Origin: Paenibacillus oralis
GTDB taxonomy: Bacteria; Bacillota; Bacilli; Paenibacillales; Paenibacillaceae
Assembly: GCF_003863965.1 (NCBI RefSeq)
Contig: NZ_RRCN01000001.1
Span: forward strand, 1,311,406 to 1,375,405
Direction: 5' to 3'
DNA: 64,000 bases
Shown here: positions 1-64,000 of the stretch, one piece after another
Layout: every line of letters starts with the position of its first letter
How positions within the stretch are numbered: the stretch's first letter is position 1
Program-made: the position numbers and the translations under genes
The notes under the pieces: generated by a model
The model's database searches: none
Told to the model about the DNA's origin: nothing
Seen by the model: the letters and a program-made list of their open reading frames with translations, nothing else

Positions 1-41
1 CGCAAATAGATCGGCCCCGCTTCAGACAAAGCTCCAGACAC
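1..41 (-). CDS. Start of a probable GntR-family regulator (cut by window edge)
   Basis: Only the first 13 or so codons lie in the window. On the minus strand an AAGGAG ribosome site (51-56) is followed nine bases later by a GTG start at 41, reading V-S-G-A-L-S-E-A-G-P-I-Y-L-R. The P-I-Y-L segment near the N-terminus is typical of YtrA-type GntR regulators just before their winged-helix domain. An in-frame ATG at 50 is too close to the ribosome site. The identification rests on a very short peptide and is tentative. Confidence 0.35.
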   Translation of the reverse strand, partial: MSGALSEAGPIYL

Positions 42-214
42 GGCAATCATCTCCTTATTCCGGATATGCCCTGATTGTAGGCACAGGCCGGTTTTGCCGG
101 CAATGAGACATTTTTGCCCGTGTTTCCCCGCGCCCCGGCCCGCCGGAATTAGCCGGATTGCACATTTTCCTCCGCTTTGGACTTTGTTGCGCCTCCGGAA
201 TTCCGCCGTTTTGC

Positions 215-528
215 CACTAGCGTTGCACACAACTATTCTAACGGTTGCCACAACCGCTATTTGTCCCCAAAACGTTGATTTCAACTTCTAACGGTTGCCA
301 TGGCGCTTATTTAACCTAAACCCGGCTATTTCCACGTGGATTCAGGCAAATAACGACGCTCGTAACCGTTAGAATTTAGAAAATGGCTTTTTTCGCAAAA
401 TAGCCGTTGCTGCAACCGTTAGATTTCCGGCGGCCCCAATTTCGATTCGAAAACCTGAGCCATTGCGGAAATCCGGAAAGTATCAGGGCTGCAACTTGTC
501 TTGTGCAAGAGTTTATGCAACGCTAGTG
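215..528. repeat. N-family four-unit repeat (copy N1) bounded by 13-bp inverted repeats
   Basis: This fills most of the gap between the left-edge gene and the AraC regulator. Units beginning CTAACGGTTG start at 238 and 288; inverted units ending AACCGTTAG end at 372 and 422, giving spacing of 50/60/50. Homology with the second copy (57211-57468, opposite orientation) continues to about 504. CACTAGCGTTGCA at 215-227 and its complement at 516-528 enclose the whole block, and the same 13 bases occur in the small element at 62815-62900. No coding potential is seen. Confidence 0.85.
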
Positions 529-533
529 CCGTT

Positions 534-2828
534 TTACTGGCTAAGCTCGCGGTACCGGGTCGGCGTCATCCCCTCCAGCTTCTTGAAAATCCGGTTGAAA
601 TAGCTGTGCTGGTACCCGACCTGCTGGGCCACATCGCAAATCCGCAGCCCGGTGTCGCGCAGCAGTTCCTTGGCTTTCTCCATCCTCAGTTCGGTCAAAT
701 AATCGATGAAATTGTGCCCCGTTACCTGCTTAAACGACTTGCTCAGAAAAAACGGGTTCGTACCGACGTGATCGGCGCAGCTGTCGAGCGAAATGTCCTT
801 CATGTAGTTTTGCTGCAAATAAATCATCGCCTGCTCGATCAGCAGCTTGACCCCCGCATTCGCGCGGAGAGACAGCTCTTTGAGATAGGGGGCGAGCACT
901 TTTTCCCGGAACCAGGTCAGGATCAGCTCCAGCTCGCGGATTTGCGAAAGCGCCTCGTACAGATTGACGCCTTTAAACAGGCGATTCGGATGAATGCCGG
1001 ACTGCATGATGGCGTGCTGGATATGGCCAAGCAGCTGCAGCATCCCCTGCTGCACGTCGATCGTTTTGGCGCCTCTGGCGCTTAAGGCGGCGAGGAATTC
1101 ACCCAGCAGCCGGTACGCGTCCTCCTCCTGGCCGGTGCGCATCGCCTGAATCAGCTCGCGCTCGAGCGTAAACGAATAAGCCGGCTCCCCCTCCCCGGCC
1201 CCTTCGCGGTCCAGCTTCTCCATCTCGATGACCTGGTTTTCGCCTCCGACAGGGCGATAGCTCGCCGCCTGCCGCACCCCCTCGAACGCGAACGGAATGT
1301 CCGTAACCTGACCCACGGCCCGGCTGACCGCCACTGTGACGCGCATCTTCAAGATTAGGTTCACGGTCCGAATCAGCTCTTCGCTAAAGGCTTGAACTTC
1401 GGGCATATAGGACGTTTCGTTCGGCACCATCAGCACAATTCCGGTCGACAAATCATGAAAATGAATCGTATCGCACTGGCTGAAGCGCTGCGCGGCGAGC
1501 TCGCCGATAATGTTCGCCGCCGCGTAGGATACGAGCCCTTCGTCGCCGTTTTTGAATTTCCCGCCCAGGCTCGTGATCCCCGTCAGCTGAACATACAGCA
1601 AAACAAAGCGGCGGTTCTCCATCTCCCATTTAAACCGCTCCATCCGGCGGCGCAGCTCCTGCTCGGAATAGGCGTACAAATGACCGTGCAGCAGCTGGTG
1701 GAGAAAGCTCTCCTTCACATGGGGAAGCTGCTCCGCCAGCTTCCGCTGCAGGTCGTGGCTCTCCCAGTGCAAATTCAGCCACTGCCGCTCGATCAGCGCA
1801 AACTCGTCCTCCTGGCCCGCCGCGGCCGCATGCTCCGGCAGCAGCGTCTTGAACAGCCGGCGAATCGGCGAATACATCCGCCTGGACGCCAGCCAGGACA
1901 GCAAAGCGGCCAACATCAAGGCGCTGAAGCTCACGATAAAAATCAGCTTCGACACAAACATCACCGGCGCCGTGATGCTGGAAATCGGCGAAGCGGAGAC
2001 ATATACCCATTCATTGGCGATCCGGGAAAACGCGCCGTACGTGACGGCATAGGTTTTCCCCTCCCATGCGAAGACAAAAGAAGCTTTATCGGTGCTTCCC
2101 CGCTCGCGGATTTCCGCCCGCAGCCGCTTCACGAACGGCGAATCCGGCGCGCTGCCGCCGGCCGAGGCGAACAGCCCGCCGATCGTTCGAGCAAGAAACG
2201 TTTCCCCCACGTTATAAGGCGTCATCGTCTTCAGCATATCCGCCACTTTCCCGGTATCCATCCGGATCAGCAGCGCCCCGAACGGCTCCTGGCTGCCGCC
2301 GGGAATATGATGCACCAGCGTCAGCTCCTTTTCGCCGGGATCGCTTGGGTCAAAAGCCCACTCCGTCCAATAGGTGCTCTGCCGCGTCCTGATCAGCTTG
2401 TCGTACAGGCCGGTCACCGCCGCGGACTTGATCTCCCCGTATTCGGGATTAAACAGGACCGGCTCATCCCCGCCCAAATACAGCTCCACCTGCTTGATCA
2501 TCGTATTGGAGCCCTGCATGACGACCAGCGTTTTCGTAATGTCCCGCGCCCGCTCGAAATCGATGGTGAAATCGAGCCCGTCCAGGCTGTAATCGAATTT
2601 CGGATCAAACGCCCAATGGGACAGCAGCAGCTCCAGATTGGTCAACTGCTCGTCGATGTTGCCGGCCCGCTGCTCGATTTGCCGGTGATGCATCTGCAGC
2701 AGCTCGTTTTCCAGCCGCCCGCCGATCATGCCGTAGACAAGCGCCCCGGTGATGATTCCCGGAATGGCGGAGACCACCAGCATTAAGATCAGGTTTTTGC
2801 GGTAATACCGCCCTTTCCCCATTTTCAT
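534..2828 (-). CDS. Membrane-bound AraC-family regulator with extracellular sensor
   Basis: A 764-residue one-component regulator of the type common in Paenibacillus beside sugar importers. An N-terminal membrane helix (about residues 11-33) is followed by an extracytoplasmic Cache-like sensor to about 290, a second helix (about 293-315), a cytoplasmic middle region and a C-terminal AraC DNA-binding domain with two helix-turn-helices (about 665-762, including CDVAQQVGYQHSYFNRIFKK). It is the last gene of a minus-strand group headed by two permeases and a binding protein, so it probably senses their substrate and controls the group and the divergent beta-galactosidase. The ligand cannot be read from sequence. 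Confidence 0.88.
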   Translation of the reverse strand: MKMGKGRYYRKNLILMLVVSAIPGIITGALVYGMIGGRLENELLQMHHRQIEQRAGNIDEQLTNLELLLSHWAFDPKFDYSLDGLDFTIDFERARDITKTLVVMQGSNTMIKQVELYLGGDEPVLFNPEYGEIKSAAVTGLYDKLIRTRQSTYWTEWAFDPSDPGEKELTLVHHIPGGSQEPFGALLIRMDTGKVADMLKTMTPYNVGETFLARTIGGLFASAGGSAPDSPFVKRLRAEIRERGSTDKASFVFAWEGKTYAVTYGAFSRIANEWVYVSASPISSITAPVMFVSKLIFIVSFSALMLAALLSWLASRRMYSPIRRLFKTLLPEHAAAAGQEDEFALIERQWLNLHWESHDLQRKLAEQLPHVKESFLHQLLHGHLYAYSEQELRRRMERFKWEMENRRFVLLYVQLTGITSLGGKFKNGDEGLVSYAAANIIGELAAQRFSQCDTIHFHDLSTGIVLMVPNETSYMPEVQAFSEELIRTVNLILKMRVTVAVSRAVGQVTDIPFAFEGVRQAASYRPVGGENQVIEMEKLDREGAGEGEPAYSFTLERELIQAMRTGQEEDAYRLLGEFLAALSARGAKTIDVQQGMLQLLGHIQHAIMQSGIHPNRLFKGVNLYEALSQIRELELILTWFREKVLAPYLKELSLRANAGVKLLIEQAMIYLQQNYMKDISLDSCADHVGTNPFFLSKSFKQVTGHNFIDYLTELRMEKAKELLRDTGLRICDVAQQVGYQHSYFNRIFKKLEGMTPTRYRELSQ

Positions 2829-2861
2829 TTCCTCACCAACCGAATTAAGGTATATTCAAAA

Positions 2862-2875
2862 TGTAAACGCATACA
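2862..2875. promoter_or_regulatory. Possible catabolite-responsive (cre-like) site
   Basis: TGTAAACGCATACA just upstream of the AraC regulator differs from the CcpA cre consensus at one or two positions. The same 14 bases also occur inside the permease gene at about 6106-6119, so chance is possible. Confidence 0.25.
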
Positions 2876-3021
2876 TGGTAAAATGCAATACGAGTTACAT
2901 GATTTGGGAATATAAGTGCAGGAAGCTGCCCGCAATGGCTCGTCATGAACCTTTGGGGCAGCTGTATCCCATGCCTTTATCCGATGATCTTTTTACGGTG
3001 CGCTTGGTACGCTTGGTGTGC

Positions 3022-4608
3022 TTACGGGTTCTCCTTGCTGTAAAGCTCGTTCATTTCCTTGACGAGATCGTCTCCGCCGGACTTTTTCCACAGCTCAAAA
3101 GCGGATTTCAAGCCGGCCTCGTCGACTTGGCCAACGATAAACTTAATGCGGGCGTCGTTGATGATGTTGTCGAGCTGCTGCCCCTTTTGCGAATATACCG
3201 TGGAGATAAACGGCTCCGCCGGGTTGGAAACGATGTACTGTTCGTTCGCCTTCTGCACCTCAGCTTGCTTGACCCGCAGCGGCGTTTGCTTAACCTTTTT
3301 GGCACGGTCCTCGGGAATAAACGCGAGCATTTGGTTTAAGCCTTCGACCTCGGATTCCAGCTTCGCCGTATCTTTGATCGGCTCGATATAATCGTCCACC
3401 AGGCTATAGTGGGCGCCTTCCAGGCCGAAGTTAAGCATCGTTTGCATCTCCGGTTCGTTCAGCTGATCGAGAAAAGCGAGCACCCGCTTCAGTTCCGCTT
3501 CGGTTTTGACCGACGATTTCGGAATCGCCAAAATGCCGGAGTAACCGGAGGTGGGCAAGGTGTGGAGCTGGCCGTCCGTACCCGTGACGCCGCCCGTCAC
3601 GTCGATATAATGCTGATCCGGCTCGTCTTTGCCTTCCTTGGCCAGCGCGGCATGGATTTTGTCGTCGATCCGTGCGCCCACGTCCACGACATCCACGATA
3701 ACGCCCGCTTTATTGTTGACCACCGGGTCAACCCATTTCGCGCTGTCCATGACGGCAAAATCGGAGTTGATCAGCTTCTCGTCGTACAGCTTTTTCATAA
3801 ATTTCAGCGCTTCCAGATATTCGGGGTACTCGTGCTCGGGGACGAGCTGGCCGTCCTTCACCCCCCACTTGTTTGGCGCGCCGAACCACAGTTTGATGGT
3901 ATCGAAACCGCTGGCCCATTGACCGGTCCATTTGACCAAAACCATGCCGTACGTGTCGTCTTTTCCATTTCCGTCCGGATCCTGGTCCTTAAACGCCTTC
4001 AGCATATTATAAAAATCGTCGATCGTTTGCGGCGTCTGCAGCCCGACTTTATCGAGCCAATCCTTGCGGAAGGCGATTCCGTTGCGCCCGAGCACCCGTC
4101 CGCGGTAAAGCCCATAGTTTTTGCCTTCGATGGACGAGTTTTTCATGATGATCGGGTTCGCGCCGCTCAGGTTCTTATAGTCCTTCAGATATGGGCCTAC
4201 TTCCCAAAACGCCCCGGACTTGGCTGCGCCCACGAAGCTCGGGCCCTTGACGTCCCCGACGTAAATGATGGTCGGCAGTTTGCCGGAAGCAAGGGTGATG
4301 TTGAACTTGTCGGCGTAGGAGGCGTTCGGTACCCATTCGAAATGAATTTCCGTATTGGTCCGCTTTTCGATCTCCTCGACGACCAGCCCGTCGTCCTTCG
4401 GATAATTGGTCTTGAAAACCGGCAGCATGATCGACAATTTCAGGGGCCCATCCGACGAGGCGTTCCCTCCCCCGTCCGAGGTGGCGGCCGGAGACGCTCC
4501 CGGTCCCCCGCTTCCGCCGTTCCCCCCGCCGCATCCGGCTGCCGCGAACATCAGCGCCGCCGCCAGCGGCAGAGCGGCCCAGCGCTTCCAACTCGATTTT
4601 ACAGTCAT
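3022..4608 (-). CDS. Sugar-binding lipoprotein of ABC importer (LplA-like)
   Basis: A 528-residue extracellular solute-binding protein. The signal peptide ends in a lipobox, FAAAGC, with the acylated Cys at about residue 26, followed by a Gly/Ser/Ala-rich linker. The mature part resembles the large family-1 binding proteins (LplA/YtcQ type) that pair with LplB/LplC permeases for oligosaccharides. It lies 138 bases downstream of the LplC-like permease and upstream of the AraC regulator on the same strand. No ATPase is encoded nearby; these systems normally share an MsmX/UgpC-type ATPase encoded elsewhere. Confidence 0.9.
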   Translation of the reverse strand: MTVKSSWKRWAALPLAAALMFAAAGCGGGNGGSGGPGASPAATSDGGGNASSDGPLKLSIMLPVFKTNYPKDDGLVVEEIEKRTNTEIHFEWVPNASYADKFNITLASGKLPTIIYVGDVKGPSFVGAAKSGAFWEVGPYLKDYKNLSGANPIIMKNSSIEGKNYGLYRGRVLGRNGIAFRKDWLDKVGLQTPQTIDDFYNMLKAFKDQDPDGNGKDDTYGMVLVKWTGQWASGFDTIKLWFGAPNKWGVKDGQLVPEHEYPEYLEALKFMKKLYDEKLINSDFAVMDSAKWVDPVVNNKAGVIVDVVDVGARIDDKIHAALAKEGKDEPDQHYIDVTGGVTGTDGQLHTLPTSGYSGILAIPKSSVKTEAELKRVLAFLDQLNEPEMQTMLNFGLEGAHYSLVDDYIEPIKDTAKLESEVEGLNQMLAFIPEDRAKKVKQTPLRVKQAEVQKANEQYIVSNPAEPFISTVYSQKGQQLDNIINDARIKFIVGQVDEAGLKSAFELWKKSGGDDLVKEMNELYSKENP

Positions 4609-4746
4609 AAACGTTTTGACCTCCTTTTAATGGTATGAGTTTGTATTTGCCTATATTGCAAAATCATCGGACCTTCCAGGGAAAAGTCCATGAATTTACA
4701 CAAGGGTTTTTCAATCATGCGCTATTGATGCGATTCCGGCAGCCGG

Positions 4747-5628
4747 TCAGCCTTTGATCGAACCGAGCAGCACCCCTTTGGCGAAATGCTTTTGCAGGAA
4801 CGGATACACGCACAGGATTGGGATCGTGCCGACGACAATGACGGCCATCTTGATCGACTGCTCCGGCGGCTGCACGAAAGTCGGGTCCATGGAATTGATG
4901 TCCCCCGCCGATTGGGACAGCATGACGATCTGGCGCAGCATTACCTGCAGCGGCCATTTTGCCGGATCGTTGATGTACAGCAGCGCCGAAAAAAAGTTAT
5001 TCCAATGCCCGACGGCGTAAAACAACGTAAAGGTCGCCAGCACCGGCTTGGACAAGGGGAGCACGATGCGCCACAGCAAGCCAAGCTCATTGCAGCCGTC
5101 GATTTTGGCGGCGTCCTCCAGCTCCGGAGGGAGCTCCTGAAAGAAGTTTTTGACGATGATCAGGTTAAAAGCGCTGATCGCCCCGGGCAGGATGAGCGAA
5201 TTCAGCGTGTCCAGCAACTGGAGATCGCGGATGACCAGGTACGTGGGGATCATGCCGCCGCCGAACAGCATCGTAAAAATGACCAGATTCAGAATCAAGT
5301 TCCGGCCCATCAGGTTGCGCCGGGCCATCGGATAAGCCATCGTCACCGTAAAGAACAGATTGACGATCGTACCGACCAAGGTGACATAAATGGACACCCC
5401 GATACTGCGGACGATCGTGTCCGTCGAAAAAATAAACTTGTACGCGTCCAATGAAAACGTGCGCGGAATGAGAAACACGGCGCGTTTCGTAATTTCCGCA
5501 TCGGTGGCGAAGGAGCCGGAGATGACGAAGATGAACGGGAGAATCGCCAGCAGCCCAAAGAGGCTGAGGAAGACGTAGTTGAACACGTCAAACACCTTTT
5601 CGCCCGTGCTTTTGTATTGTTTGGCCAT
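4747..5628 (-). CDS. Sugar ABC transporter permease, LplC/YtcP type
   Basis: A 293-residue inner-membrane permease with six predicted helices. The ABC-coupling EAA loop is at about residues 185-205 (ELEDAAKIDGCNELGLLWRI), with conserved E-A-A-K-I-D-G-C. Residues 1-20 are hydrophilic and cytosolic, and the C-terminus KGVLLGSIKG is typical of the family. It begins 15 bases after the partner permease stops and is followed by the binding lipoprotein, forming one transcription unit. Confidence 0.92.
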   Translation of the reverse strand: MAKQYKSTGEKVFDVFNYVFLSLFGLLAILPFIFVISGSFATDAEITKRAVFLIPRTFSLDAYKFIFSTDTIVRSIGVSIYVTLVGTIVNLFFTVTMAYPMARRNLMGRNLILNLVIFTMLFGGGMIPTYLVIRDLQLLDTLNSLILPGAISAFNLIIVKNFFQELPPELEDAAKIDGCNELGLLWRIVLPLSKPVLATFTLFYAVGHWNNFFSALLYINDPAKWPLQVMLRQIVMLSQSAGDINSMDPTFVQPPEQSIKMAVIVVGTIPILCVYPFLQKHFAKGVLLGSIKG

Positions 5629-5643
5629 AGCCGCGCCTCCTTT

Positions 5644-6615
5644 TTAATAAAGTCCCGATTCCCCGGATTTTTTGGCCAGCCAGTTCGTGCCTAGCACGAG
5701 GGTGACGCCAATGACCGACTTGAACAAGCCGACCGCCGTACTGTAGCTGAACGCCCCCTGGGTGATCCCCAGCGTGTACACATACGTGTCGAACACTTCG
5801 GCCACCTCGCGGTTCAGCGCATTCATCATCAGATAAATCTGCTCGAAACCGTTGTCCAGAATCGTCCCCATGCGTAAAATAAGCAGGATCACGATCGTGC
5901 TGCGGATCGACGGCAGCGTAATGTGCCATAACTGCCGCCAGCGGCTTGCCCCATCGACGATGGCCGCCTCGTACTGCTCCACGTCCACCCCGGCCAGCGC
6001 CGCGAGGAAGATGATCGTCCCCCAGCCGCATTCCTTCCAAATCGTCTGCAGAATGATCAGGGGCCGGAACCAGTCCGGGCTGGACAGGAAATCGACCTTT
6101 TCACCTGTAAACGCATACAAAAATTCGTTAACCATGCCGCCTTCGGTCGTCAAAAACACGTAAGACAAACTGGCCACGATGACCATCGAAATAAAATGAG
6201 GGACATAAATCATCGTCTGGATCGTCCGTTTGAAGAAGGAGCGGCGGATTTCATTCAGAAGCAGAGCCAAAATGATCGGCGCCGGGAAGAAAAAAATCAG
6301 GTTATAAAGCGACAGCACCAGCGTGTTGCGCAGCAGCATAAAAAAGTCGGGGTTCTGGAAAAAGACCCTGAAGTGCTCGAACCCGACCCATTCGCTTTTC
6401 CAGAATCCGAGGAACGGCTGATAGTTTTTGAAAGCCAGCAGCACGCCCCACATCGGCACATATTTGAAAATGATAAAATACAGGACCCCGGGCGTCAGCA
6501 GCAGATACAGCCACTTGTCGCGCCTGAGGCGTCTCCATTTCGTTTCCCGTTTGCTTTTTATAGGCGGTTGATTCATTCGGATGCTTGCCGCAGCCGTTTG
6601 CTTCACCCCATTCAC
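5644..6615 (-). CDS. Sugar ABC transporter permease, LplB type
   Basis: A 323-residue permease with a basic cytoplasmic N-terminus (about 35 residues), six predicted helices and the coupling loop VDVEQYEAAIVDGASRWRQL in the middle of the protein. It is the first gene of the minus-strand importer operon and pairs with the following permease to form the channel. The promoter must lie in the 247-base gap shared with the divergent beta-galactosidase, which suggests co-regulation by the operon's AraC protein. Confidence 0.92.
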   Translation of the reverse strand: MNGVKQTAAASIRMNQPPIKSKRETKWRRLRRDKWLYLLLTPGVLYFIIFKYVPMWGVLLAFKNYQPFLGFWKSEWVGFEHFRVFFQNPDFFMLLRNTLVLSLYNLIFFFPAPIILALLLNEIRRSFFKRTIQTMIYVPHFISMVIVASLSYVFLTTEGGMVNEFLYAFTGEKVDFLSSPDWFRPLIILQTIWKECGWGTIIFLAALAGVDVEQYEAAIVDGASRWRQLWHITLPSIRSTIVILLILRMGTILDNGFEQIYLMMNALNREVAEVFDTYVYTLGITQGAFSYSTAVGLFKSVIGVTLVLGTNWLAKKSGESGLY

Positions 6616-6761
6616 CTCCCAAAACGTTCTGCCGAATCGTCAAGCCGGCTTCGCCGCCATTTGGCTGCGGGCTGCTCCGCCGGTTTGCGACCGATGTAGT
6701 CTCATTATGAAGCGGCCCTTCCTTTCCGGCAATTGGACTTTCTTGAACGCGCCTGCCGCCT

Positions 6762-6825
6762 GGGGACGGTCCCGTTTTTTCAAAAAAGTGCGAACCCGGC
6801 AAAAGATTGCTATTGCACCGTCCCC
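6762..6825. repeat. REP-like inverted repeat GGGGACGGT / ACCGTCCCC
   Basis: GGGGACGGT (6762-6770) is mirrored by ACCGTCCCC (6817-6825), with TTTTTTCAAAAAA in between, in the gap between the importer operon and the GH42 gene. Short GGGGACGG repeats of this style are known in Firmicutes and are sometimes linked to Y1-type (TnpA-REP) transposases. None is encoded here. It might alternatively act as an RNA hairpin in the GH42 leader. Confidence 0.5.
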
Positions 6826-6862
6826 CGCAACTGGCGCAGACTGACGGGGAGAGGTGGATTAG

Positions 6863-8863
6863 ATGACAAACGGAAAACTTTATCACGGGGCTTCCCTGTA
6901 TCCCGAGCTGTGGAGCCGTGACGTGCTGATGCGGGATATCGCGGCCATGAAGGAGGCGGGCATCAATGTCGTGCGGATGGGCGAATTCGCCTGGTCCGTG
7001 CTGGAGCCGGAGGAAGGCCGAATCGATATCGGCTTTTTTGTGGAGGTGATCGGACTGCTTTATGAGAACGGCATCGAAACGGTGATGTGCACGCCGACTC
7101 CGACGCCGCCCATCTGGATGAGCCACGGTCATCCGGAGCGGATGCACGTGAACGAGCAGGGAACCGTCATGAACCATGGCGCAAGGCAGCATGTCTGCAC
7201 GAACAACGCTTATTTCCGCGAGCGGGCCGCGTTGATTACCGAACGGATCGCCCAGGCGGTCGGCCGGCTGCCCGGGGTGGTCGCCTGGCAGCTCGACAAC
7301 GAATTTAAGGCGCATGTCGCCGACTGCCTGTGCTCGTCCTGCAAAGAGCTGTGGCAGCGCTGGCTGGAGCGGCGCTACGGAGCGATCGAGGCGCTGAACG
7401 AGGCGTGGGGCACCAACGTCTGGAGCCAGACGTACCGGCGTTTTGAGGAGGTGCCGCAGCCCGGTCCAACGCCGTTTCTGCACAACTCGTCGCTGCGCAC
7501 GATGTACCGGCTGTTCACCATGGAACAGATCGCCGAGTTCGCCGATGAGCAGGCGGCCATCATCCGCCGTTACTCCGCTGCGCCGATCACCCATAACAGC
7601 AACATTCCGTTTCATCTGGACAATGAAAGGCTGTTCCGGAATCTCGACTTCGCTGCCTTCGATTCGTACGCTTCCCAAGCGAACGCCCACGCCTATTTGT
7701 TCAACTGCGATCTGTGGCGGAATCTGAAGCCGGGAGAGGCCTTTTGGGTGATGGAGACGAGCCCGTCGTTCGCCGCGTCGCTCGAAAGCTACGCCACGCC
7801 GCATCCGAACGGGTACGTCAAGGCCGAAGCGGTGGCCGCCTATGCCTTGGGCGCAGGCGGGTTCTGCTATTGGCTGTGGCGGCAGCAGCGCTCGGGCAGC
7901 GAGCAGCCGCACGGCTCCGTCGTCAGCGCCTGGGGCGAGCCGACGATCGGCTACCGCAGCGTGCTGGAAGCCGAGGCGGCCCGGCGGGAGCTGGAGCCGG
8001 TTTTGCTGGCGAGCCGGCCAGCGCGCGCCGAGGTGGCGATCACGTATTCCGACCGCGCCAAGGCATTTCTGCAGACGGAGCCGCACCGGAAGCTGAATTA
8101 CCGCGGGTTGATGAACGATTTTTACAAGCGGTTTTTAGCGCTGGGCCTATATCGCGATGTTGTTCCCGAAGGCGGCGAATTGACGGGGTACAAGCTGCTG
8201 TTCACCCCCTTCCTCCCGTACGTGTCTCCGGAGTTTTTGCAGCGGGCGCTTAGGTGGGTTGCGGAAGGCGGCGTCTGGGTGGCCGGGCCGCTGACCGGCG
8301 GGCGGACGGGCGAGCATACGATTCCGACGGATGCCGGACTTAGCGAGCTGGAGGCTTGGGCCGGCGTCAAAACGGTGTATACGTATCCGATGGAAGGCAC
8401 CGGATCGGTTGGAGAAGCTTTCGGCGTCACCGCTCCGCTCTCCTTATGGAGCGCCGTCTTCGCGCCGGCCGGCCGGGAAACCGCCGTCGTCGGCACCATC
8501 GCCGCCGGCTTGACCCCCGGCTTGGCGTTTGCTACTGAACGTCTCCATGGGCGCGGCAAAATCGTCATGCTCGGCTCCCTGCCGTGCGGCGAAGCGGGCG
8601 ATCTGCTGCTGCAAAAGCTGATCGGGCATTATGCCGATGAAGCGGGAGTAGCCCTGCGCAGCGACGTCACCCCCGGCACGCTTGTTGTCCCCAGAACCGG
8701 GGATGACGGCAACGATCTTTGGGTTATTATCAATATGGACGGCTTGGGAGGAACCGTCACCCTCCCCCGCGAGGGCCTGGATGTCATGACCGGGCGCAAG
8801 GCCGCCGCCGGAGCGCTCGCCGTTGCCGCGTATGAATACCGGGTAATCCGTATGGAGAAATGA
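6863..8863 (+). CDS. Beta-galactosidase, glycoside hydrolase family 42
   Basis: A 666-residue retaining galactosidase of GH42. The TIM barrel carries the acid/base Glu147 (QLDNEF) and the nucleophile Glu298 (VMETSP); a trimerisation domain and a small C-terminal beta domain follow. There is no signal peptide, so it acts in the cytoplasm on imported galactosides. A four-Cys cluster around C152-C159 (ADCLCSSCKELW), with partners upstream, resembles the GH42 zinc site. The start is supported by GGGGAGAGGTGG eight bases upstream. It is divergent from the LplB-LplC-binding-protein operon, the likely supplier of its substrate. Confidence 0.93.
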   Translation: MTNGKLYHGASLYPELWSRDVLMRDIAAMKEAGINVVRMGEFAWSVLEPEEGRIDIGFFVEVIGLLYENGIETVMCTPTPTPPIWMSHGHPERMHVNEQGTVMNHGARQHVCTNNAYFRERAALITERIAQAVGRLPGVVAWQLDNEFKAHVADCLCSSCKELWQRWLERRYGAIEALNEAWGTNVWSQTYRRFEEVPQPGPTPFLHNSSLRTMYRLFTMEQIAEFADEQAAIIRRYSAAPITHNSNIPFHLDNERLFRNLDFAAFDSYASQANAHAYLFNCDLWRNLKPGEAFWVMETSPSFAASLESYATPHPNGYVKAEAVAAYALGAGGFCYWLWRQQRSGSEQPHGSVVSAWGEPTIGYRSVLEAEAARRELEPVLLASRPARAEVAITYSDRAKAFLQTEPHRKLNYRGLMNDFYKRFLALGLYRDVVPEGGELTGYKLLFTPFLPYVSPEFLQRALRWVAEGGVWVAGPLTGGRTGEHTIPTDAGLSELEAWAGVKTVYTYPMEGTGSVGEAFGVTAPLSLWSAVFAPAGRETAVVGTIAAGLTPGLAFATERLHGRGKIVMLGSLPCGEAGDLLLQKLIGHYADEAGVALRSDVTPGTLVVPRTGDDGNDLWVIINMDGLGGTVTLPREGLDVMTGRKAAAGALAVAAYEYRVIRMEK

Positions 8864-8955
8864 AACCGTGGCCGCAAAAAGAGCGTATTAACTTCCGTAA
8901 CCGCTGCATACATAATCCTGCAGACAAATTAAAATGGTGAAGGAAGGTTGATATC

Positions 8956-9729
8956 ATGTCCTTTTTTAAGAAAATGTTAGCCAGCGTGGGGATCGGGACG
9001 GCGCGGATCAATACGGAGCTGGATGCGTTCGAGGTCGCCCTCGGCGGGGAAATCAGCGGAACCGTCTATCTGGAGGGAGGACAGGCCGACCAGTCCATCG
9101 ACAACATTCATTTGATGTTAAAAACCCATTACATACGCGAGCAGGGTGACAGCAAGTTAAGGGGCACCGCCACGATCGCCAAATACCTGGTTACCCCGGG
9201 CTTCGAGCTGAAAGCCGGCGAAAGGAAGCAAATTCCGTTCCGCTTCAGGCTGCCGGACCAGATGCCGGTGACGCTGCGGAGCGTACCGATCTGGATCGAG
9301 ACCGGGCTCGACATCGACATGGGGGTTGATCCGAAGGACGAAGACCTGATCCACGTCGTGCCGGACCAGAAAATGCAAACCGTGCTGGACGCGGTGGAGT
9401 TGCTCGGGTTCCGCCTGCGCGAGGTGACGAACGATTATGCTCCAAGACTTGGCAGGGGCCTGCCGTTCGTACAGGAGTTCGAATACGCGCCCGGAGGCAG
9501 ATTCCACGGATACCTGGACGAGTTGGAAATCCTGTTTTTCCCGAGAGGCGACGCGCTGGAGCTGGTGCTGCAGGTCGATCGCCGCGCCCGCGGCTTAAGC
9601 GGCTTGTTCGCCGAAGCGCTGGAGCTGGATGAGCGGTTTGTGCGGGTAGTACTGTCCAGAGACGACCTCCTTCGTGGATCGCAATCGGTGGCCGCCCAAC
9701 TGGAAGCGGTCATTTCAAGACATATTTAG
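8956..9729 (+). CDS. spo0M: Sporulation-control protein Spo0M
   Basis: A 257-residue protein of the Spo0M family, which has an arrestin-like N-terminal fold (about residues 1-140, opening with FFKKMLASVGIGTARINTEL) and a C-terminal beta domain. Spo0M affects early sporulation and cell-division timing in Bacillus subtilis. The length matches the family. GAAGGTTG precedes the ATG. It stands alone; the downstream 717 bases hold repeats and the convergent rlmN-type gene. Confidence 0.93.
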   Translation: MSFFKKMLASVGIGTARINTELDAFEVALGGEISGTVYLEGGQADQSIDNIHLMLKTHYIREQGDSKLRGTATIAKYLVTPGFELKAGERKQIPFRFRLPDQMPVTLRSVPIWIETGLDIDMGVDPKDEDLIHVVPDQKMQTVLDAVELLGFRLREVTNDYAPRLGRGLPFVQEFEYAPGGRFHGYLDELEILFFPRGDALELVLQVDRRARGLSGLFAEALELDERFVRVVLSRDDLLRGSQSVAAQLEAVISRHI

Positions 9730-9779
9730 ACGGCATTTATCTCCCCAGGGGCCGGGGGCGCTGCAAAAGATGATATAAA

Positions 9780-9978
9780 GGAAAAAAATGTCGCTATTTT
9801 GGCGATATCCCCCATTTTGAGTGTAATAGAGGAATTTTATGCCGCTATTTTCTCCAGTCGCAGGGAAATGGCCGCTTTCGGTACCGTCCATTGGAAAATA
9901 AGAACAAAAAATTCCGCTAATGGAGATGAACGGGCTCCCTCCTGGAAAATAAGACCATAAAGTTCCGCTATTTTATCG
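9780..9978. repeat. G-family four-unit repeat (full copy)
   Basis: Two direct units with core CGCTATTTT (cores at 9792 and 9843) are followed by two inverted units starting GGAAAATAAGA (9893 and 9944). Spacing is 51/62/51 measured between unit centres. Units of about 25 bases match across the dyad (GGAATTTTATGCCGCTATTT against the complement of unit 4). It lies between the convergent spo0M and rlmN-type genes. Confidence 0.8.
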
Positions 9979-9984
9979 GGGGAG

Positions 9985-10085
9985 GCTCCTTAAGCAGACT
10001 CGGCCGCATACGCAGACTGGGCCGCGTATACTAGGCAGACTGGACCGCATATATATTAGGCGGCCTGGAACGCGCTTGGCGGCAG
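9985..10085. repeat. Degenerate tandem repeat (GCAGACTSGRCCGCATA-like)
   Basis: About four imperfect copies of a roughly 20-base unit: GCAGACTCGGCCGCATAC, GCAGACTGGGCCGCGTAT, GCAGACTGGACCGCATAT and a worn GGCCTGGAACGCGCT. The array sits between the G-family and T-family four-unit elements. Confidence 0.7.
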
Positions 10086-10144
10086 TTTTAAAACTAGTTT
10101 TCTCGCGGCATCAGGCGGCGGTTACTCCCCAATTCCACGCGAAG

Positions 10145-10322
10145 TGTAAAAGTGCATGCGGTTTTCGTGTAATGCCCCGAAAGTGACTCGTCAAATGCAA
10201 AAGTGCAGGCCGTTTTCGCCATTCTGATCAAATTTGTCTCTAAGCGCCATTTTCAAATGTACTTTTGCATCTCATCGCTCTAATAGCCGGAATTCGGATC
10301 ATTTCAACTGCACTTTTGCAAT
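10145..10322. repeat. T-family four-unit repeat, copy A
   Basis: Units TGTAAAAGTGCA (10145), TGCAAAAGTGCA (10196), then inverted TGTACTTTTGCA (10258) and TGCACTTTTGCA (10309), spaced 51/62/51. There is no open frame of interest. It lies between the 3' ends of spo0M and the rlmN-type gene. Confidence 0.88.
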
Positions 10323-10373
10323 TGGCCCGGTTAAGCGGCCGCCCCCTCGACACGTCGTGCTGCCTTCGACTAC

Positions 10374-10410
10374 TCAAAAAAGGACTTGGAGCTGAGCTCC
10401 AAGTCCTTCA
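10374..10410 (-). terminator. Intrinsic terminator of the rlmN-type gene
   Basis: A near-perfect inverted repeat, AAGGACTTGGAGCT with AGCTCCAAGTCCTT, is followed on the minus strand by a run of T (A-tract 10375-10380 on plus). It lies 37 bases past the stop of the minus-strand methyltransferase gene. Confidence 0.9.
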
Positions 10411-10446
10411 TTTTCGTCCGGCGCCGGGCCGCCTGCCCCTGCCGCT

Positions 10447-11505
10447 TCAGCTCGGCCGCTTCAACTGCTTGCTGCGCAGCTGGCCGCACGCCGCGTCGAT
10501 GTCGGTGCCGTGCTCCAGCCGGACGCTGCAGCTGATGCCCTGCTTTTTCAGCACGTCATAAAAAGCCAGCACCGATTCCTGCGAGCTTCTTTGATACTGG
10601 GCGTGTTCGTCCACCGGATTGTACGGGATCAGGTTGACGTTGACGAGCCGGTCGCCCATCAGTTCAGCCAGTTCCAAAGCGTGCTCTGTGCCATCGTTTA
10701 CGTCCTTCAGCAAAATGTACTCGATCGTGATCCGCCGGTTTGTTTTCTCCAAGTAATAGTCGATCGCCGCCAGCAGCTTCTCGATCGGAATCGCCCGGTT
10801 GATCTTCATGATCCGGGTCCGCAGCTCGTTGTTCGGGGCGTGCAGGGATACCGCCAGATTGACCTGCAGGTCGGAGTCGGCGAAATCGATAATTTTATCA
10901 GCCAGCCCGCTCGTCGATACGGTGATATGCCGCGGCCCGATAGCCAGCCCTTTCGGATCCTGGATGACGCGCAGAAAATCGGCCATATTGTCGTAGTTGT
11001 CGAACGGCTCGCCGATCCCCATCACCACGATATGGGTGACCTTCTCCCCCCGGCCCTTGCGGTCCAGGTGAAGCTGCACCTTCATGACCTGCTCCACGAT
11101 TTCCCCGCTCGTCAGGTCGCGGCTTTTCTTGAGCAGGCCGCTCGCGCAGAAGCTGCAGCCGATATTGCAGCCGACCTGCGTCGTCACGCATACCGACAGG
11201 CCGAACTTATGGCGCATCAGCACCGTTTCGATCAGATTGCCGTCTTGCAATCGGAACAAAAACTTGATCGTCCCGTCGACAGATTCCTGCCGGGTATGCT
11301 CCTCTAGCGTTTCTACCGCAAAATGCTCGGCAAGCAGCACCCGGCATTCGGCATTCACGTCGTCCATCGCCTGAAAATCGGCGGCCCGCTGCCGGTACAG
11401 CCAATCCCAGACCCGTTCGGCCCGCCCCTTTTTATGTCCATGATCGAGCAGCCAGGCGGCAAGCCGGTCTTTGGTCAACCCATATATCGAATGTCGTTGA
11501 TTCAT
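10447..11505 (-). CDS. rlmN: Radical-SAM rRNA methyltransferase, RlmN family
   Basis: About 352 residues. The family methylates C2 of A2503 in 23S rRNA (and A37 of some tRNAs) by a radical-SAM, Cys-tagged mechanism. The [4Fe-4S] motif is visible as [12 protein letters not shown], the SAM-binding segment as VVMGIGEP, and the catalytic Cys near the end in [19 protein letters not shown] and [14 protein letters not shown] match RlmN better than Cfr. I prefer the ATG at 11505 (behind GGAAGAGG) to the upstream GTG at 11523. The gene stands alone, unlike the prpC-linked rlmN of B. subtilis, so it may be a second paralogue. Confidence 0.88.
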
Positions 11506-11730
11506 CGTAATATCCTCTTCCACTATATTTTGATTTATTATAAGTCGACTAATGATGTACGGATGAGGCAGCCGGGTGAAATGTTCTTACGATCGCTGTT
11601 GTTCCCGGATTTCTCCTGAATGAACTAAAGAATCGTTTCCCCCTCTTGCCTAATCTGTCCATATTCTCAAATTCAACTTATAAAAATTTGTGCTTCACCT
11701 ATTCTAACACATGTTCGAGGATATTCCGCC

Positions 11731-12930
11731 CTATGGTTGATTTTGACTGCGAAGATCATCCCGCCGCAAAAAACGGCCGATCCGCTCGGCGGCCTCGGCA
11801 AGCCGGCCGGAAGGCTGCACGAGCGCGATGCGCACGTACCCTTCCCCTTGACGGCCGAACGCATCGCCCGGCACCACCGCCACGCCCGCCTGCTCGATCA
11901 GCGCGAACGCCAATTCGCGCGAAGTCCAGCCTGCGGGGATTTTTGCCCACACGAACATCGTTGCCGGGGATTTCGCCACCTCCCAGCCGACCCGCGCCAG
12001 CCCGGATATCAGCGTATCCCTGCGGGCTTCGTACTCCTTCACCTGCGTATCGAGCAAGCGATCATCCGCCATTAACGCGGCCGTGGCCGCCTGCTGAACC
12101 GGAAGGAACACGCCGTAATCGATGTTCGATTTCAGCATGCCCAGCGCCCGCAAAACCCCGGAATGGCCGACGGCATAGCCAATCCGGCAGCCGGCCATAT
12201 TAAACGTTTTGGACAGCGAGTTGAACTCGATGCCCACTTCCCGGGCGCCGGGAATCGCCATAAAGCTTAGCCGCGGGCGCCCGTCGAAGATCAATTCGGA
12301 ATAGGCGAAGTCGTGGACAATCAGTATGTTATGCCGCTTCGCAAACCGGATCGCTTCCTCAAAAAAAGCGGCATCCGCCATAGCCGGCACCGGGTTGCCG
12401 GGATAGCTGAGAATCATCATTTTCGTCCGCGCCACAATTTCATCCGGAACCTGATCCAACTGCGGGAGGTATCCGTTTTCCTCGCGCAGCGGCAGCGGGT
12501 ACACCTTGCCCCCGGCCAGGACCACCCCCGCCTCATAAATCGGATAACCCGGGTCAGGGATCAGCACGTAATCCCCGGGATTGATGACCGCCAAAGCCAA
12601 ATGGGCAAGCCCGTCCTGCGAGCCCATCGTTTGGAGCACCTCTTCCTCCGGATCAAGCTCCACTCCATACCGCCTGCGGTAAAAATGACTGACCGCTTCA
12701 TGAAACTCCCGGGTTCCTCCCAGCGCATATCCGTAATTTTCCGCATGCTGCGCCGAGGACGCAAGTTGCTCCGCGACCAGAGGCGGCGGCGGAAGATCGG
12801 GACTGCCCACGCTCAGGTCGATAACTTCGATTCCCTGGGCGGAAGCGGACCGTTTGCGCCGGGCTAACTCCGTAAAAATACCGGTGGCCATTTGCTGCAC
12901 TTTATCCGATGGGGTAAATTCCATAGCCAA
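11731..12930 (-). CDS. Class I/II PLP aminotransferase (DapL-like or aspartate type)
   Basis: A 399-residue fold-type I aminotransferase. The Schiff-base lysine is K241 in NSLSKTFNMAGCRIGYA; substrate and PLP contacts are visible in YPGNP, HDFAYSEL and the final R-I-A-L region. Sequence style fits the group annotated as LL-diaminopimelate or aspartate aminotransferases, with GNPVPA where many relatives have NNPTGA, so the substrate is not fixed by sequence. AAGGAG precedes the ATG; a second ATG two codons later is also possible. It is followed upstream on the same strand by the DUF2339 gene, 32 bases away. Confidence 0.82.
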   Translation of the reverse strand: MAMEFTPSDKVQQMATGIFTELARRKRSASAQGIEVIDLSVGSPDLPPPPLVAEQLASSAQHAENYGYALGGTREFHEAVSHFYRRRYGVELDPEEEVLQTMGSQDGLAHLALAVINPGDYVLIPDPGYPIYEAGVVLAGGKVYPLPLREENGYLPQLDQVPDEIVARTKMMILSYPGNPVPAMADAAFFEEAIRFAKRHNILIVHDFAYSELIFDGRPRLSFMAIPGAREVGIEFNSLSKTFNMAGCRIGYAVGHSGVLRALGMLKSNIDYGVFLPVQQAATAALMADDRLLDTQVKEYEARRDTLISGLARVGWEVAKSPATMFVWAKIPAGWTSRELAFALIEQAGVAVVPGDAFGRQGEGYVRIALVQPSGRLAEAAERIGRFLRRDDLRSQNQP

Positions 12931-12962
12931 ACTCCTTCAGATTTTTAACCCATTATACCAAA

Positions 12963-15545
12963 TTACTCCGCCGAATTTGATACCGCTGTTTCCTCCGCAG
13001 TTCCTTCTTCCTTCACACCCTCCAGCCGGAGGGTGACCCGCTGATAAATGTAGGAGATAGCAAGCAACACCACGCCAAACGCGAAAAAAGCGAGGATTTT
13101 GCTGCCCGTCGTCAGTAGCGACAGGTCGTACAGCAGCATTTTTCCGGTGGACAGCAGTGTCAGCCCCAGACCAACCCGCCGAATATACACGTATCTGTAG
13201 CGGAAGCCGTAAACGATGTAACCGATCGCCAGCAACAGGTAGACCAGGCTGAACCATAAACCGGCGTCTCCCAGCCGGAACTGCACGGCTAAAAAGGCGG
13301 TGAGGACGGCAAACAGGTACGCCCCCATGATGACCGGATACCATTCCGTGCTGCGGAAATCGCGGCGGACCGCCGCAAACAGCACGTCTTTGCCGCTAAA
13401 GAAAACGACGATGTTAAAGGCGATCAGCACGATCAGCGCAACATACTCCGCCGCCCCGTTCCGGGCCGCTTCTTCCTGCAGCGCAGGCAACGCCATCGTA
13501 ACGACGAAACCAATGAAGTAGCTGATCGAATACAAGACCAGGGTATAAATTTTTACAAACTTATCGTAAAGCAAGGCGAATTTGGTTAATGCAAAGGCCA
13601 GCACCATCGTTACCGCCGCGATCAGCAGCCACTTGTACAATTCTACGTGGCTCATAGAGGCCGGCACGAGCCGATCGTATACGAAGCCTGCTTCATAAAC
13701 GAGGTACAGCCATAAATTGCTCAGCGAGACGTATTTTACCCAGGAGATGAACGAATGCTCCCAAGCAAGGTAACGGCGGTTTCCCTCCGGGTTTCTGAAA
13801 CGCAGCGCGTAATACAGCAGTAGCAGCAGCGGCCCCAAAGAAACGGAGCTGTACTGCAGATTGAAATCGCCCGGACGGACGACGCCAAATAAATAACGGA
13901 TAAAATCCATCCAGAAGAACGCGGCCGCGCAGAGCAGCACGATGCCCCATCCGGCGCGCTCCAGCGGCTTCAACCGGCTGCGGCCGGCGAAGACGGCGAG
14001 GGCCATCCCCTCGAGAAGCCAGCCCATGGTGACCCAGCGGACATCGAGCTGGAACGGAATCATCAGAACCGCAAACGTCAGCGCGGTGGCATAAAACAGA
14101 ATGCGGGCGGCCTTCTCCTGCGCCAGCTTCTTTTGCGCAAACCGTCCCAACGCCGTGTAGACCAGGCAGAAGAGCAGGGCCAGCAGCCCTCTGAATTCGG
14201 TCAGCTCCGCTTTCGCGATCAGACCGTACATGGTCCCGCAGCTAACGATGGTATTCAAAGCAAGCAAAGAGAAGTCCCACCAGCTTAGCTTCAATTTGGA
14301 TTTGAACGGAATCCAGAGCGTGATCCCCAAATACATCAAAAACAGGCAAACGGCGTACAGCATCGCGATCCAAGCCTGTTCCGCCAGCGCTGCCAGGGCG
14401 ATCATGGACGGCGTATGAAGCAGGAAGCTGATATAGGTGACGGCCGGCCACCGCTTCCGGAACGAGACGAGCAGAATCAAACCGTTGAGCAGCAGCAAAT
14501 ACCCCATGGCCGCATAAACAGCGCCGCCCTCAAGGCCAAACGCGTTTATGTATGATAGTAAGGGCAGATAACCGCCGATCAGGCCCAGGGAACAAATCGT
14601 CCGCGACCTGTACCTGAGCGACAAAAACACAGCCCCCGCCGTGATCAGGACGCATATGGCAAACCCTGCGTATAAGCTGATGATATGTAATAAAAAGTAA
14701 CTGTAAAAAACCGAGCCGTACAGCACTGAAATCCCGCCGCCGAGCAAACCCAAGGCGAAGATCTTTTTTCCTTTGCGGAACAGCCATTCCCCGCCCGCGA
14801 TCATCAGCGTCCCCAGCAGGAAAAAGGCCAACCCCTTCATATATCCGCTGAACCAGGTCGTATAAGAATACTTGAACGCCGCGCCTACCCCAAAAATAAT
14901 CAGCAAAATACCGATTTTGTTGATCCAGTTCAATCCGATCTTCATTTCGATCTGGTTTTGTTTCCGGCGGCGCTGCACCGTTTCCTCATCGACGCCTTCC
15001 GCGGCGAGCTTCTCGTACCCGGCCCAGGTCTCCTGACGGATGCGATGCTCCTCTACGAGCAGCCGCTTCCGGTGCTCCGCCATACGCTGCTCCAATTCCT
15101 CGTGAAATTGCTGCAAGCGGGCTTTGATTCCTTCCCGGTCGGCATCCAGCTGCCTGTCCGTCTGCTTGATCAAATGATCGATTCTTTGCTTGGCGGACGC
15201 CTCCAAGCTTTCAAGCCGGTTCCCCTGGCCGATCACCTTCTCCGAAAAATAGGTGTACAGCTTCTTTCTCGATAAGGCCAGCAAGCCAAGCTTCTCATCC
15301 AGCATCTGTCCGGAAAGCGCCTGGCGCAGCTCCCGATTCTCATGATCGAGCCGCCCCAGCCGTTCCTCCAGCGCGTCGGCCCGCCGCTTGAGCTCCTCGT
15401 ATTGCCGGCGAAGCGTTTCGTTTTCGCGAATGTAATCATAGGATTCATACTCCGCGACCAACGCTTGGTACTCTTTCAGCATTTTGGCCTGATCCTCCTG
15501 GATTTGAACCAGGCGATCCCTAAACTCCTTCATCGCAACCTCCAA
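12963..15545 (-). CDS. DUF2339 polytopic membrane protein with coiled-coil N-terminus
   Basis: An 860-residue protein. Residues 1 to about 195 are charged, rich in Glu, Gln, Arg and Leu and predicted to form a long coiled coil. The rest is almost continuous hydrophobic helices (more than 20), beginning near WINKIGILLIIFGVGAAFKYS and including the aromatic-rich repeats usual for DUF2339. The function of the family is unknown. A first methionine at residue 5 (MKEFRDRL) is an alternative start. The next gene upstream is divergent. Confidence 0.85.
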   Translation of the reverse strand: MEVAMKEFRDRLVQIQEDQAKMLKEYQALVAEYESYDYIRENETLRRQYEELKRRADALEERLGRLDHENRELRQALSGQMLDEKLGLLALSRKKLYTYFSEKVIGQGNRLESLEASAKQRIDHLIKQTDRQLDADREGIKARLQQFHEELEQRMAEHRKRLLVEEHRIRQETWAGYEKLAAEGVDEETVQRRRKQNQIEMKIGLNWINKIGILLIIFGVGAAFKYSYTTWFSGYMKGLAFFLLGTLMIAGGEWLFRKGKKIFALGLLGGGISVLYGSVFYSYFLLHIISLYAGFAICVLITAGAVFLSLRYRSRTICSLGLIGGYLPLLSYINAFGLEGGAVYAAMGYLLLLNGLILLVSFRKRWPAVTYISFLLHTPSMIALAALAEQAWIAMLYAVCLFLMYLGITLWIPFKSKLKLSWWDFSLLALNTIVSCGTMYGLIAKAELTEFRGLLALLFCLVYTALGRFAQKKLAQEKAARILFYATALTFAVLMIPFQLDVRWVTMGWLLEGMALAVFAGRSRLKPLERAGWGIVLLCAAAFFWMDFIRYLFGVVRPGDFNLQYSSVSLGPLLLLLYYALRFRNPEGNRRYLAWEHSFISWVKYVSLSNLWLYLVYEAGFVYDRLVPASMSHVELYKWLLIAAVTMVLAFALTKFALLYDKFVKIYTLVLYSISYFIGFVVTMALPALQEEAARNGAAEYVALIVLIAFNIVVFFSGKDVLFAAVRRDFRSTEWYPVIMGAYLFAVLTAFLAVQFRLGDAGLWFSLVYLLLAIGYIVYGFRYRYVYIRRVGLGLTLLSTGKMLLYDLSLLTTGSKILAFFAFGVVLLAISYIYQRVTLRLEGVKEEGTAEETAVSNSAE

Positions 15546-15923
15546 AACCTCTCCTCATCTGCAACCAAATGACTAGGGTGATAAAAAATCGACTTCCATT
15601 ATACCTAATAAATTCCAATGTGAGCCAGTGCAAAAAGACTCAAAACTGCAATATCCCGCAGGTCCGCCCCTATGTTAACAAAGATCAGGCGCTCTGTTGA
15701 AACCGTGAAAACACTGGGACAATACAGTGGAAGTGGTTCAGCGCGGGGGGATTTGGCGGCCTGTTCACAGGCCAGTCCAGATCGTTACTGGACTTAAGTC
15801 GGAATTGAAATCACGACGCGCGGCCAGTTCGGTTCCCCCCGCGCTTCCCTTATACTGGATACCAAAGCGCAATAACGGAACGGACGAAAGCGAACGATTT
15901 TGGCAAAAAGGCAGGTATAAACC
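15546..15923. other. Gap without recognisable feature
   Basis: 378 bases between the divergent DUF2339 and glycosyltransferase genes. It must contain promoters for both. I see no convincing -35/-10 pair, hairpin or repeat family in it. Confidence 0.5.
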
Positions 15924-17057
15924 ATGAAGCAGGACATCAGCATCGTCATTCTGACCGCCGGATACGGGAACGGTCATATTCAAGTGGCGCGAACACTGCA
16001 GCAAGCCTTCACCCGGTTCGGCATCGGATCGGCCAGCATCCTCGACTTGTATCAGGAAGCCCACCCCGGCATGAACTCCATTTCCCGTTATTTGTATATA
16101 TGCAGCCCTTTTTTCTCCAATTACGGTCTGGACTATTACGGCTGGACGTACTACGCCACCCGGAATATCGAGGAGACCAGCGCCCTGGCCAAATGGGCCG
16201 GCGTGCTGGGGATGAAGAAGTTGATCTCCATCCTGAAGGAGCGAAAGGCGGACGCCATCGTAAGCACGTTCCCGTTTGGGGGAATTTCGCATCAACTGCA
16301 AAAACATGGCATTCACATCCCGCTATTTACCGTCGTTACCGATTTCAGCCTGCACAGCCGCTGGCTGCATAACCGTCCGGACCGGTTTTATGTGGCCACC
16401 GATGACTTGAAGCAGGAAATGATCCGCCGGGGAGTGCGGCCGGGAACGATCACCGTCAGCGGCATTCCGCTGCGGGAACCGTTTTACGAGCCGTCCTTTC
16501 CGGAGCCGCAGGGCACGCAGCAGCCTGCCCGTTCCATCCTTGTCATGATGGGAGCCCTCGTGCCTCTGCCGGATATTCAGCGGCTGGCGGCCAGCCTGCT
16601 GGCTTTGCCGGATGTCCGGATCGACATCGTATGCGGGGGGAACAACAAGCTGCGGCGGAAGCTGGAGCGCCGGTTCGGCGGGCATTCCCGGCTGCGGGTG
16701 TTCGGGTTCGTGGACGCGGTTCACGACCGGATGCGGGACGCTTCCTGCATCATTACAAAGGCCGGCGGCATCACTTTATCCGAAGCGATCCAAATTCGCA
16801 CGCCGATCGTCGTTTACAAGCCGTTCTCCGGGCAGGAGCGCGAGAACGCCCGTTACCTGGAACGGAAAGGCGCCGCGGCCGTGGCCAAAAACGTGCGCCA
16901 GCTTCTCCCGTTGGTGAGCGAAATCCTCAACTCCGAAGCTACCCGGGACAAAATGATGCGGCAATGCGACGCGCTCGCCGCCGGGCATGCCGCCGACACG
17001 ATCGTCAAGGACGTGCTGCGGCTGGTTCACGGACTGCCTGCCACGGCCAACGGCTGA
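15924..17057 (+). CDS. UgtP/MGDG-synthase-like glycosyltransferase
   Basis: A 377-residue GT28-type enzyme. An MGDG-synthase N-terminal domain (about 1-170, with TAGYGNGHIQVARTL as the nucleotide/lipid loop and TVVTDFSLHSRW) is followed by a GT-B C-terminal domain with the sugar-nucleotide motif ITKAGGITLSEA near residue 280. Relatives transfer glucose or galactose from UDP-sugar to diacylglycerol (UgtP/YpfP) or are uncharacterised (YkoN). It is cytoplasmic or peripheral to the membrane. It opens a plus-strand cluster with an MFS protein, a PAP2 phosphatase and a YkoP-like protein, which points to envelope glycolipid work. Acceptor and sugar are not determined. Confidence 0.85.
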   Translation: MKQDISIVILTAGYGNGHIQVARTLQQAFTRFGIGSASILDLYQEAHPGMNSISRYLYICSPFFSNYGLDYYGWTYYATRNIEETSALAKWAGVLGMKKLISILKERKADAIVSTFPFGGISHQLQKHGIHIPLFTVVTDFSLHSRWLHNRPDRFYVATDDLKQEMIRRGVRPGTITVSGIPLREPFYEPSFPEPQGTQQPARSILVMMGALVPLPDIQRLAASLLALPDVRIDIVCGGNNKLRRKLERRFGGHSRLRVFGFVDAVHDRMRDASCIITKAGGITLSEAIQIRTPIVVYKPFSGQERENARYLERKGAAAVAKNVRQLLPLVSEILNSEATRDKMMRQCDALAAGHAADTIVKDVLRLVHGLPATANG

Positions 17058-17131
17058 CGGTGACAGCCGGCCATTGACCGCCGGGCGTTCAACCATGCGA
17101 AACCAATTCCATTGTATAGGGGTTCGAAACG

Positions 17132-18346
17132 ATGAAAAATTCCGCGCAAAGGGGCTTTTGGAGCAAGCTGCCCCCTTCCTTTCTGCACTGCTCCGCTATT
17201 TTGTTCCTGACCGAAATGGCCCGCAGCGCTTTTCTGATTTCATTCCTGCCCGCCTATGCCAATGACCGGCAAATCACCTTGGCGGCGGTCGGGGCAGCGA
17301 TATCGATCCATTATTTGGCCGACACCCTGATCAAGGTCATCGCCGGATACGTGCTTGACCGGTTTCCGGCACGATTGATCCTGAACGCGTTTTTGCTGCT
17401 CGGTCTGCTTGGGTTGCTCGTATCCTTCGGCATCAGCGCTCCCTGGGCGATCATCGTCGGCTCCGGGCTGCTCGGGATAGGCGTCTCCCCGATCTGGCTG
17501 CTCTGCCTCTCGGAAATCCGGGAGGACCACCGGGGCTCGCAAATGGGAGCGATATACACGATTTGGCTCATATCGCTTGGCCTCGGGCCGGTTGCCGTTA
17601 ATTTTCTGCTCGACCGCAGCTATTCCTTGTCGTTCTGGCTTTTGGCCGGGCTTTGGGCAGGAGGCTGGGCGCTGGCGGCCGTGAAGGGCAGCGTGTTCCG
17701 GTCCAAGGGCATGATCACAGCCATCCCCTTTAAACAGCAGATGAGCCAAATGCGGAACAAGCTGGCGCAAATGAAGCCGCTTGTGCCCGGCATGATTTTG
17801 CAGACGCTGGCCGCCGGGCTGCTGGTGCCCGTCCTGCCGAGCTTTGCTTCCGAATATCTGGCCCTGGATTACTCGGCGTATTCGATCGTGCTGCTCGGCG
17901 GAGGGTTGATGACGGTGCTGCTTTTGATCCCTATGGGCCGCCTGGCCGACAAATGGGGTCATAAATGGCTGCTCGTCGCCGGCTTCGGCGCCTTGGCCGT
18001 CTGCCTGGGGCTGCTCATTTATTCCCGGCAGATGGTCAGTACGATGCTGCTGGCCTTGGGTTTCGGCGCGGCCTATGCCGCCGTGCTTCCCGCCTGGAAC
18101 GCCATTATGTCCTACTTCGTCCCCACCGAGCAAAAAGCGACCGGTTGGGGAGTCTTGTCGGGCATCGAAGGAATCGGGGTGATCATCGGTCCGATTTTAG
18201 GCGGCTGGGTGGCCGAAAGCTTCGGGGAGACGGTAACGGTTGGCGTCAGCGCTTTGCTGTTGTTCGGCATCATGCTGTTCTACTGGATCCGGCCGATCCG
18301 GCACCAAGCCGGGCAAATGCTCGAACGTTACGGGCAAGAGCATTAA
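17132..18346 (+). CDS. MFS transporter in glycolipid-type cluster
   Basis: A 404-residue, 12-helix major facilitator. The loop 2-3 motif is reduced to GYVLDRFPARL; a second half begins near residue 210 with LVPGMILQTLAAGLLVPVL. It starts 74 bases after the glycosyltransferase and has a TAGGGG ribosome site. In Staphylococcus the UgtP homologue YpfP is followed by the MFS glycolipid flippase LtaA, so a similar flippase role is a reasonable inference here, but drug or sugar export cannot be excluded. Confidence 0.82.
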   Translation: MKNSAQRGFWSKLPPSFLHCSAILFLTEMARSAFLISFLPAYANDRQITLAAVGAAISIHYLADTLIKVIAGYVLDRFPARLILNAFLLLGLLGLLVSFGISAPWAIIVGSGLLGIGVSPIWLLCLSEIREDHRGSQMGAIYTIWLISLGLGPVAVNFLLDRSYSLSFWLLAGLWAGGWALAAVKGSVFRSKGMITAIPFKQQMSQMRNKLAQMKPLVPGMILQTLAAGLLVPVLPSFASEYLALDYSAYSIVLLGGGLMTVLLLIPMGRLADKWGHKWLLVAGFGALAVCLGLLIYSRQMVSTMLLALGFGAAYAAVLPAWNAIMSYFVPTEQKATGWGVLSGIEGIGVIIGPILGGWVAESFGETVTVGVSALLLFGIMLFYWIRPIRHQAGQMLERYGQEH

Positions 18347-18485
18347 ATCATCCGTTTAATCGTGTGCTAATGCCGAGCTTTCCTGCCGATAGCGGACTCG
18401 TTTAAAAATCCCGCGCGGGCGGGGAATACCCAAGCGGCACACCACGAATAGTCCGTTATTTTTTCAGGGGAGTGGAGTGTTTTAC

Positions 18486-19022
18486 ATGATGCATCGCTAT
18501 TATGAGCGGCTGCGCGAATACGATAACCGGCTGTTTTTCTGGTGCAATCATAAGCTTAGCCATCCCGCGCTCGACCTGGTCTTGAAGGGAATCACCCATT
18601 TGGGCAGCGCGGCGTTCACGATTGCCGTCACCCTTTCAGTCATTCTGTTTGCGGTAGGACCTTGGCAAAAAGCCGGTTGGAAAAGCTTGTGCGCTCTGGC
18701 GCTGAGCCATCTGGCAGCCGTTCTGGTCAAAAAGACGTTTCAGCGGACCCGTCCCTACGCGGCGCTGCAGGGCGCCCGGATCTCGATTCGCCCGCTGAAG
18801 GATTACTCCTTTCCGTCCGGGCATACGACGGCCGCGTTTTCCACCGCCGTTCCGTTTCTGTTCGCTACCCCCGGCCTGGCTCAAATCCTGCTGCCGCTTG
18901 CGTTTGTCGTTGGCATGTCGCGGATATATCTGGGCGTTCATTATCCTTCGGACTGCCTCGCCGGCGGTCTGATCGGGTCGCTGACCGCGCTGCTTGTCGT
19001 TTTGTTTGCGGGAGCCGCCTGA
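18486..19022 (+). CDS. PAP2-family phosphatase (BcrC-like)
   Basis: About 178 residues with the three-part acid phosphatase signature: KKTFQRTRPY (K-x6-RP), PSGHTTAAFS (PSGH) and SRIYLGVHYPSD (SR-x5-H-x3-D). Five or six membrane helices are present. Such proteins dephosphorylate undecaprenyl diphosphate or lipid phosphates at the outer face of the membrane. The ATG at 18486 is preferred because GGGGAGTGGAG ends eight bases before it; a GTG at 18477 is in frame. It lies between the MFS and YkoP-like genes of the envelope cluster. Confidence 0.88.
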   Translation: MMHRYYERLREYDNRLFFWCNHKLSHPALDLVLKGITHLGSAAFTIAVTLSVILFAVGPWQKAGWKSLCALALSHLAAVLVKKTFQRTRPYAALQGARISIRPLKDYSFPSGHTTAAFSTAVPFLFATPGLAQILLPLAFVVGMSRIYLGVHYPSDCLAGGLIGSLTALLVVLFAGAA

Positions 19023-19057
19023 ATTAATAATATTAGTTTTGGAAGGAGATAGTTGAA

Positions 19058-19651
19058 ATGCGTTCGGTTTCTGTAATCAAGCGAGCCGTCCAATGGGGTT
19101 GGATGGCCTGGGAGCGGGTATTCGAGGTGTTTAGCCGCCTGCGCTCCAAATATGCGGGGGAATACGGCATCTGCAAAATGTTCGTCACGAAGTATCACGG
19201 CAAGTGTATGTTATGCGAGGACGGAACGTGGATTCATGACGGAGACTGGATCGGGGAGCTGCATTTGGATAACCGGAAAATCCTCGCGCTGCTGCAGTCC
19301 CATGAAGAAAACCGGGTTGCGCTCATGATCGCCCGGTTGACGCGCGGCGCCATGCGGCAGATTTGCGCGGAAATGGAGAAAAACCCGCAGCTGAGCCAGG
19401 TCAAGGCGCTGCAGGGCGTAACTTTACTGCATCGCGGCATCACGCACGGGTTGGGTTTTGAAACGTATCAGATGGAAAACCGCACCTTCCGCGCGCTGAC
19501 GACTTCGTACCTGCGTCTGCTGCTGGCGGTTTTCCACCCGAGCAACCGCCGCCGCGTCGTCCCCCATGCGGAAAAGCTCGTGCCGATGCGGCTGGTGATG
19601 ACCCGCTCGGCGTTGATCCGGCGGTTTTCCGGGGAGAAGTCCGCCGTTTAG
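19058..19651 (+). CDS. YkoP-like protein of unknown function
   Basis: A 197-residue protein matching, from memory, the YkoP-like domain of Bacillus YkoP, which also occurs fused to polysaccharide deacetylases. Recognisable stretches are GELHLDNRKIL near residue 65, VKALQGVTLLHRG near 120 and LLLAVFHPSNRRR near 155. It is strongly basic at the C-terminus and has no clear signal peptide or membrane helix. A perfect GGAAGGAGAT ribosome site precedes the ATG. Being last in the glycosyltransferase-MFS-PAP2 cluster supports a role in cell-envelope lipid or polymer metabolism. Confidence 0.7.
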   Translation: MRSVSVIKRAVQWGWMAWERVFEVFSRLRSKYAGEYGICKMFVTKYHGKCMLCEDGTWIHDGDWIGELHLDNRKILALLQSHEENRVALMIARLTRGAMRQICAEMEKNPQLSQVKALQGVTLLHRGITHGLGFETYQMENRTFRALTTSYLRLLLAVFHPSNRRRVVPHAEKLVPMRLVMTRSALIRRFSGEKSAV

Positions 19652-19679
19652 AGGGAAACCCGGGGGATAGCACATCGGC

Positions 19680-19900
19680 GGCACAAGACCAGACTACACA
19701 TCGACCACAAACAGACTGCACAACGTCACCGAACACACCTGCCACAGTCAGCCGCACGTCTTGCTGCATATCAGCTACAAGTCGGTTATAAGTCGGCACA
19801 AGCAACTATACGTCAGTCACACTTCAGCCACGTATCAGTCGCACATCAGACACACGTCTTCTGCGAACCAGCCACGCGTCAGCCGCAAACGTTCATCACG
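19680..19900. repeat. Degenerate short tandem repeat (CAGYCRCACRTCAG-like)
   Basis: A long low-complexity stretch made of variants of CAGTCGCACATCAGACACACG and GTCAGCCGCACGTC, with a period of roughly 10-21 bases. It lies directly before T-family copy B, downstream of the YkoP-like gene. It carries no credible gene. Confidence 0.65.
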
Positions 19901-19917
19901 GTGCGCCCTCGACGAAA

Positions 19918-20095
19918 TGCAAAAGTGCAGGCGATTTATGTCGAAGGCTCCCGAAAATGCCTATCGAACTGTAAAAGTGCAGTTCATTTTCTGTCATACA
20001 ACCATATTTTTCCAAATACACTCTACTCAACTGCACTTTTGCAGGCGAAGCGCCTCGGAACGGGAAAATAACCAACGATCAAATGCATTTTTGCA
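19918..20095. repeat. T-family four-unit repeat, copy B
   Basis: Units TGCAAAAGTGCA (19918), TGTAAAAGTGCA (19970), inverted TGCACTTTTGCA (20032) and TGCATTTTTGCA (20084), spaced 52/62/52. The stop codon of the shortened ABC ATPase frame (20027) falls inside this element. Confidence 0.88.
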
Positions 20096-20791
20096 TTTGA
20101 TCCCTTCTAAAAAGTACAAGCGGACACGGGAGCGTTCCAAAGGGAGCGTTCCAAAGGGAGCGTTCCAAAGCAAGTATACGATCGTATCCGCCATCGACAT
20201 CGCTTCCACCTGATCGTGCGTCACATACACAAAGGTGGTGCCCAACTTCTTGTGCAGCTCGATCAGTTCGATGCGCATCTGCACGCGCAGCTTGGCGTCC
20301 AGGTTGGAGAGCGGCTCGTCCATGAGGAACACGGACGGCTTCTTCACCATCGCGCGGGCCAATGCGACGCGCTGGCGCTGCCCGCCGGACAACGCGGACG
20401 GCTTGCGGTCCAAATAATCCAACAGGCCCACCGTCGCGCCGATGCTCTCGACCAGCCGGGCGCGCTCGGCTTTCGGCACTTTATTGTTTTTTAGGCCGAA
20501 TTCGATATTTTCGCGCACCGACATCGTGGGATAGATCGCGTAATTTTGAAACACCATCGCCACCCCGCGTTGCCCCGGCGGAATCCGTGAAACGTCCTTT
20601 CCGTTAATGAGCACCTGACCGGATGTTTGCGGGCCCAATCCCGCGATCATGCGCAGGAGCGTCGTTTTGCCGCAGCCGGACGGGCCGACCAGCACGGTAA
20701 ACGTACCGTCCGCGATCGTCAGATTGAGGTCCCTGATGACCGCGTTTTTCTCAAATGCCTTCGTCACATTCACAAATTGAATGGATGCCAA
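20027..20791 (-). pseudogene. UgpC/MsmK-type ABC ATPase lacking its C-terminal domain
   Basis: The first 208 or so residues are a normal sugar-importer ATPase: Walker A GPSGCGKTT, Q-loop VFQNYAIYP, signature LSGGQRQR, Walker B VFLMDEP and H-loop THDQVEAM. After MADTIV the sequence leaves the family and reads through three TTTGGAACGCTCCC repeats and T-family copy B, giving 254 residues instead of about 365. The OB-fold/TOBE regulatory domain and the end of the nucleotide-binding domain are missing. AGGAGG precedes the ATG, so the front is intact. It is probably non-functional, though a bare ATPase domain cannot be excluded. Confidence 0.85.
20121..20170. repeat. 15-bp tandem repeat, three copies
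   Basis: GGGAGCGTTCCAAAG occurs three times head to tail, exactly at the point where the ABC ATPase frame loses homology and next to T-family copy B. Confidence 0.9.
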
Positions 20792-20821
20792 GAGCCATCC
20801 TCCTTACCGCAAAAATCCAAT

Positions 20822-20836
20822 ATGCGCAATTTTTGA
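20822..20836. promoter_or_regulatory. Possible DeoR operator half (ATGCGCAATTTTTG)
   Basis: ATGCGCAATTTTTG upstream of the shortened ABC ATPase gene resembles ATGCGCATTTTTGCGCA in front of the DeoR gene (21098-21114). Shared motifs on both sides of the 350-base divergent gap suggest one regulator; the rest of that gap shows nothing else I can name. Confidence 0.35.
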
Positions 20837-21098
20837 TCCGTTTTGCTCATTTGAGCTTAATTTGATTTTAAAAGCCGTTCATTTCGGGAGTATTAGAACA
20901 AATCCAAGGAAATGTAAATCTGTCCGCCGCCATCTTCCTTGCCGAATCGCGCGGCTTGGCACAGCGGTAATTAGCGCCCAAAAGCAGGCAAAGCTTCACG
21001 AATTTGCCGTAATGTTTACTTTGTTTTAACACCCGCCAAACATGGCTTTGATAAAATGGGGGCAAATATGAAACCACGATTATATCAGTATGGGCAAA

Positions 21099-21114
21099 TG
21101 CGCATTTTTGCGCA
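21099..21114. promoter_or_regulatory. Possible DeoR autoregulatory operator
   Basis: TGCGCATTTTTGCGCA, a TGCGCA pair separated by four T residues, lies 28 bases before the TTG start of the DeoR-family gene. Confidence 0.4.
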
Positions 21115-21141
21115 CTTGTCCTGCAGGAAGGAAGATACGCC

Positions 21142-21903
21142 TTGTTGGCAGCCGAAAGAAAAAGACGCATTGTGGAATATGTGAGGCAGTACCGGACGGC
21201 CACCGTGGCCGCGCTGGCCCAGGAGTTTAGCGTGCACGGGGCGACGATACGGCGGGATTTGGCGGAAATCGAGCAGGAGGGCGTGCTGAAAAGAACGCAC
21301 GGCGGTGTCATAATGGAGCAATGGACGCATGACGAGCCGGCTTTTCACGAACGGAGAAACCAGCATTTGGAGGAAAAGATGCGCATCGGCCGCCACGCCG
21401 CCTCCCTTGTGGAGGACGGGGAGAACATCATCATCGACTCGGGGACGACGACGGTGCACATCGCCACCCATCTCGTCGGGCGTTCCGACATCACCGTGGT
21501 CACCAACGACATGAACGTAGCCGTGGAGCTGCGTGACGCTCCGGGGATTAAGGTGATTTTGACCGGCGGGGAACTGTATCCGTCCAGCTACATGCTGAAC
21601 GGCATGTTTACCGATCATGTGTTGAAGTCGCTGCATGTGGAAAAAGCTTTTATCGGCACCCCGGCGCTTCACCCTCAGCACGGGCTGATGCATCCCGAGG
21701 CATTGCTGGTTCCGGCCAAACAGGGCATGATCGCCGCGGCGGGGGAAATCATCGTGGTCACCGACCATACCAAAATCGGCAAGCTGTCGCTGCACACGGT
21801 CGCCCCGAACAGCGCCGTCCATACGCTGATTACCGGAACCGAAGCCTCCGAATATGACGTAAAACCGTTCCAAGAGCGGGGAATTACCGTTTACCGGGTG
21901 TAA
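21142..21903 (+). CDS. DeoR/GlpR-family transcriptional regulator
   Basis: A 253-residue repressor. The N-terminal winged helix (about 1-57, with RKRRIVEYVRQY and VHGATIRRDLAEIEQEG) is followed by a DeoR sugar-phosphate sensor domain with the DSGTTT phosphate loop near residue 100 and VVTDHTKIG near 210. The start is TTG behind GGAAGGAAG; a second TTG follows directly. The genuine target is unclear: it is divergent from the shortened ABC ATPase and convergent with butanediol dehydrogenase. Confidence 0.88.
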   Translation: MLAAERKRRIVEYVRQYRTATVAALAQEFSVHGATIRRDLAEIEQEGVLKRTHGGVIMEQWTHDEPAFHERRNQHLEEKMRIGRHAASLVEDGENIIIDSGTTTVHIATHLVGRSDITVVTNDMNVAVELRDAPGIKVILTGGELYPSSYMLNGMFTDHVLKSLHVEKAFIGTPALHPQHGLMHPEALLVPAKQGMIAAAGEIIVVTDHTKIGKLSLHTVAPNSAVHTLITGTEASEYDVKPFQERGITVYRV

Positions 21904-21925
21904 TCCCCGCCCGCGGAAAACCTTC

Positions 21926-22978
21926 TTACTCGGCCTTCACCAAGATTTTGACTTGATTCCGCTCTTTGAGCAGCCCTTCAAAACCTTCGTCAACGGCTTG
22001 ATCCAGCTTGATGCGTTTGGTTACAAGCTTGTCCGCCGGGAAGTAACCTTGAGCCATCAGGCTGATCACCGCCGGAAATACGTCGCGGTAGCCGATAATA
22101 CCGGTCACGGTGCGTTCCTTCAGGACGATGTTTTGCGGATGAATCGAAGCTTCTTTCTCGAAAATGCTGACGATCATCGTTTCTCCGCCGATTTTGGTGG
22201 AGTTGATCGCCTGTGTCAATACCGGCGGAACCCCGGTAACCTCATAGGCTACGTCCACTCCGCCCTGGGTGCGCTTGTGAATTTCCTCGACCGCATCGTA
22301 TTCCTTCGGATCGATGACGATCGCTCCCAGTTCCGCGGCTTTCTGTTTCCGTTCTTCCGACAGCTCAACGGCGTAGATTTCCGAAGCTCCCGAGGCCTTG
22401 AGCGCCTCGATTACAAGCAGGCCGATAGGCCCTGTGCCAAACACTGCCGCCTTGTCGCCGACTTTCAATTTGCTGGAGCGCACCGCATGCAGCGCCACCG
22501 CGGACGGTTCGACCAGAGCCCCTTGCTCGAAGGAAACCGAATCCGGGATTTTATGCAGCATTCCTTCCGGGACGGACGTATATTCGGAAAATCCGCCGCC
22601 TCCGCCGGCCAGGCCGTAAAAGCCCATTTTATCGCAAAGATTGTATTTGCCTTGTTTGCAAGCCGCGCAGGTTCCGCAGGCATAGATCGGTTCCACGACG
22701 ACACGGTCGCCGACGGCCACCCGGGTTACCCCTTCGCCGACTTCCACCACCTGTCCGGAAAATTCATGCCCCATCACGACTGGAGCCTTGTCTCCGCTGA
22801 GCGGGTGGGTTTCAAGCGGGATGAAAATCGGCCCCGCCGTATATTCGTGCAGATCGCTGCCGCAAATGCCGCACCATTCCACCTTTAATTTCACTTCGCC
22901 CTTAGCCGGCTTCGGCTCCTCGATGTTTTCCAGTCTCAAATCCTTGACACCATGCCATCTCAAAGCTTTCACTTGCAC
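21926..22978 (-). CDS. bdhA: (R,R)-2,3-butanediol dehydrogenase, zinc MDR family
   Basis: A 350-residue medium-chain dehydrogenase closely resembling BdhA, which interconverts acetoin and 2,3-butanediol with NAD(H). The catalytic zinc site shows in WCGICGSDLHEY and GHEFSG; the structural zinc lobe has four Cys in CGTCAACKQGKYNLC. The insertion GPIFIPLETHPLSGDKAPV is characteristic of BdhA. The nucleotide-binding GTGPIGLL lies near residue 180. It supports fermentative or overflow carbon metabolism and stands alone. Confidence 0.9.
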   Translation of the reverse strand: MQVKALRWHGVKDLRLENIEEPKPAKGEVKLKVEWCGICGSDLHEYTAGPIFIPLETHPLSGDKAPVVMGHEFSGQVVEVGEGVTRVAVGDRVVVEPIYACGTCAACKQGKYNLCDKMGFYGLAGGGGGFSEYTSVPEGMLHKIPDSVSFEQGALVEPSAVALHAVRSSKLKVGDKAAVFGTGPIGLLVIEALKASGASEIYAVELSEERKQKAAELGAIVIDPKEYDAVEEIHKRTQGGVDVAYEVTGVPPVLTQAINSTKIGGETMIVSIFEKEASIHPQNIVLKERTVTGIIGYRDVFPAVISLMAQGYFPADKLVTKRIKLDQAVDEGFEGLLKERNQVKILVKAE

Positions 22979-23043
22979 TCATCTCCTAGTAAAATTATGG
23001 AACTTTCATTTACTAGAGTACTCCTAATTTAAATATTTTTAAA

Positions 23044-23176
23044 GTTGGTTGATTAAAATAAATTAATTTATTTTGCAGAAGGTAAAAGTTGAGATTTGAA
23101 CGAGATCTATTGGATATTTCCAATGAGAGTCCAAAATTGCGATCGATGGCCGTCAATCTATTGGATTTTTCCAATG
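23044..23176. repeat. W-family repeat, half copy
   Basis: Units ATTGGATATTTCCAAT (23109) and ATTGGATTTTTCCAAT (23160) correspond to units 3 and 4 of the full copy at 30971-31152, including the spacer CCAAAATNGCGNTCGAT. A worn GTTGG at 23044 is where unit 2 is expected; unit 1 is not recognisable. It fills most of the 313-base gap upstream of bdhA. Confidence 0.75.
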
Positions 23177-23291
23177 AAATGAGCAAAAAGGCGCTCCACC
23201 CTCACCTTGCCGCTCGGCGGCAGGAACTAGACTGAAACACCCTTTTTGCCGTTTAAACCTTCATTTTAAATCTACGGCTTCCCCAGTGAGG

Positions 23292-23594
23292 CTAATCGAC
23301 ATAACCAGCGAGGCCTTTTTCCGTCAAATAATCCATCTCCAAATCGAGAATCGACTCAACCGTAAGCTCGTCCAGTTGGACATCGCGTTGGCGGAGCACA
23401 TAATCCACCAGCTCGTCCCCGTCGATCTCAACCTCATCCTTGGCATTTTGATGCGCGCGTTCGATATAGTCGGCTTCATGCTTCAATACCAGCCGGATCT
23501 TCTGCGGGTCCGCCTTCGTCCGGCCGGCGATGTACTGGACAAGCTCCTGTTCGTTCACCTGTACGTTCGCCTGCTCATTCATGCGTTCGCTCAT
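23292..23594 (-). CDS. Small acidic protein of unknown function
   Basis: About 100 residues, rich in Glu, Asp, Gln and Val, with no signal peptide or membrane helix. The N-terminus (NEQELVQYIAGRTKADPQKI) looks like a short helical, HTH-like fold. I do not recognise a family. The ATG at 23594 follows GGGAG by nine bases. It lies 3' of a methyltransferase gene on the same strand, with about 70 bases between them. Confidence 0.6.
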   Translation of the reverse strand: MSERMNEQANVQVNEQELVQYIAGRTKADPQKIRLVLKHEADYIERAHQNAKDEVEIDGDELVDYVLRQRDVQLDELTVESILDLEMDYLTEKGLAGYVD

Positions 23595-23665
23595 CAAGTT
23601 CAACTCCCGTCATTCGTCTTTGCGGCTGATTAAGCCATTCATGGCAGAAAACACCATACCCTGCT

Positions 23666-24304
23666 TTATTCTATCTTATAAATATAAATTTTAGTCCGGT
23701 ACATGTCCCGGCAAGTGATGATCTTTTCCGCTTGCCAACCGGGGAGGGCAAAGCAAATACTGACGACCCTCGCCCCCGTATGAAGCTGCCGGCGCAGCAG
23801 GGGATCGAGCCGCTTCATGGCGCCGGGATAGAGATAACAGACCACTACATCGGCTTGTTCGTAACGATATTCATACAGGTCTCCCCTAAGAAAAACGGTG
23901 TTCCTGCAGGCGCTTAAACGCAAAGCCAGCCGGGAAACCACCCAAGGAATCCAGGAATTTTCGATGCCGGTGATCCGCCAGTCCGGGCGGCTTTGGGCGA
24001 GATGCAAAGCGAGCGTCCCCCAGCCGGAACCGGCCTCGACGATAGAATAAGCGGAAGCCGGCGCAACCGGTTCGGCGGCCGCCTGCTCCCGACCACCTGT
24101 CAGCATCCAGCCGCTCGTTGGCCCCCTGCCCCCGGCCGGCCCGGTCAGCCGGCTAAGCTCCGCAACGACAGCCCTGCGCACCTCCGCCGAGGCGGGCATC
24201 GGCGATATCCCGTTTCGCCAGCTTTTATATACGATGGACAACATGGCCAGAAGTGCGAAAAAAAGAAACAAAGCGGACAGGATGGAACTAACCGGCACAG
24301 GCAT
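23666..24304 (-). CDS. Membrane-anchored class I SAM methyltransferase-like protein
   Basis: A 212-residue protein. One N-terminal helix (about 5-28) anchors it; the rest is a Rossmann methyltransferase fold with motif I as IVEAGSGWGTLALHL near residue 90, motif II acidic GIENS and motif IV-like ADVVVCYLYPG near 155. A Pro/Gly-rich insertion separates anchor and enzyme. The substrate is unknown. AAGGGGAA precedes the ATG. Confidence 0.75.
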   Translation of the reverse strand: MPVPVSSILSALFLFFALLAMLSIVYKSWRNGISPMPASAEVRRAVVAELSRLTGPAGGRGPTSGWMLTGGREQAAAEPVAPASAYSIVEAGSGWGTLALHLAQSRPDWRITGIENSWIPWVVSRLALRLSACRNTVFLRGDLYEYRYEQADVVVCYLYPGAMKRLDPLLRRQLHTGARVVSICFALPGWQAEKIITCRDMYRTKIYIYKIE

Positions 24305-24397
24305 GAAAATTTCCCCTTAACTTCATGTAACTTCCTCTTTTTACTTTGCGTCTTACAATTATAAATGTTTTTATTCAAAACCCAAAGGAGCTGCAAC

Positions 24398-25336
24398 ATG
24401 AAACGAATTACCATTGTCCTTATTCTAGGTTTGGTTTGCGCGGCCATTGCCGGCTGCGGAAATACGAACACCCCCGGGAGCGCATCAAGCGAATCGCAAA
24501 CGCCGGGCCAAACAACGAACTCCGCCGCACAACAACCGGAAAACCAAAGCGCCAATACAAGCGGCAATCCGGGCGATCAGAGCGATCAGACCGGCCAAAA
24601 CAGTCAAGGCGACCTCAGCAGTCCAAGCGATCAAGGCGGTCCGGTCGACTTATCCGTTTATTATGCCCGTGATTTAGCCGCGAAACTTAGCGAAGATGAC
24701 AGCAAACTCACTTGGACAGCCGGCGGCATCACCGTTACGGCCGAGAAAAAGAAAGGGGAGTTCGGAACCCCGGTTATCGCTTCCATAGCCGTCAAAACGG
24801 AAGGCCAGAAGAGCTATACCATTAAGTTCGATCCGGACCCAAAGGAGATCCGTTCGTTGGCCCTGTCCGCCGATGACCGGTATTTGGCCATAAACCTGTT
24901 CTATAGTAATGTCGGAGATAAATTGATCGTGGTGAACCTCGAAAGCGGCAAACAAATCGACACCAACGCCGAAATCGGATCCATGCAAAAGGAATATGGC
25001 CAGGCGGTCGTCGAAACGGTCCATGCTTATAACTGGTCGCCCGACGGCCATACGCTGGCGCTTTCGTTTGGCGACACCAGCAGCGCCATCCCGGCGCTGT
25101 ACGACCCGGAAGAAAACTCCCTGCACAAAGTCGGCGGCGATAAAAATTACATCACGACCGCATTCGCATTATGGCATAAAGACGGCAACAGCGTGGACTT
25201 CATCAGCGAACAGCCGTCCGACGAATACCACCTGTACCGGTACGATATTGAGAAAAACACAACCACGGATATAACCGCGCTAAGCACGGAAGAATTGTCC
25301 GCTTTCACTCCATTTAGGCCCGTCCTAGCGGAGTAA
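24398..25336 (+). CDS. Lipoprotein with Ser/Gln/Asn-rich linker and beta-propeller-like C-terminus
   Basis: About 312 residues. The signal peptide ends in AAIAGC (acylated Cys near 19), followed by a low-complexity Ser/Asn/Gln/Gly/Pro region to about residue 85. The C-terminal part contains TolB/WD-like strands such as LALSADDRYLAINLFY and YNWSPDGHTLALSF, suggesting a partial beta-propeller on the outer face of the membrane. The ATG at 24398 has AAAGGAG upstream, which decides it over an earlier in-frame start at 24365. Function unknown. Confidence 0.72.
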   Translation: MKRITIVLILGLVCAAIAGCGNTNTPGSASSESQTPGQTTNSAAQQPENQSANTSGNPGDQSDQTGQNSQGDLSSPSDQGGPVDLSVYYARDLAAKLSEDDSKLTWTAGGITVTAEKKKGEFGTPVIASIAVKTEGQKSYTIKFDPDPKEIRSLALSADDRYLAINLFYSNVGDKLIVVNLESGKQIDTNAEIGSMQKEYGQAVVETVHAYNWSPDGHTLALSFGDTSSAIPALYDPEENSLHKVGGDKNYITTAFALWHKDGNSVDFISEQPSDEYHLYRYDIEKNTTTDITALSTEELSAFTPFRPVLAE

Positions 25337-25350
25337 CCGCCTACTACCCG

Positions 25351-27063
25351 TTAGCGGACGATCTGCCAATTATGATTGCAGGTTGCCATGATGGTGCCGC
25401 GCTCCCGGATATATTCCGCCACGAGTTCGGCCATGTCAATCTGGATTTCTTTGACCACCGGTTTGCCCCGGTACATGTCGTAATCCCCTCCCCCGCCGGC
25501 GCGGTAGCTGTTCATCACCACGTCGATCTCCGCGTCGTCCCGCAAGGGCTCGCCGCTGTAATTCAGCAGCGCCACGCGCCGGCCGGGGGGCCGGGACACG
25601 TTCAGCACGTACTCGATGCCCTCCCACATATCGTAGTTGTAATGCTGCGCTTTGGGCTCCATATAAGCCGGATTCACAGCGATTTTCCCGCCTTCTTCCA
25701 CGATGAAATAATTCGCCGTCTGCTCCAGCGCCTCCCGGATATCCTTCCCCTTAAGCCGCAATACGGCCAAGGTGTTCGGATACATGAAGTTGGTCAGCAC
25801 ATCACGCATTGTAATGCTCCCGCGAAAACCTTTTGATGCATTGCTGAGCAAAGCCGCGTTCGACACCTTCACCCCGGCGGCCTCCATCTGCACCTTGTTC
25901 ACGAATTCCATAAACGGATGATCCGCCAGCCGGCAGGCGAGCGGGCTGCGGATTTCCATATCCCCGCTGACCTCCCCAATCGGCTGATCCAGCCAGGTTT
26001 GGGTATCAGCTTCGAGGCTCCGGACTATGCCCAACACCTTGCCGTCGGCTTCTGTCGTTTCATCCGGGGTCAACAGCTCCGCCTTTTTTTCCATAATCGT
26101 CCATGCCCCGTCCGTGCTTTTTTGGAAGCGAACGGAGATTTTCCCCAGCGCCTGTCCGCCCGAGCCCGGCTGAATCACCGTAACCCCGCCGACCTCCGCC
26201 GCGATCAAGCGGTGCTGGTGCCCGGTAATCAACACATCGATCCCCGGCACTTCCAGGCACATCGCATATCCCTGGTTTTCCCCGGTCAGCCGCTCGGCCG
26301 GCTCCCCTGTAAGCAAGTCCCGTTCGAAGCCGCCATGATAAGCGATGACCATCAGATCCGGCCGCTCCTGTTCGCGGATGCGGGGCACCCAGGTCTTTAC
26401 GGTCTCCAGCGCGTCCCGGAACTCCCAACCTTCGATATGCCGCGGATTTTCCCAATGCGGGATATAGTGCGTCGTCACGCCCAAGACGGCGATTTTGACG
26501 CCGGCCTCGGTCGTTTTGACGAGATAAGGCTGGCCGAAAGCCGGCTGCCTTTGTCCCGCATCCACAATCCCCGCCGACAACCAGGGAAACCGCGAATCCT
26601 CCATTACCCGCCGCAGCATCCGCGGTCCGTAATTGAATTCATGATTTCCCGGAACCGCCGCATCATAATCCAACTCGTTCATCACGGCGACCGCCGGATG
26701 CATCTCTTCCTGACGTTGTTTTACATAGAAAGAACAAAGCGGCGTTCCCTGAATGACATCTCCGTTATCCACCAGCAGCAGGTCCGGCGTCCGCTCCCGT
26801 TCCCGGCGGATCATCGCCGCCAGCTTAGCCAGGCCCAGGGGAATCTCCTCATGTGTCCGGTAATCGGTCGGATAAATATGCCCGTGTACATCGCTCGTGA
26901 CCAGAATCTCGCACACCGATTCGCAAACCGCTTCATCACTCGGCCCCCGCCTTTGGTCGCCTCCCGCCTTGCTCTCTTCCACTTTGCCGGCCTGCGGCAG
27001 GTCCGACACGGCATCCGCCCTCGTTTCTCCATCTATCTGCCGCCACTCCATACGTTTGCTCAT
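25351..27063 (-). CDS. 5'-nucleotidase / cyclic nucleotide phosphodiesterase family protein
   Basis: A 570-residue bifunctional metallophosphatase. The N-terminal domain shows TSDVHGHIYP, DNGDVIQGTP, GNHEFNYG, AYHGG and GHQH, the di-metal ligands of the UshA/CpdB superfamily; the C-terminal substrate domain includes VNKVQMEAAGVKVSNAALL and YRAGGGGDYDMY. Unlike UshA there is no signal peptide; the first 50 residues are charged, so it is likely cytoplasmic like YunD. It is divergent from a phosphonate-type importer, consistent with phosphate salvage from nucleotides. Confidence 0.85.
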   Translation of the reverse strand: MSKRMEWRQIDGETRADAVSDLPQAGKVEESKAGGDQRRGPSDEAVCESVCEILVTSDVHGHIYPTDYRTHEEIPLGLAKLAAMIRRERERTPDLLLVDNGDVIQGTPLCSFYVKQRQEEMHPAVAVMNELDYDAAVPGNHEFNYGPRMLRRVMEDSRFPWLSAGIVDAGQRQPAFGQPYLVKTTEAGVKIAVLGVTTHYIPHWENPRHIEGWEFRDALETVKTWVPRIREQERPDLMVIAYHGGFERDLLTGEPAERLTGENQGYAMCLEVPGIDVLITGHQHRLIAAEVGGVTVIQPGSGGQALGKISVRFQKSTDGAWTIMEKKAELLTPDETTEADGKVLGIVRSLEADTQTWLDQPIGEVSGDMEIRSPLACRLADHPFMEFVNKVQMEAAGVKVSNAALLSNASKGFRGSITMRDVLTNFMYPNTLAVLRLKGKDIREALEQTANYFIVEEGGKIAVNPAYMEPKAQHYNYDMWEGIEYVLNVSRPPGRRVALLNYSGEPLRDDAEIDVVMNSYRAGGGGDYDMYRGKPVVKEIQIDMAELVAEYIRERGTIMATCNHNWQIVR

Positions 27064-27286
27064 TTTCCGCGTCCATCCTTTTCGAATTTTTCCCTTTTAC
27101 GCACACGATCCGAAACCAGCCCGGCCTCCGCACGTGATCCCATTCTAACAGGCATTTTTAAGTGCCATGTTAAACCGATCTCTCAAAAATTTACAAAACT
27201 CAGCCTATCTCCTTACTGGCCGTTAATAAACCTCTTATATATTAAACAAGTGAACTCAAAAAATAGAATGTGTGGAGGTCATAGGT

Positions 27287-28297
27287 TTGAAAAAGCTTGC
27301 TAAGTTCATGTTGCCTTTATTGTTTACGGTTGCCCTCATCAGCGGCTGCGGCGGCAACGCCCCGGCGAACACTAGCGGAAACGCCGCAGCGGACGGCAGC
27401 GGGCCGGCCAACACCGGAGCTGCCGGCGGAAACGCCCAGACGGATAGCGCCGCGAAACCCGCCGACACCGGTTATGTACCGGAGACGTTGACCGTGCAGT
27501 TCGTGCCTTCGCAAAACGCCGACACGCTGGAAGCCAAAGCCAAACCGCTCGAAAAGCTGCTGTCCGACCGTCTCGGCATTCCGGTCAAAGTCAGCGTGTC
27601 GACCGACTACAACACGATCATTGAAGCGATGGCTTCCAAGCAAGTGGACGTAGGCTTCCTGCCGCCGACCGCTTACGTGCTGGCGAAGGAAAAAGGCGCG
27701 GCGGAAGTGATTTTGCAGGCGCAACGTTATGGGGTGCAGGATGACACCGGCGCTCCTACGAATGAACTTGTAGATTTCTACAAATCGATGATTATCGTGA
27801 AAAAAGATTCGCCGATCCAATCGGTGGCAGATCTCAAAGGCAAGAAAATCGCTTATCAGAACGTAACTTCTTCCGCCGGGTATGTATGGCCTGCCGCCAA
27901 ACTTCAGGAAGCCGGCCTGGACCCGCTGTCCGACGTTGAGCCGATCACGGTCAAAGGCCATGACCAAGGCGTGATCGCCGTCCTGAACGGCGACGTGGAC
28001 GCCGCCGCCATCTTCCAGGATGCGCGCAACACCGTGAAAAAAGACTATCCGACCGTGTTTGAAGACACCCGCGTATTGGCTTTTACGGAGCCGATTCCGA
28101 ACGACACGATTTCCGTCCGTTCCGACATGAGCGCCGAATGGGTGCAAAAGCTGAAGGACGCTTTCATCGATATCGGCAAAGATACCGAAGGCCACAAAAT
28201 CATCGCCGACATTTACACGCATGAAGGCTACGTTGAATCCAACGATAGCGTATTCGACATCGTCCGCGAGTACAACGAAAAAGTAAAAACCGAGTAG
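27287..28297 (+). CDS. phnD: Phosphate/phosphonate-binding lipoprotein PhnD
   Basis: About 336 residues. The signal peptide ends in ALISGC, followed by an Ala/Asn/Gly linker. The mature domain is PhnD/SsuA-type: LTVQFVPSQNADTLEAKAKP, VDVGFLPPTAYVLAKEKGA and DLKGKKIAYQNVTSSAGYVWP. Start TTG at 27287 behind GGAGGT. It binds phosphonates, phosphite or phosphate outside the cell and hands them to the PhnE pair. A strong hairpin with a T-tract lies between it and phnC. Confidence 0.9.
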   Translation: MKKLAKFMLPLLFTVALISGCGGNAPANTSGNAAADGSGPANTGAAGGNAQTDSAAKPADTGYVPETLTVQFVPSQNADTLEAKAKPLEKLLSDRLGIPVKVSVSTDYNTIIEAMASKQVDVGFLPPTAYVLAKEKGAAEVILQAQRYGVQDDTGAPTNELVDFYKSMIIVKKDSPIQSVADLKGKKIAYQNVTSSAGYVWPAAKLQEAGLDPLSDVEPITVKGHDQGVIAVLNGDVDAAAIFQDARNTVKKDYPTVFEDTRVLAFTEPIPNDTISVRSDMSAEWVQKLKDAFIDIGKDTEGHKIIADIYTHEGYVESNDSVFDIVREYNEKVKTE

Positions 28298-28376
28298 TTT
28301 AAGACACCGCCGTGGCAATCGCTGCGGCCCCCCTCTCCATCATTCAACAACAATCAAGTCTCCAAGCAAACGTGCA

Positions 28377-28424
28377 AGCCAGTCGGAGCGCCCCCGGGGC
28401 CCCGTGCTGGCTATGCGTTTTTTA
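28377..28424 (+). terminator. Attenuating hairpin between phnD and phnC
   Basis: AGCCAG (28377-28382) pairs with CTGGCT (28407-28412) around a very GC-rich inner stem (CCCCCGGGGCCCC), followed by GCGTTTTTT. A partial terminator here would give more binding protein than transporter, as is common in ABC operons. Confidence 0.6.
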
Positions 28425-28453
28425 AGATATTTTAAATAAAGGATGGTCCTTAC

Positions 28454-29254
28454 GTGATAGAACTTCGCAATGTATCTAAATATTATCCGAACGGCACCAA
28501 AGGGCTGGATCAAATCAACCTCAGAATCGAAAAAGGCGAATTCGTGGCCATCGTCGGGCTGTCCGGCGCCGGGAAATCGACGCTCCTCCGCTCCATCAAC
28601 CGGCTGCACGACATTTCCGAAGGCGATATCCTCATCGGCGGCAAAGCGATCACGAAGGCCGCGGGCAAAGAGCTGCGGACAATCCGCCGCGACATCGGCA
28701 TGATTTTCCAGAGCTTCAACCTCGTCAAACGCTCTACCGTGCTGCGCAACGTCCTGGCCGGGCGGGTGGGCTACCACTCCACTTTGCGCACGTTGTTTGG
28801 CCTGTTTCCAAAAGAGGATATCGAGCTGGCCTTTGAGGCGCTGGATCGGGTGAACATCGCGGAAAAAGCGTACGCCCGGGCCGACGAGCTGTCCGGCGGG
28901 CAGCAACAGCGGGTGGCGATCGCCCGCGTGCTTGCGCAAGAAGCCAAAATCGTATTGGCCGACGAACCGGTGGCCTCGCTCGACCCGCTGACGACCAAGC
29001 AGGTAATGGACGATCTGAAGCGCATCAATCTCGAGCTTGGCATCACCACGATCGTCAATCTGCATTTTATCGATTTGGCCCGCCAATACGCGACCCGCAT
29101 CATCGGTTTAAGAGCGGGCCGTGTCGTCTTCGACGGTCCCGTATCGGAGGCGACCGACGCGCGGTTTGCGGAAATTTATGGCCGGCCGATCGACCGGGAA
29201 GAGCTGCTCGCCAGCCAGGTGCCGGCCGAAGCTGTATTGGAGGCGCGGGCCTGA
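28454..29254 (+). CDS. phnC: Phosphonate ABC transporter ATPase PhnC
   Basis: A 266-residue ATPase with Walker [10 protein letters not shown], signature LSGGQQQRV, Walker B IVLADEP and an H-loop His in [23 protein letters not shown] and the overall length match PhnC. The start is GTG. It overlaps the first phnE by one base (TGATG-type junction), so the two are translationally coupled. Confidence 0.93.
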
Positions 29255-30069
29255 TGAATACGAACGCAAACCGGCAACCCCAGGCCGCCGCGCTCGCAGG
29301 CCGCCCGAAGGCCCCAAGTAAGCTAAAGCATTATTTGACGGCCGTGATCATCATTTTGCTGTTATGGGGCAGCGCAGTAAAAACGGAAGCGACGTTCGGC
29401 GAACTCGTCAAAGGAGCCCCGAATATGCTCGATTTGCTTAAGGAAATGTTCCCGCCGAAATGGAGCTACTTCGACAACATCGTACCGGCGATGCTGGAGA
29501 CGATCCGCATGGCGCTGATCGGCACCACCTTCGGCGCCATTCTCGCCGTCCCGGTGGCGCTGCTGTGCGCCGGCAACCTGACCCGCAGCGCCTGGGTCCG
29601 CCAGCCCGTCCGCTTCGTACTGAACCTGGTACGGGCGATTCCCGACCTGCTGCTGGCCGCCATCTTCGTCGCTATCTTCGGCCTCGGTCCGCTGGCCGGT
29701 ATCCTGGCGCTGTCCGTTTTCTCGTTTGGCCTGGTTACCAAACTGGCTTACGAAGCGCTGGAGACGATCGACCGCGGGCCGCTGGAGGCGATGACGGCCG
29801 TGGGAGCCACCACGGCGCAGCGCATTATTTTTGGCGTCGTCCCGCAAATCCAGGCGCATTTCATCTCCTACGTGCTGTATACGTTTGAAATCAACGTCCG
29901 CGCGGCGGCGGTGCTTGGCCTGGTGGGCGCCGGGGGCATCGGGCATTATTACGAGGTGACGCTAGGGTTTCTGGAATACGACAAAACGTGCATGATCATC
30001 CTGTTTACGCTGGCGGTCGTGCTGATCATCGACTATTTAAGTGCGAAAGTGCGGGAGAAATTGTTATGA
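29254..30069 (+). CDS. phnE: Phosphonate ABC transporter permease PhnE (first)
   Basis: A 271-residue permease with six helices and the coupling loop YEALETIDRGPLEAMTAVGA near residue 165. RAIPDLLLAAIFVAIFGLGP is typical of PhnE. The N-terminus is basic and cytoplasmic. Its stop overlaps the next start (ATGA). Confidence 0.92.
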   Translation: MNTNANRQPQAAALAGRPKAPSKLKHYLTAVIIILLLWGSAVKTEATFGELVKGAPNMLDLLKEMFPPKWSYFDNIVPAMLETIRMALIGTTFGAILAVPVALLCAGNLTRSAWVRQPVRFVLNLVRAIPDLLLAAIFVAIFGLGPLAGILALSVFSFGLVTKLAYEALETIDRGPLEAMTAVGATTAQRIIFGVVPQIQAHFISYVLYTFEINVRAAAVLGLVGAGGIGHYYEVTLGFLEYDKTCMIILFTLAVVLIIDYLSAKVREKLL

Positions 30070-30872
30070 CGACGAATACATGGCGCGAAAAAGTAACCAA
30101 ACCGAAAAAAAGCCGTTACCGCTGGCTGATTTACGTTTTGCTTGTCCTCGTTTATATTTGGGCTTTTGCCGGTATTCCTTTTGACGGTATCAAGGAAACC
30201 GCCGGCCAGATCACGAAGTCGATTTTTGCCGGCCTGTTCTCGCCGGATTGGGGTTACGTCTATTTGCCGGAGGGCGAGGATTTGCTTAGGGGGCTGCTCG
30301 AGACGCTGGCGATCTCCATTTTGGGCACCGTCATTTCCACCGTCGTTTGCCTTCCGTTCGCCTTCTGGGCCGCAGCCAACATGAGCCGTACGCGCTGGAT
30401 TTCCGGCCCGGGCAAAATGCTGCTGAGCTTCGTCCGGACATTTCCGGAAATCGTCATGGCGCTGCTGTTCATCAAGGCGGTCGGCCCAGGGTCTTTCGCC
30501 GGCGTGCTGGCCCTCGGGCTGCACTCGGTCGGGATGCTCGGCAAGCTGTTTGCCGACGAGATCGAAAACATGGATCATGGGCCGACCGAAGCTCTAATCG
30601 CCGCGGGCGCCACAAGGCTGCAGATCCTCTGGTTCGCCGTACTGCCCCAGGTGCTCCCGGGATTCCTGTCGTATACGCTGTACCGGTTTGAGATCAACCT
30701 CCGCTCCGCCACCATTCTGGGGGTGATCGGCGCCGGAGGCATCGGCACCCCGCTGATTTTCGCCCTCAGCTCGCGCGACTGGGATCGCGTCGGCATTATT
30801 ATGCTCGGCATTATCGTGATGATCACGATCATCGACTTGATCTCCGGCGCCCTGCGCAAAAAACTGGTGTAA
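30066..30872 (+). CDS. phnE: Phosphonate ABC transporter permease PhnE (second)
   Basis: About 268 residues, paralogous to the preceding permease: coupling loop ENMDHGPTEALIAAGATRL and RTFPEIVMALLFIKAVGPG correspond position by position. The start is the ATG at 30066, overlapping the upstream stop by four bases. The two PhnE proteins probably form a heterodimer. No C-P lyase, phosphonatase or phosphite dehydrogenase follows, so the transported compound is open. Confidence 0.92.
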   Translation: MTTNTWREKVTKPKKSRYRWLIYVLLVLVYIWAFAGIPFDGIKETAGQITKSIFAGLFSPDWGYVYLPEGEDLLRGLLETLAISILGTVISTVVCLPFAFWAAANMSRTRWISGPGKMLLSFVRTFPEIVMALLFIKAVGPGSFAGVLALGLHSVGMLGKLFADEIENMDHGPTEALIAAGATRLQILWFAVLPQVLPGFLSYTLYRFEINLRSATILGVIGAGGIGTPLIFALSSRDWDRVGIIMLGIIVMITIIDLISGALRKKLV

Positions 30873-30884
30873 CGGCCGGGGCAG

Positions 30885-30968
30885 ATTGGGAGTTAGTTTG
30901 GGGGTTAGAATTGCGAGTTAGTTAGTTTGGATTTAATTTGGAGTTAGACCGGCAATCAGACTAGTATC
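30885..30968. repeat. Degenerate tandem repeat (GGGAGTTAGTTT-like)
   Basis: Several imperfect copies of TTGGGAGTTAGTTTGGGGGTTAG-like units directly downstream of phnE and immediately before the full W-family element. Confidence 0.65.
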
Positions 30969-30970
30969 AG

Positions 30971-31152
30971 ATTGGAACTATCCAATAGAATTGGAATTTT
31001 TCTGGCAAATACAAAAGCTTGATTGGATATTTCCAACAGATGAGGTTCGGGAGGGCGTAAAACGGGCAATTTGAGCGAATTCTATTGGATATTTTCCAAT
31101 GAGAGCCCAAAATGGCGTTCGATTTCCGTCCATCTATTGGATTTTTTCCAAT
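30971..31152. repeat. W-family four-unit repeat (full copy)
   Basis: Four self-complementary units: ATTGGAACTATCCAAT (30971), ATTGGATATTTCCAAC (31022), ATTGGATATTTTCCAAT (31084) and ATTGGATTTTTTCCAAT (31136), spaced 51/62/52. It lies between the convergent phnE and glutathione peroxidase genes. Partial copies are at 23044-23176 and 62757-62812. Confidence 0.88.
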
Positions 31153-31165
31153 TAGGTACAGACGC

Positions 31166-31201
31166 AGTAAAACCTCCACCCTGAAAAGTGGAGGTTTTAC
31201 T
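31166..31201 (-). terminator. Terminator of the glutathione peroxidase gene
   Basis: A perfect 14-bp stem, AGTAAAACCTCCAC with GTGGAGGTTTTACT, eight-base loop, just after the minus-strand stop. The stem is symmetrical with A and T runs at its ends, so it could also stop plus-strand transcripts from the phn operon. Confidence 0.85.
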
Positions 31202-31209
31202 ATCCCTGC

Positions 31210-31704
31210 TTACGCCCGAACCCCAGCGTCAAGCAGTTCGCGGATATGACCCTCGATTTTCTCCGGTTCCTCCGCCGGGGCAAACCGCTTCACGACCTTG
31301 CCGCTGCGGTCGACCAGGAACTTCGTGAAGTTCCATTTGATCGCTTTGGAACCAAGCAGACCAGGCGCTTCGTTCGCCAACAAACGGAACAAAGGATGGG
31401 CATCTTTGCCGTTGACGTCGATTTTGGCGAAGAGCGGGAACGAAACGCCGAAATTCAGCTCGCATGATTGAGCAACTTCCTCATCGGTGGCCAGCTCTTG
31501 GTTGGCGAATTGCCCGCAGGGAAAGCCAAGCACGGCAAAACCTTGATCCTTGTAGGTGTCGTGCAGCTTTTGGAGTCCTTTAAATTGCGGAGCAAACCCG
31601 CATTTCGTGGCCGTATTGACGATGAGCAGCACCTGCCCGCGATAAGGCTCCAGCGTCTGCACCTCGCCCTTGATCGTTTTAACCTCTATTTCGTATAGGG
31701 ACAT
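31210..31704 (-). CDS. Glutathione peroxidase family protein (Cys type)
   Basis: A 164-residue thiol peroxidase of the GPx fold. The peroxidatic residue is Cys35 (NTATKCGFAPQF), with the resolving Cys63 in FPCGQFANQE and the Gln/Trp/Asn partners in KWNFTKFLVD. Bacterial enzymes of this kind reduce hydroperoxides with thioredoxin. Divergent from ohrR, with an AATTGNATACAATT-type palindrome in front, so it is probably induced by organic peroxides through OhrR. Confidence 0.92.
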   Translation of the reverse strand: MSLYEIEVKTIKGEVQTLEPYRGQVLLIVNTATKCGFAPQFKGLQKLHDTYKDQGFAVLGFPCGQFANQELATDEEVAQSCELNFGVSFPLFAKIDVNGKDAHPLFRLLANEAPGLLGSKAIKWNFTKFLVDRSGKVVKRFAPAEEPEKIEGHIRELLDAGVRA

Positions 31705-31738
31705 GATAAATCTCCTCCATTTTTTACAAGTATGATAT

Positions 31739-31762
31739 AATTAAATTGTATGCAATTTAATT
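31739..31762. promoter_or_regulatory. OhrR-type operator before glutathione peroxidase
   Basis: AATTAAATTG-TATG-CAATTTAATT is a 10-bp-arm palindrome resembling the OhrR operator (TACAATT-AATTGTA). It lies 35 bases upstream of the peroxidase start. Its core is repeated at 31920-31933. Confidence 0.7.
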
Positions 31763-31919
31763 GGAGATGTCAAATGACACTTTCTTGCTCGGCTTAACCC
31801 GTGTCCCTGTCGACCCGCGTTCATCCTGCCTTGACTTTTTGCCGCCCGAGCCTTCCGCCTTCCGCCCGCCGATCGCTTTGACTTGCCGCGCCCGCGGGTG
31901 CTATAATTACGCGAATAAA

Positions 31920-31933
31920 AATTGCATACAATT
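31920..31933. promoter_or_regulatory. OhrR-type operator before ohrR
   Basis: AATTGCATACAATT, the same core as the site at 31739-31762 in the other orientation, lies 20 bases before the ohrR start. The 157 bases between the two sites carry no gene I trust. Confidence 0.65.
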
Positions 31934-31953
31934 CAATGGCAGGTGATACTCTC

Positions 31954-32394
31954 ATGCAGCCGCATGAATGGATGAAATTGGACAATCAGCTCTGTTTTGC
32001 TTTTTATACATGCTCCCGGGAGATCATGAAGTTGTACCGCCCGCTGCTGTCGGAATTTGGACTCACTTACACGCAGTACATTACGCTGCTCTCTTTATGG
32101 GAACAGGACAACGTTACCGTCAAAGATCTGGGAGCGAAGCTGTTTCTCGACTCGGGAACGTTGACGCCGCTGCTCAAAAAGCTGGAGAATATGGAGCTGA
32201 TCACAAGAACGCGGGATAAGGCGGATGAACGCAACGTCATCATCGCGTTGACCGAGCGGGGGCGGGCTTTGCAAGAGCAAGCCGCGCAGGTGCCGCTTAA
32301 GCTGTACGAAGGCACCAAGGTGACGAAAGAGGAAATCGTGGAGATGCACAATCACATTAACGACTTTCTGCGCAAAATCGGATCGGCTGAATAA
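31954..32394 (+). CDS. ohrR: OhrR-type organic peroxide sensor (MarR family)
   Basis: About 146 residues, a MarR-fold repressor. NQLCFAFYTCSREIMKLYRPLL matches OhrR, with the sensing Cys at position 14; a second Cys at position 20 is unusual relative to the single-Cys Bacillus protein. The winged-helix shows LDSGTLTPLLKKLE and RTRDKADERNVIIALTERG. The ATG at 31954 is chosen because AGGTGA lies eight bases upstream. It faces glutathione peroxidase instead of an ohr gene. Confidence 0.85.
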   Translation: MQPHEWMKLDNQLCFAFYTCSREIMKLYRPLLSEFGLTYTQYITLLSLWEQDNVTVKDLGAKLFLDSGTLTPLLKKLENMELITRTRDKADERNVIIALTERGRALQEQAAQVPLKLYEGTKVTKEEIVEMHNHINDFLRKIGSAE

Positions 32395-32401
32395 GTCCAA
32401 A

Positions 32402-32446
32402 AAACACCCGTCCCACCGCTGATATACCGGCGGCAAGCGGGTGTTT
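32402..32446. terminator. Bidirectional terminator between ohrR and secreted protein gene
   Basis: AAACACCCG (32402-32410) pairs with CGGGTGTTT (32438-32446), with an inner CCGC/GCGG stem. A and T runs at both ends suit both convergent genes. Confidence 0.8.
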
Positions 32447-32452
32447 CCTATG

Positions 32453-33097
32453 CTATTTGCCCCCCGTCCCCGGCATCCCGAACTTTTGCGGAAACTGCTG
32501 TACAATACCCGAAGCCAACACATCGGCCAGCTTGAGCAGATGATCTTTCCCCTGATCAAACGCGTTAATATCCGCCGGCCAGTCCTTGTTCAACCGGGCG
32601 TTGAAATCGGCCGTCACTAAATCCATATGACGGTTTAACAATCCGTTCAGCGTTTCGAAAGACCACCGGGAATTCGTTTGGCTCAAAAAAACAGCGATAT
32701 CCTCGGCGTTGCGGTACCAATCGTCTTTGTATTTATACGCATCTTCGCGATGGCCCCGCTGTACCGCATCCAGATATTTACCCGCCACAAGAACATGTTC
32801 CCTGAGCAGATCCGCCAGCTTATTCCCCGCCGTTTCTCCGTAATACCGTTTAATCGCATCCCCGATATCCTGCTGATGGTCCAGCAGCCTCGCAAGCACA
32901 ACGCTTTGATCGTCCAGTCCGGCACTGGCGCTGACGATGTAGTTTCTCATCCAAAAAGCGTGCTCCATCCACAGCTGGCGGAACCCGGCTTTCAACTCTT
33001 CCACCGCCGGGTCCGCATCAGCCTGCAGCGGCAGCAAGGAGGCGAGCACCAGCAGAGGCAGAAAAAGCCGCGTTATTTTATATAGCAAACCTGTCAT
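32453..33097 (-). CDS. Secreted protein of unknown function
   Basis: A 214-residue protein with a signal peptide (about 1-29, ending LQADA). The mature part is alpha-helical and rich in His, Trp and Asp, for example LWMEHAFWMRNYIVSASAGL, REHVLVAGKYLDAV and LLNRHMDLVTADFNARL, suggestive of a metal-binding helical bundle. No cofactor site can be proved. GGAGGAG precedes the ATG. I do not recognise a characterised relative. Confidence 0.7.
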   Translation of the reverse strand: MTGLLYKITRLFLPLLVLASLLPLQADADPAVEELKAGFRQLWMEHAFWMRNYIVSASAGLDDQSVVLARLLDHQQDIGDAIKRYYGETAGNKLADLLREHVLVAGKYLDAVQRGHREDAYKYKDDWYRNAEDIAVFLSQTNSRWSFETLNGLLNRHMDLVTADFNARLNKDWPADINAFDQGKDHLLKLADVLASGIVQQFPQKFGMPGTGGK

Positions 33098-33237
33098 TTA
33101 CGTCTTCTCCTCCAGGTTTAAGGATAATGTAGAACGAAGCGTTTATATTATGGATAAATTTACAGGTTTCATTCCTTTCTTAAGTCCCGTTCCTCCGGTA
33201 AAATAGAGCTGCAGCCACCACATTTTTGAGGAAGCAG

Positions 33238-34083
33238 GTGACGCCGGTCGTGGACCTGAACGAATTAGCAAAGCAATTTGCCGCAGGAGAGCTCTCCCTG
33301 CAGGGGGTGTATTTCACCCATTTGCAGCCCGGCATTTACAAAGGCCATACCAAGTCCCGCCCGACGCCATACGCCGGCCTGGTTTTCGCCCTGCGCGGAC
33401 AAGCCGTCTTTACCTTTGACAACACGCCTTACGAGCTGCAGCCTGGCCTGATCGTCCACGGCCCCAGGGGCATGGCATTGCAGGTTGAGGTTGGACCCGG
33501 CGGATTCGAATACGCCCTTATTCACTACACGCTGGATTCGCCGGCGGGCAGTTCCCCCGATGCTTATACGCGGACCCATTATATGCTCGATACCGGCGAA
33601 CAGCCCCGGATCATGGAATTGCTGCGGCTGCTGCAAACGTCCATGACGACCCCCGGCCCTTTGCAGGCCGTCAGGTCCAAGGAGCTGTTTTACGGGACGG
33701 TTTATGAAATGTTGAGCTGTGCGCGCAGCCGTTTGAATGCCGGAAGCCGAAGCATGATCGAGCATGCCCTAGGCTACATCCATGAGCATTATATGGAGCC
33801 GCTCAATCTGAAAACCTTGGCTGGATTATACGAAATGGACGTCAAAAAATTCGCTTACGCGTTCCGCAAATATGCGGGCATGTTTCCCATCGATTATCTT
33901 ATCCGGCACCGGATGAGCCGGGCACGCCAATTGCTCGTCGCCACGAGCTGCAGCGTAAGCGAGATCGCAGAGAGCGTCGGTTACGGGGATGCCCATTATT
34001 TCAGCAGGTTATTCAGAAAGCATACCGGTTGTTCTCCCAGCGAATTCCGTGCCCAAAGCGGAAATAATCCACCTCTCTTTTGA
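33238..34083 (+). CDS. AraC-family regulator next to siderophore-binding protein
   Basis: About 281 residues: an N-terminal cupin-like sensing domain (to about 170) and a C-terminal AraC domain with the second helix-turn-helix VSEIAESVGYGDAHYFSRLF. The best start is GTG at 33238 behind GAGGAAG; a TTG at 33226 is in frame. The next gene, a Fur-boxed siderophore-binding lipoprotein, suggests a Btr/YbtA-like activator responding to an iron-siderophore. Confidence 0.82.
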   Translation: MTPVVDLNELAKQFAAGELSLQGVYFTHLQPGIYKGHTKSRPTPYAGLVFALRGQAVFTFDNTPYELQPGLIVHGPRGMALQVEVGPGGFEYALIHYTLDSPAGSSPDAYTRTHYMLDTGEQPRIMELLRLLQTSMTTPGPLQAVRSKELFYGTVYEMLSCARSRLNAGSRSMIEHALGYIHEHYMEPLNLKTLAGLYEMDVKKFAYAFRKYAGMFPIDYLIRHRMSRARQLLVATSCSVSEIAESVGYGDAHYFSRLFRKHTGCSPSEFRAQSGNNPPLF

Positions 34084-34134
34084 CAATTGTCTATTTCAAA
34101 CCCTTGGATCGTTCATTATAATGTGATCTGAAAA

Positions 34135-34149
34135 TGAAAATCATTATCA
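34135..34149. promoter_or_regulatory. Fur box
   Basis: TGAAAATCATTATCA matches the 7-1-7 Fur consensus TGATAATNATTATCA with one mismatch, 25 bases before the start of the siderophore-binding protein gene. Confidence 0.8.
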
Positions 34150-34173
34150 ACAGAACGAAGTGGGGGAAAACCG

Positions 34174-35196
34174 ATGCTTGCATCCATTAAACGCTGGGGC
34201 GTCCTGCCCATCATCGCCATCCTGTTCATCGTCGCCACGGCAGCCTGCGGAACGCCATCCGCTTCCACTCAGCCGAACGGAAACGACAGCGCCGCCGCGC
34301 AAAACTCCAACCAAGACGGAGCTAATACGGGGACAAACGGGAACGGTTCCGTATCCGCAGACGCGGGCGGAGCCAAGTTCCCGATCACGATTCACCATGA
34401 CAAGGGAGAAACCGTGCTGGAGGAAAAACCGAAAAAGATCGCCATCACCTACTTCCCGTATGCGGAGCATCTTTTTGCCATCGGGGAACAAGATGCGGTG
34501 GCCGGCGTGGTCGGGCTGAAATCGCTGCAAAATTTCCCGGTATACGATAGCTTTACGAAACAGGGGAAAATCGCCGACCTGGGCGACACGGCCAATATGG
34601 AAAGCATTTTGGCGCTGGACCCCGACGTGATCATCGCTTGGGAAGACGATTTGAAAATTTACGATCAGTTGGCCCAAATCGCCCCTACGATTCTTATCCA
34701 CCAATCCGAAAACTGGCAGGATACGATAACGAAAGTAGCCGCGGTGTTGGGCAAAGAGGAAAAGGCGGAGCAATATATCGCCGACTATAACGCGAAGTCG
34801 GGCGCGCTGGCCGCCAACCTGGACAAGGCCGGGGTGAAAGGGAAAACCGCGATTTTCATGATGACCTGGGGCAAAGGGTTCAACTACTACGGCGGCGTGC
34901 GGATGGAGCCGTATTACGAGCGCCTGGGCTTCGCCAAATTCCCGGACATGCAGGATTGGAGCGAAATCAGCCTGGAAGGCGTGGCCGGGATCGATCCGGA
35001 TTATATTTTTCTCGGCGAGGATTTTACCGGTACGGCGGAGCTTTCACTTGATGAGCTGGGCAAAAACCCGGTGTGGAATCAGCTGAAGGCCGTCAAAAAC
35101 GGCAACCTTTACATCATCGACACGGAAATCGTCGGGCCGCTGGCCATGGGCCAATCCAAAGGGCTGGACGTCATGGAACAAATTTTGCAAAAATAA
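34174..35196 (+). CDS. Iron-siderophore ABC binding lipoprotein
   Basis: A 340-residue class III (FeuA/FecB/YfiY-type) binding protein. The signal peptide ends in VATAAC, followed by a Ser/Asn/Gly linker to about residue 65. The two lobes are joined by a long helix; KKIAITYFPYAEHLFAIG, MESILALDPDVIIAW and ITKVAAVLGKEEKAEQYI are recognisable. The Fur box just upstream implies iron repression. No permease or ATPase gene is adjacent, so it must use a transporter encoded elsewhere. Confidence 0.88.
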   Translation: MLASIKRWGVLPIIAILFIVATAACGTPSASTQPNGNDSAAAQNSNQDGANTGTNGNGSVSADAGGAKFPITIHHDKGETVLEEKPKKIAITYFPYAEHLFAIGEQDAVAGVVGLKSLQNFPVYDSFTKQGKIADLGDTANMESILALDPDVIIAWEDDLKIYDQLAQIAPTILIHQSENWQDTITKVAAVLGKEEKAEQYIADYNAKSGALAANLDKAGVKGKTAIFMMTWGKGFNYYGGVRMEPYYERLGFAKFPDMQDWSEISLEGVAGIDPDYIFLGEDFTGTAELSLDELGKNPVWNQLKAVKNGNLYIIDTEIVGPLAMGQSKGLDVMEQILQK

Positions 35197-35349
35197 GCAG
35201 TACCGAGCCTCCCCTTCTCTTCCGGAATTTTATATGGAAGGGGAGTTTTTCTATATGGCCGCCCGCCTAGAAGTGTGTTACGATTCTTCTGTTCGCATAT
35301 GAACTCATTCATAACACTACTTGTCGGATCGACAGCGGGAGGGCATCAC

Positions 35350-36651
35350 TTGAAAGCGCAGTCTGATACAACGGCACAAGGCTCGGAAACAACCCGTACG
35401 GAAGCGGGCCGCGTTAAACCTCGGTTTGCCAAACGGAATTATTATTTGCAGCTGGCGACGGTATTTGTCGGCTTTTTTATTTTCGGATTTTCCGAAAACA
35501 TTAAAGGGCCCGCGATTCCGCGCATCCAAACCGACTTCGGCATCGACGAAATGCAGGTCGGGACGCTGCTGTCCTTCAACTCGCTCGGCTATTTGCTGGC
35601 CTGCTCGTTTACCGCCTATCTGGCGCGCAAATGGGGAGCGAAAGCCGTCACCCTGCTCGCCTTCGGATCGATGGCCGCCTCCGGCGTGCTCATATTCGCT
35701 TCCCGCACCTACCCGGCCTTGAGCGGGTCTTACTTCTTCATGTACGTCGGCAACGGCATGCTGGAAATCGCGCTCGCCGTGCTGGCGGCGCGTATTTTCG
35801 TCGGCAATACCGGGACGATGATGAATCTCGCCCATTTCTTCTACGGTCTTAGTTCGATTGTTGCGCCGATGATCGCCTCCGGGCTGATGAGCGTGACGAT
35901 CGGCGGCTATACACTCGATTGGCGCGGCATGTATCTGATCATGTTGTCGCTGTCGGTCATCCCGATGATTCCGGCGTTTCTAAGCCGGTTTCCGGGGGAG
36001 GAAGAGCACGGCGGTGAGCGCGTGCCCGTAAAACAGCTGATGCGGGATCCCGCCATCTGGCTGATCGTGCTCGTCTTATCGTTTGGCGTCATTTCCGAAA
36101 TGGCCGTCGGCGGCTGGCTGGTCAACTTCCTGGAAAAAGCTTACCACTGGAACACCTCCAGCGCCTCAGGCATGCTGTCGGCGTTTTTCATATGCTTTAC
36201 GTTCGCACGGCTGCTGCTCGGACCGGTCACGGATAAAATCGGCTTCACGCTGTCGCTGATCCTTTTCTCCGTCTTTTCCGGGCTGTGCACCCTGGCCGCC
36301 ATCTGGGCCGGCGAGCCCGGAGCATTCCTGTTCGCCGCCGCCGGGATCGGGATCGCCCCGATTTACCCGACCGTGATGGCCTTGATCGCCAAGAAATACC
36401 GCTCCGGCAGCGACTCCGCCATCACCTTTATCGTGACGCTGATGGGCGTGGGCAGCGTTATCGGCAATTACTTGATCGGCGCCATCACCGACGGCATCAA
36501 GAAGCTGTTTGCGAACGCCAGCGACCCGGAGCTCGGCTTACTGCGCGGCCTCCAGGCCGGATACGCCTTTATCGGCGTATGCGCGCTGCTGTGCGCCCTG
36601 TGCGGCGCCGTATTGTTCGCGTATTTGCGGAAGCGGAAGGAACTGCTGTGA
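35350..36651 (+). CDS. MFS transporter, FucP-like
   Basis: About 433 residues and 12 helices. NLAHFFYGLSSIVAPM and ENIKGPAIPRIQTDFGI resemble the fucose/glucose permease branch of the MFS. The TTG at 35350 follows GGGAGGG by about seven bases and avoids a hydrophobic but unlikely 25-residue extension that starts at 35275. The substrate is not evident; the position after the siderophore-binding gene could also mean siderophore export, but sequence does not favour it. Confidence 0.8.
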   Translation: MKAQSDTTAQGSETTRTEAGRVKPRFAKRNYYLQLATVFVGFFIFGFSENIKGPAIPRIQTDFGIDEMQVGTLLSFNSLGYLLACSFTAYLARKWGAKAVTLLAFGSMAASGVLIFASRTYPALSGSYFFMYVGNGMLEIALAVLAARIFVGNTGTMMNLAHFFYGLSSIVAPMIASGLMSVTIGGYTLDWRGMYLIMLSLSVIPMIPAFLSRFPGEEEHGGERVPVKQLMRDPAIWLIVLVLSFGVISEMAVGGWLVNFLEKAYHWNTSSASGMLSAFFICFTFARLLLGPVTDKIGFTLSLILFSVFSGLCTLAAIWAGEPGAFLFAAAGIGIAPIYPTVMALIAKKYRSGSDSAITFIVTLMGVGSVIGNYLIGAITDGIKKLFANASDPELGLLRGLQAGYAFIGVCALLCALCGAVLFAYLRKRKELL

Positions 36652-36670
36652 AATTGCACCGAGCGCAAAT

Positions 36671-36699
36671 TGCGGTGAGCAAGATTTGCGGTGAGCAAG
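36671..36699. repeat. 16-bp tandem repeat beside T-family copy C
   Basis: TGCGGTGAGCAAG occurs at 36671 and 36687 (period 16), with a partial third unit upstream, immediately before T-family copy C. Confidence 0.75.
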
Positions 36700-36719
36700 C
36701 CTGGGGAAATCCCGCGAAA

Positions 36720-36897
36720 TGCAAAAGGGCATGCGATTTTCGCCGAAATCCCTCGAAATGGGCGGTTCAACTGCAAATATGCAGTTCATTTCCGACTATA
36801 AGCTACTTTTTTATCCAATAGCCGCAAATGAGATGTATTTTTGCACTTCAACCGCTCAAAAGCAAAATATTTACAGAAATTCAAATGTACTTTTGCA
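36720..36897. repeat. T-family four-unit repeat, copy C
   Basis: Units TGCAAAAGGGCA (36720), TGCAAATATGCA (36772), inverted TGTATTTTTGCA (36834) and TGTACTTTTGCA (36886), spaced 52/62/52. It lies between the convergent MFS and lacI-type genes. Sequence has drifted but spacing is exact. Confidence 0.87.
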
Positions 36898-36926
36898 TTT
36901 GATCCCATCGAGCCGTCCTTCATCCT

Positions 36927-37058
36927 ATGAAAAACGAGCAACTGCTGAAACTGATTCATGAAGTCGCTGTCAAAATCGGGAAGCTTTCCGCTCTGATTCA
37001 GCGTCTACTCTACCGGTGGATGATGGTTTTCTTAAACAAAAAAGATGACTCTGAATAA
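36927..37058 (+). CDS. Possible 43-residue peptide (weak)
   Basis: ATG at 36927 opens a frame ending at 37058: hydrophobic/basic core (LLKLIHEVAVKIGKLSALIQ), then NKKDDSE with the stop inside the terminator stem of the convergent lacI-type gene. There is no good ribosome site. Size and composition recall small membrane peptides, but this may be chance. Confidence 0.25.
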   Translation: MKNEQLLKLIHEVAVKIGKLSALIQRLLYRWMMVFLNKKDDSE

Positions 37059-37074
37059 TTCAGCAGTCATCTTT
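37041..37074 (-). terminator. Terminator of the lacI-type gene
   Basis: AAAGATGACT (37041-37050) pairs with AGTCATCTTT (37065-37074), with an inner CTGAA/TTCAG stem and one bulge, then T-rich sequence on the minus strand. It is 26 bases past the stop. Confidence 0.88.
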
Positions 37075-37099
37075 GCCGTTATAGATGGCCAACGCTTCG

Positions 37100-38131
37100 T
37101 TATGACGGAGGGATCGTGGATTCGCGGATCAGCAGCTCCGCCGGGAATATTTTGTGGGCGTGCGTTATTTTTTTGTTGATCAGATCAAACAGGATTTTGA
37201 TCGTTTCTTCGGCGATTTCCTCCACCGGCTGCTGGATGGTCGTAATGGACGGATTATAATAATAAGCGATGTCCAGGCCGTCATAACCGGCGACGGAGTA
37301 GTCCTGCGGCACCGATTTGCCGCTCTCAAAAATCGCCCGGCAGGCACCGACCGCCAAGCTGTCGGAGACGGCAAACAGCGCCGTAAAGTCTTCCCCCGAC
37401 TCCAGCAGCTCTTTGGTCACGACGTACCCGTTTTCCATCGAATAGCTCTGGATATGCTCCTTCATCGTGCGCACCAGGTTTTCGTTCAGCTCCAGGCCAT
37501 TGTCCTCCAGCGCTTTTTTGTAGCCTTCGTATCTTAGCTTGCCGATGCTGACGTCCGACATCGGGGCGGTAATGATCGCGATCTTCCGGTGGCCGAGCTT
37601 GCACAGGTAATCGGCCATCTTGTAGCTTTCCTTAAAGTCGTCGACGGAGACCGAGGAATATTCCTGCGGATCGTACTCCGGCGTCATGCCGATCGTACTG
37701 AGCACATAAGGCACGGTCAGCTGCTCCAGCTTTTCCTTGGCATGCGCGAAATAACCGCCGAGGAACACGATGCCCTTCAGCCGCTTTTCCTTCTCCAGTT
37801 CGATCGCCACTTCGATCTCATCCTGATTTTCATCGACCCGCTGCAGGATGAACGAATATTTTTTGCGCTGAATTTCTTTTTCGAAGACTTGTATCATCCG
37901 GTTAAAAAAAGGGTTGGTGATCCCCTTGATCAAAACGGCTATCGTTTTTGAGGCGGAACGCTTCAGATTTCGGGCGCTGTTGTTCGGAACGTAGTGGTTC
38001 TCCTTGATCACCTTCATAATCATCGCTTTCGTCTCTTCGCTGATGTCAGGATGATTGTTGATTGCCCGGGAAACCGTTGTTACGCCAACCCCGCAAATTC
38101 TGGCAATATCGATTATTGTCATTGAAGCCAT
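37100..38131 (-). CDS. LacI-family transcriptional regulator
   Basis: A 343-residue repressor. The N-terminal helix-turn-helix and hinge (TIIDIARICGVGVTTVSRAI, then NNSARNLKRS) are followed by a periplasmic-binding-like sugar domain (about 60-335). GYDGLDIAYYYNPSITTIQQP is the conserved dimer and effector region. It lies 3' of a sugar importer on the same strand and probably controls it through the paired CGGTAACG sites upstream of the binding-protein gene. Confidence 0.92.
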   Translation of the reverse strand: MASMTIIDIARICGVGVTTVSRAINNHPDISEETKAMIMKVIKENHYVPNNSARNLKRSASKTIAVLIKGITNPFFNRMIQVFEKEIQRKKYSFILQRVDENQDEIEVAIELEKEKRLKGIVFLGGYFAHAKEKLEQLTVPYVLSTIGMTPEYDPQEYSSVSVDDFKESYKMADYLCKLGHRKIAIITAPMSDVSIGKLRYEGYKKALEDNGLELNENLVRTMKEHIQSYSMENGYVVTKELLESGEDFTALFAVSDSLAVGACRAIFESGKSVPQDYSVAGYDGLDIAYYYNPSITTIQQPVEEIAEETIKILFDLINKKITHAHKIFPAELLIRESTIPPS

Positions 38132-38295
38132 ATCCGATCTTCCCTTACATCGTAATTTCCGCTATTCTCTACAAAATATAGCAACATACTTGGTAGAAAA
38201 CAAGGGAGGACAGAGTTAGCGCACGGCCGGTTCAGATTCCCCAATCCCAAAAAGCCTGTTACGCCCGTTACCCCCTTGCCCTTGCCCCGCGCGGA

Positions 38296-39129
38296 TTACC
38301 CCTTCACGGCGCCGGCAACGACGCCTTCGATAATGTATTTTTGACAAAGCAGGTAAAATACGACGATCGGCAAAATCGCCAGCACCAGCATCGCCATCAT
38401 CGCCCCCATATCGATCGAGCCGTATCCGCCCTTCAAATATTGGATGGCGATCGGAATCGTCCGGTATTCGGTCCCGATGACCAGCATCGGCAGCAGATAG
38501 TCGTTCCAAATCCACATCACGTTAAGGATCGAGACAGTAATCGCAATCGGCTTCAAAATCGGCAGGACGATATGGAAAAACGATTGTACCGGATTGCAGC
38601 CGTCAATCAGGTCGGCCTCTTCGATTTCCAGCGGGATCGACTTGACGAAGCCGCTGAACAGGAACACCGACAAGCCGGCGCCGAAGCCGAGGTAGATGAC
38701 GATGATCCCGGCGGGGTTATCCAAATGCAGGATATTGGCCGTTTTGGTCATGGTGAACATCACCATCTGAAAAGGAACGATCATCGAAAACACGAAAATA
38801 TAATACATCAATTTCGTAAATCTCGTTTTCACCCGCGTGATATACCAGGCGGTCATCGCCGTCAGCAGCACGATCACGGCCACCGAGCAAACGGTGATGA
38901 ACAACGACATGCCAAACGCGTTGAAAAATCCGGTTTTGGCCACGCCCTCCGTATAGTTCTTCAGGTTGACGAACGTCTGACCGTTCGGGAACTGAAACGG
39001 CGTATCGCTAATAAAAAACTTGCCCTTAAAGGAGTTCATCAGCACGATCAGAATCGGAGACAGAAACAGCACGCCGAGAACGAGCAGCATGGTAAATTGC
39101 AGCGCGTCTCTTCCTTTTGTTTTTGGCAT
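38296..39129 (-). CDS. Sugar ABC transporter permease (MalG-like)
   Basis: A 277-residue permease with six helices and the coupling loop SIPLEIEEADLIDGCNPVQS (EEA-x2-DG). It ends in the typical EGVVAGAVKG. Its start overlaps the stop of the partner permease by one base. It is the third gene of the importer, followed by lacI. Confidence 0.92.
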   Translation of the reverse strand: MPKTKGRDALQFTMLLVLGVLFLSPILIVLMNSFKGKFFISDTPFQFPNGQTFVNLKNYTEGVAKTGFFNAFGMSLFITVCSVAVIVLLTAMTAWYITRVKTRFTKLMYYIFVFSMIVPFQMVMFTMTKTANILHLDNPAGIIVIYLGFGAGLSVFLFSGFVKSIPLEIEEADLIDGCNPVQSFFHIVLPILKPIAITVSILNVMWIWNDYLLPMLVIGTEYRTIPIAIQYLKGGYGSIDMGAMMAMLVLAILPIVVFYLLCQKYIIEGVVAGAVKG

Positions 39130-39971
39130 CAGTTTTCAACCTCCTTGCTTCTCGTAGCCAGCAATTGCACCAGGGCGATCAGCGCAACAAGCACGAAAAA
39201 TACGACCGCTTTCGCTTGGCCGACCCCTTCCCAGCCGACGCTGCCGTAGAAGGTATTGTAAATATCGAGCGCCAGCATAGAGGTTTGCTTGGAAGGCGCC
39301 CCCGCGGTCAAAGCGAGGTTCTGGTCAAACAGCTTAAACGAATTCGACAGCGTCAGGAACAAGCAGATGGTGATGGACGGCATCACCAGCGGGATGGTGA
39401 CGTTTTTCAATATGCCGAAACGGGTACATCCGTCGATTTTGGCCGCTTCAATTACTTCTTTGGATACGTTTTGAATGCCGGCAATATAAATGATCATCAT
39501 GTACCCGATTAATTGCCAATTCATAAGAATCACAAGCCCCCAAAACCCGTACGCCGCGCTGGAGGTCAAGGTAACTTCAAACTTGTACAAAATCCCGTTC
39601 AAAATGAGCTGCCAGATGTAGCCCAGAACGATGCCGCCGATCAGGTTCGGCATGAAAAAAACGGTGCGGAACAGGTTGGTTCCTTTTTTCCCCCGGGTGA
39701 GCAGCAGCGCGAGGAGAAAAGCGAGCACATTTACGCTAATAACGGCCACGACGGTAAAGCGGACCGTAAACCAAAGCGCATTCAGAAAATCCTGATTTGA
39801 GAAGGCTTTGACATAGTTGCCGAGGCCAACCCATTTGGCGTCGGTCACAGTCGTAAACTCCGTGAACGACAAATAGATGCCGAGCAGAAACGGAATGATA
39901 AACATAACGGTAAAAGCCAGTATTGTCGGTAATGCAAAAAGGGCGAAGTATTTTTGTATCGATTTTTGCAT
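39129..39971 (-). CDS. Sugar ABC transporter permease (MalF/LacF-like)
   Basis: A 280-residue permease with six helices and the coupling loop SKEVIEAAKIDGCTRFGILK. AAGGAGAG precedes the ATG. The binding-protein gene lies 74 bases upstream, the MalG-like gene directly downstream. Confidence 0.92.
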   Translation of the reverse strand: MQKSIQKYFALFALPTILAFTVMFIIPFLLGIYLSFTEFTTVTDAKWVGLGNYVKAFSNQDFLNALWFTVRFTVVAVISVNVLAFLLALLLTRGKKGTNLFRTVFFMPNLIGGIVLGYIWQLILNGILYKFEVTLTSSAAYGFWGLVILMNWQLIGYMMIIYIAGIQNVSKEVIEAAKIDGCTRFGILKNVTIPLVMPSITICLFLTLSNSFKLFDQNLALTAGAPSKQTSMLALDIYNTFYGSVGWEGVGQAKAVVFFVLVALIALVQLLATRSKEVEN

Positions 39972-40045
39972 GGGCCTCTCTCCTTACCCGGATTAAAGCG
40001 GCGGCGCACCCGGCCGGAAACGCCGCCGCACTACAAAACTTAATT

Positions 40046-41425
40046 TTATTTGGCTCTTTCGGCTTTCCAGGAGTCCTTCACGGTCGTGACGACGTCGTCC
40101 CACGTTTTGTTGCCCTGCGCGTATTGCAGCAGCGCGTCGCCGAATACGTTTTTGAACTCTTCGCTCGGGAAGGCCGCAAACGCCCACGGCACCGAGGTAA
40201 TGCCGTCTTTGTTCATCCAATCGGAAACTTCTTTCGCCAGCGGGTCCGCCGGTTTTTCGCCCTCGTTAAACGTATTGAACGGAGCGATGAAGCCAAGCTC
40301 GTTCGTCACGTACGCCTTGCCTTTGTCGCTGGAGAACAGCCACTCCAGGAACGCGATCGAAGCTTGCTGCTTCTCGGGCGACACTTTGCTGTTGATCGCC
40401 AAATAATTTTCCGTACCGATGGCCAGTCCTTGGCTTTCTTCCCCGGACATCCCGGTGTAGATCGGCAGGAACTTGATGTCTTCCGCCTTCACGACGTTGC
40501 CGTCAACTTCGTTGATTTGCGCCCAGGCCCAGTTGCCGTTTTGCACCATGGCGGATTGCCCCAGCGCGAACTCGGCCATGGAATCGGTGACCGATTTGCT
40601 TCCGAGCAGCGCCGGTTTCGTCACTGAGTTGTTGATGTACAGATCAAACAGGTTTTTGAAGTTTGGATTGTATTTGAATTCCACTTCCGTTTTGGACATC
40701 CCCGCCAAAATCGGATTGTCGAAGGCCGTATCCTCTTTGAACTCATAGTAGAAAGGATAGTTGGCCAAGTGGGTCTGCCATCTCCACTGCTCGCCGGAAG
40801 CGAGGGAGGTCGAGGAGAATACGCCTTTGATGCCGAATTTGTCCGCCTTCGCCGTCATATCTTCTACAACCGCTTTCAACGTATCGAAGTTTTTCACTTC
40901 ATCCATCGACGCAATCGAAACGGCTTTGTCCGGCAAAGCAAAATACTTCTGCATAATTGCGTTGTTGTAAATTATCCCGTAGCCTTCCACGACATAAGGA
41001 ATCCCGTAAACGCCTCCATCGCTCGTAACGGCCAGGCTTTGGTCGGACAGATAGCTGTACAGCTTCGTATCCTTCAGATCCAGGCTGTAGTCCTTCCAGT
41101 TCTGATAACCGACAGGGCCGTTGATTTGGAAAATCGTCGGCGCATCGGATTTGGCGATTTCCGATTTCAGCGTCGTTTCGTATGTTCCGGCCGCAGCCGT
41201 GACCACTTTCACCTTCACGCCGGTTTCCGCCTCGTAATCTTTGGCGATTTTCTCGTAAATCGCGGCGATCTCCGGCTTAAAGTTCAGGAAATAGATTTCT
41301 CCCGCTTTCCCCGAATTGCCGCCTCCGCCGTCACCCGCTTGCCCGCTTCCGCCGCCGCAGCCTGCCGCCAGTCCGGCGAACAAAGTCAAAGCCAGCACAA
41401 GACTCCACAGTTTTCCGACCTTCAT
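40046..41425 (-). CDS. Sugar-binding lipoprotein of ABC importer
   Basis: About 459 residues, a family-1 extracellular binding protein. The signal peptide ends in AGLAAGC, followed by a Gly/Ser stretch; IYEKIAKDYEAETGVKVKVV, SDAPTIFQINGPVGYQNW and GLAIGTENYLAINSKV are typical of disaccharide-binding proteins. The ATG at 41425 has AAGGGGG eight bases upstream; the longer frame from 41530 would hide the signal peptide. First gene of the importer operon. Confidence 0.92.
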   Translation of the reverse strand: MKVGKLWSLVLALTLFAGLAAGCGGGSGQAGDGGGGNSGKAGEIYFLNFKPEIAAIYEKIAKDYEAETGVKVKVVTAAAGTYETTLKSEIAKSDAPTIFQINGPVGYQNWKDYSLDLKDTKLYSYLSDQSLAVTSDGGVYGIPYVVEGYGIIYNNAIMQKYFALPDKAVSIASMDEVKNFDTLKAVVEDMTAKADKFGIKGVFSSTSLASGEQWRWQTHLANYPFYYEFKEDTAFDNPILAGMSKTEVEFKYNPNFKNLFDLYINNSVTKPALLGSKSVTDSMAEFALGQSAMVQNGNWAWAQINEVDGNVVKAEDIKFLPIYTGMSGEESQGLAIGTENYLAINSKVSPEKQQASIAFLEWLFSSDKGKAYVTNELGFIAPFNTFNEGEKPADPLAKEVSDWMNKDGITSVPWAFAAFPSEEFKNVFGDALLQYAQGNKTWDDVVTTVKDSWKAERAK

Positions 41426-41500
41426 GTTCGTTCCCCCTTGAGAGAATGGTATAAATTTTAGTGGAATGAATACGCTTCCGCACATTGATGAATGCGCTCT

Positions 41501-41550
41501 CGGTAACGATTCCGAAAACCGTTCCGGCATCCTTATCGGTAACGTTTTCA
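41501..41550. promoter_or_regulatory. Paired LacI-type operator candidates
   Basis: CGGTAACGATTCCG (41501-41514) and CGGTAACGTTTTCA (41537-41550) share CGGTAACGNTT and have the central CG of LacI/CcpA-class operators; GAAAACCGTTCCGG lies between them. They are 76-125 bases upstream of the binding-protein start. Confidence 0.55.
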
Positions 41551-41613
41551 GTCACAACGCAATAGTAGCACACTTGTCTTGAGGTCGGCAATACATATTT
41601 TTCTAAAAAACAA

Positions 41614-41635
41614 AAAAACGCCTGACGGCGTTTTT
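41614..41635 (-). terminator. Terminator of the K+ channel operon
   Basis: AAAAACGCC-TGAC-GGCGTTTTT, a nine-bp stem with a tetraloop, lies 28 bases beyond the last stop of the operon. The same hairpin core recurs at 46608-46621. Confidence 0.9.
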
Positions 41636-41662
41636 AGGTTAATCCATAAAATCCAGCGCTAT

Positions 41663-42679
41663 TTAGGCTCCGCTGATCCGGCGGTAAGTCGCCTCGTCGG
41701 ACACGATGTACAGGCGGGCTTCCGCCGGAATCGGCTGGTCGAGCTTGCGGTTGATGCCAAGATCGCCGCGGTCGGCCAGCAGCGTAGCTCCTTGCCGCAG
41801 CAGATCTTCAAACGCTTCCCGGTACGTTTTCCATTCGGCTTTCGCCCGAATTTCATAGATGTCGTCGCCATGCTGGCGGCTAAGCAACTGGCGTATCAGT
41901 TCCGCGTTCCCTTCCTGCAGCGCGGAACGAACCGCCAGTCTGGAGATGGCGTCATGGGAGAGAACAAACTCGTTCACTTGAACATGGCGGAAGTTCTGGA
42001 TATTTTTCTCGTGCGTGATTTCCACGGTCGTATGCACGTGCGGAGCCAGGCGCTCGATGCTGGAGGCGATCAGCAATGATTTGCCGTCGATCAGGGAAAA
42101 TTCGTCAATCCGCGCATCGGCGAAAATAATCGCCGCCCTGGCCTTGCCGATGCCCGCCTTAATCAGCGTTTCGTCCGCGGCCGGGTCGCCGCTGACGAAA
42201 TGAATCTGATGCATGTGCGCCAGCGGATGCTGGCCGATCTCATCGACCAGCACGATCTGGTTGCCTTGGGAATAACTCAAAATTTCCTCCACCGCCGACT
42301 GCGCTTTTTTGCTCCAGTTGATCAGAATGATATGATTTTCGCCCCGAAAGCTCAAAGCTCCCGCCCCTCTCTGCCGCTGAAGGCTTCCTATGGAATCGAT
42401 CACTTTGCCGATCACCAAACTGAGCAGCCCGATCCCAAAAATGTACAAAAAGATCGTAAACACTTTTCCCGGCACCGTTTCGGCAAAAAAGTCCCCGTAG
42501 CCCACGGTGGCCATCGTCGTTAGCACCCAGTACAGCGCATTAAACCAGGTCCCGAACGTAGCCGGCTCCAACCCGTAAGCGATCGTCGCGCTCAAGCTGA
42601 CAAACAGGACGATCACGAGCGCCAGCGAGGTTTTGCGCAAACGCATCAACCGCGTCGTTATTCTGAGCAAAAAATGCAC
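41663..42679 (-). CDS. Two-helix potassium channel with RCK/TrkA-N domain
   Basis: About 339 residues. Two membrane helices flank a pore loop with the selectivity filter TVGYGD (about 58-63); a cytoplasmic RCK domain follows (ENHIILINWSKKAQSAVEEI, then VSGDPAADETLIKAGIGKA). It resembles YugO of B. subtilis. The GTG at 42679 sits behind GGGGAAGGGGCGG and avoids an overlap with the upstream DUF350 gene. It ends a six-gene operon with an ATP-grasp ligase, so channel gating may be linked to the product of that ligase. Confidence 0.88.
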   Translation of the reverse strand: MHFLLRITTRLMRLRKTSLALVIVLFVSLSATIAYGLEPATFGTWFNALYWVLTTMATVGYGDFFAETVPGKVFTIFLYIFGIGLLSLVIGKVIDSIGSLQRQRGAGALSFRGENHIILINWSKKAQSAVEEILSYSQGNQIVLVDEIGQHPLAHMHQIHFVSGDPAADETLIKAGIGKARAAIIFADARIDEFSLIDGKSLLIASSIERLAPHVHTTVEITHEKNIQNFRHVQVNEFVLSHDAISRLAVRSALQEGNAELIRQLLSRQHGDDIYEIRAKAEWKTYREAFEDLLRQGATLLADRGDLGINRKLDQPIPAEARLYIVSDEATYRRISGA

Positions 42680-42705
42680 GAGGGCCGCCCCTTCCCCGGA
42701 TTCTA

Positions 42706-43107
42706 TTAAATAATCAGGCTGCTCACGGCAAAGGCCATGCCGATGAACACCAGGCAAAGCAGCGTGCCGACGGCGACGTTGCCCTTCTTGAGCTGGTCGG
42801 AGACTTTGAACCCGGGCGTCACCAACTCAAAAATCCAATACGAAGCGATCAAGCACACGTATCCCACAGCAAACCATAACATCATGTGCCAAATCGAGGT
42901 GTTCGTATAGGCCGCTATCCCGAGAATAATCGCCGTACCCATGAACTTCCCGCCGAGCGCCAAAGCCACGGCCACATTTCCTTTTTTCAGCTCTTCCATG
43001 TCGCGATAGGGCGTCATCCAATTAAAAATGATCATCCCCAACAACTGGAGCAAGATCATTACGATCACGCTTACGACAAGATTAATGACTACCGTCAATT
43101 CGCCCAC
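42706..43107 (-). CDS. DUF350 membrane protein
   Basis: A 133-residue protein with four predicted helices in two similar halves (each starting about 14 residues before a KKGNVAVA/KKGNVAVG motif), as usual for DUF350 (E. coli YjfL). Function unknown; in other bacteria the family travels with glutathionylspermidine-synthase-like ligases and K+ channels, as here. Its start overlaps the upstream lipoprotein gene by 13 bases. Confidence 0.85.
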   Translation of the reverse strand: MGELTVVINLVVSVIVMILLQLLGMIIFNWMTPYRDMEELKKGNVAVALALGGKFMGTAIILGIAAYTNTSIWHMMLWFAVGYVCLIASYWIFELVTPGFKVSDQLKKGNVAVGTLLCLVFIGMAFAVSSLII

Positions 43108-43739
43108 CCCCGAAATTTCGCATACGCCAAATCATAATCGGCAAAATCATGCACTTCCTCCAGCACAACCGACGCGGTCTTGGCCTGCTTTAAAGCCGTA
43201 TACCGCGCGTCGTCGATCGGCTGCTTAATGCGGTTGCCGGTCGGCAGCTCCAACACGGCAAAATTCCGGGTCTGCCCCTTGTATTCCGTTTTGTACACGC
43301 CGACCAAATCAACGTCCGTCGTCACGGACACCTTGAGTTCGGCCAGGTCTTTTTCGGCGGTGGCCTGATCGGGGTAAGACTTCAGCGTCGTCCAGGAGGA
43401 CAAACGCACTTCGTTTTTCTGGTTCTCGTCGGTCGTCAGCTCGGCATCCATGAACTGGAGCACCCAAATCTTGTCGCCCGTCGCATAGTTATTGTCGTTC
43501 GGCAGCAGATCGTTATCGGGTAAAATCGTCATGTCGCTTCCGACCAAGTCGCCAACCGTCCCCTCGACGAGCCGGTAATCCCACGGCACGCGCGACGTCG
43601 TTAAACTCGTTTCCGCCCCTCCGGCATCCGTGGATAACACGCTATTTTGCCCACCGCAGGCGCTTAGCGCCAGCACGGCCAAAACGGCGACGGCCGCCGC
43701 CAGGAAACGCCGGACCCAGGCTCTATTTTGCAGCTGCAT
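43095..43739 (-). CDS. Lipoprotein of unknown function in ligase/channel operon
   Basis: A 214-residue protein. A basic N-terminus and signal peptide end in LALSAC (acylated Cys near 28). The mature domain is alpha/beta with no family I can name; it includes DKIWVLQFMDAELTTDENQK and TRNFAVLELPTGNRIKQPI. It starts one base after the ligase gene ends and overlaps DUF350, so it is translationally coupled to both. Probably attached to the outer face of the membrane. Confidence 0.75.
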   Translation of the reverse strand: MQLQNRAWVRRFLAAAVAVLAVLALSACGGQNSVLSTDAGGAETSLTTSRVPWDYRLVEGTVGDLVGSDMTILPDNDLLPNDNNYATGDKIWVLQFMDAELTTDENQKNEVRLSSWTTLKSYPDQATAEKDLAELKVSVTTDVDLVGVYKTEYKGQTRNFAVLELPTGNRIKQPIDDARYTALKQAKTASVVLEEVHDFADYDLAYAKFRGWAN

Positions 43740-43740
43740 T

Positions 43741-44973
43741 TTATTTCACTCCCAACGCGATAAAATGACTGGCGTTGCCGGTAATCGGCCCGCCGGCCCG
43801 GCCAAGCAAACCGCAGGGCGTTCCGTTCAGGACGAACAGGCCGGTCAACAAATGAAGTTCGCCTTCCGCCGTTTCGATGCGTGCCAGTTCCGCTCTTTTT
43901 TGGTACACCGAGGGGAACAGCACGCTGCTGTCAAAGCCCTCCCGATCCTCCAGCTCAAGCTGCCCTTCCGCGTCAAACATGCGCACGGAACCGCCCTCGC
44001 GCCCAAACATCGATTTGGACACGAAGCTGCCCGAGAAGACCGGTTTATTATAGGTCGGCAGGACGTAGCGGGCGATCGCCTCGCGCTCTTCCGCGTCGAA
44101 CAGCAGGCCCAGCTCATACAGCCCCCAAGCGGCGGCGAGCAGGCCTTTGGATTGCAGCAAAATGCTGTGCGGCCCATTAAACAAGGTTAGCCGTCCGGTT
44201 TCGATCGCGTAGCTCAGCGCTTCGCCCCCATCGTCCACCGCCATCCACTCTTTGGGGTACAAAGCAAACATCCGTTCAATCGCGCGGCCGTCTTTATTTT
44301 TCAGAACACCTTCATCCACCCAGAGCTCCAGGCAATCCTCGTAAAAAAGCTCCAGCCCGCTGTGTCTGCCCAGCGCTTCGATCGTCCCCGAGTCCTCAAG
44401 ATGGCGGCCGTATTCCATGCAAGCCACGGTATCCGGGCGTTCGAGCGCCCAAGCCTCCTTAACCAGCTCTTTCATCCGCATGTTGGGCGAAGCGTACCCG
44501 GCCTGCTCCAGCACCCACGGCGTGGCGATCGAGGCTTCCACGTAACCCGTCGGCGTATCGGCGTTCAGCTCCAGCAGCTTGATGGTGCCGTCATTCGCCA
44601 CAGCGAAATCAAACCGCGCGTAACGGCTGATCAGCCCCGGCTCCGGCAGCGGCAGATCATCGAGCATGTTCCACAGGATCGGCGGAATCCCGATCAGCTC
44701 ATACAAATCGCGGCGGCGATGTACGTAACGGACGGTTTTGTCCAAAATGCGCCAGATGGCGGTCGCCGCTTGCTCCAGCTCTTCATTGACGGCTCTGGGC
44801 ATCAGGACGATCTGGTCGATCCAGTATTGCTCTTCTTCGATATTCGCCCACGTAAATCCGAGCTCATGCAGCCGCTTCACCCGTTCGCTCCGGTCCGGAT
44901 GGGGCCGGCCGATCACTTCGAACACGCCGCCGTTCATTCCGCCAGCCGCCCCGTTGGTCATCCCGCCGCTCAT
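43741..44973 (-). CDS. Glutathionylspermidine-synthase-like ATP-grasp ligase
   Basis: A 410-residue protein corresponding to the synthetase half of glutathionylspermidine synthase, without the amidase half, as in YgiC/YjfC of E. coli. Visible signatures are RYARFDFAVANDGTIKLLEL followed by NADTPTGYVEAS, PLNxFN-like LTLFNGPHSILLQSKGLLA, and VLPTYNKPVFSGSFVSKSMF with GREGGSVRMF (ATP-grasp lysine and glycine loop). YgiC/YjfC-type enzymes probably form amide bonds to peptides, but their substrates are unknown. The ATG overlaps the stop of the preceding Gly-Gly-tailed protein gene by four bases. Confidence 0.88.
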   Translation of the reverse strand: MSGGMTNGAAGGMNGGVFEVIGRPHPDRSERVKRLHELGFTWANIEEEQYWIDQIVLMPRAVNEELEQAATAIWRILDKTVRYVHRRRDLYELIGIPPILWNMLDDLPLPEPGLISRYARFDFAVANDGTIKLLELNADTPTGYVEASIATPWVLEQAGYASPNMRMKELVKEAWALERPDTVACMEYGRHLEDSGTIEALGRHSGLELFYEDCLELWVDEGVLKNKDGRAIERMFALYPKEWMAVDDGGEALSYAIETGRLTLFNGPHSILLQSKGLLAAAWGLYELGLLFDAEEREAIARYVLPTYNKPVFSGSFVSKSMFGREGGSVRMFDAEGQLELEDREGFDSSVLFPSVYQKRAELARIETAEGELHLLTGLFVLNGTPCGLLGRAGGPITGNASHFIALGVK

Positions 44974-45746
44974 CCGCCGAAAAACCCTTTGCCGCCGCCG
45001 GACTTCGAGCCGGAAATCGAGCTTTTGCTCGAAGAAGAACCGGAGGACGTGCTGGAAGACGAGCCGAGTCCGCTCGATTTGCCGCCGATTCCCCCAGCCT
45101 GCGACGAGGTGGAGCGTCTGACGATCGACCCGGTGGATGAGGTCGAGGTTTTCGGACGCACGACGGAACCGGCCACCTGCTTGTTCTGGAACGTTCCGCT
45201 GGAATACGTGCGCGGAGCGTAAGGCGTATTGGTGCCCGCGTAATAACCGCGGTGGTTGTCGTACCAGCGGCTCGACGAATAAAACGAACCGTTGTTGAAC
45301 AGCAGATGGTACAGCAGCATGTCATCCCAGCCGAATCCTGAGCTGTAATGGTTGACGACGGTGGTGCCGCCGGAGGAGCCGGAAGCGCCGTCCGTCCCCG
45401 TACCGCTGCCGGCTTCGGCGCCGCCCTGCTGCTCTTCGTCCGCCGGAAGCGGAATGCTCCAGTCTACGTTTTTGTCAAAATACTGCTTCACTTCATCCGT
45501 CGACCATTCGACCAGCTTCGGTCCGTCCCCTGCCGTATCACCGCTGGTGGCCGAAACTCCGGGAGCGGGAATCAAAAAGGCGTTGGCCAGCAGGGCGATC
45601 CCCAGCGATGTGGACAATACGCGCAGCGGCTTGCCGTCCGGAGTGAAAAATTTAGAGCCGGCCGGCTCTTCCGTTGGCGACAATGGCGATATGGTCTCCG
45701 TCGGTTGCATTTGCTTTTTCGTTACTGCTTCCTCTTCTTTCGCCAA
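44970..45746 (-). CDS. Ser/Gly-rich membrane-anchored protein ending in Gly-Gly
   Basis: About 258 residues. A short acidic cytoplasmic segment, one hydrophobic helix (about 42-58, STSLGIALLANAFLIPAPGV), an acidic/Gly-rich region, an aromatic-rich centre (GWDDMLLYHLLFNNGSFYSS) and a Ser/Gly/Lys-rich tail ending GGGKGFFGG. Composition and neighbourhood recall YgiB/YjfM (DUF1190) proteins that accompany YgiC/YjfC ligases, but I cannot prove homology. TTG start at 45746 behind AAGGAGGG. The Gly-Gly tail and four-base overlap with the ligase gene make it a candidate ligase substrate. Confidence 0.72.
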   Translation of the reverse strand: MAKEEEAVTKKQMQPTETISPLSPTEEPAGSKFFTPDGKPLRVLSTSLGIALLANAFLIPAPGVSATSGDTAGDGPKLVEWSTDEVKQYFDKNVDWSIPLPADEEQQGGAEAGSGTGTDGASGSSGGTTVVNHYSSGFGWDDMLLYHLLFNNGSFYSSSRWYDNHRGYYAGTNTPYAPRTYSSGTFQNKQVAGSVVRPKTSTSSTGSIVRRSTSSQAGGIGGKSSGLGSSSSTSSGSSSSKSSISGSKSGGGKGFFGG

Positions 45747-45774
45747 ATCCGAACCCTCCTTACGAAAACATCCT

Positions 45775-45990
45775 TTAATCGTGCGCGATCGGAATGAGCA
45801 GAAGCTCCAATTTCCCTTCGTCAACGTTCAGACGGCCTTCCACCGCTTCATATTCGCGGTTGCCGACAACGAGATAATTCACATGCTCAAGCGCGGCGAC
45901 CATGTTGGCGCTCCAGGTGCGCTCTTCCAGCTCCCGCAGCTCCCCGTCCGGCATTTTCTCATATAATTTCACGCTCATGCCTTGGTCCAA
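45775..45990 (-). CDS. Small protein heading the ligase/channel operon
   Basis: About 71 residues from TTG at 45990 (GAAAGGGTGAG six bases upstream). Mainly beta strands and charged loops (SVKLYEKMPDGELRELEERT, VNYLVVGNREYEAVEGRL); no helix or signal. I do not recognise a family. A longer frame from 46044 would run into the repeat element at 46020-46186 and is less likely. It is the first gene of the operon that ends with the K+ channel. Confidence 0.6.
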   Translation of the reverse strand: MDQGMSVKLYEKMPDGELRELEERTWSANMVAALEHVNYLVVGNREYEAVEGRLNVDEGKLELLLIPIAHD

Positions 45991-46019
45991 TCGACTCACC
46001 CTTTCCATATAAAATGCGT

Positions 46020-46186
46020 GTTCAAAAAGTCGGCTTTTCAGCACCGAGAAAGTTGGATGAAGCTAGGGACTGAGTAGCGGAGCGTAGGTCGGGCTACGTG
46101 AGCAACGGAAGGCCCGGCTGAATTCAAGATTCGACGTCGAATCTACTTCATGACCAACTTCGTGATCAAAAGATGACTTTTTGAAC
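46020..46186. mobile_element. M-family element, short copy (MITE-like)
   Basis: A 167-bp element bounded by GTTCAAAAAGTC (46020-46031) and GACTTTTTGAAC (46175-46186), with shared internal stretches TTTTCAGCACCGA, GTTGGATGAAGC, GGCTGAATTCAAGATTCGA and CTTCGTGATCAAAAG. A longer copy is at 54002-54279. No coding capacity. It lies just upstream of the ligase/channel operon and could carry or displace its promoter. Confidence 0.8.
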
Positions 46187-46330
46187 TACCTCTTTAACAT
46201 ACTATCTAATGATACGTAATGGAGCCTCTCCAGTTTCATGAAAGATCAGGAAAAACCAAGGGTAAGGGATGAATAAAAATTTTAGATTCCACAGGTGATT
46301 AAACTTGCGGAATATCTCCATCATCAAGCT

Positions 46331-46359
46331 TTTACGTAACCCCTGCTTGTGGGTATAAT
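46331..46359 (+). promoter_or_regulatory. Strong sigma-A-type promoter
   Basis: TTTACG (46331-46336), 17-base spacer, TATAAT (46354-46359). No gene follows; a compact structured segment ending in a terminator does, so it most likely drives a small RNA. Confidence 0.65.
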
Positions 46360-46365
46360 GTGTTT

Positions 46366-46501
46366 AGGAAATACGCAAAATGAAAAATACCGCGATGCTG
46401 GATCGCGGTAGACAAGGAACGATGGGCAACCACGGCGAGATTTTCAATCAAATAAACAGAAAAACCACCGGATGGCGCCAACCTAATCCCGGTGGTTTTT
46501 C
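46366..46501 (+). ncRNA. Candidate small RNA of about 135 nt
   Basis: Begins at the predicted start of the promoter at 46331-46359. It contains a perfect nine-bp hairpin TACCGCGAT-GCTGG-ATCGCGGTA (46388-46410) and ends with the terminator AAAAACCACCGG / CCGGTGGTTTTT (46460-46500). There is no open frame with a ribosome site of useful length. A hydrophobic small frame (46483-46596) lies antisense to its 3' end. No known RNA family is recognised. Confidence 0.55.
46460..46500. terminator. Bidirectional terminator at the end of the small RNA
   Basis: AAAAACCACCGG (46460-46471) pairs with CCGGTGGTTTTT (46489-46500) around a 17-base loop. A-tract and T-tract make it work on both strands. Confidence 0.85.
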
Positions 46502-46596
46502 TTGTCTTGTGCCTGCTTGCGGGCGGTAAGTAACGTGGTAATTCCGGTCAGTATCCCGATCAGCTTCGTCACCCCGTCCAATAGCTTTAAGCACAA
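46483..46596 (-). CDS. Possible 37-residue hydrophobic peptide antisense to the small RNA (weak)
   Basis: TTG at 46596 opens a frame with a hydrophobic centre (LLDGVTKLIGILTGITTLLT) and a basic tail (ARKQAQDKKNHRD); its stop lies in the loop of the shared terminator. This is the layout of type I toxin/antitoxin pairs. Against it: no ribosome site, no promoter, and a terminator-like hairpin (46608-46621) directly upstream. Confidence 0.25.
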   Translation of the reverse strand: MCLKLLDGVTKLIGILTGITTLLTARKQAQDKKNHRD

Positions 46597-46602
46597 TTTT
46601 AA

Positions 46603-46621
46603 GAAAAACGCCTGACGGCGT
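46603..46621 (-). terminator. Short terminator hairpin
   Basis: ACGCC-GTCA-GGCGT followed by TTTTCTT on the minus strand; same core as the terminator at 41614-41635. It would stop transcripts coming from the transporter gene. Confidence 0.6.
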
Positions 46622-46686
46622 CCTTTACTGGCTCTGACTTCTACTTTGGAGCGATTGGAGGATCTTCCTAAACTTTGGGCGCTGCT

Positions 46687-46871
46687 CTAACGGACACCAG
46701 CGACCTTATCCGCCCATTTCCCGGGTATTTCCCAGTCTAACGGACACAGGCGATCCTATTTCGCTCTAAACCCGTTCATCCGGGCCGATTTGAGGTAAAT
46801 AAGGTCTTCTGTGTCCGTTACATTTTATAATCCTCCGTTTTTTTGAAAATAACGGCTCTGGTGTCCCTTAG
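46687..46871. repeat. P-family four-unit repeat (full copy)
   Basis: Direct units starting CTAACGGACACCAGCG (46687) and CTAACGGACACAGGCG (46737) are followed by inverted units ending TGTGTCCGTTAC (46821) and TGGTGTCCCTTAG (46871). Spacing is 50/60/50. The first bases TCTAACGG are shared with the N family. The remainder of the gap to 47093 shows nothing I can name. Confidence 0.85.
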
Positions 46872-47093
46872 CCCCCAGATTCTCTCCCCTCTCTACCTGC
46901 GCATCGCCCTCTACCATGCCCGCAAGTAGGCAGAAAATCGCCTCCCTGATCCCAAAATAAACCTGAGTTCGATTTTATCAACATCGATGTAGGCATCCCC
47001 GGCGTTCTCCCGTCTTTCCCAATCGACACAACCGGTACGGTCCGACCAGCCGTTGTGCAGCACGCAACGCGAACCGGGAGAACCGCTCGTTAG

Positions 47094-48518
47094 CTACACC
47101 AAAAACATCGCCACCACCGTCGTTACGGCCAGCCCGACCAGCACTGGCTTCAGGTTGCGCCGTGCCAGTTCGAATGGGCTGACGCCGCAAATCGCCGCGG
47201 CCGGGATCAGCGCCCACGGGATCAGCGTGCCGCCGCCGACCCAGATGGCGGCCACCTGGCCGAGCGCGGTCAGCGTCGCCGTCCCCGAGCCGATGGCGGT
47301 GCCGAACAGCCCCGCGATTGAGCCGGCCAGCGAAATGCCCGAGAAGCCGGAGCCGTCCAGGCCGGTGATCGCTCCGGTGACGGCCAGCGTAATCGCGCCG
47401 ACGATGCCGTTCAGCGGTACGACGCCGGCCAGGGCCGCGCCAAGGTCATTGACGATGCCGTGCGACGTTTTGGGCAGGACCTCGCCGAACAGTTCCGCAA
47501 ACGCGGCATCGCCGAGGTAAAAAAAGGCGGCGATCGGAATGACCGGGCCGAACACCTTAAAGCCGAAGACAAGCCCGTCGATCAGATAGGACGTGACCTT
47601 CTCCAGGCCGCGGTTTTGGTGAGCCAGCAGCGTCACCGCGATCAAAATCAGCACCGCCGTCCCGCCCACAAGCGCCGTCGCATCGCCGCCTTGAAGGTGG
47701 AGCAGGAGCATTGCCACCACGTCGGCGGCGAACAGCAGCGGAATCAGGATGGCGAGCCATTGGCGGGCTTTGGGGTGAAGCGCGGCCGGCTCCACTTTGC
47801 CGGGTGCATGTTCATCCCCCAGCACGCCGCCCGCGCCGGTTTTCGCTGCGGCTAGCCCGTCTCTCCAGACCCCGTTTTGCATGTCCCGGCGCATCATCCA
47901 AAAGGCCGTGACGGTGCTCACCAGGCCCATCACGATCACCAGCGGCACGCTCGCCGCCATGACGCTGCCGACCGGGAGCCCGGCGGCATCCGCCGTCAAT
48001 TTCGGCGCGCCTTGAATAATATAGTCGCCGGACAAGGCGATGCCATGTCCGAACAAATTCATCGCGACGGCCGCGCCAAGCGCCGGCAGCCCGACGCGGA
48101 GCGCCACCGGAAGCAGGACGGCCCCGATCAGGGCGACCGCCGGCGACGGCCAGAAGAAAAAAGAAGTCACCATCATAATGAAGCCGATGCCCCAATACGC
48201 CATCGAAGGCGTGCGCAAAAAACGCGTGAGTGGCGCCACCATCGTTTCGTTGATGCCGGTCCGCATCAGCACCCGGCTCATCGCCACGATGATCGAGATG
48301 ATCATGATCGTACTCATCAACTCTTTGGTGGCGTAGATAAACGAATTGAAAATGCCCGATACCGAACCGCTGAGCGTTCCCGTCGCAAGCAATCCCAGCG
48401 CAAATATGCCGGTCACACAAATCATTGTCGTATCCCGCCGCTTGATCATCAGCACCAAAATGAACACGATGAAGGCCAGATACACGTAATGAATCGCCGA
48501 TAGCTCTATTCTCATCAT
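47094..48518 (-). CDS. Polytopic membrane transporter of unassigned family
   Basis: About 474 residues and 11-13 helices in two similar halves; each half carries a Gly/Ser-rich re-entrant-like segment (WPSPAVALIGAVLLPVALRV and FGTAIGSGTATLTALGQVAA), as in ion-transporter-superfamily anion or dicarboxylate carriers. The central loop is hydrophilic. ATG at 48518 follows AAAGGAG. It lies next to the regulator of the proline-degradation genes, so an amino or organic acid substrate is possible, but the family is not certain. Confidence 0.65.
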   Translation of the reverse strand: MMRIELSAIHYVYLAFIVFILVLMIKRRDTTMICVTGIFALGLLATGTLSGSVSGIFNSFIYATKELMSTIMIISIIVAMSRVLMRTGINETMVAPLTRFLRTPSMAYWGIGFIMMVTSFFFWPSPAVALIGAVLLPVALRVGLPALGAAVAMNLFGHGIALSGDYIIQGAPKLTADAAGLPVGSVMAASVPLVIVMGLVSTVTAFWMMRRDMQNGVWRDGLAAAKTGAGGVLGDEHAPGKVEPAALHPKARQWLAILIPLLFAADVVAMLLLHLQGGDATALVGGTAVLILIAVTLLAHQNRGLEKVTSYLIDGLVFGFKVFGPVIPIAAFFYLGDAAFAELFGEVLPKTSHGIVNDLGAALAGVVPLNGIVGAITLAVTGAITGLDGSGFSGISLAGSIAGLFGTAIGSGTATLTALGQVAAIWVGGGTLIPWALIPAAAICGVSPFELARRNLKPVLVGLAVTTVVAMFLV

Positions 48519-48639
48519 GATGTCACGCTCCTTTTCCAAGCATATTGTGCTATATGCTATGCAGGTGCCCAAGCAAGAGTTCGACCCATGGCGCTAACTG
48601 GTGTTTGGTTGTGTCGAAGTTTGGCGTTCGAAGTATGAT

Positions 48640-49020
48640 GGCAGTGAGGTAAGAGTGAAGTAGGAATGCGGCAGGAGTGAGATAGGAATGAGGTTGCAGA
48701 AAGGCGGCAATGAGGTAGCGTGAGGTAATAGTAGATAAGGTAACAGTAGATAGTAAGGTAACAGTAAATATAATGAGGTAACAGTAGTTAGCAGGGTGAA
48801 AGAGTCAAGATGGCAAGTAGATAAGGAGGAGTGAAGTCCAGTGAAATGTGAAACTCAGTAAAATGTGAAACATCCTGCGAGGAGAAAGCAACGTCAGCGA
48901 AGTAGCAACATCCTGCCAAATAGTAACATACTGCGAAGTAGCCATATCCTGCAAACTAGCATCATCTTGCGAAGTAGCCATCATCCTGCAAATTCATCAT
49001 CTTGTGAAGTAGTAACATTC
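48640..49020. repeat. Degenerate tandem-repeat region
   Basis: Two neighbouring low-complexity arrays: GAGGTAACAGTAGATA-like units (about 48680-48800) and GCGAAGTAGCAACATCCTGC-like units of roughly 20 bases (about 48890-49015). They directly precede T-family copy D. No credible gene. Confidence 0.7.
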
Positions 49021-49044
49021 TGTGAGGTCCAGAATTCCACGAAA

Positions 49045-49221
49045 TGCAAAAGTGCATGCGGATTTTGTCAAAACCTCCCGAAACGGGCCAACGAAATGCA
49101 AAAGTGCATTTCAATTCCGCCAAAAACATCGAAAATTTCTGAAACGGCCCCGAACAACTGCACTTTTGCAGGCGATCATCCTTGAAGGGGGCATTCGCGG
49201 AAAATGAGATGTACTTTTGCA
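49045..49221. repeat. T-family four-unit repeat, copy D
   Basis: Units TGCAAAAGTGCA (49045 and 49097), inverted TGCACTTTTGCA (49159) and TGTACTTTTGCA (49210), spaced 52/62/51. This copy has the best-preserved units and ends with GCATTTGATCC, shared by copies B and C. Confidence 0.9.
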
Positions 49222-49254
49222 TTTGATCCATTCGGCTAGACCAAGCTGCCCAAT

Positions 49255-51147
49255 CTAAACCAAATTGTAGTCCCTGATTTTTTTGTACAAGGTTCCGCGG
49301 GAGATGCCGAGCAGCTTGGCGGCATTGCTTTTGTTTCCGGCAGCGCGCTCCAGCGCCTCCTTCATCAGCTCGATTTCTTCTTCGGGCGTAATTCGGGGCT
49401 TCAACATTCTGGCCGAAGGCTCCAAGCCTGATCCTCCCGACTTCTCCATTCCTTGTCCTCCGGCCTGACCGGAAGCGGAGTGAGCCTCCACGGCCCGGTT
49501 GGAAGCGGAGTGAGCCCCCATGACCCGGCCGGAAGCGGAGAGACCCTCCCCGCCACCTCCCTCACCGTCAAGCTCCAGCTGAGCCTGCCGCTGCTGCAAA
49601 GCCCCGGGCAAGTGCTCAAGCGTAATCCGGTCGTTTTCGCTCAAAATGACGCAGCGCTCCATCACCGCCCGCAGCTCGGTCTGGTTCCCTGGCCAGTCGT
49701 AATTCATAAAGGCCAGCATCACTTCCGGGGCCACCGCTGGGACCGGCTTTTGATATTGCAGCGAAAAGGTGCGCAAATACGTCTGGATCAAGGTGGACAG
49801 ATCCTCCTTGCGTTCCCTGAGCGGCGGCACCTTCAGCGCAACAATGTTCAAGGCGTAATACAAGTCCGCCCGGAACTTCCCTTCCTGCACCAGCCGCTCC
49901 AGATCCTGCGCCGTGGCCGCGAAAATCCGTGAGGACACGGCGGTCTCCTCGCCGCCACCGATCCGCGCAACCGCGCGGCTTTTCATGAATCGGCACAGCT
50001 TATCCTGGACATCCGGCGAGAGGCGGTCGATTTCGTTCAAAAACAGCGAACCCCCGTCGGCCGCCTCCAGTTTGCCGGCCTGCCCGGACGGCCTGCCGGA
50101 AAAAGCGCCTCCCTGATAGCCGAATAGCTCCGCCTCGGCCAGTCCTACGGGGATGGCGCCGCAACTGATCGACAGAAACGGCCCCTCGCTCCGGCGGCTG
50201 GCCTGGTGGATCACCTTTGCCAACTGCTCCTTGCCTGCCCCGGTTTCGCCGATGAACAGCACGGGCGAATCGGTTTCGGCGATTTTTTTGGCGATCTTGA
50301 CCACTTTGCCCATGCTTTCGCCGCGGGCGTGCAGCAGCGCAAACGGATCCCGGTCGCTCATTTTATGGGTCAGCAGGCGCGATTGCGCGGCCCCCAGCTC
50401 GTCGTTCAGCTTGACGAGATGCGTGATGTCCTGCTCGGTCGCCACCCCGCCGATGATTTCGCCGCCACCCTCCGCCACGATCGGCGAAGCGTTGATCAGG
50501 ACGTGAGTGTCCGGCCGCGGACGGTGATACGCTCCCTGCAGCCGCCGGCCTTCGTCCAGAATCTTCAGCACGACCAGCGCTTCCGGATCGAAATGCTCCC
50601 CGATCGTCCGCCCAACGATGTCCTCCTTGGCAATCCCATACACTTCTTCGGCGACCAGGTTCCAGCCGACCACGGTCCCGTTCCGGTCCACGACCGTTAC
50701 GGCATCGCTGACCGTCTCCAGCAGTGTCCGGAAATAAGCCAAGGTTTGCCGCTCAGCCTCCCCCGCCGCCAACAGCATCTCGCTAAACGGGCAGTACCCG
50801 GTCGGCCGCCCTTCCTCGTCCGCGACGACGATGGCCGCCCGGCTGCCCGTCTCAGGCAGCTTGGCGATCAGCTCATGCACCGGGCCGCTTACGCTCAACT
50901 CCTCCTCGCGGACAACAACCGCCGCAAAAGCCGCGCCATGCGCAGCCAAATACTCGCCGATGCGGCCCGTCACCCCCTCGAGCAAGCTGGCGTCGCGGGG
51001 CGCCAACAGGCACACTCCCCCATCCCCCGCCGCCGTAATGGCCACCTTGCCCTGCCGAAGCGCCGCCAGCAGCGCAGAAACTTTTTCCTCCGGCTTCAGT
51101 TCTAAGAAATCCCGGCGAATCAGCCGCTCCCGTTCAACATTGAACAT
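49255..51147 (-). CDS. AAA+/Fis-type regulator (sigma-54 activator family, altered motifs)
   Basis: About 630 residues: an N-terminal sensing region (to about 140), a PAS domain (about 140-255, with TVVDRNGTVVGWNLVAEEVY), an AAA+ domain (about 285-520) and a Fis helix-turn-helix at the end (SNAAKLLGISRGTLYKKI). The Walker A is GETGAGKE. Two key motifs deviate: the sigma-54 loop GAFTGA reads GAFSGR and Walker B FLDEI reads FLNEI. It is divergent from the proline dehydrogenase gene and probably regulates proline/glutamate use, perhaps without sigma-54. ATG at 51147 is chosen for its GAGGT site. Confidence 0.85.
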   Translation of the reverse strand: MFNVERERLIRRDFLELKPEEKVSALLAALRQGKVAITAAGDGGVCLLAPRDASLLEGVTGRIGEYLAAHGAAFAAVVVREEELSVSGPVHELIAKLPETGSRAAIVVADEEGRPTGYCPFSEMLLAAGEAERQTLAYFRTLLETVSDAVTVVDRNGTVVGWNLVAEEVYGIAKEDIVGRTIGEHFDPEALVVLKILDEGRRLQGAYHRPRPDTHVLINASPIVAEGGGEIIGGVATEQDITHLVKLNDELGAAQSRLLTHKMSDRDPFALLHARGESMGKVVKIAKKIAETDSPVLFIGETGAGKEQLAKVIHQASRRSEGPFLSISCGAIPVGLAEAELFGYQGGAFSGRPSGQAGKLEAADGGSLFLNEIDRLSPDVQDKLCRFMKSRAVARIGGGEETAVSSRIFAATAQDLERLVQEGKFRADLYYALNIVALKVPPLRERKEDLSTLIQTYLRTFSLQYQKPVPAVAPEVMLAFMNYDWPGNQTELRAVMERCVILSENDRITLEHLPGALQQRQAQLELDGEGGGGEGLSASGRVMGAHSASNRAVEAHSASGQAGGQGMEKSGGSGLEPSARMLKPRITPEEEIELMKEALERAAGNKSNAAKLLGISRGTLYKKIRDYNLV

Positions 51148-51278
51148 ATCGATTACCTCGCACGTCGTCACAATTTATTTGTAAATCTAACATGAAAAAA
51201 GCGGCGTTTCAATATTCGTTTAACGAGATTGTTTGACGCGCAGGCGGAGAGAAGGTGCAGTAATCGGGGTCTCAAACT

Positions 51279-51294
51279 GTTCATTTTTGAACAC
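51279..51294. promoter_or_regulatory. Palindromic operator candidate TGTTCATTTTTGAACA
   Basis: A 6-bp-arm palindrome between the regulator and proline dehydrogenase genes; a further TTGTTCAT half site is at about 51351. No -24/-12 (GG/GC) promoter is visible in this 257-base gap. Confidence 0.5.
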
Positions 51295-51404
51295 CTTCAA
51301 GGTTCAAACAATAAAATTCCGTCTATTTTTTAGACACATATTGTTCATTTATTTAAAATATTGTATATTCTGTGTACAACGATATATGGAAAAGGATGGA
51401 TGCC

Positions 51405-52319
51405 ATGGATGCGTTAATGAGAACGATGTTTTTGGCCCTGGCCCAAAACCGGTCCGTGAGCAAACTGGCCCGCAAGTACGGGCTGCGGTTCGGGGCAAGC
51501 CGGTTCGTCGCCGGGGAAACGCTTGAGCAGGCGATCGAAACCGTGCGCCGATTAAACGGCTCCGGACGGGAAGCGACGCTCGACCACCTGGGCGAATTCG
51601 TTTCGAACGAAGCGGAAGCCCGCCGGTCCACCGAGATGTGCCTGAGGACGCTCGACGCGATCGCAGCCTCGGGAGTCCGGGCGAATCTGTCGCTGAAGCT
51701 GACTTCGCTTGGCCTCGGCATCAGCGAGGAGCAGTGCATGCGCAACATGACGGCTATCCTGGAGCGCGCCCGTAGGTACGGTTTGTTCGTCCGCATTGAC
51801 ATGGAGGATTATGCGCAGTGCGAAAAAACGATCGCCATCTACAAACGGCTCCGCCAGGAGTTCGACCATGTCGGCATCGTCATCCAGGCTTATTTGTACC
51901 GCTCCGTACAGGATCTCGTAGACCTCGAAGAACAGAAGCCCAACCTGCGCCTCGTTAAAGGGGCTTACAAAGAACCGCCCGCAGTGGCTTATCCGAACAA
52001 GCCGGACGTCGACGAAAATTTCAAACGCCTCATTTCCACTCACCTCAAGAACGGCAACTATACCGCTATAGCAACACATGACCCGCAAATCATCGACTTC
52101 ACCTTACAGCTCGTAAAACAATTGAATATTCCGCTTAACCAATTCGAGTTCCAGATGCTGTACGGCATTCGGGAGGAACTTCAGCTGCAGCTCACCCGCG
52201 AAGGCTACAAAGTGCGCATCTACGTCCCTTTCGGCCAAGATTGGTTCGGCTACTTCATGCGGCGTCTCGCTGAGCGCCCGGCCAATGTCTGGTTTGTTTT
52301 GAAGAACCTTTTTAAATAA
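51405..52319 (+). CDS. putB: Proline dehydrogenase (monofunctional)
   Basis: About 304 residues, a TIM-barrel flavoenzyme oxidising proline to pyrroline-5-carboxylate and feeding electrons to the quinone pool. Visible motifs are [33 protein letters not shown] and the C-terminal [26 protein letters not shown]/substrate region. ATG at 51405 is chosen because AAAGGA lies about nine bases upstream. The P5C dehydrogenase gene follows 25 bases later. Confidence 0.92.
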
Positions 52320-52344
52320 TCCCCTTGAAAAGGAGACTTCCCTT

Positions 52345-53922
52345 ATGAGCAAAACGGCAAAACTGGATGTTTTCCGCAACGAGCCTTTCACCGATTTCAG
52401 CCAGGAGCCCGGCAAACGGGCCATAGAGGAGGCGATCGCCAAGGTCAAGTCCGAACTGGGGCGCGAATATCCGCTCCGCATCGGCGGTGAGCTTATTTTT
52501 ACGGAAGATAAGATTCGTTCCTTCAACCCGGGGCAGACAAGCGAAACAATCGGATGGGTAAGCAAAGCCGACCGGGCGCTTGCCGAAAAAGCGATGCAGT
52601 CGGCGCTGAAGACGTTTGAATCGTGGAAAAAGACACCGGCGCAAACGCGCGCGGAAATTCTGCTGAAGGCCGCCGCCATCATGCAGGAGCGCAAGCACGA
52701 GTTCTCCGCTCTGATGGTTCTCGAGGCAGGCAAAAACTACGCCGAAGCCGATGCCGACACGGCGGAAGCGATCGATTTTCTGAATTTTTACGCGCGGGAA
52801 ATGATCCGGCTGAGCAAAATCAACGAGACGATGCCGCTCACCCCGGTGGCCGGCGAAGAGAACCGGCTGACGTATATTCCGCTTGGCGTCGGCGTTATTA
52901 TCCCGCCCTGGAACTTTCCGCTGGCGATCTGCGCCGGCATGACTTCGGCGGCCATCGTCGCCGGCAACACCGTCCTGCTGAAGCCCGCTTCCAACACGCC
53001 GGTGATCGCCGCCAAGTTCGCCGCTTTAATGGAGGAGGCTGGCCTGCCGGCCGGGGTGCTTAATTTTATTCCGGGCAGCGGCGCGGAGGTGGGCGACTAT
53101 TTGACGGCGCATCCCCAAACCCGGTTTATCAGCTTCACCGGCTCGAAGGAGGTGGGCCTGCACATCAACAAGCTGGCGGCCGACACCGCCCCCGGGCAAA
53201 TCTGGATCAAGCGGGTCGTGGCGGAAATGGGCGGCAAAGACGGGATCGTGGTGGACGAAACCGCCGACCTGGACGCGGCTGCCCAGGCGATCGTCACCTC
53301 GGCGTTCGGCTACCAGGGGCAAAAATGCTCCGCCGGGTCCCGGGCTTTTATTGTGGAGGCGGTGTATGACGAGGTCGTGGAAAAAGTGGTGGAGTTGACC
53401 CGGCGGCTGACGATCGGGCTGCCTGAGCACAATTTTCCCGTCGGCCCGGTGATCGATGAAAGCTCCTACCGGAAGGTGCTAGACTACATCGAGGTCGGCA
53501 AGCAGGAGGGCGAGCTGCTGACCGGGGGCCGCCAAGCCGAGGTGGCAGGCGCGCAAGGGTTTTATATCGAGCCGGCGGTTTTTGCCGGCGTGGACGGTAA
53601 GGCCCGGATCATGCAGGAGGAGATTTTCGGGCCGGTGCTGGCGATCGGCAAAGCGCAGGATTGGCGGGAAGCGGTCCGGCTGTTCAATGACACCGAGTTC
53701 GGTTTGACGGGAGCTTTTTTCTCACGGGATGAAGATCGGATCTACGAAGCGCTGGAAACGATGCACTGCGGCAATCTTTACGTGAACCGCAAGTGCACCG
53801 GGGCCCTGGTGGGAGGCCAGCCGTTCGGCGGCTTCAACATGTCGGGCACCGATTCGAAAGCGGGAGGGTACGATTATTTGCTGCTGTTCACGCAGGCCAA
53901 GCTGACCTCGCGAAAAAAATAA
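52345..53922 (+). CDS. rocA: 1-pyrroline-5-carboxylate dehydrogenase
   Basis: A 525-residue aldehyde dehydrogenase of the RocA/PruA type that oxidises glutamate semialdehyde to glutamate with NAD+. The Rossmann motif FTGSKEVG, the general base Glu in [13 protein letters not shown] and the catalytic Cys in [11 protein letters not shown] are in place; PWNFPLAI is conserved. GGAG precedes the ATG. It is cotranscribed with proline dehydrogenase. Confidence 0.94.
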
Positions 53923-54001
53923 CGCCGCTGCGAAGAATCCCGATATGAATACCGATACGGTTGCCGATACTAATGCCGATGTGAATATAGTTCAAGTGCG
54001 T

Positions 54002-54279
54002 GTTCAAAAAGGTCGGTTTTCAGCACCGAAGATTATGCTTCCGATGTGCGTTTTTTCAAAACGCTTTAGGTTGGATGAAGCCAGGGGCCGAGGAGCGGAG
54101 CTGAACGTTTTCGGAGAAAACGGCTTCGGAAGCATAGGCCTGTGAGGGTACGTGAGCACCTGAAATGTTTCCGAAGGAAACATGCTTCGGAAGCATAGGC
54201 TTAGGTCCGGCTGAATTCAAGATTCGATGCCGAGTTACTTCTTGAATTCTCTTCGTGATCAAAAGCGGACTTTTTGAAC
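54002..54279. mobile_element. M-family element, long copy (MITE-like)
   Basis: Bounded by GTTCAAAAAGGTC (54002) and GACTTTTTGAAC (54268-54279), 278 bp. Compared with the 167-bp copy at 46020 it carries extra repeats of TTCGGAAGCATAGGC and hairpins such as TGTTTCCGAAGGAAACA. It lies between the P5C dehydrogenase and glutamate dehydrogenase genes and ends only 40 bases before the latter's start, so it probably breaks or modifies the operon. Confidence 0.82.
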
Positions 54280-54318
54280 AACCTCTTCAAATATGGACAT
54301 GAAAAGGGGATAGACGTC

Positions 54319-55581
54319 ATGAAAGGGAAGCTCATTAACGCGGAAAGCGGGAACGTGCTTACCGGCACGCAGCAGTTGATCCGGACTGCCCTGCAGACGA
54401 TGAACGAGCCCGCGGCGATGTACGAACTGCTGAAGGAACCGCTGCGCACGCTGACGGTGCGGGTTCCCGTAAAAATGGACGACGGCTCGGTCAAAGTGTT
54501 CACCGGATACCGCGCCCAGCATAACGATGCGGTCGGTCCGACCAAAGGGGGCGTGCGGTTTCATCCCGACGTCACGGAGGAGGAGGTTAAGGCCCTGTCG
54601 CTGTGGATGAGCATCAAATGCGGCATCGTGAACTTGCCTTACGGCGGCGGAAAAGGCGGGGTCATCTGCGACCCCCGCACCATGTCCCTGCGCGAGCTGG
54701 AGGGGCTCAGCCGGGGGTACGTCCGGGCGATCAGTCAGATCGTCGGTCCGACCAAGGATATTCCGGCGCCCGATGTTTACACCAACTCGCAGGTCATGGC
54801 CTGGATGCTCGACGAATACAGCCGCATCCGCGAGTTCGACTCGCCCAGCTTCATCACCGGCAAACCGGTCGTGCTGGGCGGCTCGCTGGGCCGGGAGTCG
54901 TCGACGGCGCTCGGCGTGACGATCGTGCTGCAAGAAGCGGTCAAAAAAGCCGGCATGACCGTCGCAGGCTCGCGCGTCATTATCCAAGGCTTCGGCAACG
55001 CCGGCGGTTACCTGGCCAAGTTCCTGCACGACGCCGGGGCGGTGATCGTCGGAATCGCCGACGCGCGCGGAGCTTTGTACAACCCGGACGGGCTCGATAT
55101 CCTCGAACTGCTGGACCGGCGCGACTCGTTCGGAACCGTGTCCCACCTGTTTCCGGGTCGAATTACAAACCGGGAGCTGCTGGTGCAGGATTGCGATATC
55201 CTAATCCCGGCGGCGATCGAAAATCAAATCACGGAGGAGAACGCACCCGACATTAAGGCGAAGCTGCTGGTGGAGGCGGCCAACGGCCCGACGACGTATG
55301 CGGCGACGGAAATCCTGACGAAGCGCGGCGTCCTGATCGTGCCGGACGTGCTGGCCAGCGCCGGCGGCGTGGTCGTGTCCTATTTTGAATGGGTGCAAAA
55401 CAATCAAGGTTATTATTGGACGCTCGAAGAAATCAACAAAAAGCTGGCCGACATCCTGACCGCCGCGTTCGAGACGGTGTACCGGGCCTCCAGGCTGCGG
55501 GGCATCAATATGCGGCTGGCCGCTTATATCGTTGGCCTGAAAAGAATGACCGAGGCCGTAAAATGGCGGGGGTGGATCTAA
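54319..55581 (+). CDS. gudB: NAD-type glutamate dehydrogenase
   Basis: About 420 residues. Catalyses glutamate to 2-oxoglutarate plus ammonia. The catalytic lysine region is LPYGGGKGGVICDP; substrate binding KGGVRFHPDV and the nucleotide-binding GFGNAGGYLAKFL are intact. Length and lack of an N-terminal extension fit RocG/GudB. The ATG at 54319 has AAAAGGGG upstream; an earlier frame start at 54274 lies in the repeat element. Its stop is three bases before the malic enzyme start. Confidence 0.92.
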   Translation: MKGKLINAESGNVLTGTQQLIRTALQTMNEPAAMYELLKEPLRTLTVRVPVKMDDGSVKVFTGYRAQHNDAVGPTKGGVRFHPDVTEEEVKALSLWMSIKCGIVNLPYGGGKGGVICDPRTMSLRELEGLSRGYVRAISQIVGPTKDIPAPDVYTNSQVMAWMLDEYSRIREFDSPSFITGKPVVLGGSLGRESSTALGVTIVLQEAVKKAGMTVAGSRVIIQGFGNAGGYLAKFLHDAGAVIVGIADARGALYNPDGLDILELLDRRDSFGTVSHLFPGRITNRELLVQDCDILIPAAIENQITEENAPDIKAKLLVEAANGPTTYAATEILTKRGVLIVPDVLASAGGVVVSYFEWVQNNQGYYWTLEEINKKLADILTAAFETVYRASRLRGINMRLAAYIVGLKRMTEAVKWRGWI

Positions 55582-55583
55582 CT

Positions 55584-56987
55584 ATGGCAACTACGCTGAT
55601 TATAATCCGGCTGGAGCTGGACCACGAGCACGCCAGCTTCGGCGATGTCGCCGCCGCGATCAGCCAGGCCGGCGGAGACATTACGTCGATCGACGTCATC
55701 TCTTCGGCCAAAGGATCGTCGATCCGCGACATCACCGTGGACACGGGCGACCGTGATGAGGCCGCCATCGTAGGCGCGCTGCGCAAGCTGCCCGGCGTCC
55801 GGCTGATCAACGTGTCCGACCGCACGTTCCTGATGCACCTCGGCGGCAAAATCTCCATTAAGCCGACGATGCCGATCCGCAACCGCGACGATTTGTCGCA
55901 GGTGTACACTCCCGGCGTCGCCAAAGTGTGCAAGGCGATCCACGAAAGCCCGGCTAAGGCGTTTTCGCTGACGATCAAACGCAACACCGTCGCCGTGATT
56001 ACGGACGGCACCGCCGTACTTGGCCTTGGCGGCATCGGTCCGTACGCCGCCGCGCCGGTCATGGAAGGCAAAGCGATGCTGTTCAAGCAGTTGGCCGGGG
56101 TGGACGCTTTTCCATTATGCCTCGATACGAGCGACACGGAGGAAATCATCCGCACCATCAAAGCGGTCGCTCCGATCTTCGGCGGCATCAACCTCGAGGA
56201 TATCAGCTCCCCGCGCTGCTTTGAAATCGAGCGGCGGCTGGCGGAGGAGCTGGATATCCCGGTGTTTCACGACGATCAGCACGGCACCGCGGTCGTCGTC
56301 ATCGCCGGCCTGATCAACGCGCTGAAGGTGGTCGGCAAGCGAATGTCCGAGGTGCGGGTCGTGGTGAGCGGCGTCGGCGCGGCCGGCGTGTCCATCTGCA
56401 AAATGCTGCTCGCCGCGGGCGTCACCCGGCTTGTTCCGGTCGATAAAGCCGGGGCCATCGTGTTCGGCGGCAAATACGAGCACCCGATGTGGCAGTGGCT
56501 GGCGGAGCAGCCGCAGGTGGAGGCACGCGCCGGCTCGCTGAAGGACGTCCTGCCCGGGGCCGACGTTTTCATCGGCGTCTCGTCCGGCGGCCTGCTCACC
56601 GGCGCCGACATCCAGGCGATGAACGAACGGCCGATCGTGTTCGCGCTGGCCAACCCGGAGCCGGAGATCAGGCCGGAGGAAGCGCTGAAGCATGCGGCCG
56701 TGGTCGCCACGGGGCGGAGCGATTACCCGAACCAGATCAACAACGTGCTCGTCTTCCCCGGCTTGTTCCGCGGCGCGCTCGACTGCCGCGCCAGACGGAT
56801 CAACGAGGCGATGAAGCTGGCCGCTGCGGAGGCGATCGCCTCGTCCGTCACGGATGAGGAGCGGAATGAGCAGTATATCATTCCAAGCATTTTCAACGAC
56901 CAGGTTGTCCCCCTGGTTCGCAAGGCAATCGTGGTGGCGGCGATATCGACCGGAGTGGCCCGGCGCATTCCGCCGGATTTCCGGTAA
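55584..56987 (+). CDS. NAD-dependent malic enzyme with N-terminal ACT domain
   Basis: About 467 residues. An ACT domain (about 1-80, LIIIRLELDHEHASFGDVAA) precedes a malic enzyme core: VYTPGVAKVCKAI, the catalytic Lys/Tyr region, metal site FHDDQHGTAVVV and the Rossmann VVSGVGAAGVSICKML. It decarboxylates malate to pyruvate. ACT-type malic enzymes occur in Bacillales (YtsJ/MalS relatives). Placed directly after glutamate dehydrogenase, it can drain carbon from proline and glutamate, via the TCA cycle, to pyruvate. The ACT domain suggests amino-acid control. Confidence 0.92.
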   Translation: MATTLIIIRLELDHEHASFGDVAAAISQAGGDITSIDVISSAKGSSIRDITVDTGDRDEAAIVGALRKLPGVRLINVSDRTFLMHLGGKISIKPTMPIRNRDDLSQVYTPGVAKVCKAIHESPAKAFSLTIKRNTVAVITDGTAVLGLGGIGPYAAAPVMEGKAMLFKQLAGVDAFPLCLDTSDTEEIIRTIKAVAPIFGGINLEDISSPRCFEIERRLAEELDIPVFHDDQHGTAVVVIAGLINALKVVGKRMSEVRVVVSGVGAAGVSICKMLLAAGVTRLVPVDKAGAIVFGGKYEHPMWQWLAEQPQVEARAGSLKDVLPGADVFIGVSSGGLLTGADIQAMNERPIVFALANPEPEIRPEEALKHAAVVATGRSDYPNQINNVLVFPGLFRGALDCRARRINEAMKLAAAEAIASSVTDEERNEQYIIPSIFNDQVVPLVRKAIVVAAISTGVARRIPPDFR

Positions 56988-57069
56988 GCGGGAGCGATTG
57001 GTGCAAAGGCAGCCGTCGTACGTAGTCCCAGCAAGGTGCCCCTGCCGGCTGCGGCCGCATTGGCGGGAG

Positions 57070-57160
57070 GGACGACGGACGATCCGGCTGCACGCATCTG
57101 CGGCATACCGCCAACGGATAATCCGGCTGACAATGCACCTGCGGCATACGGGAACGGACC
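57070..57160. repeat. Two-copy tandem repeat of about 39 bases
   Basis: GATCCGGCTGCACGCATCTGCGGCATACC and AATCCGGCTGACAATGCACCTGCGGCATACG follow each other downstream of the malic enzyme gene and about 50 bases before N-family copy N2. Confidence 0.7.
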
Positions 57161-57210
57161 TCAGCGACCGCTATTAGCCCAAAAAGCGAAGTTTGAAATT
57201 TTCTAAACAA

Positions 57211-57468
57211 CTTGTAGCCCTGAGCATTCGAGATTTCCCGCCAAAGCTCAGGTTTTTGAGCCGATAATACGTCTGCCGGAAATCTAACGGTTGTAGCAGC
57301 GGCTATTTCCCGAAAAAAGACCTTTTCTAATTTCTAACGGTTGTGAGCGCCGCTATTTGCCTGAATCTAAGCAAAATGAGCCGGGTTTCAGCGAAATAAG
57401 CGCCACAGCAACCGTTAGAAATTGAAATCAACATTTTTGGAACCAATAGCGGTTGTGGCAACCGTTAG
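57211..57468. repeat. N-family four-unit repeat, copy N2
   Basis: Units CTAACGGTTG at 57284 and 57334, inverted units ending AACCGTTAG at 57418 and 57468 (spacing 50/60/50). It is the reverse complement of copy N1, with long stretches of near identity and a homologous tail (57211-57283). The CACTAGCGTTGCA ends of N1 are absent here. Downstream to 57797 only the leader of the SLH gene is seen. Confidence 0.87.
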
Positions 57469-57797
57469 AATAACTTCCTGGTTAGAATAGCTTCGTCGAT
57501 TTGATGCAATGCCAACGCCATGATGTCCATTACTTCCCCAAAACTCCCGATTTATGCTCGAATAACTTTTTCTCGGTCCGTTAGACGGCAAAGTGTCCGG
57601 TATGCAGGTGAAGCGGGTGAGATGGATGGCCAACACATGGCCAAGCTCTGTCCCAACAATCCATGGGAAGGGGAGGGCGTTTTTACATGCGTAAAATTTT
57701 GATTACATAATTTTTAAACTATTATATATTTACTGTAACTAGACTTTCAGACAACCAGAGGGGACATGGAAGATTACAAGTTAATGGGGGGACTTTT

Positions 57798-59678
57798 TTG
57801 AACAAAAAGCTTTATGTCAAGGTAATGACCACGGTGGCCCTGCTTGGTGCCTGCGCGCTGCCGGCTCATGCCACAACCGCTTTCACGGACATCGGCAATT
57901 TCTATGCCAAAGACGCGATTCTGGAGCTTGCGGAGTCCGGGATTCTGAACGGCAAGGGCAACGGGAAATTCGATCCGGCCGGACACATCGAACGCCAGGA
58001 TTTTGCCATTATCCTCGCCAGAGCGCTGGGACTGGATTTGTCGGTTTCCCCGGCGGCGGCTACCTTCCAGGATGTGCCCCAGACCAATTATGCCTATAAC
58101 GCTGTGGAAGCCGCGGTCAAAGCCGGTTTGATTCACGGCTACGGAAACGGTGTTTTCGGCAATGGCAACGATTTATCACGGCAGGATCTGGCGGTTATTC
58201 TGGTGCGGGCGCTTGGGGTTGATGCGGCCGGTAAAGCGGCGGACCTGAAATTCAGCGACGTGGCTTCTATTTCCGGTTACGCCAAGGATGCGGTCGCGGC
58301 AGCCGTTGAACTGGGCCTCATCTCCGGCTATCCCAATGGCACGTTTAAACCCGACGGTGGCGCGCAAAGGCAAGAGGTGGCTTCGCTCACCAGCAAATTC
58401 ATCGAAACGCTGGACACTCTTAAAGGCGGGGATTCTTCTCCGGACATGAAGCCTTCCGAAGGTGATTCGGACGCATCCAAGCAGCCTGAAACAACTCCTG
58501 CTCCAATCGGGACGGACAGCGGCGGCGGAACTTTGATTGCCGGACACGGAAACAGCAGTAGCGGCGGCAGCGGTTCAAACCGGCCGGATACGACCGCACC
58601 CACGGTCACTGTTGTATCCGCTTCTCCGGTGAAGATCGGACAAGCCGTTGCCGTCAAATCCAGCGAAGCCGGTTACGTTTACCTTGTCCCGGCTGTCGGC
58701 AAGCCGCTGACTAAAGCGGATTTGGACGCGCTGGTCACCGCAGGCGCCGCCAGCCGAGCAGACGTTGCCACGGCCGGCAGCACGGCGGAAATCTCTACCC
58801 CCGGTCTCGCGGAAGGGGATTATAAGGTTTATGCGGTCGACGCCGCCGGCAATGTGTCGGCGCCTTCGGCGCCGGTGTCATTGATCGCCGCCCAAGAGCT
58901 GACGCTACATATTGCACCTGCGGAGGGAGCCGCGTTTTTCCTGAACAGCGGTCTTCTGCCGGAACAGGCTGCCGTTACGATCTCATCCGGGGATTCATCC
59001 GAATCCGAAGGAGCGGAATACTCCTACAACGAACGGAATATCAAGGAACTCTTGCAAGTCAAGCGCGGTGAAACGGTAGGAAGCTTCGAATACGATCTGG
59101 AAAAAGGCGCCTTCAACGTGATTGCTCCGTCCACAAATGCCGTGATAGCTACGGTCACGTTGAGCACATACTCCGATCTCGTTTCTATTATTCAAAGCAG
59201 CGACGGGATCATCATTATTCCCGCCGAAGAAGCGACGGAAAACACGGAAGCATCCCTGTTCTTTAATGTCTGGGAAAACGGCTTCGTACTCGGCAGCCAG
59301 GAACTTAAGATTACGTTTGACGAAACGCCGCCAACCGTAACCGGCAGCACTTACAACGAAGACGGAACGATTACCTTAACCTTTAGCGAGGATTTGTCGG
59401 TTACGCCGGACCTTGGCGGCATCACGCTCGATTATTCGGCCAGCGGCGATTTCACGAATGAGGATACGAAACACTTGAATTCCTCCGGAGATTACACCGT
59501 GACGATGCTCAGCCGCCATGAATTCAAAATCGAACTAAATCCAAGCACGGCCGCTTATCTGAAGCTCCACAGCCCAGGCAGATTCCGCATCGTCGCAATC
59601 GGCGGTTGGGATTTTGCCCGAAATCCCGTGAAGCTGTCAGAGCCTGTCTTTATCGATATCCCAGGTGAATTCCTCTAA
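57798..59678 (+). CDS. Surface protein with three SLH domains
   Basis: A 626-residue exported protein. Signal peptide about 1-25 (ending LPAHA), then three SLH domains: about 27-80 (FTDIGNFYAKDAILELAESG), 90-145 (FQDVPQTNYAYNAVEAAVKA) and 153-208 (FSDVASISGYAKDAVAAAVE), which bind pyruvylated wall polymer. A Ser/Pro/Gly linker (about 210-260) leads to Ig-like repeats (TTAPTVTVVSASPVKIGQAV; DETPPTVTGSTYNEDGTITL). No enzyme domain is seen; a structural or adhesive role is likely. The TTG start follows GGGGGGAC. Confidence 0.88.
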   Translation: MNKKLYVKVMTTVALLGACALPAHATTAFTDIGNFYAKDAILELAESGILNGKGNGKFDPAGHIERQDFAIILARALGLDLSVSPAAATFQDVPQTNYAYNAVEAAVKAGLIHGYGNGVFGNGNDLSRQDLAVILVRALGVDAAGKAADLKFSDVASISGYAKDAVAAAVELGLISGYPNGTFKPDGGAQRQEVASLTSKFIETLDTLKGGDSSPDMKPSEGDSDASKQPETTPAPIGTDSGGGTLIAGHGNSSSGGSGSNRPDTTAPTVTVVSASPVKIGQAVAVKSSEAGYVYLVPAVGKPLTKADLDALVTAGAASRADVATAGSTAEISTPGLAEGDYKVYAVDAAGNVSAPSAPVSLIAAQELTLHIAPAEGAAFFLNSGLLPEQAAVTISSGDSSESEGAEYSYNERNIKELLQVKRGETVGSFEYDLEKGAFNVIAPSTNAVIATVTLSTYSDLVSIIQSSDGIIIIPAEEATENTEASLFFNVWENGFVLGSQELKITFDETPPTVTGSTYNEDGTITLTFSEDLSVTPDLGGITLDYSASGDFTNEDTKHLNSSGDYTVTMLSRHEFKIELNPSTAAYLKLHSPGRFRIVAIGGWDFARNPVKLSEPVFIDIPGEFL

Positions 59679-59863
59679 CGCGGAGCGGACAAACACAAAT
59701 GGGGGACAATGCTGGTTGCCATGCTGCCGCTTGTCCCTCCTCCCAAATTTTCAGATGGGGAACAGGCATTTACTTTCCTATTCTACGGGCTCAACCTAGA
59801 AATCGGCGCTTTACAGCCGAGCCGAGCCAGCTACTGGGATGACAAAACGTCGGCTTAGTCTTC

Positions 59864-59886
59864 AAAATAGCGGCATAAATTTCCTT
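59864..59886. repeat. G-family single unit (partial copy)
   Basis: AAAATAGCGGCATAAATTTCCT is the complement of unit 2 of the G-family element at 9780-9978. No clear partner unit is found at plus or minus 51 bases. The remainder of this 352-base gap shows only a weak GGGACAA/TTGTCCC hairpin after the SLH gene. Confidence 0.5.
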
Positions 59887-59952
59887 TATTTCTCTCAAAT
59901 AGACCGATGCGCCGGAATAACGCCCTTTTTTGCCCTTATGTTTTTAGCTGTC

Positions 59953-60051
59953 GGGGTTTCTCCGGCAACCTGGGGTGGTTTACGGTTTTTTCTGATTGTT
60001 TTGTCAAGCGCGATTAAGTTTTGAGCTCTTCTACGATCTCAAATGTTCGTT
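59953..60051. repeat. Direct repeat, left copy (includes 3' end of hxlR-type gene)
   Basis: About 100 bases (CTCCGGCAACCTGG ... TTGTTTTGTCAAGCGC ... CGATCTCAAATGTTCGT) similar at roughly 80% by eye to 62906-63002. It includes the last codons (H-L-R-S-stop) of the HxlR-family gene. Confidence 0.75.
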
Positions 60052-60408
60052 CAGCACGTTCTCTTCCAACACCTCGTAACTCCCGTAAACTTTGTGAATA
60101 TGCTGCTCGCCCCAGGCGCAAAGCGCGTCCAAAATGCCCCGCAAGCTTTGTCCGTATTCGCTCAGTTCATATTCCACACGAGGCGGAATTTCGTGATATA
60201 CGATCCGCCGGATGATACCATCCGCCTCCAGTTCGCGCAATTGCTGGGTGAGCATTTTTTGCGTGATATCGGGCATCAGGCGCTTCAATTCACTGGTGCG
60301 CTTTCGCCCGTGGGTTAGGTGGCATAAAATGACGCATTTCCATTTTCCCCCGATGATCTCCAGCGTGGCCTCCACGGCGATGTTGTATTTTTTCTGTTTC
60401 ATTTCCAT
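60031..60408 (-). CDS. HxlR-family transcriptional regulator
   Basis: A 125-residue winged-helix regulator: GGKWKCVILCHLTHGRKRTS, DITQKMLTQQLRELEADGII and the wing YHEIPPRVEYELSEYG are diagnostic. A single Cys (position 26) in WKCVIL is where redox-sensing members such as HypR/YodB differ. It is divergent from an MFS exporter and aldo-keto reductase, with a palindrome and a tandem repeat between them, so it probably represses both in response to a quinone, aldehyde or similar stress. Confidence 0.9.
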   Translation of the reverse strand: MEMKQKKYNIAVEATLEIIGGKWKCVILCHLTHGRKRTSELKRLMPDITQKMLTQQLRELEADGIIRRIVYHEIPPRVEYELSEYGQSLRGILDALCAWGEQHIHKVYGSYEVLEENVLNEHLRS

Positions 60409-60425
60409 CTCTCCTTATTGTCATA

Positions 60426-60468
60426 GGCACTTTAAAGTACCTATATTACCGCATGGTACCTATATTAC
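60426..60468. promoter_or_regulatory. HxlR operator candidate
   Basis: GGCACTTTAAAGTACC (60426-60441) is a 16-bp palindrome with one mismatch, overlapping a 19-bp-period direct repeat GTACCTATATTAC (60437 and 60456). It lies 18 bases before the regulator start and 126 before the MFS start. Confidence 0.6.
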
Positions 60469-60593
60469 TTCAAAGTGCGTACTTCTCATAGACAACGCTA
60501 TATTCCATAATAACATTTGCCGCCCGGGTCCGCCGGATACCTTTTGGGCAGGCTTATCCTTTATGGCAAAATCATCTTTGGGGAGGGAAAGAA

Positions 60594-61823
60594 ATGACTT
60601 TGAGTAAAAAACGGAGCACGCTGGCGCTGTTGGCTTTGGCGGTGAGCGCTTTTGCGATCGGGACGACCGAGTTCATCAGCGTCGGTTTGCTGCCGCTCAT
60701 CGCGGACGATATGCACATATCCGTGACGACCGCCGGCTTGACCGTTTCTTTATATGCTTTGGGCGTCACCATCGGAGCGCCCGTCCTAACTTCCGTGACA
60801 TCGAGAATGTCGCGCAAATCGCTGCTGCTGTGGATCATGATCGTGTTCATGATCGGCAATACGCTGGCCGCCACGGCTACCGGCATCGGCATGCTGCTTG
60901 CGGCCCGCGTGATCTCCGCGTTCTCGCACGGCGTATTCATGTCGATCGGCTCCACGATCGCCGCCGACCTGGTGCCGGAGGACCGCAGGGCCAGCGCCAT
61001 CTCGATCATGTTTACCGGCCTGACCGTCGCCACGGTCACCGGGGTGCCGCTCGGCACCTTTATCGGCCAGCAGTTTGGTTGGCGCGCGGCCTTCTTCATG
61101 ATCGTAGCCGTTGGCCTTCTGGCTTTTATCGCGAACAGTATTCTGGTGCCGTCCGATCTGCGGAAAGGAGCGCCCGCCAAGTTCCGCGACCAGTTTAAGC
61201 TGGTAACCAACGGCCGGCTGCTGCTGTTGTTTTTGATTACCGCGCTAGGCTATGGAGGCACTTTTGTCGTCTTTACCTACTTGTCGCCGATTCTCCAGGA
61301 GATTACCGGTTTCCGGGAAGGAACCGTCGCCGTCATTTTGCTCGTATACGGCATTGCGATAGCGATCGGCAACATGATCGGCGGGAAACTTTCTAATCGC
61401 CAACCGATCAAAGCCTTGTTTTATATGTTCATCATCCAGGCGGTCGTGCTGCTGGCCCTGATGTTTACGGCGCCATATAAGGCGGCCGGTCTGATTACGA
61501 TCGTGCTCATGGGCCTGCTCGCCTTTATGAACGTGCCCGGGCTGCAGGTTTATGTGGTCATGCTGGCCGAACGGTTCGTCCCATCGGCGGTGGATGTCGC
61601 TTCCGCGATCAACATCGCCGCCTTTAACGCGGGCATCGCAATTGGATCTTACCTGGGAGGTGTCATCACCGACTCTATCGGCTTGATTCATACCTCCTGG
61701 ATCGGAGCGCTTATGGTGGCGGCCGCCGTTGTCCTGACGGGCTGGAGCCTCGCCCTGGAAAGAAAGGATCAACGCGAATCGCACGCACAACAACAACAAT
61801 TACATTGGGAGGTTCAATCATAA
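60594..61823 (+). CDS. MFS drug/sugar exporter (DHA1, AraJ/YdhP-like)
   Basis: A 409-residue, 12-helix exporter. FAIGTTEFISVGLLPLIADD in helix 1 and ARVISAFSHGVFMSIGSTIA in helix 4 are typical of the AraJ/YdhP/chloramphenicol-resistance branch; ATGVPLGTFIGQQFGWRAAF-like motif C (TVTGVPLGTFIGQQFGWRAA) marks an exporter. GGGGAGGGAAAG precedes the ATG. Its stop overlaps the aldo-keto reductase start by one base. Confidence 0.9.
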   Translation: MTLSKKRSTLALLALAVSAFAIGTTEFISVGLLPLIADDMHISVTTAGLTVSLYALGVTIGAPVLTSVTSRMSRKSLLLWIMIVFMIGNTLAATATGIGMLLAARVISAFSHGVFMSIGSTIAADLVPEDRRASAISIMFTGLTVATVTGVPLGTFIGQQFGWRAAFFMIVAVGLLAFIANSILVPSDLRKGAPAKFRDQFKLVTNGRLLLLFLITALGYGGTFVVFTYLSPILQEITGFREGTVAVILLVYGIAIAIGNMIGGKLSNRQPIKALFYMFIIQAVVLLALMFTAPYKAAGLITIVLMGLLAFMNVPGLQVYVVMLAERFVPSAVDVASAINIAAFNAGIAIGSYLGGVITDSIGLIHTSWIGALMVAAAVVLTGWSLALERKDQRESHAQQQQLHWEVQS

Positions 61824-62665
61824 TGATTTCAAGTCTGCAAGATAAAACAACGCTGCGTAACGGAATAAACATGCCCTGGCTCGGGCTCGGCGTATTTAAA
61901 GTGGCGGAAGGCCCTGAATTGGTAAATGCGGTCAAATTCGCCATCGCCCGCGGGTATCGCAGCATCGATACCGCCGCCATCTACGAAAATGAAGCAGGGG
62001 TCGGCCAAGGCATCCGCGAAGGTTTGAAGGAAGCCGGAATCCCCCGGGAGGAATTGTTCGTCACCTCGAAAGTATGGAACGCCGATCTCGGTTATGAAAC
62101 AACCCTAGCCGCTTATGAGACAAGCCTGAAAAAGCTGGGGCTGGAATATCTCGACTTATACTTGATTCACTGGCCGGTGGCCGGTAAATTCAACGAAGCC
62201 TGGAGAGCGCTGGAGACGCTGTACAAAGCGGGAAAAGTGAAGGCGATCGGCGTCAGCAACTTCCAGGTTCATCACCTGGAGGACTTGATGCAGGACGCGG
62301 AGATCAAGCCGATGGTCAACCAAGTCGAATACCATCCGCGACTGACGCAAACGGAAGTGCAGGCTTTCTGCCGGGAGCACGGCATTCAAATGGAGGCCTG
62401 GTCGCCGCTGATGCAGGGCCAGTTGCTGGATCACCCGGCGCTGCGGGAAATCGCCGGGAAATACGGCAAATCGGTAGCTCAGGTGATCATCCGCTGGGAT
62501 TTGCAAAACGGTGTGGTCACGATTCCGAAATCGACCACGGAACACCGGATCGCCGAAAACGCGGCCGTCTTCGACTTCGAGCTGAGCCCGGAGGATATGG
62601 AGCGGATCGGCGCTTTGAACAAAAATCTTCGCGTCGGACCGGATCCGGACAACTTTGATTTTTAG
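61823..62665 (+). CDS. Aldo/keto reductase
   Basis: A 280-residue NADPH-dependent reductase of the YvgN/YtbE type. The catalytic tetrad is visible as D (SIDTAAIYENE), Tyr in the same stretch, K (FVTSKVWNADLG) and H (LYLIHWPV); the coenzyme-binding VTIPKSTTEHRIAENA is near residue 233. Start at 61823, overlapping the exporter stop (TAATG), behind GGGAGG. With the HxlR regulator and exporter it forms a detoxification-style cassette. Confidence 0.92.
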   Translation: MISSLQDKTTLRNGINMPWLGLGVFKVAEGPELVNAVKFAIARGYRSIDTAAIYENEAGVGQGIREGLKEAGIPREELFVTSKVWNADLGYETTLAAYETSLKKLGLEYLDLYLIHWPVAGKFNEAWRALETLYKAGKVKAIGVSNFQVHHLEDLMQDAEIKPMVNQVEYHPRLTQTEVQAFCREHGIQMEAWSPLMQGQLLDHPALREIAGKYGKSVAQVIIRWDLQNGVVTIPKSTTEHRIAENAAVFDFELSPEDMERIGALNKNLRVGPDPDNFDF

Positions 62666-62756
62666 ATCAGCGAATTTATTGCATCAGGGATCTGGGGCTG
62701 GCCGAGGCGATGATACAATCGCCTCCGGTCGACCCCCGTTTTTACGACCTTCTTTC

Positions 62757-62812
62757 CTCCCATTGGAGAAATCCAATAGATTGGCGGATATCGAACGCCA
62801 TTTTGCACTCCC
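62757..62812. repeat. W-family repeat, truncated copy
   Basis: Read on the minus strand: spacer CAAAATGGCGTTCGAT then unit ATTGGATTTCTCCAAT (62762-62777 on plus). The expected unit 3 is missing; the sequence stops where the 86-bp inverted-repeat element (62815-62900) begins. Confidence 0.75.
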
Positions 62813-62814
62813 AT

Positions 62815-62900
62815 AGCACTAGCGTTGCATTAAAGCAACCGTTAGAATATTGGTGTGGCTAGAAAATGTATCTTGTCAGATTTAATGCAACGCTAGTGCT
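62815..62900. mobile_element. 86-bp element with perfect 20-bp inverted ends
   Basis: AGCACTAGCGTTGCATTAAA (62815-62834) is exactly mirrored at 62881-62900. The 46-bp interior starts GCAACCGTTAGAAT, the end of an N-family unit. The same CACTAGCGTTGCA forms the ends of N1 (215-528). It is either a very small MITE-like element or a large RNA hairpin. Confidence 0.75.
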
Positions 62901-62905
62901 CTCAT

Positions 62906-63002
62906 TGTGGGTTCTCCGGCAGCCTGGTGGTTTGCGGGCTTTTCTATTGTTTTGTCAAACGCCCTTTTCGGTTTTGAGTCTTCTGCGATCTCAAATGTTC
63001 GT
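62906..63002. repeat. Direct repeat, right copy (remnant of an hxlR 3' end)
   Basis: About 97 bases matching 59953-60051 in the same orientation, including the codons for H-E-H-L-R-S of the HxlR tail. Homology stops at the stop codon region of the following binding-protein gene. Confidence 0.75.
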
Positions 63003-63014
63003 GGAGGCGCCGGC

Positions 63015-64000
63015 TTATTCGTTCAAAAAGGTCGTCGCGCGGTTTTGAATCAATTTTGCCGCTTCCTCCGCGGATTTTTGCCCGCTAAAGAACGCCAGCG
63101 ATTCCTCGCCCACGATGGCGATCACCTTCCCGTCGAGCTGCGAATATTGGTCCACCTTATCCAATAGCTGCTGGAACCGGGTGAATTCCTCATCCTCCGC
63201 CTTCACGGCTTTTCCGTCAGGCAGTTTGTAGGTGCCTTCCCCGATTTGCTGCTTGATCTCGTCCAGCTTTTGCCCGTTCACCGATTTGAGCAGCGAAAAT
63301 CCGCTGCGCTCTCGTATAGATTGCGCCTCTTCGGACAGGAGGAAGCTCACCAGCTTCCAGGCTTCTTCCTGGACGGGCGTCTTCGCACGGATGCCAAGCT
63401 GGGTAAGGGGAATGATCCGCATCGCGCCGGATTGCTCCGCGCTGTGGGGCTTTTGCAACAGCTGCGGGTGGTCGAAGAACGTATGCGTAACGTTGATTAC
63501 ATCGGCCGGTTCGAACAAGATGGCGGAATAGAACAGCTGCTTGCCAAGTTCTGCCGGGTCCCCGGTCATGATGCCGTCATCGTACATCTTTTTCACTTGC
63601 TGCAGCAGCGCCACGAATTCTGGCGAATCGAACTTCGCTTTTTTCGCCGCCGAATCCACGTACGTCCCGTAGCTGTCGACCACCATTTCCTGCGTCAGCA
63701 TCTCCGGCGGGTAATCCGCCATTGCATAAATCCCTTCCTTGCCCTGCGTCAACGTCTTCGCTACATTGGCAAAATCCTGCCAGGTCCAGGTTTCCTCCTG
63801 GATGCCGGCGTCTTTCAACACCTCGCCGTCGCCGATAAACGCCCTCAGGCTAAAGCCGGCCGGAACAGCGTACAGGCCGCCGCTTTCCTTCATCGCCTCC
63901 AGCACATTCATTTGCACATCGTCCGTTTTCACGGTCTTATCCTGGCTCAATAGTGAATCCATGTTCAAAAGCAGGCCCTTTCCGACATAATCGCCCACCG
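63015..64000 (-). CDS. Extracellular sugar-binding protein, N-terminus outside window
   Basis: The last 328 or so residues of a family-1 ABC solute-binding protein. ETWTWQDFANVAKTLTQGKE, KFDSPEFVALLQQVKKMYDD and EEAWKLVSFLLSEEAQSIRE are typical. The signal peptide and first lobe lie beyond the right edge. It is closer to YesO/MsmE-type than to the LplA-type protein at 3022. No associated gene is visible. Confidence 0.85.
   Translation of the reverse strand, partial: VGDYVGKGLLLNMDSLLSQDKTVKTDDVQMNVLEAMKESGGLYAVPAGFSLRAFIGDGEVLKDAGIQEETWTWQDFANVAKTLTQGKEGIYAMADYPPEMLTQEMVVDSYGTYVDSAAKKAKFDSPEFVALLQQVKKMYDDGIMTGDPAELGKQLFYSAILFEPADVINVTHTFFDHPQLLQKPHSAEQSGAMRIIPLTQLGIRAKTPVQEEAWKLVSFLLSEEAQSIRERSGFSLLKSVNGQKLDEIKQQIGEGTYKLPDGKAVKAEDEEFTRFQQLLDKVDQYSQLDGKVIAIVGEESLAFFSGQKSAEEAAKLIQNRATTFLNE

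Follow-up and report, generated by a model that had tools for sequence, protein, structure and literature searches.

Four-unit intergenic repeats with constant spacing in Paenibacillus oralis and related genomes as candidate protein-docking arrays

What holds four short units at fixed distances in intergenic elements whose sequences differ? Dispersed bacterial repeats are usually taken for dead mobile elements. The question is raised by a 64,000-nucleotide stretch of Paenibacillus oralis (GCF_003863965.1, NZ_RRCN01000001.1, positions 1,311,406–1,375,405 of the forward strand), hereafter the window, in which an initial annotation had described nine elements of one plan: two direct units followed by two inverted ones. 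All nine were found at the places described, while details of their geometry and of the relatedness of their units had to be corrected (Table 1). Each unit is a partly palindromic site of roughly 20–24 bp. Our main sequence-independent scan recovered eight of the nine elements; the P element appeared only at a lower threshold.

Table 1 Four-unit elements and associated terminal repeats in the window.
Feature	Position	Strand	Unit positions (spacings, bp)
N element 1, four-unit core	239..421	+	unit centres 249, 299, 361, 411 (50/62/50)
N element 1, left outer terminal inverted repeat CACTAGCGTTGCA	215..227	+	
N element 1, right outer terminal inverted repeat	516..528	-	
P element	9776..9970	+	unit centres ~9786, 9837, 9909, 9960 (51/72/51)
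T element	10145..10320	+	12-mers at 10145, 10196, 10258, 10309 (51/62/51)
T element	19918..20095	+	12-mers at 19918, 19970, 20032, 20084 (52/62/52)
W element	30971..31152	+	unit centres ~30978.5, 31029.5, 31092, 31144 (51/62/52)
T element	36720..36897	+	12-mers at 36720, 36772, 36834, 36886 (52/62/52)
G element	46688..46870	+	unit centres 46698, 46748, 46810, 46860 (50/62/50)
T element	49045..49221	+	12-mers at 49045, 49097, 49159, 49210 (52/62/51)
N element 2, four-unit core	57285..57467	-	unit centres 57295, 57345, 57407, 57457 (50/62/50)

The units had been placed 50–52, 60–62 and 50–52 bp apart in every element. Measured from centre to centre, spacings of about 50–52/62/50–52 hold for eight of the nine, but not for P with 51/72/51. 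Middle spacings read from 12-mers (62 in T, 75–77 in N and G, 52 in W) converge when unit centres are used (62 in T, N and G, ~62 in W, 72 in P). Across direct T–T distances of 20–130 bp, 152 of 186 fall at 49–53, and the inner T distance is 61–63 in 66 of 69 cases; one copy measures 52, and 60 and 65 occur once each. This distance census is usable for T, while the geometry of the TAACGG units rests on other pattern searches and on readings of unit ends; one set of loci, picked by a pattern that itself fixes the spacing, was left out of the spacing evidence. The proposal that units stand whole helical turns apart fits inner distances of 52 (the single T copy), 62 and 72 (P), but not the single cases at 60 and 65, which lie off whole-turn steps. 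With this spacing, the units would all face the same side of the DNA.

To place these figures against chance, we scanned the window plus 400 kb independently of sequence, allowing outer spacings of 24–120 and middle spacings of 24–130. This yielded 40 quartets, 34 of them with both outer spacings at 50–52, and none in one shuffle per stretch; about half of these 400 kb had been selected around T hits. A second 400 kb, chosen without regard to hits, contained 20 quartets, with both outer spacings at 49–53 in 17, against none in three rounds of shuffling. The spacing is far tighter than chance, and with 17 elements in unselected DNA of the same genome (~1 array per 23 kb at the strict threshold) the phenomenon is larger than first noted.

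The unit families had been called unrelated, which does not hold for all five. N and G units have TAACGG...(C/T)TATT in common, and P units carry TA(A/G)NGG, mostly TAGCGG, at the same distance from TATT (consensus set of 20, including at least two chance quartets; the W set of six consists mostly of chance matches). Members of one family are related copies that keep the four-unit plan while their spacers diverge; by eye, the T copies resemble mosaics assembled from spacer modules. The most similar units vary by family: they are the first and fourth in N, and the first and second in P; in P. faecis, and in the average over 87 TAACGG elements, they are the first and third. Units change in concert. 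The variable triplet matches in 57.7% of unit pairs from the same element, in 48.6% from different elements of one genome and in 13.1% from different genomes, and the observed value was reached in 0 of 2000 within-genome permutations. The likeness within an element is only somewhat above that between elements of the same genome.

The plan extends across the order. TAACGG-N43..46-TAACGG has 330 hits in this genome, compared with two for the reversed pattern. The matches listed from four genomes, which represent three further families of this order, include 47 facing pairs; in every one the inner distance is 61–63, a value not imposed by the search pattern. T pairs, allowed to lie 46–58 bp apart, occur in 12 of 59 genomes including this one, with very different spacers, and of 20 stretches taken from seven further species, 18 hold a full T quartet with an inner distance of 61–63. 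In G036, a relative from another family, 12 palindromes stand in a row at steps of 51, 62, 51, 60, 51, 61, 51, 60, 52, 59 and 51. Viral carriage was rejected: just two stretches in viral_contigs fit the strict four-unit TAACGG pattern.

At their chromosomal positions, units are also better conserved than the spacers. At 20 loci with orthologs in a relative of ~91% identity, units are 91.5% identical (1259 of 1376 sites), spacers 85.5% (1959 of 2290) and flanks 82.9% (1438 of 1735; Fisher p = 7e-8). A pair entered the set only when each of its two copies was recognised as a quartet, so the comparison is biased towards intact units. Of the pairs with low core identity, two below 70% were left out, and a weak P pair at 73% stayed in the set. 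The whole-unit contrast with spacers is small for N (90.5 vs 87.9%) and P (87.1 vs 83.4%). At the spacer rate, ~24 changes at T sites and ~13 at N sites would be expected per branch; the G010 branch has 3 (of 336 T sites) and 2 (of 175 N sites), the G000 branch 11 and 3.

The T elements at 10145..10320 and 49045..49221 have orthologs in G010, and the P (9776..9970) and W (30971..31152) elements are each reduced to one unit there. Among 62 quartet loci looked up in G010, 13 were empty or short, 9 were classed as ‘other’ and 17 were unmapped; some of the 62 (e.g. 1015315, 1116488, 1148270, 1312560) resemble chance matches within GC-rich or coding DNA. Many loci in G010 are vacant, reduced to a remnant or otherwise occupied, so single copies are dispensable.

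These data bear on the simplest reading, that the pattern is chance or the common descent of one sequence that retained its length. Members of one family are indeed related copies, but shuffled DNA gave no quartets, spacers have drifted almost like flanks and further than units, and the plan is common to several unit families and several genera, recurring as 50/62/50, between different spacers, in further families of the order. We therefore regard this reading as very improbable. The claim of selection on arrangement under changing sequence withstands both refuting conditions named in the initial annotation and gains support from the tight spacing and from units evolving more slowly than spacers. 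Given the in-place conservation, the order-wide geometry and the shared triplets, selection appears to act at each site on the arrangement as well as on the unit sequence.

Selection could act on a structured RNA, in which units pair 1 with 4 and 2 with 3, or each form a hairpin in a transcript. Long hairpins are predicted for T, and on the T plus strand G-T mismatches within units exceed A-C mismatches (42 vs 15; 46 elements). G units have no such asymmetry (80 G-T, 72 A-C); the comparison covers T and G, as the N pattern matched no elements. Units pair because they are alike, and spacers barely do so: the best register is little above others (0.47 vs 0.32–0.40 for the first spacer, 0.50 vs 0.25–0.43 for the centre). 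Both strands fold equally well, with the plus strand lower in 14 of 28 cases; 21 T elements are mixed in their orientation to genes; the mutually similar units differ between families; and the window has no Rfam match at gathering thresholds. RNA hairpins gained no support from folding, pairing registers or mismatch asymmetry, with the T asymmetry left unexplained, and we consider a structured RNA improbable.

Even less probable, in our judgement, are two-way transcription terminators or insulators, built from hairpin plus TATTT units with two pointing each way. The unit orientation would suit stopping transcription from either side, and by eye several copies adjoin terminator-like hairpins. 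Those hairpins, however, stand beside the elements as separate structures, and termination does not need a fixed spacing. With genes predicted by a home-made gene caller, gaps between divergent genes hold 12 of 60 elements, about as expected from intergenic DNA. The remaining 31 co-directional and 17 convergent locations are likewise proportional to intergenic DNA, and five of the 60 elements run into the end of a predicted open frame. A role in gene context or at 3' ends was set aside, there being no clear preference. With respect to replication, the T plus strand lies on the lagging-sense side for 45 of the 62 exact marker matches (p = 5e-4; 19 of 29, p = 0.14, within the fetched stretches alone) and N in 16 of 32; this result is limited to T and N, the G and W markers being too permissive.

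The strongest rival holds that the elements are selfish, non-autonomous mobile elements (REPIN- or MITE-like) whose four sites are bound by a transposase, so that geometry is selected for mobility and in-place constraint reflects recent common sources or conversion between copies. Mobility itself is evident in part. The core of N element 1 (~239–421) lies within a longer element (215–528) with a 13-bp terminal inverted repeat at both ends and a probable 9-bp target duplication (206–214 / 529–537, 8 of 9 identical); another N copy is arranged similarly, with probable terminal repeats and target duplication, as is probable for P. The young G subfamily (~350 bp including arms; eight compared cores 90–96% identical) is missing in G010 at four sites (914073, 1013164, 1451023 and 1512932). 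This subfamily has spread recently, and the vehicles that carry the cores are of more than one kind. Also in keeping with mobility are the mosaic look of T copies and the genome-specific unit sequence, which resembles the REP–RAYT coevolution reported in PMC2817692.

Other observations argue against mobility as the common cause. No terminal inverted repeats or target duplication were seen by eye in T and young G copies, and beyond the cores N, P, G and T have sequence of different length and kind, with no common ends seen. The N copy at 1531716 lacks outer arms, and positions 62817–62898 of the window carry terminal repeats of the N element 1 type without a four-unit core. An apparent autonomous element, with units bracketing a gene at two loci, proved to be copies of one P element into which a Mutator-family (PF00872) transposase, presumably IS256-like, had inserted between units 2 and 3. 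Y1_Tnp has only two partial matches in this genome, neither of which has a T, N, G, P or W unit in its 3-kb locus, and no match in 22 of 33 site-rich genomes (those with at least 30 TAACGG pairs), G010 included; RAYT mobilisation was rejected as a general cause by a PF01797 search of this genome and 97 relatives. Constrained units beside drifting spacers of the same copies are not expected of dead copies, and we judge the selfish-element reading somewhat unlikely.

Between a protein, a mobilising enzyme and an RNA, the evidence favours a protein, and we infer that the reader of the units acts on double-stranded DNA. We tentatively propose, giving it just under an even chance, that the elements are docking arrays for four copies of a candidate DNA-binding protein. 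Four partly palindromic sites of ~20–24 bp, two per orientation and with centres ~5, 6 and 5 helical turns apart (7 in the middle of P), would form the array; four copies of one sequence-specific protein, probably dimers, would bind on one DNA face and assemble into a compact, two-fold symmetric complex. As a guess, this complex might serve chromosome organisation through bridging or local topology, since the arrays lie between genes, are frequent and show no gene-context preference. A broader version is possible but rather doubtful: an order-wide chromosome-organising system in which a fast-evolving, genome-specific protein (or a few paralogs) forms a two-fold symmetric complex of four dimers on each of hundreds of intergenic arrays spaced in whole helical turns, and coevolves with their dialects. 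Such dialects would be the TAACGG-ACA, -TTG, -CGG and -AAC, TGCAAAAGTGCA and ATTGG types of individual genomes.

Several observations sit uneasily with docking. A symmetric double-stranded site does not predict the strand-dependent G-T/A-C asymmetry of T or its replication orientation; single copies are dispensable, the whole-unit contrast in N and P is small, two inner T distances lie off whole turns, and the likeness of triplets within an element only somewhat exceeds that between elements of one genome. The MYB site YAAC(G/T)G suggested a Myb-like binder, but PF13921 co-occurrence ruled this out: such a protein is absent from 8 of 33 site-rich genomes and present in genomes without site excess, e.g. 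G018 and G023. Ten proteins flanking tandem arrays at six loci are all ordinary and include no shared gene. RAYT transposases, Myb-like proteins and pairing RNA all fit poorly as explanations.

The elements hold one arrangement (~51/62/51 centre to centre) across the order while unit sequence changes in concert, which predicts that each genome has hundreds of phased arrays bound by a single protein or a small number of them. If found, such a protein would be a nucleoid organiser of a large bacterial group or a new kind of mobilising enzyme, and the elements offer a natural series for studying protein–site coevolution.

Among titles and abstract openings listed from one open-access library, none describes these elements. 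The closest known systems are the REP, BIME and REPIN elements with their RAYT transposases; BIMEs are reported as protein-bound (PMC2817692, PMC3733652). They share with our elements small palindromic units, high copy number, intergenic location, regular opposed arrays and genome-specific sequence, but here two direct units precede two inverted ones at ~51/62/51, several families coexist in one genome, units are better conserved in place than spacers, no intact RAYT was found in this genome and most site-rich relatives lack a Y1_Tnp match. The REP trait of high-copy intergenic palindromic units in arrays is present. A GTAG (or CGTC) end tag is missing from the T, N, G and P unit consensus and from the W units of the window; G036 units do start with GTAGCG. 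MITEs such as Bcr1, NEMIS and ERIC are likewise short, non-coding, intergenic and dispersed, and an N copy has terminal inverted repeats with a probable target duplication, but what is conserved here is the four-site core in the interior, which is also present in copies lacking those ends and in families with other ends. Multi-operator and resolvase-type sites position dimers at whole-turn spacings. Our elements resemble them in their partly palindromic, dimer-sized sites about a whole number of turns apart; they differ in that the few neighbourhoods examined hold no recognised adjoining recombinase or regulator gene, and in being dispersed at high copy as four sites with two-fold symmetry.

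All nine elements of the window, each built of two direct and two inverted units, were located by sequence inspection at the positions of the initial annotation. The middle spacing of 60–62 bp that it had assigned to every element holds for eight; in the P element it is 72 bp, one helical turn longer. The units exceed in length the 12-mers first noticed, and those of all five families (T, N, W, G and P) are imperfect palindromes, with perfect ones among the units of a relative, G038 (TAACGGACACGCGTGTCCGTTA). T units read TGCAAAAGTGCA with partly complementary flanks, while in N and G units TAACGG is followed by a triplet specific to the family, a loose central part and (C/T)TATT. P units have TA(A/G)NGG, most commonly TAGCGG, at the same distance to TATT as in N and G, and the W units of the window follow ATTGG-N6 or 7-CCAAT. 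In the N unit profile, the outer bases (−10 to −2 and +9 to +12) are nearly fixed and the middle is free.

Features of the window, with family-wise identity between P. oralis and a relative, G010
Feature	Window position	Centre-to-centre spacing (bp)	Units vs spacers identical (%)	Remarks
T elements (four)	10145; 19918–20095; 36720; 49045	51/62/51; 52/62/52 (twice); 52/62/51	95.8 vs 84.8	
N elements (two)	239–421 (core of element 1)	50/62/50 each	90.5 vs 87.9	
W element	30971–31152	~51/62/52	96.0 vs 85.5	
G element	46688–46870	50/62/50	94.0 vs 92.1 (one pair)	
P element	9776–9970	51/72/51 (arithmetic from scan spacings)	87.1 vs 83.4	
Partial W and P elements	23117–23176; 62761–62814; 59864–59899			Repeats of the full ones
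13-bp terminal repeat pair of N element 1, recurring	62817–62898			82 bp end to end, no four-unit core; adjoins a partial W element
18-bp tandem repeat, GCGAAGTAGCAACATCCT type	48897–49021			Directly adjoins the T element at 49045; longer stretch in G010
UgpC/MalK-like ABC ATPase frame	20027–20791 (minus)			Best-profile match only to position 208 of 357; terminates inside the T element at 19918, as if its 3′ part had been removed by that element or a deletion
Separate repeat family TGTTCAAAAAGTCGG...	46019–46054; 53987–54026; 54245–54294			Inverted copies, outside the four-unit set

A scan given no unit sequence, with outer spacings free between 24 and 120 bp and the middle one between 24 and 130 bp, returned 40 four-unit matches (quartets) when applied to the window and a further 400 kb of P. 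oralis DNA, 34 of them with both outer spacings at 50–52 bp, and none in Markov shuffles (one per stretch). Because about half of these 400 kb had been picked around T matches, the scan was repeated on 20-kb stretches, 20 in all, placed at round coordinates along the main contig. Of the 20 quartets in this unselected 400 kb, 17 had both outer spacings at 49–53 bp; three shuffle rounds gave none. The density at the strict threshold, about one element per 23 kb, extrapolates to ~320 elements on the 7.57-Mb contig. Genome-wide, we counted 409 T units with at most one mismatch (backwards-read pattern: 22), 71 T pairs at an allowed spacing of 46–58 bp (reversed: 0) and 330 pairs of TAACGG units in direct order at element spacing (reversed: 2). 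Across the collected loci, 152 of 186 direct T–T distances within 20–130 bp fell at 49–53 bp, and the inner T distance was 61–63 bp in 66 of 69 cases (52, 60 and 65 once each).

Arrays of this geometry occur well beyond P. oralis. T pairs are present in 12 of the 59 genomes searched (P. oralis counted), all within the genus, and in 18 of 20 stretches taken from seven further species the T quartet is complete; the two that lack a complete one are L201 (from G019) and L216 (from G007). At least 30 TAACGG pairs were found in 33 of 98 genomes, including other families of the order. That search left the inner distance out of its pattern; among the matches listed for G038, G039, G044 and G046, it is 61–63 bp in all 47 facing pairs, counted from hand-copied coordinates as each listed plus pair followed by a minus pair, partnerless pairs being left aside. 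A strict four-unit TAACGG pattern, which itself fixes the geometry, matches at least 109 stretches of the genome collection, and all 80 of the matches listed come from Paenibacillus (70), Cohnella (4), Fontibacillus (2), Saccharibacillus (1) or ‘Paenibacillaceae bacterium’ (3). Two stretches, L336 and L337, are the sole ones from viral_contigs with such an element. In G036, from another family, 12 palindromes of types TGTAGCGATATCGCTAC and TGTAGCGTTTCCGCTAC stand in tandem at alternating steps of 51–52 and 59–62 bp (L129, ~2190–2830). The slot 3′ of the rlmN ortholog holds a T element in G010, a diverged T element in G006, none in G012 and, in G014, a four-unit element of a different type (AACTG...CAGTT).

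In a set of 87 distinct TAACGG elements from 47 organisms, two units carry the same triplet after TAACGG in 57.7% of pairs drawn from one element, 48.6% of pairs from different elements of a genome and 13.1% of pairs from different genomes. In organisms with at least two elements, none of 2000 trials of within-genome unit shuffling attained the observed concordance. Agreement is highest for units 1 and 3 (0.74; remaining pairs 0.51–0.57), and the closest units are 1 and 4 in N and 1 and 2 in P. Such concordance is what a trans-acting reader with preferences particular to each genome would produce; a fixed RNA pairing partner would leave a different pattern. We infer that the arrays are docking sites for a putative DNA-binding protein. 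Four copies of one sequence-specific protein, probably as dimers, would dock per array, all on one face of the DNA, with sites approximately a whole number of helical turns apart. A selfish element, with the four sites recognised by its transposase, is the chief alternative and accounts for both the spread and the genome-specific dialects.

The cores, i.e. the four-unit parts without outer arms, also move. A young G subfamily (~350 bp with arms; 90–96% core identity among eight copies) adjoins A-tracts of terminator-like hairpins; G010 is empty at four of its sites and shares copy 1429653 with P. oralis. N element 1 is bounded by outer repeats CACTAGCGTTGCA / TGCAACGCTAGTG with a probable 9-bp duplication, N copy 1140256, flanked by copies of TCAAAATG, apparently sits within a W-type element, and N core 1531716 has neither TCAAAATG-type nor other such arms. 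In two copies of a P element (main contig, ~1186038–1187716 and 1221802–1223454), units 2 and 3 are separated by an inserted Mutator-family (PF00872) transposase; probable duplications of 8 bp (CCTTTCGC / CCTTTCGA) accompany these copies, as do outer repeats of type CTAGTAGA. The intergenic slot at 1192217 holds a G element in P. oralis and P-type units in G010. Given these differing surroundings, a constant core seems to travel in varying vehicles; a selfish element leaves this absence of common ends unexplained.

It equally fails to explain the conservation of units in old orthologous copies. Syntenic DNA of P. oralis and G010 is ~91% identical, and 62 P. oralis quartets (664 kb) correspond in G010 to an element (23), an empty or short locus (13; some short ones retain one unit or half), another state (9) or unmapped sequence (17). 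Over 20 same-family pairs, units change more slowly than their surroundings, with 1259/1376 positions identical (91.5%) versus 1959/2290 in spacers (85.5%; Fisher p = 7e-8) and 1438/1735 in flanks (82.9%); a bias to intact units remains, since both copies had to be recognised as quartets. With changes polarised by family consensus and half the spacer rate as expectation (~24 for T, ~13 for N), the G010 branch shows 3 changes at 336 T sites and 2 at 175 N sites, and the P. oralis branch 11 and 3. Indel differences of at most 2 bp were found for 12/20 cores versus 0/20 flank sets, in a set that differs by one pair from that used for identity and takes in the likely chance quartet 1015315, and with flank indels inflated by the aligner's free end gaps.

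Several candidates and contexts were considered. The two partial matches in P. oralis to Y1_Tnp, the domain of the REP/REPIN transposase RAYT, have no units in the surrounding 3 kb, and the domain has no match in 22 of the 33 TAACGG-rich genomes (30 or more pairs). Myb-like proteins showed no link with the sites, and none of 10 adjacent proteins is common to the tandem-array neighbourhoods. RNA pairing is weak beyond the units and inconsistent from family to family; no Rfam family was found in the window. According to a home-made gene caller, 60 elements lie between co-directional (31), convergent (17) or divergent (12) genes, following intergenic space, and five touch the end of a called open frame. 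As the arrays are dense and without gene-context preference, our guess is that they serve chromosome organisation. In 45 of 62 exact marker matches, the T plus strand falls on the lagging-sense side of the replichores defined from GC skew (p = 5e-4), and N shows no such bias (16/32). Neither this replication bias nor the strand-dependent mismatches of T units fit the docking or the selfish reading well.

The literature searched held no description of these elements. By the tests run, they are not members of the BIMEs or REPINs, because no cognate RAYT was found for them and the T, N, G, P and W families lack a GTAG tag. They nevertheless work like these systems: BIMEs and REPINs (PMC2817692, PMC3733652, PMC2267715) likewise consist of small palindromes, arrayed and specific in sequence to each genome.
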